Positions 1 to 64,000 of a stretch of DNA of 64,000 bases are shown piece after piece (within the stretch, counting starts at the first letter, position 1; each line of letters opens with the position of its first letter). Under the pieces are notes generated by a model. The model searched no databases. It was not told where the DNA came from and saw nothing but the letters and a program-made list of their open reading frames with translations. The position numbers were made by a program, and so were the translations under genes. The DNA comes from Henricia sp. BOLD:AAB3569 (Eukaryota; Echinodermata; Asteroidea; Spinulosida; Echinasteridae), in NCBI GenBank assembly GCA_037783545.1, contig JBBELK010001650.1:177637-241636 (forward strand). Direction: 5' to 3'.

Positions 1-960
1 ATGCAAATTTTGCCTGCTTAAACAGCTCTATGTCGCAAACTTGTTTTGCAAATTTGAACAGTTTCCCGTTTAAACCGACCCAGTTATTGGCGAATGTAGC
101 TAAAACTCGCTCCAGGCCCACTAATTGCTGGCACAAACAGACGTCGCTTTCGGCGAATACTGCGTCTCGATCGGTCGTTATTTTGGAACTGAAGGAATTT
201 CCAGACAAACTTCAAATTTTGCCTGCTTAAACAGCTCTATGTCTCAAACTTGTTTTGCAAATTTGAACAGTTTCCCGTTCAAACCGACCGAGTTAATGGC
301 GAATATAGCTCAAACTCAATCGCGGCACACTAATTGTTGGCACAAACAGACGTCGCTTTCGGCGAATACTGCGTCTCGAACGGTCGTTATTTTGGAACTG
401 AAGGAATTTCCAGACAAACTTCAAATTTTGCCTGCTTAAACAGCTCTATGTCGCAAACTTGTTTTGCAAATTTGAACAGTTTCCCGTTTAAACCGATCGA
501 GTTATTGGCGAATATAGCTAAAACTCGCTCCAGGCCCACTAATTGCTGGCACAAACAGACGTCACTTTCGGCGAATACTGCGTCTCGAACGGTCGTTATT
601 TTGGAACTGAATGAATTTCCAGACAAAATGCAAATTTTGCCTGCTTAAACAGCTCTATGTCGCAAACTTGTTTTGCAAATTTGAACAGTTTCCCTTTCAA
701 ACCGACCGAGTTATTGGCGAATGAAGCTAAAACTCAATCTCGGCACATTAATTGTTGGCACAAACAGACGTCGCTTTCGGCGAATACTGCGTCTCGAACG
801 GTCGTTATTTGGGAACTGAAGGAATTTCCAGACAAACTTCAAATTTTGCCTGCTTAAACAGCTCTATGTCGCAAACTTGTTTTGCAAATTTGAACAGTTT
901 CCCGTTTAAACCTACCGAGTTATTGGCGAATGTAGCTAAAACTCGCTCCCGGCACACTAA

Positions 961-3020
961 TTGCTGGCACAAACAGACGTCGCTTTCGGCGAATACTGCG
1001 TCTCGAACGGTCGTTATTTTCGAACTGAAGGAATTTCCAAACAAACTGCAAATTTTGCCTGCTTAAACAGCTCCATGTCGCAAACTTGTTTTGCAAATTT
1101 GAACAGTTTCCCGTTTAAACCGACCGAGTTATTGGCGAATGTAGCTAAAACTCGCTCCCGGCACACTAATTGCTGGCACAAACAGACGTCGCTTTCGGCG
1201 AATACTGCGTCTCGAACGGTCGTTATTTTGGAACTGAATGAATTTCCAGACAAACTTCAAATTTTGCCTGCTTAAACAGCACTATGTCGCAAACTTGTTT
1301 CGCAAATTTGAACAGTTTTCCGTTCAAACCGACCGAGTTATTGGCGAATGAAGCTAAAACTAAATCTCGGCACACTAATTGTTGGCACAAACAGACGTCG
1401 CTTTCGGCGAATACTGCGTCTCGAACGTTCGTTATTTTGGAACTGAAGGAATTTCCAGACAAACTTCAAATTTTGTCTGCTTAAACAGCTCTATGTCGCA
1501 AACTTGTTTTGCAAATTTGAACAGTTTCCCTTTCAAACCGACCGAGTTTTTGGCGAATGAAGCGAAAACTCAATCTCGGCACACTAATTGCTGGCACAAA
1601 CAGACGTCGCTTTCGGCGAATACTGCGTCTCGAACGGTCGTTATTTTCGAACTGAAGGAATTTCCAAACAAACTGCAAATTTTGCCTGCTTAAACAGCTC
1701 TATGTCGCAAACTTGTTTTGCAAATTTGAACAGTTTCCCGTTTAAACCGACCGAGTTATTGGCGAATGTAGCTAAAACTCACTCCCGGCACACTAATTGC
1801 TGGCACAAACAGACGTCGCTTTCGGCGAATACTGCGTCTCGAACGGTCGTTATTTTGGAACTGAATGAATTTCCAGACAAACTTCAAATTTTGCCTGCTT
1901 AAACAGCACTATGTCGCAAACTTGTTTCGCAAATTTGAACAGTTTTCCGTTCAAACCGACCGAGTTATTGGCGAATGAAGCTAAAACTAAATCTCGGCAC
2001 ACTAATTGTAGGCACAAACAGACGTCGCTTTCGGCGAATACTGCGTCTCGAACGTTCGTTATTTTGGAACTGAAGGAATTTCCAGACAAACTTCAAATTT
2101 TGTCTGCTTAAACAGCTCTATGTCGCAAACTTGTTTTGCAAATTTGAACAGTTTCCCTTTCAAACCGACCGAGTATTTGGCGAATGAAGCGAAAACTCAA
2201 TCTCGGCACACTAATTGCTGGCACAAACAGACGTCGCTTTCGGCGAATACTGCGTCTCGAACGGTCGTTATTTTCGAACTGAAGGAATTTCCAAACAAAC
2301 TGCAAATTTTGCCTGCTTTAACAGCTCTATGTCGCAAACTTGTTTTGCAAATTTGAACAGTTTCCCGTTTAAACCGACCGAGTTATTGGCGAATGTAGCT
2401 AAAACTCACTCCCGGCACACTAATTGCTGGCACAAACAGACGTCGCTTTCGGCGAATACTGCGTCTCGAACGGTCGTTATTTTGGAACTGAATGAATTTC
2501 CAGACAAACTTCAAATTTTGCCTGCTTAAACAGCACTATGTCGCAAACTTGTTTCGCAAATTTGAACAGTTTTCCGTTCAAACCGACCGAGTTATTGGCG
2601 AATGAAGCTAAAACTAAATCTCGGCACACTAATTGTAGGCACAAACAGACGTCGCTTTCGGCGAATACTGCGTCTCGAACGTTCGTTATTTTGGAACTGA
2701 AGGAATTTCCAGACAAACTTCAAATTTTGTCTGCTTAAACAGCTCTATGTCGCAAACTTGTTTTGCAAATTTGAACAGTTTCCCTTTCAAACCGACCGAG
2801 TATTTGGCGAATGAAGCGAAAACTCAATCTCGGCACACTAATTGCTGGCACAAACAGACGTCGCTTTCGGCGAATACTGCGTCTCGAACGGTCGTTATTT
2901 TCGAACTGAAGGAATTTCCAAACAAACTGCAAATTTTGCCTGCTTTAACAGCTCTATGTCGCAAACTTGTTTTGCAAATTTGAACAGTTTCCCGTTTAAA
3001 CCGACCGAGTTATTGGCGAA
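961..3020. repeat. 627-bp higher-order repeat (3 x 209 bp), three copies plus a partial
   Basis: Units three apart match better than neighbours. Copies run at about 961-1587, 1588-2214 and 2215-2841, followed by a partial copy to about 3020. The second and third copies look almost identical and share private variants such as attgtaggcac (2006 and 2633) and gagtatttggcg (2171 and 2798). This pattern indicates recent amplification of a trimer by unequal exchange inside the 209-bp array. Confidence 0.85.
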
Positions 3021-3135
3021 TGTAGCTAAAACTCGCTCCCGGCACACTAATTGTTGGCACAAACAGACGTCGCTTTCGGCGAATACTGCGTCTCGAACGT
3101 TCGTTATTTTGGAACTGAAGGAATTTCCAGACAAA

Positions 3136-3762
3136 ATGCAAATTTTGCCTGCTTAAACAGCTCTATGTCGCAAACTTGTTTTGCAAATTTGAACAGTTTC
3201 CCGTTTAAACCGACCCAGTTATTGGCGAATGTAGCTAAAACTCGCTCCAGGCCCACTAATTGCTGGCACAAACAGACGTCGCTTTCGGCGAATACTGCGT
3301 CTCGATCGGTCGTTATTTTGGAACTGAAGGAATTTCCAGACAAACTTCAAATTTTGCCTGCTTAAACAGCTCTATGTCTCAAACTTGTTTTGCAAATTTG
3401 AACAGTTTCCCGTTCAAACCGACCGAGTTAATGGCGAATATAGCTCAAACTCAATCGCGGCACACTAATTGTTGGCACAAACAGACGTCGCTTTCGGCGA
3501 ATACTGCGTCTCGAACGGTCGTTATTTTGGAACTGAAGGAATTTCCAGACAAACTTCAAATTTTGCCTGCTTAAACAGCTCTATGTCGCAAACTTGTTTT
3601 GCAAATTTGAACAGTTTCCCGTTTAAACCGATCGAGTTATTGGCGAATATAGCTAAAACTCGCTCCAGGCCCACTAATTGCTGGCACAAACAGACGTCAC
3701 TTTCGGCGAATACTGCGTCTCGAACGGTCGTTATTTTGGAACTGAATGAATTTCCAGACAAA
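3136..3762. repeat. Duplicate of bases 1-627, 15 units away
   Basis: Bases 3136-3762 match bases 1-627 with no difference I could find. The offset is 3135 bp, exactly 15 x 209. Identity ends at 628/3763 (aaaatg versus aaactt). A following unit near 627-840 matches one near 3971-4185 at an offset of 16 units, so one extra unit lies between. The segment spans three complete units and shows a longer-range duplication layered over the 627-bp trimer. Confidence 0.85.
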
Positions 3763-4180
3763 CTTCAAATTTTGCCTGCTTAAACAGCTCTATATCGCAC
3801 ACTTGTTTTGCAAATTTGAACAGTTTCCCGTTTAAACCGATCGAGTTATTGGCGAATGTAGCTAAAACTCGCTCCCGGCACACTAATTGTTGGCACAAAC
3901 AGACGTCGCTTTCGGCGAATACTGCGTCTCGAACGGTCGTTATTTTGGAACTGAAGGAATTTCCAGACAAACTTCAAATTTTGTCTGCTTAAACAGCTCT
4001 ATGTCGCAAACTTGTTTTGCAAATTTGAACAGTTTCCCTTTCAAACCGACCGAGTTATTGGCGAATGAAGCTAAAACTCAATCTCGGCACATTAATTGTT
4101 GGCACAAACAGACGTCGCTTTCGGCGAATACTGCGTCTCGAACGGTCGTTATTTGGGAACTGAAGGAATTTCCAGACAAA

Positions 4181-4193
4181 CTTCAAATTTTGC
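4181..4193. other. Junction between the 209-bp and 295-bp satellites
   Basis: Left of this point the sequence is a normal 209-bp unit ending tttccagacaaa. Right of it the sequence is a normal 295-bp unit starting atgctccaaactctc. The 13 bases cttcaaattttgc belong to both consensus sequences, so the exact crossover cannot be placed more finely. There is no spacer, transposon or degraded sequence at the join. It lies within the most conserved stretch shared by the two families, as expected for homology-dependent exchange. Confidence 0.92.
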
Positions 4194-4689
4194 ATGCTCC
4201 AAACTCTCTATATTGCGCACTTGTCCTAAAAAATTGACAGACTTTCGCCGGGAAATGGCAGAGAAATTTCAAAGTTTATGGAAAACTGGGTTGGGGCTTC
4301 CTGACTGCTCACGCAAACCGTGGCTGTCTGTACACACCTCTTTGGTGTACTCCTGAGTCGTGCGCATGCTCAGTCCTTCGGACTGTCGTTGACGCACCCC
4401 AGTTTGGCTCGGCAATTTGGTCAAAGTGTGGTCCAAACGTCGGCAAATTTAGAGGTCGAAAAATGTTCCGACGAACTTCACATTTTGCATGCTCCAAACT
4501 CTCTATATTGCGCACTTGTCCTAAAAAATTGACAGACTTTCAACGGGAAATGGCAGAGAAATTTCAAAGTTTAGGGAAAACTGGGTTGGGGCTTCCTGAC
4601 TGCTCACGCAAACCGTGGCTGTCTGTACACACCTCTTTGGTGTACTCCTGAGTCGTGCGCATGCTCAGTCCTTCGGACTGTCGTTGACG

Positions 4690-4730
4690 CACCCCAGTTT
4701 GGCTCGGCAGTGTGGTCCAAACGTCGGCAA
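4690..4730. repeat. 295-bp unit with an 11-bp deletion (284 bp)
   Basis: Consensus ggctcggcaatttggtcaa followed by agtgtgg is shortened here to ggctcggcagtgtgg. The spacing to the next unit falls to 284 bp. It is the only unit of this type seen. Confidence 0.9.
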
Positions 4731-5203
4731 ATTTGGAGGTCGAAAAATGTTCCGACGAACTTCAAATTTTGCATGCTCCAAACTCTCTATATTGCGCACT
4801 TGTCCTAAAAAATTGACAGACTTTCGCCGGGAAATGGCAGAGAAATTTCAAAGTTTATGGAAAACTGGGTTGGGGCTTCCTGACTGCTCACGCAAACCGT
4901 GGCTGTCTGTACACACCTCTTTGGTGTACTCCTGAGTCGTGCGCATGCTCAGTCCTTCGGACTGTCGTTGACGCACCCCAGTTTGGCTCGGCAATTTGGT
5001 CAAAGTGTGGTCCAAACGTCGGCAAATTTGGAGGTCGAAAAATTTTCCGACGAACTTCAAATTTTGCATGCTCCAAACTCTCTATATTGCGCACTTGTCC
5101 TAAAAAATTGACAGACTTTCGCCGGGAAATGGCAGAGAAATTTCAAAGTTTATGGAAAACTGGGTTGGGGCTTCCTGACTGCTCACGCAAACCGTGGCTG
5201 TCT

Positions 5204-5287
5204 GTACACACCTCTTTGGTGTACTCCTGAGTCGTGCGCATGCTCAGTCCTTCGGACTGTCGTTGACGCACCCCAGTTTGACTCGGC
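5204..5287. other. Hairpin-rich block of the 295-bp unit, absent from the 209-bp unit (representative copy)
   Basis: When the two satellites are aligned, this segment of about 84-86 bp has no partner in the 209-bp unit, and 295 minus 209 is 86. It holds a 6-bp inverted repeat gtacac/gtgtac (5204-5209 and 5219-5224), a tight hairpin cagtcc-ttc-ggactg (5245-5259), and tgcgcatgctca (5235-5246), which is one mismatch from the palindromic NRF1-type motif tgcgcatgcgca. Its right edge, caccccagtttgg, is where all three insertions in this window begin. One example is annotated; the same block recurs in every 295-bp unit. A promoter or mobile-element origin is only inferred. Confidence 0.7.
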
Positions 5288-5488
5288 AATTTGGTCAAAG
5301 TGTGGTCCAAACGTCGGCAAATTTGGAGGTCGAAAAATGTTCCGACGAACTTCAAATTTTGCATGCTCCAAACTCTCTATATTGCGCACTTGTCCTAAAA
5401 AATTGACATACTTTCTCCGGGAAATGGCAGAGAAATTTCAAAGTTTAGGGAAAACTGGGTTGGGGCTTCCTGACTGCTCACGCAAACC

Positions 5489-8154
5489 GTGGCTGTCTGT
5501 ACACACCTCTTTGGTGTACTCCTGAGTCGTGCGCATGCTCAGTCCTTCGGACTGTCGTTGACGCACCCCAGTTTGGCTCGGCAATTTGGTCAAAGTGTGG
5601 TCCAAACGTCGGCAAATTTGGAGGTCGAAAAATGTTCCGACGAACTTCAAATTTTGCATGCTCCAAACTCTCTATATTGCGCACTTGTCCTAAAAAATTG
5701 ACAGACTTTCGCCGGGAAATGGCAGAGAAATTTCAAAGTTTAGGGAAAACTGGGTTGGGGCTTCCTGACTGCTCACGCAAACCGTGGCTGTCTGTACACA
5801 CCTCTTTGGTGTACTCCTGAGTCGTGCGCATGCTCAGTCCTTCGGACTGTCGTTGACGCACCCCAGTTTGGCTCGGCAATTTGGTCAAAGTGTGGTCCAA
5901 ACGTCGGCAAATTTGGAGGTCGAAAAATGTTCCGACGAACTTCAAATTGTGCATGCTCCAAACTCTCTATATTGCGCACTTGTCCTAAAAAATTGACAGA
6001 CTTTCGCCGGGAAATGGCAGAGAAATTTCAAAGTTTAGGGAAAACTGGGTTGGGGCTTCCTGACTGCTCACGCAAACCGTGGCTGTCTGTACACACCTCT
6101 TTGGTGTACTCCTGAGTCGTGCGCATGCTCAGTCCTTCGGACTGTCGTTGACGCACCCCAGTTTGGCTCGGCAATTTGGTCAAAGTGTGGTCCAAACGTC
6201 GCCAAATTTGGAGGTCGAAAAATGTTCCGACGAACTTCAAATTTTGCATGCTCCAAACTCTCTATATTGCGCACTTGTCCTAAAAAATTGACAGACTTTC
6301 GCCAGGAAATGGCAGAGAAATTTCAAAGTTTAGAGAAAACTGGGTTGGGGCTTCCTGACTGCTCACGCAAACCGTGGCTGTCTGTACACACCTCTTTGGT
6401 GTATTCCTGAGTCGTGCGCATGCTCAGTCCTTCGGACTGTCGTTGACCCACCCCAGTTTGGCTCGGCAATTTGGTCAAAGTGTGGTCCAAACGTCGGCAA
6501 ATTTGGAGGTCGAAAAATGTTCCGACGAACTTCAAATTTTGCATGCTCCAAACTCTCTATATTGCGCACTTGTCCTAAAAAATTGACAGACTTTCGCCGG
6601 GAAATGGCAGAGAAATGGCAGAGAAATTTCAAAGTTTAGGGAAAACTGGGTTGGGGCTTCCTGACTGCTCACGCAAACCGTGGCTGTCTGTACACACCTC
6701 TTTGGTGTACTCCTGAGTCGTGCGCATGCTCAGTCATTCGGACTGTCGTTGACGCACCCCAGTTTGGCTCGGCAATTTGGTCAAAGTGTGGTCCAAACGT
6801 CGGCAAATTTGGAGGTCGAAAAATGTTCCGACGAACTTCAAATTTTGCATGCTCCAAACTCTCTATATTGCGCACTTGTCCTAACAAATTGACAGACTTT
6901 CAACGGGAAATGGCAGAGAAATTTCAAAGTTTAGGGAAAACTGGGTTGGGGCTTCCTGACTGCTCACGCAAACCGTGGCTGTCTGTACACACCTCTTTGG
7001 TGTACTCCTGAGTCGTGCGCATGCTCAGTCCTTCGGACTGTCGTTGACGCACCCCAGTTTGGTTCGGCAATTTGGTCAAAGTGTGGTCCAAACGTCGGCA
7101 AATTTGGAGGTCGAAAAATGTTCCGACGAACTTCAAATTTTGCATGCTCCAAACTCTCTATATTGCGCACTTGTCCTAAAAAATTGACAGACTTTCGCCG
7201 GGAAATGGCAGAGAAATTTCAAAGTTTAGGGAAAACTGGGTTGGGGCTTCCTGACTGCTCACGCAAACCGTGGCTGTCTGTACACACCTCTTTGGTGTAC
7301 TCCTGAGTCGTGCGCATGCTCAGTCCTTCGGACTGTCGTTGACGCACCCCAGTTTGGCTCGGCAATTTGGTCAAAGTGTGGTCCAAACGTCGGCAAATTT
7401 GGAGGTCGAAAAATGTTCCGACGAACTTCAAATTGTGCATGCTCCAAACTCTCTATATTGCGCACTTGTCCTAAAAAATTGACAGACTTTCGCCGGGAAA
7501 TGGCAGAGAAATTTCAAAGTTTAGGGAAAACTGGGTTGGGGTTTCCTGACTGCTCACGCAAACCGTGGCTGTCTGTACACACCTCTTTGGTGTACTCCTG
7601 AGTCGTGCGCATGCTCAGTCCTTCGGACTGTCGTTGACGCACCCCAGTTTGGCTCGGCAATTTGGTCAAAGTGTGGTCCAAACGTCGCCAAATTTGGAGG
7701 TCGAAAAATGTTCCGACGAACTTCAAATTTTGCATGCTCCAAACTCTCTATATTGCGCACTTGTCCTAAAAAATTGACAGACTTTCGCCGGGTAATGGCA
7801 GAGAAATTTCAAAGTTTAGAGAAAACTGGGTTGGGGCTTCCTGACTGCTCACGCAAACCGTGGCTGTCTGTACACACCTCTTTGGTGTATTCCTGAGTCG
7901 TGCGCATGCTCAGTCCTTCGGACTGTCGTTGACCCACCCCAGTTTGGCTCGGCAATTTGGTCAAAGTGTGGTCCAAACGTCGGCAAATTTGGAGGTCGAA
8001 AAATGTTCCGACGAACTTCAAATTTTGCATGCTCCAAACTCTCTATATTGCGCACTTGTCCTAAAAAATTGACAGACTTTCGCCGGGAAATGGCAGAGAA
8101 ATTTCAAAGTTTATGGAAAACTGGGTTGGGGCTTCCTGACTGCTCACGCAAACC
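5489..8154. repeat. Five-unit duplication in the 295-bp array
   Basis: Units from 5489 match units from 6975 in order. The attgtgc variant recurs at 5947/7433, gtcgccaaat at 6198/7684, and gtgtattcc with gttgaccc at 6401-6450/7887-7936. The offset is 1486 bp, which is 5 x 295 plus the 11-bp duplication at 6601-6622. The match shows local amplification of a block of units. Confidence 0.75.
6601..6622. repeat. 11-bp tandem duplication inside one 295-bp unit
   Basis: The segment gaaatggcaga occurs twice in a row (6601-6611 and 6612-6622), giving a 306-bp unit. It is absent from the otherwise matching copy five units later, so it arose after that block was duplicated. Confidence 0.9.
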
Positions 8155-10219
8155 GTGGCTGTCTGTACACACCTCTTTGGTGTACTCCTGAGTCGTGCGC
8201 ATGCTCAGTCCTTCGGACTGTCGTTGACGCACCCCAGTTTGGCTCGGCAATTTGGTCAAAGTGTGGTCCAAACGTCGGCAAATTTGGAGGTCGAAAAATG
8301 TTCCGACGAACTTCAAATTTTGCATGCTCCAAACTCTCTATATTGCGCACTTGTCCTAAAAAATTGACAGACTTTCGCCGGGAAATGGCAGAGAAATTTC
8401 AAAGTTTAGGGAAAACTGGGTTGGGGCTTCCTGACTGCTCACGCAAACCGTGGCTGTCTGTACACACCTCTTTGGTGTATTCCTGAGTCGTGCGCATGCT
8501 CAGTCCTTCGGACTGTCGTTGACCCACCCCAGTTTGGCTCGGCAATTTGGTCAAAGTGTGGTCCAAACGTCGCCAAATTTGGAGGTCGAAAAATGTTCCG
8601 ACGAACTTCAAATTTTGCATGCTCCAAACTCTCTATATTGCGCACTTGTCCTAAAAAATTGACAGACTTTCGCCGGGAAATGGCAGAGAAATTTCAAAGT
8701 TTAGAGAAAACTGGGTTGGGGCTTCCTGACTGCTCACGCAAACCGTGGCTGTCTGTACACACCTCTTTGGAGTATTCCTGAGTCGTGCGCATGCTCAGTC
8801 CTTCGGACTGTCGTTGACCCACCCCAGTTTGGCTCGGCAATTTGGTCAAAGTGTGGTCCAAACGTCGGCAAATTTGGAGGTCGAAAAATGTTCCGACGAA
8901 CTTCAAATTTTGCATGCTCCAAACTCTCTATATTGCGCACTTGTCCTAAAAAATTGACAGACTTTCGCCGGGAAATGGCAGAGAAATTTCAAAGTTTAGG
9001 GAAAACTGGGTTGGGGCTTCCTGACTGCTCACGCAAACCGTGGCTGTCTGTACACACCTCTTTGGTGTACTCCTGAGTCGTGCGCATGCTCAGTCCTTCG
9101 GACTGTCGTTGACGCACCCCAGTTTGGCTCGGCAATTTGGTCAAAGTGTGGTCCAAACGTCGGCAAATTTGGAGGTCGAACAATTTTCCGACGAACTTCA
9201 AATTTTGCATGCTCCAAACTCTCTATATTGCGCACTTGTCCTAAAAAATTGACAGACTTTCGCCGGGAAATGGCAGAGAAATTTCAAAGTTTAAGGAAAA
9301 CTGGGTTGGGGCTTCCTGACTGCTCACGCAAACCGTGGCTGTCTGTACACACCTCTTTGGTGTACTCCTGAGTCGTGCGCATGCTCAGTCCTTCGGACTG
9401 TCGTTGACGCACCCCAGTTTGGCTCGGCAATTTGGTCAAAGTGTGGTCCAAACGTCGGCAAATTTGGAGGTCGAAAAATGTTCCGACGAACTTCAAATTT
9501 TGCATGCTCCAAACTCTCTATATTGCGCACTTGTCCTAAAAAATTGACAGACTTTCGCCGGGAAATGGCAGAGAAATTTCAAAGTTTAGGGAAAACTGGG
9601 TTGGGGCTTCCTGACTGCTCACGCAAACCGTGGCTGTCTGTACACACCTCTTTGGTGTATTCCTGAGTCGTGCGCATGCTCAGTCCTTCGGACTGTCGTT
9701 GACCCACCCCAGTTTGGCTCGGCAATTTGGTCAAAGTGTGGTCCAAACGTCGCCAAATTTGGAGGTCGAAAAATGTTCCGACGAACTTCAAATTTTGCAT
9801 GCTCCAAACTCTCTATATTGCGCACTTGTCCTAAAAAATTGACAGACTTTCGCCGGGAAATGGCAGAGAAATTTCAAAGTTTAGAGAAAACTGGGTTGGG
9901 GCTTCCTGACTGCTCACGCAAACCGTGGCTGTCTGTACACACCTCTTTGGAGTATTCCTGAGTCGTGCGCATGCTCAGTCCTTCGGACTGTCGTTGACCC
10001 ACCCCAGTTTGGCTCGGCAATTTGGTCAAAGTGTGGTCCAAACGTCGGCAAATTTGGAGGTCGAAAAATGTTCCGACGAACTTCAAATTTTGCATGCTCC
10101 AAACTCTCTATATTGCGCACTTGTCCTAAAAAATTGACAGACTTTCGCCGGGAAATGGCAGAGAAATTTCAAAGTTTAGGGAAAACTGGGTTGGGGCTTC
10201 CTGACTGCTCACGCAAACC
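8155..10219. repeat. Four-unit (1180-bp) tandem duplication
   Basis: Units starting near 8155, 8450 and 8745 match those near 9335, 9630 and 9925. They share gtcgccaaat and the rare ggagtattcc. The fourth unit differs between copies (near 9040 versus 10220). The offset is exactly 4 x 295. Confidence 0.75.
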
Positions 10220-11694
10220 GTGGCTGTCTGTACACACCTCTTTGGTGTACTCCTGAGTCGTGCGCATGCTCAGTCCTTCGGACTGTCGTTGACGCACCCC
10301 AGTTTGGCTCGGAAATTTGGTCAAAGTGTGGTCCAAACGTCGGCAAATTTGGAGGTCGAAAAATGTTCCGACGAACTTCAAATTTTGCATGCTCCAAACT
10401 CTCTATATTGCGCACTTGTCCTAAAAAATTGACAGACTTTCGCCGGGAAATGGCAGAGAAATTTCAAAGTTTAGGGAAAACTGGGTTGGGGCTTCCTGAC
10501 TGCTCACGCAAACCGTGGCTGTCTGTACACACCTCTTTGGTGTACTCCTGAGTCGTGCGCATGCTCAGTCCTTCGGACTGTCGTTGACGCACCCCAGTTT
10601 GGCTCGGCAATTTGGTCAAAGTGTGGTCCAAACGTCGGCAAATTTGGAGGTCGAAAAATGTTCCGACGAACTTCAAATTTTGCATGCTCCAAACTCTCTA
10701 TATTGCGCACTTGTCCTAAAAAATTGACAGACTTTCGCCGGGAAATGGCAGAGAAATTTCAAAGTTTATGGAAAACTGGGTTGGGGCTTCCTGACTGCTC
10801 ACGCAAACCGTGGCTGTCTGTACACACCTCTTTGGTGTACTCCTGAGTCGTGCGCATGCTCAGTCCTTCGGACTGTCGTTGACGCACCCCAGTTTGGCTC
10901 GGCAATTTGGTCAAAGTGTGGTCCAAACGTCGGCAAATTTGGAGGTCGAAAAATTTTCCGACGAACTTCAAATTTTGCATGCTCCAAACTCTCTATATTG
11001 CGCACTTGTCCTAAAAAATTGACAGACTTTCGCCGGGAAATGGCAGAGAAATTTCAAAGTTTATGGAAAACTGGGTTGGGGCTTCCTGACTGCTCACGCA
11101 AACCGTGGCTGTCTGTACACACCTCTTTGGTGTACTCCTGAGTCGTGCGCATGCTCAGTCATTCGGACTGTCGTTGACGCACCCCAGTTTGGCTCGGCAA
11201 TTTGGTCAAAGTGTGGTCCAAACGTCGGCAAATTTGGAGGTCGAAAAATGTTCCGACGAACTTCAAATTTTGCATGCTCCAAACTCTCTATATTGCGCAC
11301 TTGTCCTAAAAAATTGACAGACTTTCAACGGGAAATGGCAGAGAAATTTCAAAGTTTAGGGAAAACTGGGTTGGGGCTTCCTGACTGCTCACGCAAACCG
11401 TGGCTGTCTGTACACACCTCTTTGGTGTACTCCTGAGTCGTGCGCATGCTCAGTCCTTCGGACTGTCGTTGACGCACCCCAGTTTGGCTCGGCAATTTGG
11501 TCAAAGTGTGGTCCAAACGTGGGCAAATTTGGAGGTCGAAAAATGTTCCGACGAACTTCAAATTTTGCATGCTCCAAACTCTCTATATTGCGCACTTGTC
11601 CTAAAAAATTGACAGACTTTCGCCGGGAAATGGCAGAGAAATTTCAAAGTTTAGGGAAAACTGGGTTGGGGCTTCCTGACTGCTCACGCAAACC

Positions 11695-14600
11695 GTGGCT
11701 GTCTGTACACACCTCTTTGGTGTACTCCTGAGTCGTGCGCATGCTCAGTCCTTCGGACTGTCGTTGACGCACCCCAGTTTGGCTCGGCAATTTGGTCAAA
11801 GTGTGGTCCAAACGTCGGCAAATTTTGACGTCGAAAAATGTTCCGACGAACTTCAAATTGTGCATGCTCCAAACTCTCTATATTGCGCACTTGTCCTAAA
11901 AAATTGACAGACTTTCGCCGGGAAATGGCAGAGAAATTTCAAAGTTTATGGAAAACTGGGTTGGGGCTTCCTGACTGCTCACGCAAACCGTGGCTGTCTG
12001 TACACACCTCTTTGGTGTACTCCTGAGTCGTGCGCATGCTCAGTCCTTCGGACTGTCGTTGACGCACCCCAGTTTGGCTCGGCAATTTGGTCAAAGTGTG
12101 GTCCAAACGTCGGCAAATTTGGAGGTCGAAAAATTTTCCGACGAACTTCACATTTTGCATGCTCCAAACTCTCTATATTGCGCACTTGTCCTAAAAAATT
12201 GACAGACTTTCGCCGGGAAATGGCAGAGAAATTTCAAAGTTTATGGAAAACTGGGTTGGGGCTTCCTGACTGCTCACGCAAACCGTGGCTGTCTGTACAC
12301 ACCTCTTTGGTGTACTCCTGAGTCGTGCGCATGCTCAGTCCTTCGGACTGTCGTTGACGCACCCCAGTTTGGCTCGGCAATTTGGTCAAAGTGTGGTCCA
12401 AACGTCGGCAAATTTGGAGGTCGAAAAATGTTCCGACGAACTTCAAATTTTGCATGCTCCAAACTCTCTATATTGCGCACTTGTCCTAAAAAATTGACAT
12501 ACTTTCGCCGGGAAATGGCAGAGAAATTTCAAAGTTTAGGGAAAACTGGGTTGGGGCTTCCTGACTGCTCACGCAAACCGTGGCTGTCTGTACACACCTC
12601 TTTGGTGTACTCCTGAGTCGTGCGCATGCTCAGTCATTCGGACTGTCGTTGACGCACCCCAGTTTGGCTCGGCAATTTGGTCAAAGTGTGGTCCAAACGT
12701 CGGCAAATTTGGAGGTCGAAAAATGTTCCGACGAACTTCAAATTTTGCATGCTCCAAACTCTCTATATTGCGCACTTGTCCTAAAAAATTGACAGACTTT
12801 CAACGGGAAATGGCAGAGAAATTTCAAAGTTTAGGGAAAACTGGGTTGGGGCTTCCTGACTGCCTACGCAAACCGTGGCTGTCTGTACACACCTCTTTGG
12901 TGTACTCCTGAGTCGTGCGCATGCTCAGTCCTTCGGACTGTCGTTGACGCACCCCAGTTTGGCTCGGCAATTTGGTCAAAGTGTGGTCCAAACGTCGGCA
13001 AATTTGGAGGTCGAAAAATGTTCCGACGAACTTCAAATTGTGCATGCTCCAAACTCTCTATATTGCGCACTTGTCCTAAAAAATTAACATACTTTCGCCG
13101 GGAAATGGCAGAGAAATTTCAAAGTTTAGGGAAAACTGGGTTGGGGCTTCCTGACTGCTCACGCAAACCGTGGCTGTCTGTACACACCTCTTTGGTGTAC
13201 TCCTGAGTCGTGCGCATGCTCAGTCATTCGGACTGTCGTTGACGCACCCCAGTTTGGCTCGGCAATTTGGTCAAAGTGTGGTCCAAACGTCGGCAAATTT
13301 GGAGGTCGAAAAATGTTCCGACGAACTTCAAATTTTGCATGCTCCAAACTCTCTATATTGCGCACTTGTCCTAAAAAATTGACAGACTTTCAACGGGAAA
13401 TGGCAGAGAAATTTCAAAGTTTAGGGAAAACTGGGTTGGGGCTTCCTGACTGCTCACGCAAACCGTGGCTGTCTGTACACACCTCTTTGGTGCACTCCTG
13501 AGTCGTGCGCATGCTCAGTCCTTCGGACTGTCGTTGACGCACCCCAGTTTGGCTCGGCAATTTGGTCAAAGTGTGGTCCAAACGTCGGCAAATTTGGAGG
13601 TCGAAAAATGTTCCGACGAACTTCAAATTTTGCATGCTCCAAACTCTCTATATTGCGCACTTGTCCTAAAAAATTGACAGACTTTCGCCGGGAAATGGCA
13701 GAGAAATTTCAAAGTTTAGGGAAAACTGGGTTGGGGCTTCCTGACTGCTCACGCAAACCGTGGCTGTCTGTACACACCTCTTTGGTGTACTCCTGAGTCG
13801 TGCGCATGCTCAGTCCTTCGGACTGTCGTTGACGCACCCCAGTTTGGCTCGGCAATTTGGTCAAAGTGTGGTCCAAACGTCGGCAAATTTTGACGTCGAA
13901 AAATGTTCCGACGAACTTCAAATTGTGCATGCTCCAAACTCTCTATATTGCGCACTTGTCCTAAAAAATTGACAGACTTTCGCCGGGAAATGGCAGAGAA
14001 ATTTCAAAGTTTATGGAAAACTGGGTTGGGGCTTCCTGACTGCTCACGCAAACCGTGGCTGTCTGTACACACCTCTTTGGTGTACTCCTGAGTCGTGCGC
14101 ATGCTCAGTCCTTCGGACTGTCGTTGACGCACCCCAGTTTGGCTCGGCAATTTGGTCAAAGTGTGGTCCAAACGTCGGCAAATTTGGAGGTCGAAAAATG
14201 TTCCGACGAACTTCAAATTTTGCATGCTCCAAACTCTCTATATTGCGCACTTGTCCTAAAAAATTGACATACTTTCGCCGGGAAATGGCAGAGAAATTTC
14301 AAAGTTTAGGGAAAACTGGGTTGGGGCTTCCTGACTGCTCACGCAAACCGTGGCTGTCTGTACACACCTCTTTGGTGTACTCCTGAGTCGTGCGCATGCT
14401 CAGTCATTCGGACTGTCGTTGACGCACCCCAGTTTGGCTCGGCAATTTGGTCAAAGTGTGGTCCAAACGTCGGCAAATTTGGAGGTCGAAAAATGTTCCG
14501 ACGAACTTCAAATTTTGCATGCTCCAAACTCTCTATATTGCGCACTTGTCCTAAAAAATTGACAGACTTTCAACGGGAAATGGCAGAAAAATTTCAAAGT

Positions 14601-14975
14601 TTAGGGAAAACTGGGTTGGGGCTTCCTGACTGCCTACGCAAACCGTGGCTGTCTGTACACACCTCTTTGGTGTACTCCTGAGTCGTGCGCATGCTCAGTC
14701 CTTCGGACTGTCGTTGACGCACCCCAGTTTGGCTCGGCAATTTGGTCAAAGTGTGGTCCAAACGTCGGCAAATTTGGAGGTCGAAAAATGTTCCGACGAA
14801 CTTCAAATTGTGCATGCTCCAAACTCTCTATATTGCGCACTTGTCCTAAAAAATTAACATACTTTCGCCGGGAAATGGCAGAGAAATTTCAAAGTTTAGG
14901 GAAAACTGGGTTGGGGCTTCCTGACTGCTCACGCAAACCGTGGCTGTCTGTACACACCTCTTTGGTGTACCCCTG
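11695..14975. repeat. Overlapping six- and seven-unit duplications
   Basis: The rare variant aaattttgacgtcg occurs at about 11820 and 13885 (offset 2065 = 7 x 295). The rare variant ctgcctacgc occurs at about 12861 and 14631 (offset 1770 = 6 x 295), with matching neighbours from about 12285/14055 to 13200/14970. Two exchange events of different register appear to be superimposed. Confidence 0.75.
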
Positions 14976-17900
14976 AGTCGTGCGCATGCTCAGTCATTCG
15001 GACTGTCGTTGACGCACCCCAGTTTGGCTCGGCAATTTGGTCAAAGTGTGGTCCAAACGTCGGCAAATTTGGAGGTCGAAAAATGTTCCGACGAACTTCA
15101 AATTGTGCATGCTCCAAACTCTCTATATTGCGCACTTGTCCTAAAAAATTAACATACTTTCGCCGGGAAATGGCAGAGAAATTTCAAAGTTTAGGGAAAA
15201 CTGGGTTGGGGCTTCCTGACTGCTCACGCAAACCGTGGCTGTCTGTACACACCTCTTTGGTGTACCCCTGAGTCGTGCGCATGCTCAGTCATTCGGACTG
15301 TCGTTGACGCACCCCAGTTTGGCTCGGCAATTTGGTCAAAGTGTGGTCCAAACGTCGGCAAATCTGGAGGTCGAAAAATGTTCCGACGAACTTCAAATTT
15401 TGCATGCTCCAAACTCTCTATATTGCGCACTTGTCCTAAAAAATTAACATACTTTCGCCGGGAAATGGCAGAGAAATTTCAAAGTTTAGGGAAAACTGGG
15501 TTGGGGCTTCCTGACTGCTCACGCAAACCGTGGCTGTCTGTACACACCTCTTTGGTGTACCCCTGAGTCGTGCGCATGCTCAGTCATTCGGACTGTCGTT
15601 GACGCACCCCAGTTTGGCTCGGCAATTTGGTCAAAGTGTGGTCCAAACGTCGGCAAATCTGGAGGTCGAAAAATGTTCCGACGAACTTCAAATTTTGCAT
15701 GCTCCAAACTCTCTATATTGCGCACTTGTCCAAAAAAATTGACAGACTTTCGCCGGGAAATGGCAGAGAAATTTCAAAGTTTAGGGAAAACTGGGTTGGG
15801 GTTTCCTGACTGCTCACGCAAACCGTGGCTGTCTGTACACACCTCTTTGGTGTACTCCTGAGTCGTGCGCATGCTCAGTCATTCGGACTGTCGTTGACGC
15901 ACCCTAGTTTGGCTCGGCAATTTGGTCAAAGTGCTGTCCAAACGTCGGCAAATTTGGAGGTCGAAAAATGTTCCGACGAACTTCAAATTTTGCATGCTCC
16001 AAACTCTCTATATTGCGCACTTGTCCTAAAAAATTGACAGACTTTCGCCGGGAAATGGCAGAGAAATTTCAAAGTTTAGGGAAAACTGGGTTGGGGCTTC
16101 CTGACTGCTCACGCAAACCGTGGCTGTCTGTACACACCTCTTTGGTGTACTCCTGAGTCGTGCGCATGCTCAGTCCTTCGGACTGTCGTTGACGTACCCC
16201 AGTTTGGCTCGGCAATTTGGTCAAAGTGTGGTCCAAACGTCGGCAAATTTGGAGGTCGAAAAATTTTCCGACGAACTTCAAATTTTGCATGCTCCAAACT
16301 CTCTATATTGCGCACTTGTCCTAAAAAATTGACAGACTTTCGCCGGGAAATGGCAGAGAAATTTCAAAGTTTATGGAAAACTGGGTTGGGGCTTCCTGAC
16401 TGCTCACGCAAACCGTGGCTGTCTGTACACACCTCTTTGGTGTACTCCTGAGTCGTGCGCATGCTCAGTCCTTCGGACTGTCGTTGACGCACCCCAGTTT
16501 GGCTCGGCAATTTGGTCAAAGTGTGGTCCAAACGTCGGCAAATTTGGAGGTCGAAAAATGTTCCGACGAACTTCAAATTTTGCATGCTCCAAACTCTCTA
16601 TATTGCGCACTTGTCCAAAAAAATTGACAGACTTTCGCCGGGAAATGGCAGAGAAATTTCAAAGTTTAGGGAAAACTGGGTTGGGGTTTCCTGACTGCTC
16701 ACGCAAACCGTGGCTGTCTGTACACACCTCTTTGGTGTACTCCTGAGTCGTGCGCATGCTCAGTCATTCGGACTGTCGTTGACGCACCCTAGTTTGGCTC
16801 GGCAATTTGGTCAAAGTGCTGTCCAAACGTCGGCAAATTTGGAGGTCGAAAAATGTTCCGACGAACTTCAAATTTTGCAAGCTCCAAACTCTCTATATTG
16901 CGCACTTGTCCTAAAAAATTGACAGACTTTCGCCGGGAAATGGCAGAGAAATTTCAAAGTTTATGGAAAACTGGGTTGGGGCTTCCTGACTGCTCACGCA
17001 AACCGTGGCTGTCTGTACACACCTCTTTGGTGTACTCCTGAGTCGTGCGCATGCTCAGTCCTTCGGACTGTCGTTGACGCACCCCAGTTTGGCTCGGCAA
17101 TTTGGTCAAAGTGTGGTCCAAACGTCGGCAAATTTGGAGGTCGAAAAATGTTCCGACGAACTTCAAATTGTGCATGCTCCAAACTCTCTATATTGCGCAC
17201 TTGTCCTAAAAAATTAACATACTTTCGCCGGGAAATGGCAGAGAAATTTCAAAGTTTAGGGAAAACTGGGTTGGGGCTTCCTGACTGCTCACGCAAACCG
17301 TGGCTGTCTGTACACACCTCTTGGGTGTACTCCTGAGTCGTGCGCATGCTCAGTCCTTCGGACTGTCGTTGACGCACCCCAGTTTGGCTCGGCAATTTGG
17401 TCAAAGTGTGGTCCAAACGTCGGCAAATTTGGAGGTCGAAAAATTTTCCGACGAACATCAAATTTTGCATGCTCCAAACTCTCTATATTGCGCACTTGTC
17501 CTAAAAAATTGACAGACTTTCGCCGGGAAATGGCAGAGAAATTTCAAAGTTTATGGAAAACTGGGTTGGGGCTTCCTGACTGCTCACGCAAACCGTGGCT
17601 GTCTGTACACACCTCTTTGGTGTACTCCTGAGTCGTGCGCATGCTCAGTCCTTCGGACTGTCGTTGACGCACCCCAGTTTGGCTCGGCAATTTGGTCAAA
17701 GTGTGGTCCAAACGTCGGCAAATTTGGAGGTCGAAAAATGTTCCGACGAACTTCAAATTGTGCATGCTCCAAACTCTCTATATTGCGCACTTGTCCTAAA
17801 AAATTAACATACTTTCGCCGGGAAATGGCAGAGAAATTTCAAAGTTTAGGGAAAACTGGGTTGGGGCTTCCTGACTGCTCACGCAAACCGTGGCTGTCTG

Positions 17901-18840
17901 TACACACCTCTTTGGTGTACTCCTGAGTCGTGCGCATGCTCAGTCCTTCGGACTGTCGTTGACGCACCCCAGTTTGGCTCGGCAATTTGGTCAAAGTGTG
18001 GTCCAAACGTCGGCAAATTTGGAGGTCGAAAAATGTTCCGACGAACTTCAAATTTTGCATGCTCCAAACTCTCTATATTGCGCACTTGTCCTAAAAAATT
18101 GACATACTTTCGCCGGGAAATGGCAGAGAAATTTCAAAGTTTAGGGAAAACTGGGTTGGGGCTTCCTGACTGCTCACGCAAACCGTGGCTGTCTGTACAC
18201 ACCTCTTTGGTGTACTCCTGAGTCGTGCGCATGCTCAGTCATTCGGACTGTCGTTGACGCACCCCAGTTTGGCTCGGCAATTTGGTCAAAGTGTGGTCCA
18301 AACGTCGGCAAATTTGGAGGTCGAAAAATGTTCCGACGAACTTCAAATTTTGCATGCTCCAAACTCTCTATATTGCGCACTTGTCCTAAAAAATTGACAG
18401 ACTTTCAACGGGAAATGGCAGAGAAATTTCAAAGTTTAGGGAAAACTGGGTTGGGGCTTCCTGACTGCTCACGCAAACCGTGGCTGTCTGTACACACCTC
18501 TTTGGTGTACTCCTGAGTCGTGCGCATGCTCAGTCATTCGGACTGTCGTTGACGCACCCCAGTTTGGCTCGGCAATTTGGTCAAAGTGTGGTCCAAACGT
18601 CGGCAAATTTGGAGGTCGAAAAATTTTCCGACGAACTTCAAATTTTGCATGCTCCAAACTCTCTATATTGCGCACTTGTCCTAAAAAATTGACAGACTTT
18701 CAACGGGAAATGGCAGAGAAATTTCAAAGTTTAGGGAAAACTGGGTTGGGGCTTCCTGACTGCTCACGCAAACCGTGGCTGTCTGTACACACCTCTTTGG
18801 TGTACTCCTGAGTCGTGCGCATGCTCAGTCCTTCGGACTG

Positions 18841-18889
18841 TCGTTAACGCACCGCAGTTTGGCTCGGTCGTTAACGCACCGCAGTTTGG
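18841..18889. repeat. 27-bp tandem duplication at the left edge of insertion copy 1
   Basis: The 27-bp sequence at 18841-18867 is followed by its first 22 bases again at 18868-18889. Both copies carry the same two changes from the satellite consensus (gttaacg for gttgacg, caccgc for cacccc), so those mutations came first and the duplication second. It abuts the 703-bp insertion and is absent at the other copy (33409), where the satellite runs straight into the insertion. Confidence 0.9.
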
Positions 18890-19235
18890 GGCGGTCGGGT
18901 TGGCGTACGGGTTCTTTCCTCGCTGGCCTGTGATGACCGCTTTCCAAAGGACTACCCTTGCACATAGGTAGTTTGGAGGAGTTTTTCGCGGAATCCCGTG
19001 ATGTCCTGGAACGTTGCTCAATGATGGAGTGACCAGTACGTACGTCACGGGGAACGCCGATGCAATTTTGGAACACGATTGGATCCGAGTCTGCGGTCTT
19101 GATTCTTCCAGACCTGGACTGGTGACGATTGTGGTTTTATGAGGATGTACCTGTGGTGCTTCTCGAAGGATATGACCTGATACTCGGACACGATCGACCA
19201 AGATTGGTGATGATTGTGATGGAGAATACTCGCCG

Positions 19236-19511
19236 GATAATGACCTGGATTGGCAACGACAACGAATGAGGAAATTTGGTGGATAAATGACCTGGACTGG
19301 CAACGACAACGAATGAGGAAATTTGGCAATAACGGCGAACAATTGGTGGATAAATGAGCTGGACTGGCAACGACTACGAATGAGGAAATTTGGCAATAAC
19401 GGCGAACGCTTAGTGGATAAATGACCTGGACTGGCAACGACTACGAATGAGGAAATTTGGCAATAACGGCGAACGCTTAGTGGATAAATGACCTGGACTG
19501 GCAACGACAAC
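19236..19511. repeat. 67-bp minisatellite inside insertion copy 1
   Basis: Units start gataaatgacctggactgg and contain aatgaggaaatttggc and aataacggcgaac. Starts fall at 19236 (a short 46-bp first unit), 19282, 19349, 19416 and 19483 (partial). One unit reads atgagctgg where the matching unit of copy 2 reads atgacctgg. Confidence 0.92.
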
Positions 19512-19557
19512 GGCTGAAGCACTGGTTCTATCGGTAACAACGTTGGACTGGTTAGCG

Positions 19558-19592
19558 TGTTTTATTCGGACGAATAAAACATTTTAGAAAAA
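19558..19592 (+). promoter_or_regulatory. Hairpin with polyadenylation signal and A tail, insertion copy 1
   Basis: A perfect 10-bp stem tgttttattc/gaataaaaca encloses the loop ggac (19558-19581). The right arm contains AATAAA (19573-19578). Nine bases later a run of five A (19588-19592) ends the insertion. AATAAA followed by A residues is what a reverse-transcribed polyadenylated RNA would leave. The short tail and the hairpin are unusual. Confidence 0.65.
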
Positions 19593-20387
19593 GGCAATTT
19601 GGTCAAAGTGCTGTCCAAACGTCGGCAAATTTGGAGGTCGAAAAATGTTCCGACGAACTTCAAATTTTGCATGCTCCAAACTCTCTATATTGCGCACTTG
19701 TCCTAAAAAATTGACAGACTTTCGCCGGGAAATGACAGAGAAATTTCAAAGTTTAGGGAAAACTGGGTCGGGGCTTCCTGACTGCTCACGCAAACCGTGG
19801 CTGTCTGTACACACCTCTTTGGTGTACTCCTGAGTCGTGCGCATGCTCAGTCCTTCGGACTGTCGTTGACGCACCCCAGTTTGGCTCGGCAATTTGGTCA
19901 AAGTGTGGTCCAAACGTCGGCAAATTTGGAGGTCGAAAAATGTTCCGACGAACTTCAAATTGTGCATGCTCCAAACTCTCTATATTGCGCACTTGTCCTA
20001 AAAAAATTGACAGACTTTCGCCGGGAAATGGCAGAGAAATTTCAAAGTTTAGGGAAAACTGGGTTGGGGCTTCCTGACTGCTCACGCAAACCGTGGCTGT
20101 CTGTACACACCTCTTTGGTGTACTCCTGAGTCGTGCGCATGCTCAGTCCTTCGGACTGTCGTTGACGCACCCCAGTTTGGCTCGGCAATTTGGTCAAAGT
20201 GTGGTCCAAACGTCGGCAAATTTGGAGGTCGAAAAATGTTCCGACGAACTTCAAATTGTACATGCTCCAAACTCTCTATATTGCGCACTTGTCCTAAAAA
20301 ATTGACAGACTTTCGCCGGGAAATGGCAGAGAAATTTCAAAGTTTAGGGAAAACTGGGTTGGGGCTTCCTGACTGCTCACGCAAACC

Positions 20388-21845
20388 GTGGCTGTCTGTA
20401 CACACCTCTTTGGTGTACTCCTGAGTCGTGCGCATGCTCAGTCCTTCGGACTGTCGTTGACGCACCCCAGTTTGGCTCGGCAATTTGGTCAAAGTGTGGT
20501 CCAAACGTCGGCAAATTTGGAGGTCGAAAAATGTTCCGACGAACTTCAAATTTTGCATGCTCCAAACTCTCTATATTGCGCACTTGTCCTAAAAAATTGA
20601 CAGACTTTCGCCGGGAAATGGCAGAGAAATTTCAAAGTTTAGGGAAAACTGGGTTGGGGCTTCCTGACTGCTCACGCAAACCGTGGCTGTCTGTACACAC
20701 CTCTTTGGTGTACTCCTGAGTCGTGCGCATGCTCAGTCCTTCGGACTGTCGTTGACGCACCCCAGTTTGGCTCGGCAATTTGGTCAAAGTGTGGTGGAGG
20801 TCGAAAAATGTTCCGACGAACTTCAAATTTTGCATGCTCCAAACTCTCTATATTGCGCACTTGTCCTAAAAAAATTACAGACTTTCGCCGGGAAATGGCA
20901 GAGAAATTTCAAAGTTTAGAGAAAACTGGGTTGGGGCTTCCTGACTGCTCACGCAAACCGTGGCTGTCTGTACACACCTCTTTGGTGTATTCCTGAGTCG
21001 TGCGCATGCTCTGTCCTTCGGACTGTCGTTGACCCACCCCAGTTTGGCTCGGCAATTTGGTCAAAGTGTGGTCCAAACGTCGGCAAATTTGGAGGTCGAA
21101 AAATGTTCCGACGAACTTCAAATTTTGCATGCTCCAAACTCTCTATATTGCGCACTTGTCCTAAAAAAATGACAGACTTTCAACGGGAAATGGCAGAGAA
21201 ATTTCAAAGTTTAGGGAAAACTGGGTTGGGGCTTCCTGACTGCTCACGCAAACCGTGGCTGTCTGTACACACCTCTTTGGTGTACTCCTGAGTCGTGCGC
21301 ATGCTCAGTCATTCGGACTGTCGTTGACGCACCCCAGTTTGGCTCGGCAATTTGGTCAAAGTGTGGTCCAAACGTCGGCAAATTTGGAGGTCGAAAAATG
21401 TTCCGACGAACTTCAAATTTTGCATGCTCCAAACTCTCTATATTGCGCACTTGTCCTAAAAAATTGACAGACTTTCAACGGGAAATGGCAGAGAAATTTC
21501 AAAGTTTAGGGAAAACTGGGTTGGGGCTTCCTGACTGCTCACGCAAACCGTGGCTGTCTGTACACACCTCTTTGGTGTACTCCTGAGTCGTGCGCATGCT
21601 CAGTCCTTCGGACTGTCGTTGACGCACCCCAGTTTGGCTCGGCAATTTGGTCAAAGTGTGGTCCAAACGTCGGCAAATTTGGAGGTCGAAAAATGTTCCG
21701 ACGAACTTCAAATTGTGCATGCTCCAAACTCTCTATATTGCGCACTTGTCCTAAAAAAATTGACAGACTTTCGCCGGGAAATGGCAGAGAAATTTCAAAG
21801 TTTAGGGAAAACTGGGTTGGGGCTTCCTGACTGCTCACGCAAACC
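20388..21845. repeat. About five-unit segment duplicated 7951 bp downstream (28339-29796)
   Basis: The order of variants is the same in both places: a normal unit, the 18-bp-deleted unit, a gtgtattcc/gttgaccc unit, a cattcgg unit, and a seven-A unit. Small differences remain (gctctgtcc versus gctcagtcc, ccttcgg versus cctttgg). The 7951-bp offset is 27 units minus net indels. A third, shorter match lies near 30979-31550. Confidence 0.7.
20786..20806. repeat. 295-bp unit with an 18-bp deletion (277 bp), first example
   Basis: After gtgtggt the unit jumps to ggaggtcg, losing the 18 bases that normally contain aaacgtcggcaaat. The junction is at 20795/20796. The same deletion occurs at 28746/28747 and 31386/31387. 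Confidence 0.92.
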
Positions 21846-23615
21846 GTGGCTGTCTGTACACACCTCTTTGGTGTACTCCTGAGTCGTGCGCATGCTCAGT
21901 CATTCGGACTGTCGTTGACGCACCCCAGTTTGGCTCGGCAATTTGGTCAAAGTGTGGTCCAAACGTCGGCAAATCTGGAGGTCGAAAAATGTTCCGACGA
22001 ACTTCAAATTTTGCATGCTCCAAACTCTCTATATTGCGCACTTGTCCAAAAAAATTGACAGACTTTCGCCGGGAAATGGCAGAGAAATTTCAAAGTTTAG
22101 GGAAAACTGGGTTGGGGTTTCCTGACTGCTCACGCAAACCGTGGCTGTCTGTACACACCTCTTTGGTGTACTCCTGAGTCGTGCGCATGCTCAGTCATTC
22201 GGACTGTCGTTGACGCACCCTAGTTTGGCTCGGCAATTTGGTCAAAGTGCTGTCCAAACGTCGGCAAATTTGGAGGTCGAAAAATGTTCCGACGAACTTC
22301 AAATTTTGCATGCTCCAAACTCTCTATATTGCGCACTTGTCCTAAACAATTGACAGACTTTCGCCGGGAAATGGCAGAGAAATTTCAAAGTTTAGGGAAA
22401 ACTGGGTTGGGGCTTCCTGACTGCTCACGCAAACCGTGGCTGTCTGTACACACCTCTTTGGTGTACTCCTGAGTCGTGCGCATGCTCAGTCCTTCGGACT
22501 GTCGTTGACGCACCCCAGTTTGGCTCGGCAATTTGGTCAAAGTGTGGTCCAAACGTCGGCAAATTTGGAGGTCGAAAAATTTTCCGACGAACTTCAAATA
22601 TTGCATGCTCCAAACTCTCTATATTGCGCACTTGTCCTAAAAAATTGACAGACTTTCGCCGGGAAATGGCAGAGAAATTTCAAAGTTTATGGAAAACTGG
22701 GTTGGGGCTTCCTGACTGCTCACGCAAACCGTGGCTGTCTGTACACACCTCTTTGGTGTACTCCTGAGTCGTGCGCATGCTCAGTCCTTCGGACTGTCGT
22801 TGACGCACCCCAGTTTGGCTCGGCAATTTGGTCAAAGTGTGGTCCAAACGTCGGCAAATTTGGAGGTCGAAAAATGTTCCGACGAACTTCAAATTTTGCA
22901 TGCTCCAAACTCTCTATATTGCGCACTTGTCCTAAAAAATGGACAGACTTTCGCCGGGAAATGGCAGAGAAATTTCAAAGTTTAGAGAAAACTGGGTTGG
23001 GGCTTCCTGACTGCTCACGCAAACCGTGGCTGTCTGTACACACCTCTTTGGTGTATTCCTGAGTCGTGCGCATGCTCAGTCCTTCGGACTGTCGTTGACC
23101 CACCCCAGTTTGGCTCGGCAATTTGGTCAAAGTGTGGTCCAAACGTCGGCAAATTTTGAGGTCGAAAAATGTTCCGACGAACTTCAAATTGTGCATGCTC
23201 CAAACTCTCTATATTGCGCACTTGTCCTAAAAAAATGACAGACTTTCAACGGGAAATGGCAGAGAAATTTCAAAGTTTAGGGAAAACTGGGTTGGGGCTT
23301 CCTGACTGCTCACGCAAACCGTGGCTGTCTGTACACACCTCTTTGGTGTACTCCTGAGTCGTGCGCATGCTCAGTCATTCGGACTGTCGTTGACGCACCC
23401 CAGTTTGGCTCGGCAATTTGGTCAAAGTGTGGTCCAAACGTCGGCAAATTTGGAGGTCGAAAAATGTTCCGACGAACTTCAAATTTTGCATGCTCCAAAC
23501 TCTCTATATTGCGCACTTGTCCTAAAAAATTGACAGACTTTCAACGGGAAATGGCAGAGAAATTTCAAAGTTTAGGGAAAACTGGGTTGGGGCTTCCTGA
23601 CTGCTCACGCAAACC

Positions 23616-25700
23616 GTGGCTGTCTGTACACACCTCTTTGGTGTACTCCTGAGTCGTGCGCATGCTCAGTCCTTCGGACTGTCGTTGACGCACCCCAGTT
23701 TGGCTCGGCAATTTGGTCAAAGTGTGGTCCAAACGTCGGCAAATTTGGAGGTCGAAAAATGTTCCGACGAACTTCAAATTGTGCATGCTCCAAACTCTCT
23801 ATATTGCGCACTTGTCCTAAAAAAATTGACAGACTTTCGCCGGGAAATGGCAGAGAAATTTCAAAGTTTAGGGAAAACTGGGTTGGGGCTTCCTGACTGC
23901 TCACGCAAACCGTGGCTGTCTGTACACACCTCTTTGGTGTACTCCTGAGTCGTGTGCATGCTCAGTCATTCGGACTGTCGTTGACGCACCCCAGTTTGGC
24001 TCGGCAATTTGGTCAAAGTGTGGTCCAAACGTCGGCAAATTTGGAGGTCGAAAAATGTTCCGACGAACTTCAAATTTTGCATGCTCCAAACTCTCTATAT
24101 TGCGCACTTGTCCTAAAAAATTGACAGACTTTCGCCGGGAAATGGCAGAGAAATTTCAAAGTTTAGGGAAAACTGGGTTGGGGCTTCCTGACTGCTCACG
24201 CAAACCGTGGCTGTCTGTACACACCTCTTTGGTGTACTCCTGAGTCGTGCGCATGCTCAGTCCTTCGGACTGTCGTTGACGCACCCCAGTTTGGCTCGGC
24301 AATTTGGTCAAAGTGTGGTCCAAACGTCGGCAAATTTGGAGGTCGAAAAATGTTCCGACGAACTTCAAATTGTGCATGCTCCAAACTCTCTATATTGCGC
24401 ACTTGTCCTAAAAAATTAACATACTTTCGCCGGGAAATGGCAGAGAAATTTCAAAGTTTAGGGAAAACTGGGTTGGGGCTTCCTGACTGCTCACGCAAAC
24501 CGTGGCTGTCTGTACACACCTCTTTGGTGTACTCCTGAGTCGTGCGCATGCTCAGTCATTCGGACTGTCGTTGACGCACCCCAGTTTGGCTCGGCAATTT
24601 GGTCAAAGTGTGGTCCAAACGTCGGCAAATTTGGAGGTCGAAAAATGTTCCGACGAACTTCAAATTTTGCATGCTCCAAACTCTCTATATTGCGCACTTG
24701 TCCTAAAAAATTGACAGACTTTCAACGGGAAATGGCAGAGAAATTTCAAAGTTTAGGGAAAACTGGGTTGGGGCTTCCTGACTGCTCACGCAAACCGTGG
24801 CTGTCTGTACACACCTCTTTGGTGTACTCCTGAGTCGTGCGCATGCTCAGTCCTTCGGACTGTCGTTGACGCACCCCAGTTTGGCTCGGCAATTTGGTCA
24901 AAGTGTGGTCCAAACGTCGGCAAATTTGGAGGTCGAAAAATGTTCCGACGAACTTCAAATTGTGCATGCTCCAAACTCTCTATATTGCGCACTTGTCCTA
25001 AAAAAATTGACAGACTTTCGCCGGGAAATGGCAGAGAAATTTCAAAGTTTAGGGAAAACTGGGTTGGGGCTTCCTGACTGCTCACGCAAACCGTGGCTGT
25101 CTGTACACACCTCTTTGGTGTACTCCTGAGTCGTGTGCATGCTCAGTCATTCGGACTGTCGTTGACGCACCCCAGTTTGGCTCGGCAATTTGGTCAAAGT
25201 GTGGTCCAAACGTCGGCAAATTTGGAGGTCGAAAAATGTTCCGACGAACTTCAAATTTTGCATGCTCCAAACTCTCTATATTGCGCACTTGTCCTAAAAA
25301 ATTGACAGACTTTCGCCGGGAAATGGCAGAGAAATTTCAAAGTTTAGGGAAAACTGGGTTGGGGCTTCCTGACTGCTCACGCAAACCGTGGCTGTCTGTA
25401 CACACCTCTTTGGTGTACTCCTGAGTCGTGCGCATGCTCAGTCCTTCGGACTGTCGTTGACGCACCCCAGTTTGGCTCGGCAATTTGGTCAAAGTGTGGT
25501 CCAAACGTCGGCAAATTTGGAGGTCGAAAAATGTTCCGACGAACTTCAAATTGTGCATGCTCCAAACTCTCTATATTGCGCACTTGTCCTAAAAAATTAA
25601 CATACTTTCGCCGGGAAATGGCAGAGAAATTTCAAAGTTTAGGGAAAACTGGGTTGGGGCTTCCTGACTGCTCACGCAAACCGTGGCTGTCTGTACACAC
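23616..25700. repeat. Four-unit (1181-bp) tandem duplication
   Basis: The rare variant gagtcgtgtgcatg occurs near 23952 and 25133, preceded in both cases by a seven-A unit. The offset is 1181 bp (4 x 295 + 1). Matching continues to about 24500/25690, where cattcgg and ccttcgg units differ. Confidence 0.75.
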
Positions 25701-28700
25701 CTCTTTGGTGTACTCCTGAGTCGTGCGCATGCTCAGTCCTTCGGACTGTCGTTGACGCACCCCAGTTTGGCTCGGCAATTTGGTCAAAGTGTGGTCCAAA
25801 CGTCGGCAAATTTGGAGGTCGAAAAATGTTCCGACGAACTTCAAATTTTGCATGCTCCAAACTCTCTATATTGCGCACTTGTCCTAAAAAAATTGACAGA
25901 CTTTCGCCGGGAAATGGCAGAGAAATTTCAAAGTTTATGGAAAACTGGGTTGGGGCTTCCTGACTGCTCACGCAAACCGTGGCTGTCTGTACACACCTCT
26001 TTGGTGTACTCCTGAGTCGTGCGCATGCTCAGTCCTTCGGACTGTCGTTGACGCACCCCAGTTTGGCTCGGCAATTTGGTCAAAGTGTGGTCCAAACGTC
26101 GGCAAATTTGGAGGTCGAAAAATGTTCCGACGAACTTCAAATTGTGCATGCTCCAAACTCTCTATATTGCGCACTTGTCCTAAAAAATTAACATACTTTC
26201 GCCGGGAAATGGCAGAGAAATTTCAAAGTTTAGGGAAAACTGGGTTGGGGCTTCCTGACTGCTCACGCAAACCGTGGCTGTCTGTACACACCTCTTTGGT
26301 GTACTCCTGAGTCGTGCGCATGCTCAGTCCTTCGGACTGTCGTTGACGCACCCCAGTTTGGCTCGGCAATTTGGTCAAAGTGTGGTCCAAACGTCGGCAA
26401 ATTTGGAGGTTGAAAAATTTTCCGACGAACTTCAAATTTTGCATGCTCCAAACTCTCTATATTGCGCACTTGTCCTAAAAAATTGACAGACTTTCGCCGG
26501 GAAATGGCAGAGAAATTTCAAAGTTTATGGAAAACTGGGTTGGGGCTTCCTGACTGCTCACGCAAACCGTGGCTGTCTGTACACACCTCTTTTGTGTACT
26601 CCTGAGTCGTGCGCATGCTCAGTCCTTCGGACTGTCGTTGACGCACCCCAGTTTGGCTCGGCAATTTGGTCAAAGTGTGGTCCAAACGTCGGCAAATTTG
26701 GAGGTCGAAAAATGTTCCGACGAACTTCAAATTTTGCATGCTCCAAACTCTCTATATTGCGCACTTGTCCTAAAAAATTGACATACTTTCGCCGGGAAAT
26801 GGCAGAGAAATTTCAAAGTTTAGGGAAAACTGGGTTGGGGCTTCCTGACTGCTCACGCAAACCGTGGCTGTCTGTACACACCTCTTTGGTGTACTCCTGA
26901 GTCGTGCGCATGCTCAGTCATTCGGACTGTCGTTGACGCACCCCAGTTTGGCTCGGCAATTTGGTCAAAGTGTGGTCCAAACGTCGGCAAATTTGGAGGT
27001 CGAAAAATGTTCCGACGAACTTCAAATTTTGCATGCTCCAAACTCTCTATATTGCGCACTTGTCCTAAAAAATTGACAGACTTTCAACGGGAAATGGCAG
27101 AGAAATTTCAAAGTTTAGGGAAAACTGGGTTGGGGCTTCCTGACTGCTCACGCAAACCGTGGCTGTCTGTACACACCTCTTTGGTGTACTCCTGAGTCGT
27201 GCGCATGCTCAGTCATTCGGACTGTCGTTGACGCACCCCAGTTTGGCTCGGCAATTTGGTCAAAGTGTGGTCCAAACGTCGGCAAATTTGGAGGTCGAAA
27301 AATGTTCCGACGAACTTCAAATTTTGCAAGCTCCAAACTCTCTATATTGCGCACTTGTCCTAAAAAATTGACAGACTTTCAACGGGAAATGGCAGAGAAA
27401 TTTCAAAGTTTAGGGAAAACTGGGTTGGGGCTTCCTGACTGCTCACGCAAACCGTGGCTGTCTGTACACACCTCTTTGGTGTACTCCTGAGTCGTGCGCA
27501 TGCTCAGTCCTTCGGACTGTCGTTGACGCACCCCAGTTTGGCTCGGCAATTTGGTCAAAGTGTGGTCCAAACGTCGGCAAATTTGGAGGTCGAAAAATGT
27601 TCCGACGAACTTCAAATTTTGCATGCTCCAAACTCTCTATATTGCGCACTTGTCCTAAAAAATGGACAGACTTTCGCCGGGAAATGGCAGAGAAATTTCA
27701 AAGTTTAGGGAAAACTGGGTTGGGGCTTCCTGACTGCTCACGCAAACCGTGGCTGTCTGTACACACCTCTTTGGTGTACTCCTGAGTCGTGCGCATGCTC
27801 AGTCCTTCGGACTGTCGTTGACGCACCCCAGTTTGGCTCGGCAATTTGGTCAAAGTGTGGTCCAAACGTCGGCAAATTTGGAGGTCGAAAAATGTTCCGA
27901 CGAACTTCAAATTTTGCATGCTCCAAACTCTCTATATTGCGCACTTGTCCTAAAAAAATGACAGACTTTCGCCGGGAAATGGCAGAGAAATTTCAAAGTT
28001 TAGGGAAAACTGGGTTGGGGCTTCCTGACTGCTCACGCAAACCGTGGCTGTCTGTACACACCTCTTTGGTGTACTCCTGAGTCGTGCGCATGCTCACTCC
28101 TTCGGACTGTCGTTGACGCACCCCAGTTTGGCTCGGCAATTTGGTCAAAGTGTGGTCCAAACGTCGGCAAATCTGGAGGTCGAAAAATGTTCCGACGAAC
28201 TTCAAATTTTGCATGCTCCAAACTCTCTATATTGCGCACTTGTCCTAAAAAATGGACAGACTTTCGCCGGGAAATGGCAGAGAAATTTCAAAGTTTAGGG
28301 AAAACTGGGTTGGGGCTTCCTGACTGCTCACGCAAACCGTGGCTGTCTGTACACACCTCTTTGGTGTACTCCTGAGTCGTGCGCATGCTCAGTCCTTCGG
28401 ACTGTCGTTGACGCACCCCAGTTTGGCTCGGCAATTTGGTCAAAGTGTGGTCCAAACGTCGGCAAATTTGGAGGTCGAAAAATGTTCCGACGAACTTCAA
28501 ATTTTGCATGCTCCAAACTCTCTATATTGCGCACTTGTCCTAAAAAATTGACAGACTTTCGCCGGGAAATGGCAGAGAAATTTCAAAGTTTAGGGAAAAC
28601 TGGGTTGGGGCTTCCTGACTGCTCACGCAAACCGTGGCTGTCTGTACACACCTCTTTGGTGTACTCCTGAGTCGTGCGCATGCTCAGTCCTTTGGACTGT

Positions 28701-28736
28701 CGTTGACGCACCCCAGTTTGGCTCGGCAATTTGGTC

Positions 28737-28757
28737 AAAGTGTGGTGGAGGTCGAAA
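28737..28757. repeat. 295-bp unit with an 18-bp deletion, second example
   Basis: Same junction as at 20795 (gtgtggt followed by ggaggtcg), here at 28746/28747. The following unit again carries ttagagaaaac and gtgtattcc. Confidence 0.92.
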
Positions 28758-31376
28758 AATGTTCCGACGAACTTCAAATTTTGCATGCTCCAAACTCTCT
28801 ATATTGCGCACTTGTCCTAAAAAATTTACAGACTTTCGCCGGGAAATGGCAGAGAAATTTCAAAGTTTAGAGAAAACTGGGTTGGGGCTTCCTGACTGCT
28901 CACGCAAACCGTGGCTGTCTGTACACACCTCTTTGGTGTATTCCTGAGTCGTGCGCATGCTCAGTCCTTCGGACTGTCGTTGACCCACCCCAGTTTGGCT
29001 CGGCAATTTGGTCAAAGTGTGGTCCAAACGTCGGCAAATTTGGAGGTCGAAAAATGTTCCGACGAACTTCAAATTTTGCATGCTCCAAACTCTCTATATT
29101 GCGCACTTGTCCTAAAAAAATGACAGACTTTCAACGGGAAATGGCAGAGAAATTTCAAAGTTTAGGGAAAACTGGGTTGGGGCTTCCTGACTGCTCACGC
29201 AAACCGTGGCTGTCTGTACACACCTCTTTGGTGTACTCCTGAGTCGTGCGCATGCTCAGTCATTCGGACTGTCGTTGACGCACCCCAGTTTGGCTCGGCA
29301 ATTTGGTCAAAGTGTGGTCCAAACGTCGGCAAATTTGGAGGTCGAAAAATGTTCCGACGAACTTCAAATTTTGCATGCTCCAAACTCTCTATATTGCGCA
29401 CTTGTCCTAAAAAATTGACAGACTTTCAACGGGAAATGGCAGAGAAATTTCAAAGTTTAGGGAAAACTGGGTTGGGGCTTCTTGACTGCTCACGCAAACC
29501 GTGGCTGTCTGTACACACCTCTTTGGTGTACTCCTGAGTCGTGCGCATGCTCAGTCCTTCGGACTGTCGTTGACGCACCCCAGTTTGGCTCGGCAATTTG
29601 GTCAAAGTGTGGTCCAAACGTCGGCAAATTTGGAGGTCGAAAAATGTTCCGACGAACTTCAAATTGTGCATGCTCCAAACTCTCTATATTGCGCACTTGT
29701 CCTAAAAAAATTGACAGACTTTCGCCGGGAAATGGCAGAGAAATTTCAAAGTTTAGGGAAAACTGGGTTGGGGCTTCCTGACTGCTCACGCAAACCGTGG
29801 CTGTCTGTACACACCTCTTTGGTGTACTCCTGAGTCGTGCGCATGCTCAGTCATTCGGACTGTCGTTGACGCACCCCAGTTTGGCTCGGCAATTTGGTCA
29901 AAGTGTGGTCCAAACGTCGGCAAATTTGGAGGTCGAAAAATGTTCCGACGAACTTCAAATTTTGCATGCTCCAAACTCTCTATATTGCGCACTTGTCCTA
30001 AAAAATTGACAGACTTTCAACGGGAAATGGCAGAGAAATTTCAAAGTTTAGGGAAAACTGGGTTGGGGCTTCCTGACTGCTCACGCAAACCGTGGCTGTC
30101 TGTACACACCTCTTTGGTGTACTCCTGAGTCGTGCGCATGCTCAGTCCTTCGGACTGTCGTTGACGCACCCCAGTTTGGCTCGGCAATTTGGTCAAAGTG
30201 TGGTCCAAACGTCGGCAAATTTGGAGGTCGAAAAATGTTCCGACGAACTTCAAATTGTGCATGCTCCAAACTCTCTATATTGCGCACTTGTCCTAAAAAA
30301 ATTGACAGACTTTCGCCGGGAAATGGCAGAGAAATTTCAAAGTTTAGGGAAAACTGGGTTGGGGCTTCCTGACTGCTCACGCAAACCGTGGCTGTCTGTA
30401 CACACCTCTTTGGTGTACTCCTGAGTCGTGCGCATGCTCAGTCCTTCGGACTGTCGTTGACGCACCCCAGTTTGGCTCGGCAATTTGGTCAAAGTGTGGT
30501 CCAAACGTCGGCAAATTTGGAGGTCGAAAAATGTTCCGACGAACTTCAAATTGTGCATGCTCCAAACTCTCTATATTGCGCACTTGTCCTAAAAAAATTG
30601 ACAGACTTTCGCCGGGAAATGGCAGAGAAATTTCAAAGTTTAGGGAAAACTGGGTTGGGGCTTCCTGACTGCTCACGCAAACCGTGGCTGTCTGTACACA
30701 CCTCTTTGGTGTACTCCTGAGTCGTGCGCATGCTCAGTCCTTCGGACTGTCGTTGACGCACCCCAGTTTGGCTCGGCAATTTGGTCAAAGTGTGGTCCAA
30801 ACGTCGGCAAATTTGGAGGTCGAAAAATGTTCCGACGAACTTCAAATTTTGCATGCTCCAAACTCTCTATATTGCGCACTTGTCCTAAACAATTGACAGA
30901 CTTTCGCCGGGAAATGGCAGAGAAATTTCAAAGTTTAGGGAAAACTGGGTTGGGGCTTCCTGACTGCTCACGCAAACCGTGGCTGTCTGTACACACCTCT
31001 TTGGTGTACTCCTGAGTCGTGCGCATGCTCAGTCCTTCGGACTGTCGTTGACGCACCCCAGTTTGGCTCGGCAATTTGGTCAAAGTGTGGTCCAAACGTC
31101 GGCAAATTTGGAGGTCGAAAAATGTTCCGACGAACTTCAAATTTTGCATGCTCCAAACTCTCTATATTGCGCACTTGTCCTAAAAAATTGACAGACTTTC
31201 GCCGGGAAATGGCAGAGAAATTTCAAAGTTTAGGGAAAACTGGGTTGGGGCTTCCTGACTGCTCACGCAAACCGTGGCTGTCTGTACACACCTCTTTGGT
31301 GTACTCCTGAGTCGTGCGCATGCTCAGTCCTTCGGACTGTCGTTGACGCACCCCAGTTTGGCTCGGCAATTTGGTC

Positions 31377-31397
31377 AAAGTGTGGTGGAGGTCGAAA
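31377..31397. repeat. 295-bp unit with an 18-bp deletion, third example
   Basis: Same junction, at 31386/31387. The next unit keeps ttagagaaaac but has gtgtactcc, so it is a recombinant of the arrangement seen at the other two sites. Confidence 0.92.
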
Positions 31398-33754
31398 AAT
31401 GTTCCGACGAACTTCAAATTTTGCATGCTCCAAACTCTCTATATTGCGCACTTGTCCTAAAAAATTTACAGACTTTCGCCGGGAAATGGCAGAGAAATTT
31501 CAAAGTTTAGAGAAAACTGGGTTGGGGCTTCCTGACTGCTCACGCAAACCGTGGCTGTCTGTACACACCTCTTTGGTGTACTCCTGAGTCGTGAGCATGC
31601 TCAGTCCTTCGGACTGTCGTTGACGCACCCCAGTTTGGCTCGGCAATTTGGTCAAAGTGTGGTCCAAACGTCGGCAAATTTGGAGGTCGAAAAATGTTCC
31701 GACGAACTTCAAATTTTGCATGCTCCAAACTCTCTATATTGCGCACTTGTCCTAAAAAATTGACAGACTTTCGCCGGGAAATGGCAGAGAAATTTCAAAG
31801 TTTAGGGAATACTGGGTTGGGGCTTCCTGACTGCTCACGCAAACCGTGGCAGTCTGTACACACCTCTTTGGTGTACTCCTGAGTCGTGCGCATGCTCAGT
31901 CCTTCGGACTGTCGTTGACGCACCCCAGTTTGGCTCGGCAATTTGGTCAAAGTGTGGTCCAAACGTCGGCAAATTTGGAGGTCGAAAAATTTTCCGACGA
32001 ACTTCAAATTTTGCATGCTCCAAACTCTCTATATTGCGCACTTGTCCTAACAAATTGACAGACTTTCGCCGGGAAATGGCAGAGAAATTTCAAAGTTTAT
32101 GGAAAACTGGGTTGGGGCTTCCTGACTGCTCACGCAAACCGTGGCTGTCTGTACACACCTCTTTGGTGTACTCCTGAGTCGTGCGCATGCTCAGTCCTTC
32201 GGACTGTCGTTGACGCACCCCAGTTTGGCTCGGCAATTTGGTCAAAGTGTGGTCCAAACGTCGGCAAATTTGGAGGTCGAAAAATTTTCCGACGAACTTC
32301 AAATTTTGCATGCTCCAAACTCTCTATATTGCGCACTTGTCCTAACAAATTGACAGACTTTCGCCGGGAAATGGCAGAGAAATTTCAAAGTTTATGGAAA
32401 ACTGGGTTGGGGCTTCCTGACTGCTCACGCAAACCGTGGCTGTCTGTACACACCTCTTTGGTGTACTCCTGAGTCGTGCGCATGCTCAGTCCTTCGGACT
32501 GTCGTTGACGCACCCCAGTTTGGCTCGGCAATTTGGTCAAAGTGTGGTCCAAACGTCGGCAAATTTGGAGGTCGAAAAATGTTCCGACGAACTTCAAATT
32601 TTGCATGCTCCAAACTCTCTATATTGCGCACTTGTCCTAAAAAATTGACAGACTTTCGCCGGGAAATGGCAGAGAAATTTCAAAGTTTAGGGAAAACTGG
32701 GTTGGGGCTTCCTGACTGCTCACGCAAACCGTGGCTGTCTGTACACACCTCTTTGGTGTACTCCTGAGTCGTGCGCATGCTCAGTCCTTCGGACTGTCGT
32801 TGACGCACCCCAGTTTGGCTCGGCAATTTGGTCAAAGTGTGGTCCAAACGTCGGCAAATTTGGAGGTCGAAAAATGTTCCGACGAACTTCAAATTTTGCA
32901 TGCTCCAAACTCTCTATATTGCGCACTTGTCCTAAAAAATTGACAGACTTTCGCCGGGAAATGGCAGATAAATTTCAAAGTTTAGGGAAAACTGGGTTGG
33001 GGCTTCCTGACTGCTCACGCAAACCGTGGCTGTCTGTACACACCTCTTTGGTGTACTCCTGAGTCGTGCGCATGCTCAGTCCTTCGGACTGTCGTTGACG
33101 CACCCCAGTTTGGCTCGGCAATTTGGTCAAAGTGTGGTCCAAACGTCGGCAAATTTGGAGGTCGAAAAATGTTCCGACGAACTTCAAATTTTGCATGCTC
33201 CAAACTCTCTATATTGCGCACTTGTCCTAAAAAATTGACAGACTTTCGCCGGGAAATGGCAGAGAAATTTCAAAGTTTAGGGAAAACTGGGTTGGGGCTT
33301 CCTGACTGCTCACGCAAACCGTGGCTGTCTGTACACACCTCTTTGGTGTACTCCTGAGTCGTGCGCATGCTCAGTCCTTCGAACTGTCGTTGACGCACCC
33401 CAGTTTGGGGCGGTCGGGTTGGCGTACGGGTTCTTTCCTCGCTGGCCTGTGATGACCGCTTTCCAAAGGACTACCCTTGCACAGAGGTAGTTTGGAGGAG
33501 TTTTTCGCGGAATCCCGTGATGTCCTGGAACGTTGCTCAATGATGGAGTGACCAGTACGTACGTCACGGGGAACGCCGATACAATTTTGGAACACGATTG
33601 GATCCGAGTCTGCGGTCTTGATTCTTCCAGACCTGGACTGGTGACGATTGTGGTTTTATGAGGATGTACCTGTGGTGCTTCTCGAAGGATATGACCTGAT
33701 ACTCGGACACGATCGACCAAGATTGGTGATGATTGTGATGGAGAATACTCGCCG

Positions 33755-34030
33755 GATAATGACCTGGATTGGCAACGACAACGAATGAGGAAATTTGGTG
33801 GATAAATGACCTGGACTGGCAACGACAACGAATGAGGAAATTTGGCAATAACGGCGAACAATTGGTGGATAAATGACCTGGACTGGCAACGACTACGAAT
33901 GAGGAAATTTGGCAATAACGGCGAACGCTTAGTGGATAAATGACCTGGACTGGCAACGACTACGAATGAGGAAATTTGGCAATAACGGCGAACGCTTAGT
34001 GGATAAATGACCTGGACTGGCAACGACAAC
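33755..34030. repeat. 67-bp minisatellite inside insertion copy 2
   Basis: Unit starts at 33755 (46-bp short unit), 33801, 33868, 33935 and 34002 (partial). Spacing is exactly 67 bp for the full units, and the arrangement matches copy 1. Confidence 0.92.
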
Positions 34031-34076
34031 GGCTGAAGCACTGGTTCTATCGGTAACAACGTTGGACTGGTTAGCG

Positions 34077-34111
34077 TGTTTTATTCGGACGAATAAAACA
34101 TTTTAGAAAAA
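34077..34111 (+). promoter_or_regulatory. Hairpin with polyadenylation signal and A tail, insertion copy 2
   Basis: The stem tgttttattc (34077-34086) pairs with gaataaaaca (34091-34100). AATAAA lies at 34092-34097 and the terminal A run at 34107-34111. Identical to copy 1. Confidence 0.65.
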
Positions 34112-35297
34112 GGCAATTTGGTCAAAGTGTGGTCCAAACGTCGGCAAATTTGGAGGTCGAAAAATTTTCCGACGAACTTCAAATTTGGCATGCTCCAAAC
34201 TCTCTATATTGCGCACTTGTCCTAAAAAATTGACATACTTTCGCCGGGAAATGGCAGAGAAATTTCAAAGTTTAGGGAAAACTGGGTTGGGGCTTCCTGA
34301 CTGCTCACGCAAACCGTGGCTGTCTGTACACACCTCTTTGGTGTACTCCTGAGTCGTGCGCATGCTCAGTCATTCGGACTGTCGTTGACGCACCCCAGTT
34401 TGGCTCGGCAATTTGGTCAAAGTGTGGTCCAAACGTCGGCAAATTTGGAGGTCGAAAAATGTTCCGACGAACTTCAAATTTTGCATGCTCCAAACTCTCT
34501 ATATTGCGCACTTGTCCTAAAAAATTGACAGACTTTCGCCGGGAAATGGCAGAGAAATTTCAAAGTTTAGGGAAAACTGGGTTGGGGCTTCCTGACTGCT
34601 CACGCAAACCGTGGCTGTCTGTACACACCTCTTTGGTGTACTCCTGAGTCGTGCGCATGCTCAGTCCTTCGGACTGTCGTTGACGCACCCCAGTTTGGCT
34701 CGGCAATTTGGTCAAAGTGTGGTCCAAACGTCGGCAAATTTGGAGGTCGAAAAATTTTCCGACGAACTTCACATTTTGCATGCTCCAAACTCTCTATATT
34801 GCGCACTTGTCCTAAAAAATTGACAGACTTTCGCCGGGAAATGGCAGAGAAATTTCAAAGTTTATGGAAAACTGGGTTGGGGCTTCCTGACTGCTCACGC
34901 AAACCGTGGCTGTCTGTACACACCTCTTTGGTGTACTCCTGAGTCGTGCGCATGCTCAGTCCTTCGGACTGTCGTTGACGCACCCCAGTTTGGCTCGGCA
35001 ATTTGGTCAAAGTGTGGTCCAAACGTCGGCAAATTTGGAGGTCGAAAAATGTTCCGACGAACTTCAAATTTTGCATGCTCCAAACTCTCTATATTGCGCA
35101 CTTGTCCTAAAAAATTGACATACTTTCGCCGGGAAATGGCAGAGAAATTTCAAAGTTTAGGGAAAACTGGGTTGGGGCTTCCTGACTGCTCACGCAAACC
35201 GTGGCTGTCTGTACACACCTCTTTGGTGTACTCCTGAGTCGTGCGCATGCTCAGTCATTCGGACTGTCGTTGACGCACCCCAGTTTGGCTCGGCAAT

Positions 35298-38200
35298 TTG
35301 GTCAAAGTGTGGTCCAAACGTCGGCAAATTTGGAGGTCGAAAAATGTTCCGACGAACTTCAAATTTTGCATGCTCCAAACTCTGTATATTGCGCACTTGT
35401 CCTACAAAATTGACAGACTTTCAACGGGAAATGGCAGAGAAATTTCAAAGTTTAGGGAAAACTGGGTTGGGGCTTCCTGACTGCTCACGCAAACCGTGGC
35501 TGTCTGTACACACCTCTTTGGTGTACTCCTGAGTCGTGCGCATGCTCAGTCCTTCGGACTGTCGTTGACGCACCCCAGTTTGGCTCGGCAATTTGGTCAA
35601 AGTGTGGTCCAAACGTCGGCAAATTTGGAGGTCGAAAAATGTTCCGACGAACTTCAAATTTTGCATGCTCCAAACTCTCTATATTGCGCACTTGTCCTAA
35701 AAAATTGACAGACTTTCGCCGGGAAATGGCAGAGAAATTTCAAAGTTTAGGGAAAACTGGGTTGGGGCTTCCTGACTGCTCACGCAAACCGTGGCTGTCT
35801 GTACACACCTCTTTGGTGTACTCCTGAGTCGTGCGCATGCTCAGTCCTTCGGACTGTCGTTGACGCACCCCAGTTTGGCTCGGCAATTTGGTCAAAGTGT
35901 GGTCCAAACGTCGGCAAATTTGGAGGTCGAAAAATGTTCCGACGAACTTCAAATTGTGCATGCTCCAAACTCTCTATATTGCGCACTTGTCCTAAAAAAT
36001 TGACAGACTTTCGCCGGGAAATGGCAGAGAAATTTCAAAGTTTAGGGAAAACTGGGTTGGGGCTTCCTGACTGCTCACGCAAACCGTGGCTGTCTGTACA
36101 CACCTCTTTGGTGTACTCCTGAGTCGTGCGCATGCTCAGTCCTTCGGACTGTCGTTGACGCACCCCAGTTTGGCTCGGCAATTTGGTCAAAGTGTGGTCC
36201 AAACGTCGGCAAATTTGGAGGTCGAAAAATTTTCCGACGAACTTCAAATTGTGCATGCTCCAAACTCTCTATATTGCGCACTTGTCCAAAAAAAATTAAC
36301 ATACTTTCGCCGGGAAATGGCAGAGAAATTTCAAAGTTTAGGGAAAACTGGGTTGGGGCTTCCTGACTGCTCACGCAAACCGTGGCTGTCTGTACACACC
36401 TCTTTGGTGTACTCCTGAGTCGTGCGCATGCTCAGTCATTCGGACTGTCGTTGACGCACCCTAGTTTGGCTCGGCAATTTGGTCAAAGTGCTGTCCAAAC
36501 GTCGGCAAATTTGGAGGTCGAAAAATGTTCCGACGAACTTCAAATTTGGCATGCTCCAAACTCTCTATATTGCGCACTTGTCCTAACAAATTGACAGACT
36601 TTCGCCGGGAAATGGCAGAGAAATTTCAAAGTTTATGGAAAACTGGGTTGGGGCTTCCTGACTGCTCACGCAAACCGTGGCTGTCTGTACACACCTCTTT
36701 GGTGTACTCCTGAGTCGTGCGCATGCTCAGTCCTTCGGACTGTCGTTGACGCACCCCAGTTTGGCTCGGCAATTTGGTCAAAGTGTGGTCCAAACGTCGG
36801 CAAATTTGGAGGTCGAAAAATGTTCCGACGAACTTCAAATTTTGCATGCTCCAAACTCTCTATATTGCGCACTTGTCCTAAAAAATTGACAGACTTTCGC
36901 CGGGAAATGGCAGAGAAATTTCAAAGTTTAGGGAAAACTGGGTTGGGGCTTCCTGACTGCTCACGCAAACCGTGGCTGTCGGTACACACCTCTTTGGTGT
37001 ACTCCTGAGTCGTGCGCATGCTCAGTCCTTCGGACTGTCGTTGACGCACCCCAGTTTGGCTCGGCAATTTGGTCAAAGTGTGGTCCAAACGTCGGCAAAT
37101 TTGGAGGTCGAAAAATGTTCCGACGAACTTCAAATTGTGCATGCTCCAAACTCTCTATATTGCGCACTTGTCCTAAAAAATTAACATACTTTCGCCGGGA
37201 AATGGCAGAGAAATTTCAAAGTTTAGGGAAAACTGGGTTGGGGCTTCCTGACTGCTCACGCAAACCGTGGCTGTCTGTACACACCTCTTTGGTGTACTCC
37301 TGAGTCGTGCGCATGCTCAGTCATTCGGACTGTCGTTGACGCACCCCAGTTTGGCTCGGCAATTTGGTCAAAGTGTGGTCCAAACGTCGGCAAATCTGGA
37401 GGTCGAAAAATGTTCCGACGAACTTCAAATTTTGCATGCTCCAAACTCTCTATATTGCGCACTTGTCCAAAAAAATTGACAGACTTTCGCCGGGAAATGG
37501 CAGAGAAATTTCAAAGTTTAGGGAAAACTGGGTTGGGGTTTCCTGACTGCTCACGCAAACCGTGGCTGTCTGTACACACCTCTTTGGTGTACTCCTGAGT
37601 CGTGCGCATGCTCAGTCCTTCGGACTGTCGTTGACGCACCCCAGTTTGGCTCGGCAATTTGGTCAAAGTGTGGTCCAAACGTCGGCAAATTTGGAGGTCG
37701 AAAAATGTTCCGACGAACTTCAAATTTTCCATGCTCCAAACTCTCTATATTGCGCACTTCTCCTAAAAAATTGACAGACTTTCGCCGGGAAATGGCAGAG
37801 AAATTTCAAAGTTTATGGAAAACTGGGTTGGGGCTTCCTGACTGCTCACGCAAACCGTGGCTGTCTGTACACACCTCTTTGGTGTACTCCTGAGTCGTGC
37901 GCATGCTCAGTCCTTCGGACTGTCGTTGACGCACCCCAGTTTGGCTCGGCAATTTGGTCAAAGTGTGGTCCAAACGTCGGCAAATTTGGAGGTCGAAAAA
38001 TGTTCCGACGAACTTCAAATTTTGCATGCTCCAAACTCTGTATATTGCGCACTTGTCCTACAAAATTGACAGACTTTCAACGGGAAATGGCAGAGAAATT
38101 TCAAGTTTAGGGAAAACTGGGTTGGGGCTTCCTGACTGCTCACGCAAACCGTGGCTGTCTGTACACACCTCTTTGGTGTACTCCTGAGTCGTGCGCATGC

Positions 38201-41200
38201 TCAGTCCTTCGGACTGTCGTTGACGCACCCCAGTTTGGCTCGGCAATTTGGTCAAAGTGTGGTCCAAACGTCGGCAAATTTGGAGGTCGAAAAATGTTCC
38301 GACGAACTTCAAATTTTGCATGCTCCAAACTCTCTATATTGCGCACTTGTCCTAAAAAATTGACAGACTTTCGCCGGGAAATGGCAGAGAAATTTCAAAG
38401 TTTAGGGAAAACTGGGTTGGGGCTTCCTGACTGCTCACGCAAACCGTGGCTGTCTGTACACACCTCTTTGGTGTACTCCTGAGTCGTGCGCATGCTCAGT
38501 CCTTCGGACTGTCGTTGACGCACCCCAGTTTGGCTCGGCAATTTGGTCAAAGTGTGGTCCAAACGTCGGCAAATTTGGAGGTCGAAAAATGTTCCGACGA
38601 ACTTCAAATTGTGCATGCTCCAAACTCTCTATATTGCGCACTTGTCCTAAAAAATTGACAGACTTTCGCCGGGAAATGGCAGAGAAATTTCAAAGTTTAG
38701 GGAAAACTGGGTTGGGGCTTCCTGACTGCTCACGCAAACCGTGGCTGTCTGTACACACCTCTTTGGTGTACTCCTGAGTCGTGCGCATGCTCAGTCCTTC
38801 GGACTGTCGTTGACGCACCCCAGTTTGGCTCGGCAATTTGGTCAAAGTGTGGTCCAAACGTCGGCAAATTTGGAGGTCGAAAAATTTTCCGACGAACTTC
38901 AAATTGTGCATGCTCCAAACTCTCTATATTGCGCACTTGTCCAAAAAAATTAACATACTTTCGCCGGGAAATGGCAGAGAAATTTCAAAGTTTAGGGAAA
39001 ACTGGGTTGGGGCTTCCTGACTGCTCACGCAAACCGTGGCTGTCTGTACACACCTCTTTGGTGTACTCCTGAGTCGTGCGCATGCTCAGTCATTCGGACT
39101 GTCGTTGACGCACCCTAGTTTGGCTCGGCAATTTGGTCAAAGTGCTGTCCAAACGTCGGCAAATTTGGAGGTCGAAAAATGTTCCGACGAACTTCAAATT
39201 TGGCATGCTCCAAACTCTCTATATTGCGCACTTGTCCTAACAAATTGACAGACTTTCGCCGGGAAATGGCAGAGAAATTTCAAAGTTTATGGAAAACTGG
39301 GTTGGGGCTTCCTGACTGCTCACGCAAACCGTGGCTGTCTGTACACACCTCTTTGGTGTACTCCTGAGTCGTGCGCATGCTCAGTCCTTCGGACTGTCGT
39401 TGACGCACCCCAGTTTGGCTCGGAAATTTGGTCAAAGTGTGGTCCAAACGTCGGCAAATTTGGAGGTCGAAAAATGTTCCGACGAACTTCAAATTTTGCA
39501 TGCTCCAAACTCTCTATATTGCGCACTTGTCCTAAAAAATTGACAGACTTTCGCCGGGAAATGGCAGAGAAATTTCAAAGTTTAGGGAAAACTGGGTTGG
39601 GGCTTCCTGACTGCTCACGCAAACCGTGGCTGTCGGTACACACCTCTTTGGTGTACTCCTGAGTCGTGCGCATGCTCAGTCCTTCGGACTGTCGTTGACG
39701 CACCCCAGTTTGGCTCGGCAATTTGGTCAAAGTGTGGTCCAAACGTCGGCAAATTTGGAGGTCGAAAAATGTTCCGACGAACTTCAAATTGTGCATGCTC
39801 CAAACTCTCTATATTGCGCACTTGTCCTAAAAAATTAACATACTTTCGCCGGGAAATGGCAGAGAAATTTCAAAGTTTAGGGAAAACTGGGTTGGGGCTT
39901 CCTGACTGCTCACGCAAACCGTGGCTGTCTGTACACACCTCTTTGGTGTACTCCTGAGTCGTGCGCATGCTCAGTCATTCGGACTGTCGTTGACGCACCC
40001 CAGTTTGGCTCGGCAATTTGGTCAAAGTGTGGTCCAAACGTCGGCAAATCTGGAGGTCGAAAAATGTTCCGACGAACTTCAAATTTTGCATGCTCCAAAC
40101 TCTCTATATTGCGCACTTGTCCAAAAAAATTGACAGACTTTCGCCGGGAAATGGCAGAGAAATTTCAAAGTTTAGGGAAAACTGGGTTGGGGTTTCCTGA
40201 CTGCTCACGCAAACCGTGGCTGTCTGTACACACCTCTTTGGTGTACTCCTGAGTCGTGCGCATGCTCAGTCCTTCGGACTGTCGTTGACGCACCCCAGTT
40301 TGGCTCGGCAATTTGGTCAAAGTGTGGTCCAAACGTCGGCAAATTTGGAGGTCGAAAAATGTTCCGACGAACTTCAAATTTTCCATGCTCCAAACTCTCT
40401 ATATTGCGCACTTCTCCTAAAAAATTGACAGACTTTCGCCGGGAAATGGCAGAGAAATTTCAAAGTTTATGGAAAACTGGGTTGGGGCTTCCTGACTGCT
40501 CACGCAAACCGTGGCTGTCTGTACACACCTCTTTGGTGTACTCCTGAGTCGTGCGCATGCTCAGTCCTTCGGACTGTCGTTGACGCACCCCAGTTTGGCT
40601 CGGCAATTTGGTCAAAGTGTGGTCCAAACGTCGGCAAATTTGGAGGTCGAAAAATGTTCCGACGAACTTCAAATTTTGCATGCTCCAAACTCTCTATATT
40701 GCGCACTTGTCCTAAAAAATTGACAGACTTTCGCCGGGAAATGGCAGAGAAATTTCAAAGTTTAGGGAAAACTGGGTTGGGGCTTCCTGACTGCTCACGC
40801 AAACCGTGGCTGTCGGTACACACCTCTTTGGTGTACTCCTGAGTCGTGCGCATGCTCAGTCCTTCGGACTGTCGTTGACGCACCCCAGTTTGGCTCGGCA
40901 ATTTGGTCAAAGTGTGGTCCAAACGTCGGCAAATTTGGAGGTCGAAAAATGTTCCGACGAACTTCAAATTGTGCATGCTCCAAACTCTCTATATTGCGCA
41001 CTTGTCCTAAAAAATTAACATACTTTCGCCGGGAAATGGCAGAGAAATTTCAAAGTTTAGGGAAAACTGGGTTGGGGCTTCCTGACTGCTCACGCAAACC
41101 GTGGCTGTCTGTACACACCTCTTTGGTGTACTCCTGAGTCGTGCGCATGCTCAGTCATTCGGACTGTCGTTGACGCACCCCAGTTTGGCTCGGCAATTTG

Positions 41201-44200
41201 GTCAAAGTGTGGTCCAAACGTCGGCAAATCTGGAGGTCGAAAAATGTTCCGACGAACTTCAAATTTTGCATGCTCCAAACTCTCTATATTGCGCACTTGT
41301 CCAAAAAAATTGACAGACTTTCGCCGGGAAATGGCAGAGATATTTCAAAGTTTAGGGAAAACTGGGTTGGGGTTTCCTGACTGCTCACGCAAACCGTGGC
41401 TGTCTGTACACACCTCTTTGGTGTACTCCTGAGTCGTGCGCATGCTCAGTCATTCGGACTGTCGTTGACGCACCCTAGTTTGGCTCGGCAATTTGGTCAA
41501 AGTGCTGTCCAAACGTCGGCAAATTTGGAGGTCGAAAAATGTTCCGACGAACTTCAAATTTTGCATGCTCCAAACTCTCTATATTGCGCACTTGTCCTAA
41601 AAAATTGACAGACTTTCGCCGGGAAATGGCAGAGAAATTTCAAAGTTTGGGGAAAACTGGGTTGGGGCTTCCTGACTGCTCACGCAAACCGTGGCTGTCT
41701 GTACACACCTCTTTGGTGTACTCCTGAGTCGTGCGCATGCTCAGTCCTTCGGACTGTCGTTGACGCACCCCAGTTTGGCTCGGCAATTTGGTCAAAGTGT
41801 GGTCCAAACGTCGGCAAATTTGGAGGTCGAAAAATTTTCCGACGAACTTCAAATTTTGCATGCTCCAAACTCTCTATATTGCGCACTTCTCCTAAAAAAT
41901 TGACAGACTTTCGCCGGGAAATGGCAGAGAAATTTCAAAGTTTATGGAAAACTGGGTTGGGGCTTCCTGACTGCTCACACAAACCGTGGCTGTCTGTACA
42001 CACCTCTTTGGTGTACTCCTGAGTCGTGCGCATGCTCAGTCCTTCGGACTGTCGTTGACGCACCCCAGTTTGGCTCGGCAATTTGGTCAAAGTGTGGTCC
42101 AAACGTCGGCAAATTTGGAGGTCGAAAAATGTTCCGACGAACTTCAAATTTTGCATGCTCCAAACTCTCTATATTGCGCACTTGTCCTAAAAAATTGACA
42201 TACTTTCGCCGGGAAATGGCAGAGAAATTTCAAAGTTTAGGGAAAACTGGGTTGGGGCTTCCTGACTGCTCACGCAAACCGTGGCTGTCTGTACACACCT
42301 CTTTGGTGTACTCCTGAGTCGTGCGCATGCTCAGTCCTTCGGACTGTCGTTGACGCACCCCAGTTTGGCTCGGCAATTTGGTCAAAGTGTGGTCCAAACG
42401 TCGGCAAATTTGGAGGTCGAAAAATGTTCCGACGAACTTCAAATTTTGCATGCTCCAAACTCTGTATATTGCGCACTTGTCCTACAAAATTGACAGACTT
42501 TCAACGGGAAATGGCAGAGAAATTTCAAAGTTTAGGGAAAACTGGGTTGGGGCTTCCTGACTGCTCACGCAAACCGTGGCTGTCTGTACACACCTCTTTG
42601 GTGTACTCCTGAGTCGTGCGCATGCTCAGTCCTTCGGACTGTCGTTGACGCACCCCAGTTTGGCTCGGCAATTTGGTCAAAGTGTGGTCCAAACGTCGGC
42701 AAATTTGGAGGTCGAAAAATGTTCCGACGAACTTCAAATTTTGCATGCTCCAAACTCTCTATATTGCGCACTTGTCCTAAAAAATTGACAGACTTTCGCC
42801 GGGAAATGGCAGAGAAATTTCAAAGTTTAGGGAAAACTGGGTTGGGGCTTCCTGACTGCTCACGCAAACCGTGGCTGTCTGTACACACCTCTTTGGTGTA
42901 CTCCTGAGTCGTGCGCATGCTCAGTCATTCGGACTGTCGTTGACGCACCCTAGTTTGGCTCGGCAATTTGGTCAAAGTGCTGTCCAAACGTCGGCAAATT
43001 TGGAGGTCGAAAAATGTTCCGACGAACTTCAAATTTGGCATGCTCCAAACTCTCTATATTGCGCACTTGTCCTAACAAATTGACAGACTTTCGCCGGGAA
43101 ATGGCAGAGAAATTTCAAAGTTTATGGAAAACTGGGTTGGGGCTTCCTGACTGCTCACGCAAACCGTGGCTGTCTGTACACACCTCTTTGGTGTACTCCT
43201 GAGTCGTGCGCATGCTCAGTCCTTCGGACTGTCGTTGACGCACCCCAGTTTGGCTCGGAAATTTGGTCAAAGTGTGGTCCAAACGTCGGCAAATTTGGAG
43301 GTCGAAAAATGTTCCGACGAACTTCAAATTTTGCATGCTCCAAACTCTCTATATTGCGCACTTGTCCTAAAAAATTGACAGACTTTCGCCGGGAAATGGC
43401 AGAGAAATTTCAAAGTTTAGGGAAAACTGGGTTGGGGCTTCCTGACTGCTCACGCAAACCGTGGCTGTCGGTACACACCTCTTTGGTGTACTCCTGAGTC
43501 GTGCGCATGCTCAGTCCTTCGGACTGTCGTTGACGCACCCCAGTTTGGCTCGGCAATTTGGTCAAAGTGTGGTCCAAACGTCGGCAAATTTGGAGGTCGA
43601 AAAATGTTCCGACGAACTTCAAATTGTGCATGCTCCAAACTCTCTATATTGCGCACTTGTCCTAAAAAATTAACATACTTTCGCCGGGAAATGGCAGAGA
43701 AATTTCAAAGTTTAGGGAAAACTGGGTTGGGGCTTCCTGACTGCTCACGCAAACCGTGGCTGTCTGTACACACCTCTTTGGTGTACTCCTGAGTCGTGCG
43801 CATGCTCAGTCATTCGGACTGTCGTTGACGCACCCCAGTTTGGCTCGGCAATTTGGTCAAAGTGTGGTCCAAACGTCGGCAAATCTGGAGGTCGAAAAAT
43901 GTTCCGACGAACTTCAAATTTTGCATGCTCCAAACTCTCTATATTGCGCACTTGTCCAAAAAAATTGACAGACTTTCGCCGGGAAATGGCAGAGAAATTT
44001 CAAAGTTTAGGGAAAACTGGGTTGGGGTTTCCTGACTGCTCACGCAAACCGTGGCTGTCTGTACACACCTCTTTGGTGTACTCCTGAGTCGTGCGCATGC
44101 TCAGTCCTTCGGACTGTCGTTGACGCACCCCAGTTTGGCTCGGCAATTTGGTCAAAGTGTGGTCCAAACGTCGGCAAATTTGGAGGTCGAAAAATGTTCC

Positions 44201-46115
44201 GACGAACTTCAAATTTTCCATGCTCCAAACTCTCTATATTGCGCACTTCTCCTAAAAAATTGACAGACTTTCGCCGGGAAATGGCAGAGAAATTTCAAAG
44301 TTTATGGAAAACTGGGTTGGGGCTTCCTGACTGCTCACGCAAACCGTGGCTGTCTGTACACACCTCTTTGGTGTACTCCTGAGTCGTGCGCATGCTCAGT
44401 CCTTCGGACTGTCGTTGACGCACCCCAGTTTGGCTCGGCAATTTGGTCAAAGTGTGGTCCAAACGTCGGCAAATTTGGAGGTCGAAAAATGTTCCGACGA
44501 ACTTCAAATTTTGCATGCTCCAAACTCTCTATATTGCGCACTTGTCCTAAAAAATTGACAGACTTTCGCCGGGAAATGGCAGAGAAATTTCAAAGTTTAG
44601 GGAAAACTGGGTTGGGGCTTCCTGACTGCTCACGCAAACCGTGGCTGTCGGTACACACCTCTTTGGTGTACTCCTGAGTCGTGCGCATGCTCAGTCCTTC
44701 GGACTGTCGTTGACGCACCCCAGTTTGGCTCGGCAATTTGGTCAAAGTGTGGTCCAAACGTCGGCAAATTTGGAGGTCGAAAAATGTTCCGACGAACTTC
44801 AAATTGTGCATGCTCCAAACTCTCTATATTGCGCACTTGTCCTAAAAAATTAACATACTTTCGCCGGGAAATGGCAGAGAAATTTCAAAGTTTAGGGAAA
44901 ACTGGGTTGGGGCTTCCTGACTGCTCACGCAAACCGTGGCTGTCTGTACACACCTCTTTGGTGTACTCCTGAGTCGTGCGCATGCTCAGTCATTCGGACT
45001 GTCGTTGACGCACCCCAGTTTGGCTCGGCAATTTGGTCAAAGTGTGGTCCAAACGTCGGCAAATCTGGAGGTCGAAAAATGTTCCGACGAACTTCAAATT
45101 TTGCATGCTCCAAACTCTCTATATTGCGCACTTGTCCAAAAAAATTGACAGACTTTCGCCGGGAAATGGCAGAGATATTTCAAAGTTTAGGGAAAACTGG
45201 GTTGGGGTTTCCTGACTGCTCACGCAAACCGTGGCTGTCTGTACACACCTCTTTGGTGTACTCCTGAGTCGTGCGCATGCTCAGTCATTCGGACTGTCGT
45301 TGACGCACCCTAGTTTGGCTCGGCAATTTGGTCAAAGTGCTGTCCAAACGTCGGCAAATTTGGAGGTCGAAAAATGTTCCGACGAACTTCAAATTTTGCA
45401 TGCTCCAAACTCTCTATATTGCGCACTTGTCCTAAAAAATTGACAGACTTTCGCCGGGAAATGGCAGAGAAATTTCAAAGTTTGGGGAAAACTGGGTTGG
45501 GGCTTCCTGACTGCTCACGCAAACCGTGGCTGTCTGTACACACCTCTTTGGTGTACTCCTGAGTCGTGCGCATGCTCAGTCCTTCGGACTGTCGTTGACG
45601 CACCCCAGTTTGGCTCGGCAATTTGGTCAAAGTGTGGTCCAAACGTCGGCAAATTTGGAGGTCGAAAAATTTTCCGACGAACTTCAAATTTTGCATGCTC
45701 CAAACTCTCTATATTGCGCACTTCTCCTAAAAAATTGACAGACTTTCGCCGGGAAATGGCAGAGAAATTTCAAAGTTTATGGAAAACTGGGTTGGGGCTT
45801 CCTGACTGCTCACACAAACCGTGGCTGTCTGTACACACCTCTTTGGTGTACTCCTGAGTCGTGCGCATGCTCAGTCCTTCGGACTGTCGTTGACGCACCC
45901 CAGTTTGGCTCGGCAATTTGGTCAAAGTGTGGTCCAAACGTCGGCAAATTTGGAGGTCGAAAAATGTTCCGACGAACTTCAAATTTTGCATGCTCCAAAC
46001 TCTCTATATTGCGCACTTGTCCTAAAAAATTGACATACTTTCGCCGGGAAATGGCAGAGAAATTTCAAAGTTTAGGGAAAACTGGGTTGGGGCTTCCTGA
46101 CTGCTCACGCAAACC
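35298..46115. repeat. Nested higher-order domain: 9-unit and 13-unit repeats
   Basis: Units from about 35298 to 37953 match those from 37954 onward at an offset of 2654-2656 bp (9 units, +/-1). Units from about 39036 to 42280 match 42871-46115 at exactly 3835 bp (13 units). Tracers are tgtcggtacac near 36979, 39633, 40813, 43468 and 44648; ttttccatgc near 37728, 40381 and 44217; agatatttc near 41339 and 45174; and ctcacacaaacc near 41976 and 45811. The 13-unit copies look nearly base-identical, so this is among the youngest amplifications in the window. Confidence 0.8.
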
Positions 46116-49100
46116 GTGGCTGTCTGTACACACCTCTTTGGTGTACTCCTGAGTCGTGCGCATGCTCAGTCCTTCGGACTGTCGTTGACGCACCCCAGTT
46201 TGGCTCGGCAATTTGGTCAAAGTGTGGTCCAAACGTCGGCAAATTTGGAGGTCGAAAAATGTTCCGACGAACTTCAAATTTTGCATGCTCCAAACTCTCT
46301 ATATTGCGCACTTGTCCTAAAAAATTGACAGACTTTCGCCGGGAAATGGCAGAGAAATTTCAAAGTTTAGGGAAAACTGGGTTGGGGCTTCCTGACTGCT
46401 CACGCAAACCGTGGCTGTCTGTACACACCTCTTTGGTGTACTCCTGAGTCGTGCGCATGCTCAGTCCTTCGGACTGTCGTTGACGCACCCCAGTTTGGCT
46501 CAGCAATTTGGTCAAAGTGTGGTCCAAACGTCGGCAAATTTGGAGGTCGAAAAATTTTCCGACGAACTTCAAATTGTGCATGCTCCAAACTCTCTATATT
46601 GCGCACTTGTCCTAAAAAAATAACATACTTTCGCCGGGAAATGGCAGAGAAATTTCAAAGTTTAGGGAAAACTGGGTTGGGGCTTCCTGACTGCTCACGC
46701 AAATCGTGGCTGTCTGTACACACCTCTTTGGTGTACTCCTGAGTCGTGCGCAGGCTCAGTCATTCGGACTGTCGTTGACGCACCCTAGTTTGGCTCGGCA
46801 ATTTGGTCAAAGTGCTGTCCAAACGTCGGCAAATTTGGAGGTCGAAAAATGTTCCGACGAACTTCAAATTTTGCATGCTCCAAACTCTCTATATTGCGCA
46901 CTTGTCCTAACAAATTGACAGACTTTCGCCGGGAAATGGCAGAGAAATTTCAAAGTTTATGGAAAACTGGGTTGGGGCTTCCTGACTGCTCACGCAAACC
47001 GTGGCTGTCTGTACACACCTCTTTGGTGTACTCCTGAGTCGTGCGCATGCTCAGTCCTTCGGACTGTCGTTGACGCACCCCAGTTTGGCTCGGCAATTTG
47101 GTCAAAGTGTGGTCCAAACGTCGGCAAATTTGGAGGTCGAAAAATGTTCCGACGAACTTTAAATTTTGCATGCTCCAAACTCTCTATATTGCGCACTTGT
47201 CCTAAAAAATTGACATACTTTCGCCGGGAAATGGCAGAGAAATTTCAAAGTTTAGGGAAAACTGGGTTGGGGCTTCCTGACTGCTCACGCAAACCGTGGC
47301 TGTCTGTACACACCTCTTTGGTGTACTCCTGAGTCGTGCGCATGCTCAGTCATTCGGACTGTCGTTGACGCACCCCAGTTTGGCTCGGCAATTTGGTCAA
47401 AGTGTGGTCCAAACGTCGGCAAATTTGGAGGTCGAAAAATGTTCCGACGAACTTCAAATTTTGCATGCTCCAAACTCTCTATATTGCGCACTTGTCCTAA
47501 AAAATTGACAGACTTTCAACGGGAAATGGCAGAGAAATTTCAAAGTTTAGGGAAAACTGGGTTGGGGCTTCCTGACTGCTCACGCAAACCGTGGCTGTCT
47601 GTACACACCTCTTTGGTGTACTCCTGAGTCGTGCGCATGCTCAGTCCTTCGGACTGTCGTTGACGCACCCCAGTTTGGCTCGGCAATTTGGTCAAAGTGT
47701 GGTCCAAACGTCGGCAAATTTGGAGGTCGAAAAATGTTCCGACGAACTTCAAATTTTGCATGCTCCAAACTCTCTATATTGCGCACTTGTCCTAAAAAAT
47801 TGACATACTTTCGCCGGGAAATGGCAGAGAAATTTCAAAGTTTAGGGAAAACTGGGTTGGGGCTTCCTGACTGCTCACGCACACCGTGGCTGTCTGTACA
47901 CACCTCTTTGGTGTACTCCTGAGTCGTGCGCATGCTCAGTCATTCGGACTGTCGTTGACGCACCCCAGTTTGGCTCGGCAATTTGGTCAAAGTGTGGTCC
48001 AAACGTCGGCAAATTTGGAGGTCGAAAAATATTCCGACGAACTTCAAATTTTGCATGCTCCAAACTCTCTATATTGCGCACTTGTCCTAAAAAATTGACA
48101 GACTTTCAACGGGAAATGGCAGAGAAATTTCAAAGTTTAGGGAAAACTGGGTTGGGGCTTCCTGACTGCTCACGCAAACCGTGGCTGTCTGTACACACCT
48201 CTTTGGTGTACTCCTGAGTCGTGCGCATGCTCAGTCCTTCGGACTGTCGTTGACGCACCCCAGTTTGGCTCGGCAATTTGGTCAAAGTGTGGTCCAAACG
48301 TCGGCAAATTTGGAGGTCGAAAAATGTTCCGACGAACTTCAAATTCTGCATGCTCCAAACTCTCTATATTGCGCACTTGTCCTAAAAAATGGACAGACTT
48401 TCGCCGGGAAATGGCAGAGAAATTTCAAAGTTTAGGGAAAACTGGGTTGGGGCTTCCTGACTGCACACGCAAACCGTGGCTGTCTGTACACACCTCTTTG
48501 GTGTACTCCTGAGTCGTGCGCATGCTCAGTCCTTCGGACTGTCGTTGACGCACCCCAGTTTGGCTCGGCAATTTGGTCAAAGTGTGGTCCAAACGTCGGC
48601 AAATTTGGAGGTCGAAAAATGTTCCGACGAACTTCAAATTTTGCATGCTCCAAACTCTCTATATTGCGCACTTGTCCTAAAAAATTGACAGACTTTCGCC
48701 GGGAAATGGCAGAGAAATTTCAAAGTTTAGGGAAAACTGGGTTGGGGCTTCCTGACTGCTCACGCAAACCGTGGCTGTCTGTACACACCTCTTTGGTGTA
48801 CTCCTGAGTCGTGCGCATGCTCAGTCCTTCGGACTGTCGTTGACGCACCCCAGTTTGGCTCGGCAATTTGGTCAAAGTGTGGTCCAAACGTCGGCAAATT
48901 TGGAGGTCGAAAAATGTTCCGACGAACTTCAAATTTTGCATGCTCCAAACTCTCTATATTGCGCACTTGTCCTAAAAAATTGACAGACTTTCGCCGGGAA
49001 ATGGCAGAGAAATTTCCAAGTTTAGGGAAAACTGGGTTGGGGCTTCCTGACTGCTCACGCAAACCGTGGCTGTCTGTACACACCTCTTTGGTGTACTCCT

Positions 49101-50540
49101 GAGTCGTGCGCATGCTCAGTCCTTCGAACTGTCGTTGACGCACCCCAGTTTGGCTCGGCAATTTGGTCAAAGTGTGGTCCAAACGTCGGCAAATTTGGAG
49201 GTCGAAAAATGTTCCGACGAACTTCAAATTTTGCATGCTCCAAACTCTCTATATTGCGCACTTGTCCTAAAAAATTGACAGACTTTCGCCGGGAAATGGC
49301 AGAGAAATTTCCAAGTTTAGGGAAAACTGGGTTGGGGCTTCCTGACTGCTCACGCAAACCGTGGCTGTCTGTACACACCTCTTTGGTGTACTCCTGAGTC
49401 GTGCGCATGCTCAGTCCTTCGAACTGTCGTTGACGCACCCCAGTTTGGCTCGGCAATTTGGTCAAAGTGTGGTCCAAACGTCGGCAAATTTGGAGGTCGA
49501 AAAATGTTCCGACGAACTTCAAATTTTGCATGCTCCAAACTCTCTATATTGCGCACTTGTCCTAAAAAATTGACAGACTTTCGCCGGGAAATGGCAGAGA
49601 AATTTCAAAGTTTAGGGAAAACTGGGTTGGGGCTTCCTGACTGCTCACGCAAACCGTGGCTGTCTGTACACACCTCTTTGGTGTACTCCTGAGTCGTGCG
49701 CATGCTCACTCCTTCGGACTGTCGTTGACGCACCCCAGTTTGGCTCGGCAATTTGGTCAAAGTGTGGTCCAAACGTCGGCAAATTTGGAGGTCGAAAAAT
49801 GTTCCGAAGAACTTCAAATTTTGCATGCTCCAAACTCTCTATATTGCGCACTTGTCCTAAAAAATTGACAGACTTTCGCCGGGAAATGGCAGAGAAATTT
49901 CCAAGTTTAGGGAAAACTGGGTTGGGGCTTCCTGACTGCTCACGCAAACCGTGGCTGTCTGTACACACCTCTTTGGTGTACTCCTGAGTCGTGCGCATGC
50001 TCAGTCCTTCGAACTGTCGTTGACGCACCCCAGTTTGGCTCGGCAATTTGGTCAAAGTGTGGTCCAAACGTCGGCAAATTTGGAGGTCGAAAAATGTTCC
50101 GACGAACTTCAAATGTTGCATGCTCCAAACTCTCTATATTGCGCACTTGTCCTAAAAAATTGACAGACTTTCGCCGGGAAATGGCAGAGAAATTTCAAAG
50201 TTTAGGGAAAACTGGGTTGGGGCTTCCTGACTGCTCACGCAAACCGTGGCTGTCTGTACACACCTCTTTGGTGTACTCCTGAGTCGTGCGCATGCTCAGT
50301 CCTTCGGACTGTCGTTGACGCACCCCAGTTTGGCTCGGCAATTTGGTCAAAGTGTGGTCCAAACGTCGGCAAATTTGGAGGTCGAAAAATGTTCCGACGA
50401 ACTTCAAATTGTGCATGCTCCAAACTCTCTATATTGCGCACTTGTCCTAAAAAATTAACATACTTTCGCCGGGAAATGGCAGAGAAATTTCAAAGTTTAG
50501 GGAAAACTGGGTTGGGGCTTCCTGACTGCTCACGCAAACC

Positions 50541-51757
50541 GTGGCTGTCTGTACACACCTCTTTGGTGTACTCCTGAGTCGTGCGCATGCTCAGTCCTTC
50601 GGACTGTCGTTGACGCACCCCAGTTTGGCTCGGCAATTTGGTCAAAGTGTGGTCCAAACGTCGGCAAATTTGGAGGTCGAAAAATGTTCCAACGAACTTC
50701 AAATTGTGCATGCTCCAAACTCTCTATATTGCGCACTTGTCCTAAAAAATTAACATACTTTCGCCGGGAAATGGCAGAGAAATTTCAAAGTTTAGGGAAA
50801 ACTGGGTTGGGGCTTCCTGACTGCTCACGCAAACCGTGGCTGTCTGTACACACCTCTTTGGTGTACTCCTGAGTCGTGCGCATGCTCAGTCCTTCGGACT
50901 GTCGTTGACGCACCCCAGTTTGGCTCGGCAATTTGGTCAAAGTGTGGTCCAAACGTCGGCAAATTTGGAGGTCGAAAAATGTTCCGACGAACTTCAAATT
51001 GTGCATGCTCCAAACTCTCTATATTGCGCACTTGTCCTAAAAAATTAACATACTTTCGCCGGGAAATGGCAGAGAAATTTCAAAGTTTAGGGAAAACTGG
51101 GTTGGGGCTTCCTGACTGCTCACGCAAACCGTGGCTGTCTGTACACACCTCTTTGGTGTACTCCTGAGTCGTGCGCATGCTCAGTCCTTCGGACTGTCGT
51201 TGACGCACCCCAGTTTGGCTCGGCAATTTGGTCAAAGTGTGGTCCAAACGTCGGCAAATTTGGAGGTCGAAAAATGTTCCGACGAACTTCAAATTGTGCA
51301 TGCTCCAAACTCTCTATATTGCGCACTTGTCCTAAAAAATTAACATACTTTCGCCGGGAAATGGCAGAGAAATTTCAAAGTTTAGGGAAAACTGGGTTGG
51401 GGCTTCCTGACTGCTCACGCAAACCGTGGCTGTCTGTACACACCTCTTTGGTGTACTCCTGAGTCGTGCGCATGCTCAGTCCTTCGGACTGTCGTTGACG
51501 CACCCCAGTTTGGCTCGGCAATTTGGTCAAAGTGTGGTCCAAACGTCGGCAAATTTGGAGGTCGAAAAATGTTCCAACGAACTTCAAATTGTGCATGCTC
51601 CAAACTCTCTATATTGCGCACTTGTCCTAAAAAATTAACATACTTTCGCCGGGAAATGGCAGAGAAATTTCAAAGTTTAGGGAAAACTGGGTTGGGGCTT
51701 CCTGACTGCTCACGCAAACCGTGGCTGTCTGTACACACCTCTTTGGTGTACTCCTGA
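50541..51757. repeat. Three-unit (885-bp) repeat
   Basis: The variant gttccaacgaac occurs at about 50687 and 51572, separated by 885 bp (3 x 295) with matching units between. The surrounding units from about 50246 to 52600 are unusually uniform attgtgc/ttaacatac units. Confidence 0.7.
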
Positions 51758-53226
51758 GTCGTGCGCATGCTCAGTCCTTCGAACTGTCGTTGACGCACCC
51801 CAGTTTGGCTCGGCAATTTGGTCAAAGTGTGGTCCAAACGTCGGCAAATTTGGAGGTCGAAAAATGTTCCGACGAACTTCAAATGGTGCATGCTCCAAAC
51901 TCTCTATATTGCGCACTTGTCCTAAAAAATTGACAGACTTTCGCCGGGAAATGGCAGAGAAATTTCAAAGTTTAGGGAAAACTGGGTTGGGGCTTCCTGA
52001 CTGCTCACGCAAACCGTGGCTGTCTGTACACACCTCTTTGGTGTACTCCTGAGTCGTGCGCATGCTCAGTCCTTCGGACTGTCGTTGACGCACCCCAGTT
52101 TGGCTCGGCAATTTGGTCAAAGTGTGGTCCAAACGTCGGCAAATTTGGAGGTCGAAAAATGTTCCGACGAACTTCAAATTGTGCATGCTCCAAACTCTCT
52201 ATATTGCGCACTTGTCCTAAAAAATTAACATACTTTCGCCGGGAAATGGCAGAGAAATTTCAAAGTTTAGGGAAAACTGGGTTGGGGCTTCCTGACTGCT
52301 CACGCAAACCGTGGCTGTCTGTACACACCTCTTTGGTGTACTCCTGAGTCGTGCGCATGCTCAGTCCTTCGGACTGTCGTTGACGCACCCCAGTTTGGCT
52401 CGGCAATTTGGTCAAAGTGTGGTCCAAACGTCGGCAAATTTGGAGGTCGAAAAATGTTCCGACGAACTTCAAATTGTGCATGCTCCAAACTCTCTATATT
52501 GCGCACTTGTCCTAAAAAATTAACATACTTTCGCCGGGAAATGGCAGAGAAATTTCAAAGTTTAGGGAAAACTGGGTTGGGGCTTCCTGACTGCTCACGC
52601 AAACCGTGGCTGTCTGTACACACCTCTTTGGTGTACTCCTGAGTCGTGCGCATGCTCAGTCATTCGGACTGTCGTTGACGCACCCTAGTTTGGCTCGGCA
52701 ATTTGGTCAAAGTGCTGTCCAAACGTCGGCAAATTTGGAGGTCGAAAAATGTTCCGACGAACTTCAAATTTTGCATGCTCCAAACTCTCTATATTGCGCA
52801 CTTGTCCTAAAAAATTGACAGACTTTCGCCGGGAAATGGCAGAGAAATTTCCAAGTTTAGGGAAAACTGGGTTGGGGCTTCCTGACTGCTCACGCAAACC
52901 GTGGCTGTCTGTACACACCTCTTTGGTGTACTCCTGAGTCGTGCGCATGCTCAGTCCTTCGAACTGTCGTTGACGCACCCCAGTTTGGCTCGGCAATTTG
53001 GTCAAAGTGTGGTCCAAACGTCGGCAAATTTGGAGGTCGAAAAATGTTCCGACGAACTTCAAATTTTGCATGCTCCAAACTCTCTATATTGCGCACTTGT
53101 CCTAAAAAATCGACAGACTTTCGCCGGGAAATGGCAGAGAAATTTCAAAGTTTAGGGAAAACTGGGTTGGGGCTTCCTGACTGCTCACGCAAACCGTGGC
53201 TGTCTGTACACACCTCTTTGGTGTAC

Positions 53227-53283
53227 TCCTGAGTCGTGCGCATGCTCAGTCCTTCGGACTGTCGTTGACGCACCCCAGTTTGG
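53227..53283. repeat. 57-bp direct repeat, left flank of the ORF insertion
   Basis: This satellite segment, from tcctgagtcgtgcgc to caccccagtttgg, is present again at 54679-54735 immediately after the insertion, with one difference (ccttcgg here, cattcgg there). It may be a long target-site duplication, or simply two satellite alleles joined by recombination around the insert. It falls wholly inside the block that is absent from the 209-bp satellite. Confidence 0.75.
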
Positions 53284-54678
53284 GACTTGTGCCGTGAACC
53301 ATGAACGACGCTAATTCTAACCTGAAGAGGGAGCTGACTGTGACTTTGGACCTGCCCAGCAAGTTGAACTACCAGGATGTCTGCCGAACCATTGCGTCTA
53401 CCCTTCCCGACGGCGAGATCAAGTGCCTCCAACAACTCGGAGACCTGCGATGGCTTGTGACGCCGAGGACCGCCGCCGGGAGGAAGAAGATCCTGGAAAC
53501 TCAACTTGCCGCGGGGAATGTCAGGTTTAACGCCAGCCCGGTGCAGCGACCAGTAGACTACGTTACCGTTAGCTACGCACCCTACGAAATGGAGGATCGG
53601 CCTATCATCACACTTCTTGGACAGTACGGTACGGTGTTGGGAGTACGACGGGGACACTGGGTATTGCATCCAACGTGGGAAAACGGCATGCGGCATATCC
53701 GCATGCATGTCGACAAGGCCATCCCGTCGTACGTGTGGGTCGGGGGTTACCAATTAAAGGTACGTTACAACGGCCAAGTAGAGACCTGCCGGCGGTGTGG
53801 AGCGCCCGGGCATAAGGCGGCTTTTTGTGTCCAGATTCGCTGCTATAATTGCGGTGAAGCTGGGCACCGCAGCAACATTTGCCCGAAGCCGCCTCGACAC
53901 CAACAGACCTGGGCGCAGAGAGTCGGCAATAACATCCAGCACAGAGACAATGTAAGCATTCATTCAGACACCGACTCCGAGGATACCGCCGACACCCCGA
54001 CCCCCACCACCCCGACCCCCACCACAACCCCAACACCGGCAGCCCGCACCGTGCCTGCCCCGGGTCCGCAACGCGCTGGACCGAGCAATGCTCCGCAACC
54101 AAAACCCGCAGGAACCAGCGCGGAACGTACCCCGGGACCACAGAACGCCGGTCCTCCATCAGCCGCTGCACCGGGAAAAAAATCCGCGCCCCGTCCAGTT
54201 CCACGCAAGAACACTCCTGTGGGAAAACCAAACATGGGACGAGGCGCGGCCCTGCCTGGCCGGACAGCTCCCTCTTCACCACCCGGCAAGACCGCACCCA
54301 AGGCCCCACCACCAACCAAGCCTGCACCGCCCCCGCCATTGGCACCCGCCCCGACTCCTGCTCCGGCAAAAGGACCGCGTCCGCCCAGGAAAGGAATAAA
54401 CAAGGCAGACGCAACGCGTTCCTGGGCGGAACGGTCTATGTTTGAAGTACTTTTGGACGAAATTGACTCAATTATAACTTCGGGGCCTCTTGTCATCAAT
54501 GAGACCCCGTTGTCGGAGCGGGAGTCCACGGACTCGGACAAGGACTCAGTCGTCTCAATGATTTCAAGCAAGCGGGGGCGGTCGTCGTCTGACGAACAGC
54601 AGGGTGGTGTGTGGGAAACCAAAAAGAACTGCCGTAAGGCCAAGAAGAAATGAGAATTGGTTTGGGGTTTTTAACAAA
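53284..54678 (+). mobile_element. 1395-bp insertion carrying only a Gag-like / LINE ORF1-like gene
   Basis: Non-satellite sequence, visibly richer in G+C, replaces the satellite after cagtttgg. It consists of 17 bp of leader, a 450-codon ORF with its stop, and 25 bp of trailer ending ttttaacaaa. No reverse transcriptase, endonuclease, poly-A tail, LTR or terminal inverted repeat is present. With the 57-bp flanking direct repeat it resembles a half-LINE (ORF1 without ORF2), or a captured gene. The left junction is at the same satellite base as in the two 703-bp insertions. Confidence 0.7.
53301..54653 (+). CDS. CCHC zinc-knuckle Gag-like protein (LINE ORF1-like or ZCCHC3-like), 450 aa
   Basis: The intact 450-codon frame starts at an ATG with A at -3. 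An in-frame TGA at 53295-53297 supports this start. Residues 1-160 form a globular region with the layout seen ahead of the knuckles in many animal ORF1/Gag-like proteins (for example VENG-type WENGMRHIRM at 126-135, then IPSYVWVGGYQLKV at 141-154). Two zinc knuckles of CX2CX4HX4C type follow: C163, C166, H171, C176 and C181, C184, H189, C194. Residues 231-365 are low-complexity, rich in Pro, Thr and Ala. Residues 370-400 look helical and acidic (SWAERSMFEVLLDEIDS). Residues 405-435 are Ser/Asp-rich and the C-terminus is basic (KKNCRKAKKK). Known relatives bind nucleic acid as retroelement RNP proteins. A host gene captured from such an element is the alternative. No ORF2 partner is nearby, and expression is unknown. 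Confidence 0.85.
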   Translation: MNDANSNLKRELTVTLDLPSKLNYQDVCRTIASTLPDGEIKCLQQLGDLRWLVTPRTAAGRKKILETQLAAGNVRFNASPVQRPVDYVTVSYAPYEMEDRPIITLLGQYGTVLGVRRGHWVLHPTWENGMRHIRMHVDKAIPSYVWVGGYQLKVRYNGQVETCRRCGAPGHKAAFCVQIRCYNCGEAGHRSNICPKPPRHQQTWAQRVGNNIQHRDNVSIHSDTDSEDTADTPTPTTPTPTTTPTPAARTVPAPGPQRAGPSNAPQPKPAGTSAERTPGPQNAGPPSAAAPGKKSAPRPVPRKNTPVGKPNMGRGAALPGRTAPSSPPGKTAPKAPPPTKPAPPPPLAPAPTPAPAKGPRPPRKGINKADATRSWAERSMFEVLLDEIDSIITSGPLVINETPLSERESTDSDKDSVVSMISSKRGRSSSDEQQGGVWETKKNCRKAKKK

Positions 54679-54735
54679 TCCTGAGTCGTGCGCATGCTCA
54701 GTCATTCGGACTGTCGTTGACGCACCCCAGTTTGG
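54679..54735. repeat. 57-bp direct repeat, right flank of the ORF insertion
   Basis: Satellite resumes here at tcctgagtcgtg, 57 bp upstream of the phase at which it was interrupted, so bases 53227-53283 are repeated. It carries the cattcgg allele where the left copy has ccttcgg. Confidence 0.75.
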
Positions 54736-54942
54736 CTCGGCAATTTGGTCAAAGTGTGGTCCAAACGTCGGCAAATTTGGAGGTCGAAAAATGTTCCGAC
54801 GAACTTCAAATTTTGCATGCTCCAAACTCTCTATATTGCGCACTTGTCCTAAAAAATTGACATACTTTCGCCGGGAAATGGCAGAGAAATTTCAAAGTTT
54901 AGGGAAAACTGGGTTGGGGCTTCCTGACTGCTCACGCAAACC

Positions 54943-57900
54943 GTGGCTGTCTGTACACACCTCTTTGGTGTACTCCTGAGTCGTGCGCATGCTCAGTCCT
55001 TCGGACTGTTGTTGACGCACCCCAGTTTGGCTCGGCAATTTGGTCAAAGTGTGGTCCAAACGTCGGCAAATTTGGAGGTCGAAAAATGTTCCGACGAACT
55101 TCAAATTTTGCATGCTCCAAACTCTCTATATTGCGCACTTGTCCTAAAAAATTGACATACTTTCGCCGGGAAATGGCAGAGAAATTTCAAAGTTTAGGGA
55201 AAACTGGGTTGGGGCTTCCTGACTGCTCACGCAAACCGTGGCTGTCTGTACACACCTCTTTGGTGTACTCCTGAGTCGTGCGCATGCTCAGTCCTTCGGA
55301 CAGTCGTTGACGCACCCCAGTTTGGCTCGGCAATTTGGTCAAAGTGTGGTCCAAACGTCGGCAAATTTGGAGGTCGAAAAATGTTCCGACGAACTTCAAA
55401 TTTTGCATGCTCCAAACTCTCTATATTGCGCACTTGTCCTAAAAAATTGACAGACTTTCGCCGGGAAATGGCAGAGAAATTTCAAAGTTTAGGGAAAACT
55501 GGGTTGGGGCTTCCTGACTGCTCACGCAAACCGTGGCTGTCTGTACACACCTCTTTGGTGTACTCCTGAGTCGTGCGCATGCTCAGTCCTTCGGACTGTC
55601 GTTGACGCACCCCAGTTTGGCTCGGCAATTTGGTCAAAGTGTGGTCCAAACGTCGGCAAATTTGGAGGTCGAAAAATGTTCCGACGAACTTCAAATTGTG
55701 CATGCTCCAAACTCTCTATATTGCGCACTTGTCCTAAAAAATTGACAGACTTTCGCCGGGAAATGGCAGAGAAATTTCAAAGTTTAGGGAAAACTGGGTT
55801 GGGGCTTCCTGACTGCTCACGCAAACCGTGGCTGTCTGTACACACCTCTTTGGTGTACTCCTGAGTCGTGCGCATGCTCAGTCCTTCGGACTGTCGTTGA
55901 CGCACCCCAGTTTGGCTCGGCAATTTGGTCAAAGTGTGGTCCAAACGTCGGCAAATTTGGAGGTCGAAAAATGTTCCGACGAACTTCAAATTTTGCATGC
56001 TCCAAACTCTCTATATTGCGCACTTGTCCTAAAAAATTGACAGACTTTCGCCGGGAAATGGCAGAGAAATTTCAAAGTTTAGGGAAAACTGGGTTGGGGC
56101 TTCCTGACTGCTCACGCAAACCGTGGCTGTCTGTACACACCTCTTTGGGGTACTCCTGAGTCGTGCGCATGCTCAGTCCTTCGGACTGTCGTTGACGCAC
56201 CCCAGTTTGGCTCGGCAATTTGGTCAAAGTGTGGTCCAAACGTCGGCAAATTTGGAGGTCGAAAAATGTTCCGACGAACTTCAAATTTTGCATGCTCCAA
56301 ACTCTCTATATTGCGCACTTGTCCTAAAAAATTGACATACTTTCGCCGGGAAATGGCAGAGAAATTTCAAAGTTTACGGAAAACTGGGTTGGGGCTTCCT
56401 GACTGCTCACGCAAACCGTGGCTGTCTGTACACACCTCTTTGGTGTACTCCTGAGTCGTGCGCATGCTCAGTCATTCGGACTGTCGTTGACGCACCCCAG
56501 TTTGGCTCGGCAATTTGGTCAAAGTGTGGTCCAAACGTCGGCAAATTTGGAGGTCGAAAAATGTTCCGACGAACTTCAAATTTTGCATGCTCCAAACTCT
56601 CTATATTGCGCACTTGTCCTAACAAATTGACAGACTTTCAACGGGAAATGGCAGAGAAATTTCAAAGTTTAGGGAAAACTGGGTTGGGGCTTCCTGACTG
56701 CTCACGCAAACCGTGGCTGTCTGTACACACCTCTTTGGTGTACTCCTGAGTCGTGCGCATGCTCAAACCTTCGGACTGTCGTTGACGCACCCCAGTTTGG
56801 CTCGGCAATTTGGTCAAAGTGTGGTCCAAACGTCGGCAAATTTGGAGGTCGAAAAATGTTCCGACGAACTTCAAATTTTGCATGCTCCAAACTCTCTATA
56901 TTGCGCACTTGTCCTAAAAAATTGACATACTTTCGCCGGGAAATGGCAGAGAAATTTCAAAGTTTAGGGAAAACTGGGTTGGGGCTTCCTGACTGCTCAC
57001 GCAAACCGTGGCTGTCTGTACACACCTCTTTGGTGTACTCCTGAGTCGTGCGCATGCTCAGTCATTCGGACTGTCGTTGACGCACCCCAGTTTGGCTCGG
57101 CAATTTGGTCAAAGTGTGGTCCAAGCGTCGGCAAATTTGGAGGTCGAAAAATGTTCCGACGAACTTCAAATTTTGCATGCTCCAAACTCTCTATATTGCG
57201 CACTTGTCCTAAAAAATTGACATACTTTCGCCGGGAAATGGCAGAGAAATTTCAAAGTTTAGGGAAAACTGGGTTGGGGCTTCCTGACTGCTCACGCAAA
57301 CCGTGGCTGTCTGTACACACCTCTTTGGTGTACTCCTGAGTCGTGCGCATGCTCAGTCCTTCGGACTGTCGTTGACGCACCCCAGTTTGGCTCGGCAATT
57401 TGGTCAAAGTGTGGTCCAAACGTCGGCAAATTTGGAGGTCGAAAAATGTTCCGACGAACTTCAAATTTTGCATGCTCCAAACTCTCTATATTGCGCACTT
57501 GTCCTAAAAAATTGACATACTTTCGCCGGGAAATGGCAGAGAAATTTCAAAGTTTAGGGAAAACTGGGTTGGGGCTTCCTGACTGCTCACGCAAACCGTG
57601 GCTGTCTGTACACACCTCTTTGGTGTACTCCTGAGTCGTGCGCATGCTCAGTCCTTCGGACAGTCGTTGACGCACCCCAGTTTGGCTCGGCAATTTGGTC
57701 AAAGTGTGGTCCAAACGTCGGCAAATTTGGAGGTCGAAAAATGTTCCGACGAACTTCAAATTTTGCATGCTCCAAACTCTCTATATTGCGCACTTGTCCT
57801 AAAAAATTGACAGACTTTCGCCGGGAAATGGCAGAGAAATTTCAAAGTTTAGGGAAAACTGGGTTGGGGCTTCCTGACTGCTCACGCAAACCGTGGCTGT

Positions 57901-60900
57901 CTGTACACACCTCTTTGGTGTACTCCTGAGTCGTGCGCATGCTCAGTCCTTCGGACTGTCGTTGACGCACCCCAGTTTGGCTCGGCAATTTGGTCAAAGT
58001 GTGGTCCAAACGTCGGCAAATTTGGAGGTCGAAAAATGTTCCGACGAACTTCAAATTGTGCATGCTCCAAACTCTCTATATTGCGCACTTGTCCTAAAAA
58101 AATGACAGACTTTCGCCGGGAAATGGCAGAGAAATTTCAAAGTTTAGGGAAAACTGGGTTGGGGCTTCCTGACTGCTCACGCAAACCGTGGCTGTCTGTA
58201 CACACCTCTTTGGTGTACTCCTGAGTCGTGCGCATGCTCAGTCCTTCGGACTGTCGTTGACGCACCCCAGTTTGGCTCGGCAATTTGGTCAAAGTGTGGT
58301 CCAAACGTCGGCAAATTTGGAGGTCGAAAAATGTTCCGACGAACTTCAAATTTTGCATGCTCCAAACTCTCTATATTGCGCACTTGTCCTAAAAAATTGA
58401 CAGACTTTCGCCGGGAAATGGCAGAGAAATTTCAAAGTTTAGGGAAAACTGGGTTGGGGCTTCCTGACTGCTCACGCAAACCGTGGCTGTCTGTACACAC
58501 CTCTTTGGTGTACTCCTGAGTCGTGCGCATGCTCAGTCCTTCGGACTGTCGTTGACGCACCCCAGTTTGGCTCGGCAATTTGGTCAAAGTGTGGTCCAAA
58601 CGTCGGCAAATTTGGAGGTCGAAAAATGTTCCGACGAACTTCAAATTTTGCATGCTCCAAACTCTCTATATTGCGCACTTGTCCTAAAAAATTGACATAC
58701 TTTCGCCGGGAAATGGCAGAGAAATTTCAAAGTTTACGGAAAACTGGGTTGGGGCTTCCTGACTGCTCACGCAAACCGTGGCTGTCTGTACACACCTCTT
58801 TGGTGTACTCCTGAGTCGTGCGCATGCTCAGTCATTCGGACTGTCGTTGACGGACCCCAGTTTGGCTCGGCAATTTGGTCAAAGTGTGGTCCAAACGTCG
58901 GCAAATTTGGAGGTCGAAAAATGTTCCGACGAACTTCAAATTTTGCATGCTCCAAACTCTCTATATTGCGCACTTGTCCTAACAAATTGACAGACTTTCA
59001 ACGGGAAATGGCAGAGAAATTTCAAAGTTTAGGGAAAACTGGGTTGGGGCTTCCTGACTGCTCACGCAAACCGTGGCTGTCTGTACACACCTCTTTGGTG
59101 TACTCCTGAGTCGTGCGCATGCTCAGTCCTTCGGACTGTCGTTGACGCACTCCAGTTTGGCTCGGCAATTTGGTCAAAGTGTGGTCCAAACGTCGGCAAA
59201 TTTGGAGGTCGAAAAATGTTCCGACGAACTTCAAATTTTGCATGCTCCAAACTCTCTATATTGCGCACTTGTCCTAAAAAATTGACATACTTTCGCCGGG
59301 AAATGGAAGAGAAATTTCAAAGTTTAGGGAAAACTGGGTTGGGGCTTCCTGACTGCTCACGCAAACCGTGGCTGTCTGTACACACCTCTTTGGTGTACTC
59401 CTGAGTCGTGCGCATGCTCAGTCATTCGGACTGTCGTTGACGCACCCCAGTTTGGCTCGGCAATTTGGTCAAAGTGTGGTCCAAACGTCGGCAAATTTGG
59501 AGGTCGAAAAATGTTCCGACGAACTTCAAATTTTGCATGCTCCAAACTCTCTATATTGCGCACTTGTCCTAAAAAATTGACAGACTTTCAACGGGAAATG
59601 GCAGAGAAATTTCAAAGTTTAGGGAAAACTGGGTTGGGGCTTCCTGACTGCTCACGCAAACCGTGGCTGTCTGTACACACCTCTTTGGTGTACTCCTGAG
59701 TCGTGCGCATGCTCAGTCCTTCGGACTGTCGTTGACGCACCCCAGTTTGGCTCGGCAATTTGGTCAAAGTGTGGTCCAAACGTCGGCAAATTTGGAGGTC
59801 GAAAAATGTTCCGACGAACTTCAAATTTTGCATGCTCCAAACTCTCTATATTGCGCACTTGTCCTAAAAAATTGACAGACTTTCGCCGGGAAATGGCAGA
59901 GAAATTTCAAAGTTTAGGGAAAACTGGGTTGGGGCTTCCTGACTGCTCACGCAAACCGTGGCTGTCTGTACACACCTCTTTGGTGTACTCCTGAGTCGTG
60001 CGCATGCTCAGTCCTTCGGACTGTCGTTGACGCACCCCAGTTTGGCTCGGCAATTTGGTCAAAGTGTGGTCCAAACGTCGGCAAATTTGGAGGTCGAAAA
60101 ATGTTCCGACGAACTTCAAATTTTGCATGCTCCAAACTCTCTATATTGCGCACTTGTCCTAACAAATTGACAGACTTTCAACGGGAAATGGCAGAGAAAT
60201 TTCAAAGTTTAGGGAAAACTGGGTTGGGGCTTCCTGACTGCTCACGCAAACCGTGGCTGTCTGTACACACCTCTTTGGTGTACTCCTGAGTCGTGCGCAT
60301 GCTCAGTCCTTCGGACTGTCGTTGACGCACCCCAGTTTGGCTCGGCAATTTGGTCAAAGTGTGGTCCAAACGTCGGCAAATTTGGAGGTCGAAAAATGTT
60401 CCGACGAACTTCAAATTTTGCATGCTCCAAACTCTCTATATTGCGCACTTGTCCTAACAAATTGACATACTTTCGCCGGGAAATGGCAGAGAAATTTCAA
60501 AGTTTAGGGAAAAATGGGTTGGGGCTTCCTGACTGCTCACGCAAACCGTGGCTGTCTGTACACAACTCTTTGGTGTACTCCTGAGTCGTGCGCATGCTCA
60601 GTCATTCGGACTGTCGTTGACGCACCCCAGTTTGGCTCGGCAATTTGGTCAAAGTGTGGTCCAAACGTCGGCAAATCTGGAGGTCGAAAAATGTTCCGAC
60701 GAACTTCAAATTTTGCATGCTCCAAACTCTCTATATTGCGCACTTGTCCTAAAAAATTGACAGACTTTCGCCGGGAAATGGCAGAGAAATTTCAAAGTTT
60801 AGGGAAAACTGGGTTGGGGCTTCCTGACTGCTCACGCAAACCGTGGCTGTCTGTACACACCTCTTTGGTGTACTCCTGAGTCGTGCGCATGCTCAGTCCT

Positions 60901-62000
60901 TCGGACTGTCGTTGACGCACCCCAGTTTGGCTCGGCAATTTGGTCAAAGTGTGGTCCAAACGTCGGCAAATTTGGAGGTCGAAAAATGTTCCGACGAACT
61001 TCAAATTTTGCATGCTCCAAACTCTCTATATTGCGCACTTGTCCTAAAAAATTGACATACTTTCGCCGGGAAATGGCAGAGAAATTTCAAAGTTTACGGA
61101 AAACTGGGTTGGGGCTTCCTGACTGCTCACGCAAACCGTGGCTGTCTGTACACACCTCTTTGGTGTACTCCTGAGTCGTGCGCATGCTCAGTCATTCGGA
61201 CTGTCGTTGACGCACCCCAGTTTGGCTCGGCAATTTGGTCAAAGTGTGGTCCAAACGTCGGCAAATTTGGAGGTCGAAAAATGTTCCGACGAACTTCAAA
61301 TTTTGCATGCTCCAAACTCTCTATATTGCGCACTTGTCCTAACAAATTGACAGACTTTCAACGGGAAATGGCAGAGAAATTTCAAAGTTTAGGGAAAACT
61401 GGGTTGGGGCTTCCTGACTGCTCACGCAAACCGTGGCTGTCTGTACACACCTCTTTGGTGTACTCCTGAGTCGTGCGCATGCTCAGTCCTTCGGACTGTC
61501 GTTGACGCACTCCAGTTTGGCTCGGCAATTTGGTCAAAGTGTGGTCCAAACGTCGGCAAATTTGGAGGTCGAAAAATGTTCCGACGAACTTCAAATTTTG
61601 CATGCTCCAAACTCTCTATATTGCGCACTTGTCCTAAAAAATTGACAGACTTTCGCCGGGAAATGGCAGAGAAATTTCAAAGTTTAGGGAAAACTGGGTT
61701 GGGGCTTCCTGACTGCTCACGCAAACCGTGGCTGTCTGTACACACCTATTTGGTGTACTCCTGAGTCGTGCGCATGCTAAGTCCTTCGGACTGTCGTTGA
61801 CGCACCCCAGTTTGGCTCGGCAATTTGGTCAAAGTGTGGTCCAAACGTCGGCAAATTTGGAAGTCGAAAAATGTTCCGACGAACTTCAAATTTTGCATGC
61901 TCCAAACTCTCTATATTGCGCACTTGTCCTAAAAAATTGACATACTTTCGCCGGGAAATGGAAGAGAAATTTCAAAGTTTAGGGAAAACTGGGTTGGGGC
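54943..62000. repeat. Eight-unit (2360-bp) higher-order repeat, about three copies
   Basis: Tracers repeat at 2360 bp: cggacagtcg near 55298 and 57658; ttacggaaaac near 56375, 58735 and 61095; cctaacaaattg with caacggg near 56620, 58980 and 61340; gcactccag near 59147 and 61507. The third copy is partly overwritten, and a further four-unit shift (gcactccag again near 62687) follows. Confidence 0.78.
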
Positions 62001-63280
62001 TTCCTGACTGCTCACGCAAACCGTGGCTGTCTGTACACACCTCTTTGGTGTACTCCTGAGTCGTGCGCATGCTCAGTCATTCGGACTGTCGTTGACGCAC
62101 CCCAGTTTGGCTCGGCAATTTGGTCAAAGTGTGGTCCAAACGTCGGCAAATTTGGAGGTCGAAAAATGTTCCGACGAACTTCAAATTTTGCATGCTCCAA
62201 ACTCTCTATATTGCGCACTTGTCCTAAAAAATTGACAGACTTTCAACGGGAAATGGCAGAGAAATTTCAAAGTTTAGGGAAAACTGGGTTGGGGCTTCCT
62301 GACTGCTCACGCAAACCGTGGCTGTCTGTACACACCTCTTTGGTGTACTCCTGAGTCGTGCGCATGCTCAGTCATTCGGACTGTCGTTGACGCACCCCAG
62401 TTTGGCTCGGCAATTTGGTCAAAGTGTGGTCCAAACGTCGGCAAATTTGGAGGTCGAAAAATGTTCCGACGAACTTCAAATTTTGCATGCTCCAAACTCT
62501 CTATATTGCGCACTTGTCCTAACAAATTGACAGACTTTCAACGGGAAATGGCAGAGAAATTTCAAAGTTTAGGGAAAACTGGGTTGGGGCTTCCTGACTG
62601 CTCACGCAAACCGTGGCTGTCTGTACACACCTCTTTGGTGTACTCCTGAGTCGTGCGCATGCTCAGTCCTTCGGACTGTCGTTGACGCACTCCAGTTTGG
62701 CTCGGCAATTTGGTCAAAGTGTGGTCCAAACGTCGGCAAATTTGGAGGTCGAAAAATGTTCCGACGAACTTCAAATTTTGCATGCTCCAAACTCTCTATA
62801 TTGCGCACTTGTCCTAAAAAATTGACAGACTTTCGCCGGGAAATGGCAGAGAAATTTCAAAGTTTAGGGAAAACTGGGTTGGGGCTTCCTGACTGCTCAC
62901 GCAAACCGTGGCTGTCTGTACACACCTATTTGGTGTACTCCTGAGTCGTGCGCATGCTCAGTCCTTCGGACTGTCGTTGACGCACCCCAGTTTGGCTCGG
63001 CAATTTGGTCAAAGTGTGGTCCAAACGTCGGCAAATTTGGAGGTCGAAAAATGTTCCGACGAACTTCAAATTTTGCATGCTCCAAACTCTCTATATTGCG
63101 CACTTGTCCTAAAAAATTGACAGACTTTCAACGGGAAATGGCAGAGAAATTTCAAAGTTTAGGGAAAACTGGGTTGGGGCTTCCTGACTGCTCACGCAAA
63201 CCGTGGCTGTCTGTACACACCTCTTTGGTGTACTCCTGAGTCGTGCGCATGCTCAGTCCTTCGGACTGTCGTTGACGCAC

Positions 63281-63766
63281 CCAGTTTGGCTCGGCAATTT
63301 GGTCAAAGTGTGGTCCAAACGTCGGCAAATTTGGAGGTCGAAAATGTTCCGACGAACTTCAAATTTTGCATGCTCAAACTCTCTATATTGCGCACTTGTC
63401 CTAAAAAATTGACAGACTTTCGCCGGGAAATGGCAGAGAAATTTCAAAGTTTAGGGAAAACTGGGTTGGGGCTTCCTGACTGCTCACGCAAACCGTGGCT
63501 GTCTGTACACACCTCTTTGGTGTACTCCTGAGTCGTGCGCATGCTCAGTCCTTCGGACTGTCGTTGACGCACCCAGTTTGGCTCGGCAATTTGGTCAAAG
63601 TGTGGTCCAAACGTCGGCAAATTTGGAGGTCGAAAAATGTTCCGACGAACTTCAAATTTTGCATGCTCCAAACTCTCTATATTGCGCACTTGTCCTAAAA
63701 AATTGACAGACTTTCAACGGGAAATGGCAGAGAAATTTCAAAGTTTAGGGAAACTGGGTTGGGCTT
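63281..63766. other. Cluster of single-base losses in homopolymer runs
   Basis: Within about 485 bp six short runs are one base short of consensus: cccc to ccc (63280s and 63570s), aaaaa to aaaa (63340s), cc to c (63375), aaaa to aaa (63750) and gggg to ggg (63760). Such losses are almost absent in the preceding 59 kb. This pattern is typical of residual sequencing or polishing error rather than biology. Confidence 0.7.
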
Positions 63767-64000
63767 CCTGACTGCTCACGCAAACCGTGGCTGTCTGTAC
63801 ACACCTCTTTGGTGTACTCCTGAGTCGTGCGCATGCTCAGTCCTTCGGACTGTCGTTGACGCACCCCAGTTTGGCTCGGAAATTTGGTCAAAGTGTGGTC
63901 CAAACGTCGGCAAATTTGGAGGTCGAAAAATGTTCCGACGAACTTCAAATTTTGCATGCTCCAAACTCTCTATATTGCGCACTTGTCCTAAAAAATTGAC

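Follow-up and report, generated by a model that had tools for sequence, protein, structure and literature searches.

A LINE of the sea star Henricia sp. very probably inserts at one base of a 295-bp satellite by target-primed reverse transcription, with a 703-bp element mobilised in trans and the RNAs of both starting in the satellite. The window (the whole 64,000-nucleotide stretch of DNA that was analysed) carries an array of this satellite on the plus strand from 4170 to 64000 (TRF rows 4170–53283 and 54679–64000, period 295), broken by three inserts; BLAST with the monomer left three stretches of at least 9 bp within the array uncovered (18868–19592, 33409–34111 and 53284–54678) and gave no minus-strand satellite match in the window. 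Units in the window are often nearly identical. The satellite makes up about 10% of the assembly, with 248,011 exact 36-bp monomer cores counted genome-wide in 740.7 Mb, and satellite rather than 28S rDNA is the target, no Rfam match in the window reaching the gathering score. An earlier note on this DNA had claimed that the three insertions begin after the same satellite bases, and the left flank of all three is indeed CAGTTTGG; the remaining occurrences of CAGTTTGG among the matches listed run on into satellite-type bases, mostly CTCGGCAATTTGG, that at 18855 being followed by the leader of the first 703-bp copy.

Insertions share a fixed right junction

Junctions are clustered genome-wide far beyond chance. 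The exact 3' tail AATAAAACATTTTAGAAAAAG occurs 988 times genome-wide, and 908 of these copies (a count inflated by array duplication, the 703-bp elements recurring at 3695–3696-bp spacings) are followed within 0–24 nt by satellite TTGGTCAAAGTG. About four such tails are expected for random insertion in the same orientation with a 25-nt window, a figure that counts the exact 36-bp cores and leaves out monomers differing in the core. Reversed-pattern controls for the tail and satellite match gave 0, as did a comparable search with an 18-bp tail (gap 0–30) at a different place in the monomer. Read by eye, 100 of 100 rows among the matches listed had the tail at most 1 nt from one base. All 34 exact LINE 3' ends lie in satellite, 33 at the fixed base and one five bp upstream. 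Eleven of the 80 tails that the strict match left aside were inspected; 10 were in SINE-related or tandem-body context and 1 in satellite.

Judging by these sequences, the fixed coordinate for full elements is the right junction, CTC^GGCAATTTGG in the subfamily of the window, 3 bp past the shared left junction. That a retroelement endonuclease cuts the satellite at a fixed place, in the manner of the R elements, is supported by the 33 of 34 LINE ends at one base, with endonuclease specificity the probable cause. The shared left junction, which had been taken to mark the cut, does not do so; it is a by-product reached via several structures, because the LINE RNA would bring its own satellite-like leader of 23–30 nt.

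The inserted LINE belongs to the L1 group

The 1395-bp insert consists of LINE ORF1 with short flanks, ORF2 having been deleted at a 4-bp microhomology. All its features are on the plus strand. The bases GACTGTCGTTGACGCACCCCAGTTTGG at 53257–53283 are satellite or LINE leader, the two being indistinguishable since this locus has 0 differences from its own array over the 28 bases compared. The remainder of the 5' UTR, GACTTGTGCCGTGAACC, follows at 53284–53300 and is the same in long-form leaders, the short form being without TTGGGACTT. ORF1 (53301–54653) is an open frame of 450 aa with two CCHC zinc-knuckle stretches (Pfam zf-CCHC, E = 1.7e–7); it sits upstream of ORF2 and is, from these knuckles, of a putative RNA-binding type. 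At 54679–54682 the TCCT microhomology marks the loss of ORF2 and the 3' UTR, where other copies (13 other LINE loci listed) read TCCTATAAATAATGG. The window copy has also lost the 3' tail described below.

Full elements with endonuclease and reverse transcriptase are present at the fixed satellite site, the same phase at which the earlier note had suggested looking for them. Pfam assigned RVT_1 (3e–36) and Exo_endo_phos (8e–14) domains to ORF2, which matched human L1 ORF2p with E ~3e–84 over residues 5–856, against 1e–19 or weaker for R2 proteins; among the matches listed (42 of 3507 candidates scored), 11 of 46 ORF2 matches were stop-free over the full 1106 residues. By its domains the LINE is a two-ORF APE-endonuclease element of the L1 group, probably Tx1-like; it shows the sequence-specific insertion that is a trait of many Tx1 clade members, and it has an APE domain instead of the restriction-like endonuclease of the R2 clade. 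The structure of satellite, leader and ORF1 was found at 42 places genome-wide, which rules out an assembly join as the source of the ORF insert, a possibility that the earlier note had raised.

The 703-bp element shares the 3' tail of the LINE

Copies of the 703-bp element lie on the plus strand at 18890–19592 and 33409–34111, both with AAAAA meeting GGCAATTTGG at the right junction; the second is of type II, 'anneal' class, and without duplicated leader. Genome-wide there are at least 40 full-length places, listed at 100% (40 scored of 1200 candidates). The body contains 47/67-bp tandem repeats at 19235–19512 (plus strand; TRF rows 19235–19326 and 19279–19512), and it differs from the LINE body. 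The two inserts had been called unrelated, which holds for the bodies and fails at the end: the last 42 bp of the 703-bp element match those of the full LINE at 90%, comprising a 10-bp hairpin and AAAAAG. This tail, TGTTTTATTCGGACGAATAAAACATTTTAGAAAAA, is at 19558–19592 in the first copy and 34077–34111 in the second (both plus strand). The 10-bp stem is present in both elements, with one compensatory pair (U-A to C-G), and besides the 42-bp tail no LINE–703-bp match was found at E up to 0.01. Given this common tail, the 703-bp element is probably a non-autonomous passenger of the LINE, whose machinery would recognise the tail.

The passenger head (18889–18923, plus strand) has the same letters as a distinct SINE family has at its 5' end, read by eye in five loci (L091–L095) in which SINE sequence and an (AAC)n tail come after the head. 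In these five and in L051, GGTTCGAATCC is visible by eye and may be a Pol III box of a tRNA-like SINE head. A tRNA gene at the dispersed copies was considered and rejected, since ARAGORN gave 0 genes for L051–L053, L055 and L056 and Rfam gave 0 matches for them. The SINE head, tried as a control at a different place in the monomer, likewise gave 0, so SINE insertions provide no control for scattered phases; the SINEs of L091–L095 came from a search whose pattern already limits the phase.

The idea that the bodies survive in only three places does not hold. Passenger-type tails number several hundred and LINE copies dozens, the comparison being of 954 non-LINE tails, most of them not read singly, with 42 LINE leaders.

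Many LINE insertions are independent

We compared the LINE with its flanking satellite at 28 loci (378 pairs), two further loci (L027 and L035) having been dropped beforehand for a disrupted upstream flank. The first 1350 bp of the LINE were 99.4% identical on average (minimum 98.9%), whereas the flanking satellite unit averaged 93.2% (minimum 87.7%); the satellite was the less alike in 375 of the 378 pairs, and the two measures were uncorrelated (Spearman rho –0.05). With L027 and L035 included (30 loci, 435 pairs) the means were 99.4% and 92.2%. Array types beside LINEs numbered six at 95%. ORF1 regions so much more alike than their satellite surroundings, with no correlation between them, point to many independent insertions. 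It is very improbable, then, that one or a few insertions were multiplied by satellite amplification, which would make the shared junction uninformative on targeting: near-identical passengers do recur in contigs at similar spacings (3695 bp on C299, 3696 bp on C755), and the frequent near-identity of satellite units would suit such copying, but the divergence and the six array types show that LINE and flank were not co-copied in most of the 28 loci, and two different bodies use one site. For the LINE, this contrast between element and flank largely refutes co-amplification as the chief cause.

Elements carry a satellite-like leader

The first passenger copy is preceded by a 23-bp leader, GTCGTTAACGCACCGCAGTTTGG (18867–18889, plus strand; TRF 27-bp row 18840–18897), fused after CTCG and assigned to type I, 'join' class. 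It is a duplicate from the preceding unit, placed between the array and the 703-bp body; by its TTAACGCACCGC markers it is distinct from the other array units listed, and it has 438 exact matches genome-wide. For the LINE we compared leader and array at 30 loci, four of them (L014, L016, L023 and L027) without array consensus and one (L032) with one unit only. In 12 of the 14 loci with a differing array the diagnostic bases were those of the LINE-type leader GACGCACCCC. A T that occurs in none of the 26 array consensuses marks the start of the leader in 22 of 30 loci and, counted by eye, in 31 of 42 matches, and upstream of it the sequence was that of the local array in all three loci with a CATTCG array marker. 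These comparisons show a satellite-like leader of 23–30 nt carried by the LINE itself. RNA starts or joins vary, as the T marker is missing in 8 of 30 LINE loci, the leader of L036 is of array type and that of L017 of neither type, and L012, L036 and L038 depart from their own array upstream of the T marker.

The block preceding the inserts had also been read as the native 5' end of an element. This is partly right, in that the LINE bears such a leader, as is shown where leader and surrounding array differ. In mouse L1, monomers form a tandem 5' UTR, and the satellite as a whole could likewise be an expanded tandem 5' UTR of the LINE, the element being native and not inserted. The first 23–30 bases of the LINE are satellite-like, and satellite stands directly upstream of ORF1 in loci among the matches listed, both as such an origin would have it; it is nevertheless very improbable, given that satellite also stands directly 3' of all 34 LINE ends, that upstream arrays vary by subfamily while the LINE leader is mostly constant, and that BLAST of the LINE past its leader against the 295-bp unit gave nothing at E up to 1, for which reason the LINE body was rejected as satellite source. 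Spread of inserts by inter-array recombination or gene conversion, with no reverse transcription, is hardly credible: in-register left junctions and the mixed leaders of L012, L017 and L036 could be conversion tracts, but in most informative loci array type gives way to element type within a few bases, and 438 matches with the leader duplicated at the nick are not expected from conversion.

On our preferred reading the leader would come from RNA that starts in the satellite, and the left ends sort into the 'anneal' and 'join' classes of R2: 506 head matches lie near the seamless position (SINEs included) and 438 have a duplicated leader, neither being a pure passenger count because only the head, also present in the SINE, was read. 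Of 100 listed rows of the seamless class, five were read and all five were SINEs, most being unread. This R2-like trait, a leader with upstream target and two kinds of 5' junction, is present as a sequence signature, and it suggests, for a LINE group unrelated to R2, that RNA starts in the satellite and that the 5' end is completed as in R2. A self-cleaving ribozyme of the HDV type, as at the 5' end of R2, was looked for at the leader, and two 301-bp stretches gave no ribozyme match in Rfam at E up to 2; to this extent the 5' processing of R2 is not reproduced.

Proposed mechanism

Target-primed reverse transcription would start from a bottom-strand nick that the LINE endonuclease makes at CTC^GGCAATTTGG or, in other subfamilies, at the equivalent site, and the LINE machinery would recognise the 3' hairpin tail of the RNA, a 10-bp stem with TTTTAGAAAAA. 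The 703-bp element, composed of a SINE head, an unrelated repeat-bearing body and the LINE tail, may use this machinery in trans. Both RNAs would begin in the upstream satellite unit, near the boundary of TTCG and GACTGTCG, some 25–30 nt before the nick, and because of this start the cDNA end would carry a satellite leader. Annealing of that leader in register to the upstream unit would leave the seamless left junction, always after CAGTTTGG; alternatively, joining of the leader at the nick would leave it duplicated.

More broadly, and with the balance about even in our judgement, the satellite may be both landing pad and promoter, with a start site in each of its ~250,000 monomers ~25–30 nt upstream of the nick, so that each insertion gains a promoter and each RNA a target-matching leader; an L1-group LINE would have converged on the R2 life cycle, and a passenger family ~20 times as numerous would exploit the same trick. 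For a LINE tied to one base of a satellite forming about a tenth of the genome, the supply of sites would be almost unlimited and their use probably harmless, and it shows one route by which selfish elements can inhabit satellite DNA. Since monomers resemble one another and almost all lack an insert, the choice of target, the use of the promoter and parasitism by the passenger could be measured directly, and the two left-junction classes offer a test of the anneal/join model derived from R2 in LINEs of an unrelated group. An APE endonuclease specific for a satellite would also be a candidate tool for targeted insertion.

Comparison with known systems

Tx1 elements have an ORF1 with zinc knuckles. 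Among APE LINEs, those of the Tx1 and R1 clades are target-specific, and the targets listed are rRNA and tRNA genes, spliced leader exons, transposons, microsatellites and telomeric repeats (PMC4640811). The Henricia LINE resembles these clades in its APE endonuclease, its strict site in multicopy sequence and (for Tx1) its zinc-knuckle ORF1, and differs in its target, a 295-bp satellite of ~10% of the assembly, known site-specific LINEs being mostly in RNA genes, telomeres or microsatellites. R2 of 28S rDNA has a fixed 3' junction, RNA leaders with 13–28 nt of upstream target and Anneal or Join 5' ends (PMC11331408), and its endonuclease is restriction-like (PMC4640811). The Henricia LINE is like R2 in all three of the former features, the leader and the 5' classes by sequence signature; unlike R2 it has an APE endonuclease and two ORFs, its target is satellite, and the leader stretches searched gave no ribozyme match. 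YURE elements, related to Utopia/NeSL, are described as occasional in the U2-derived satellites (U2_sat) of sea squirts (PMC4640811); they too are LINEs inside a satellite, whereas the Henricia LINE is of another group, with all 34 exact LINE tails in satellite. Celine of poplar centromeres, with 84% in CENH3 domains and TSDs of 10–30 bp (PMC11288735), is likewise an endonuclease and reverse transcriptase LINE concentrated in a repeat-rich chromosome region; the parts consulted describe no single satellite base for Celine. Titles and abstract openings, thin for subscription papers, mentioned no LINE fixed to one satellite base. LINE/SINE pairs with a common 3' tail are known; in the Henricia pair, too, the 3' tail hairpin is all that the two bodies have in common, and the pair differs in also having a common site-specific target and a satellite leader.

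The LINE and its relation to the passenger

The 295-bp satellite occupies the window (C1650:177637–241636; assembly size 740.7 Mb) from 4170 onward, and its exact monomer cores number 248,011 genome-wide (at 295 bp each, about 73 Mb or roughly 10% of the assembly). With one monomer as query, BLAST left exactly three uncovered stretches of at least 9 bp inside the satellite, which hold two copies of a 703-bp non-autonomous element, the passenger (18890–19592 and 33409–34111), and a 1395-bp insert (53284–54678). CAGTTTGG precedes each of the three, confirming the common left junction reported in the earlier note. An adjoining 209-bp satellite (4–4198) aligned partially to the 295-bp unit (single unit against single unit, without a significance test); in the aligned second pass the 209-bp satellite is gapped over GACGCACCCCAGTTTGGCTCG, beside the LINE target.

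The 1395-bp insert codes for a 450-aa protein with CCHC knuckles. A DNA search, in which 40 of 75 candidates were scored, found it at 98–100% in at least 39 further places, a few of them partial matches. Downstream of this ORF1, four loci that we fetched (L039–L042) carry ORF2, which encodes an endonuclease and a reverse transcriptase and is intact or broken according to copy, and then a 3′ UTR terminating in TGTTTTATTTGGAAAAATAAAACATTTTAGAAAAA, with satellite immediately after. ORF2 matched human L1 ORF2p across residues 5–856 (E about 3e–84), and its entire 1106-residue frame was open in 11 of the 46 matches listed; intact-looking LINE copies therefore exist. Both ORF2 and the 3′ UTR are missing from the copy in the window, where the join falls at a 4-bp repeat, TCCT. 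One fetched copy has an exact 83-bp tandem duplication within ORF2 (L039, 3269–3429), and an ORF2 relative of just 92% identity with four stops (G000:C937:123879–126965) perhaps represents an older lineage.

By BLAST (E up to 0.01), the sole part common to the LINE and the passenger is the last 42 bp (90%, junction G included); in each, the tail folds into a hairpin of 10 bp, and one pair differs between them in a compensatory way.

The right junction

What stays constant among the insertions is their right junction. There are 988 occurrences of the 21-bp tail genome-wide, 908 of them with TTGGTCAAAGTG within 24 nt downstream, vs. about 4 such pairs expected under random insertion (our arithmetic, from the 248,011 exact cores); 908 is not an event count, because array duplication accounts for part of the passengers. 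All 100 of these listed start, by our reading, at most 1 nt from the same satellite base, and a genome-wide pattern search set to one other stretch of the monomer gave 0. Of the 80 tails that the strict match does not cover we read 11: ten lay in SINE-related or tandem-body contexts and one in satellite with an altered base. All 34 exact LINE 3′ ends were within satellite, 33 at the fixed base (in units reading GGCAATTTGG, GGGAATTGG, GGAAATTGG, GGAATTTG, GGGATTTTGG and close variants of these), the remaining one 5 bp upstream. Full elements with a reverse transcriptase at the same phase, which the earlier note had proposed to look for, are present.

Duplication of arrays already carrying the LINE was weighed at 28 loci (two of 30 were left out because their flanks were disrupted). 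Over its first 1350 bp, from the ORF1 start region, the LINE was on average 99.4% alike (minimum 98.9%) vs. 93.2% (minimum 87.7%) for the flanking satellite units; the satellite was less alike than the LINE in 375 of 378 pairs, correlation was absent (rho –0.05), and the arrays fell into six groups at 95%. In most cases, therefore, LINE and array were not co-copied.

Left junctions and the leader

Junctions and leader, the satellite-like 23–30 nt at the element's 5′ end, were read directly from the sequence. Of the 26 loci that yielded an array consensus, 14 had an array distinguishable from the LINE leader by its diagnostic bases; 12 of these 14 had the LINE-type leader (GACGCACCCC), L019 and L038 with private changes, the exceptions being L017 (neither type) and L036 (array-type). 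The T marking the leader at TTCG|TACTG was in none of the 26 array consensuses and in 22 of 30 LINE loci and 31 of 42 genome-wide matches (the latter our own count). Sequence 5′ of this T matched the local array in all three loci whose array bears the CATTCG marker; L012, L036 and L038 deviate from their arrays there. Leader markers of window passenger copy 1 differ from other units in its array.

For head-bearing elements, 506 matches were at the seamless position CAGTTTGG|GGCGG or close to it; they are not pure passengers, since the pattern covers just the SINE-shared head and the five rows read of 100 listed were all SINEs. The 23-bp leader was duplicated after CTCG in another 438 matches, and all 14 such loci fetched (L001–L006, L043–L050) had passenger body and tail. 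The shared left junction, taken in the earlier note for a possible cut site, is real but reflects the leader and not the cut; the fixed base is on the right.

Passenger copies and SINEs

By eye, the first 35 bp of the passenger are identical to the head of a distinct, (AAC)n-tailed SINE family (L091–L095). Four of these SINEs (L091–L094) lie in satellite with ordinary target duplications at varying positions; these arrays therefore seem to be used by a second LINE machinery as well. In dispersed passenger copies (L051–L053, L055, L056), tails, or body copies in tandem, abut the second part of the SINE, at a right junction AAAAA|GCCTTTCA equivalent to that after CCTC in the uninterrupted SINE, a position reminiscent in sequence of the satellite site CTC^GGC. 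These copies may share descent from one composite, and the SINE site is therefore a lead, not a second target. At L055 (C120:608794–613400) six tails of passenger-body copies are arranged head-to-tail with SINE after the last, as if by repeated insertion or amplification at a single site. Elsewhere (L096, C378:210700–213000), two passenger-type copies lie on opposite strands within 2.3 kb, satellite flanking both.

Proposed mechanism and known systems

In our best reading, the bottom strand would be nicked at CTC^GGCAATTTGG and target-primed reverse transcription would start from the hairpin tail of an RNA whose start would lie near TTCG|GACTGTCG in the preceding satellite unit, 30 nt upstream of the nick for the LINE and 25–26 nt for duplicated leaders; the 5′ end would be completed by annealing or joining. 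Endonuclease specificity, trans-mobilisation and promoter are all inferred from sequence patterns.

None of the papers listed in our literature search described a LINE fixed to a single base of an ordinary satellite. Most target-specific LINEs belong to lineages that branched early or to the Tx1 and R1 lineages, and they insert into rRNA and tRNA genes, spliced leader exons, transposons, microsatellites and telomeres; YURE occurs occasionally in U2-derived satellites (PMC4640811). Celine is centromeric with TSDs of 10–30 bp (PMC11288735). The observation is real and mostly explained: this is a site-specific LINE that is accompanied by a passenger and has a 5′ signature like that of R2. For R2, PMC11331408 distinguishes Anneal, in which the cDNA end pairs with upstream target without duplication, from Join, a direct fusion, and the seamless and leader-duplicated left ends here are the signatures so named.
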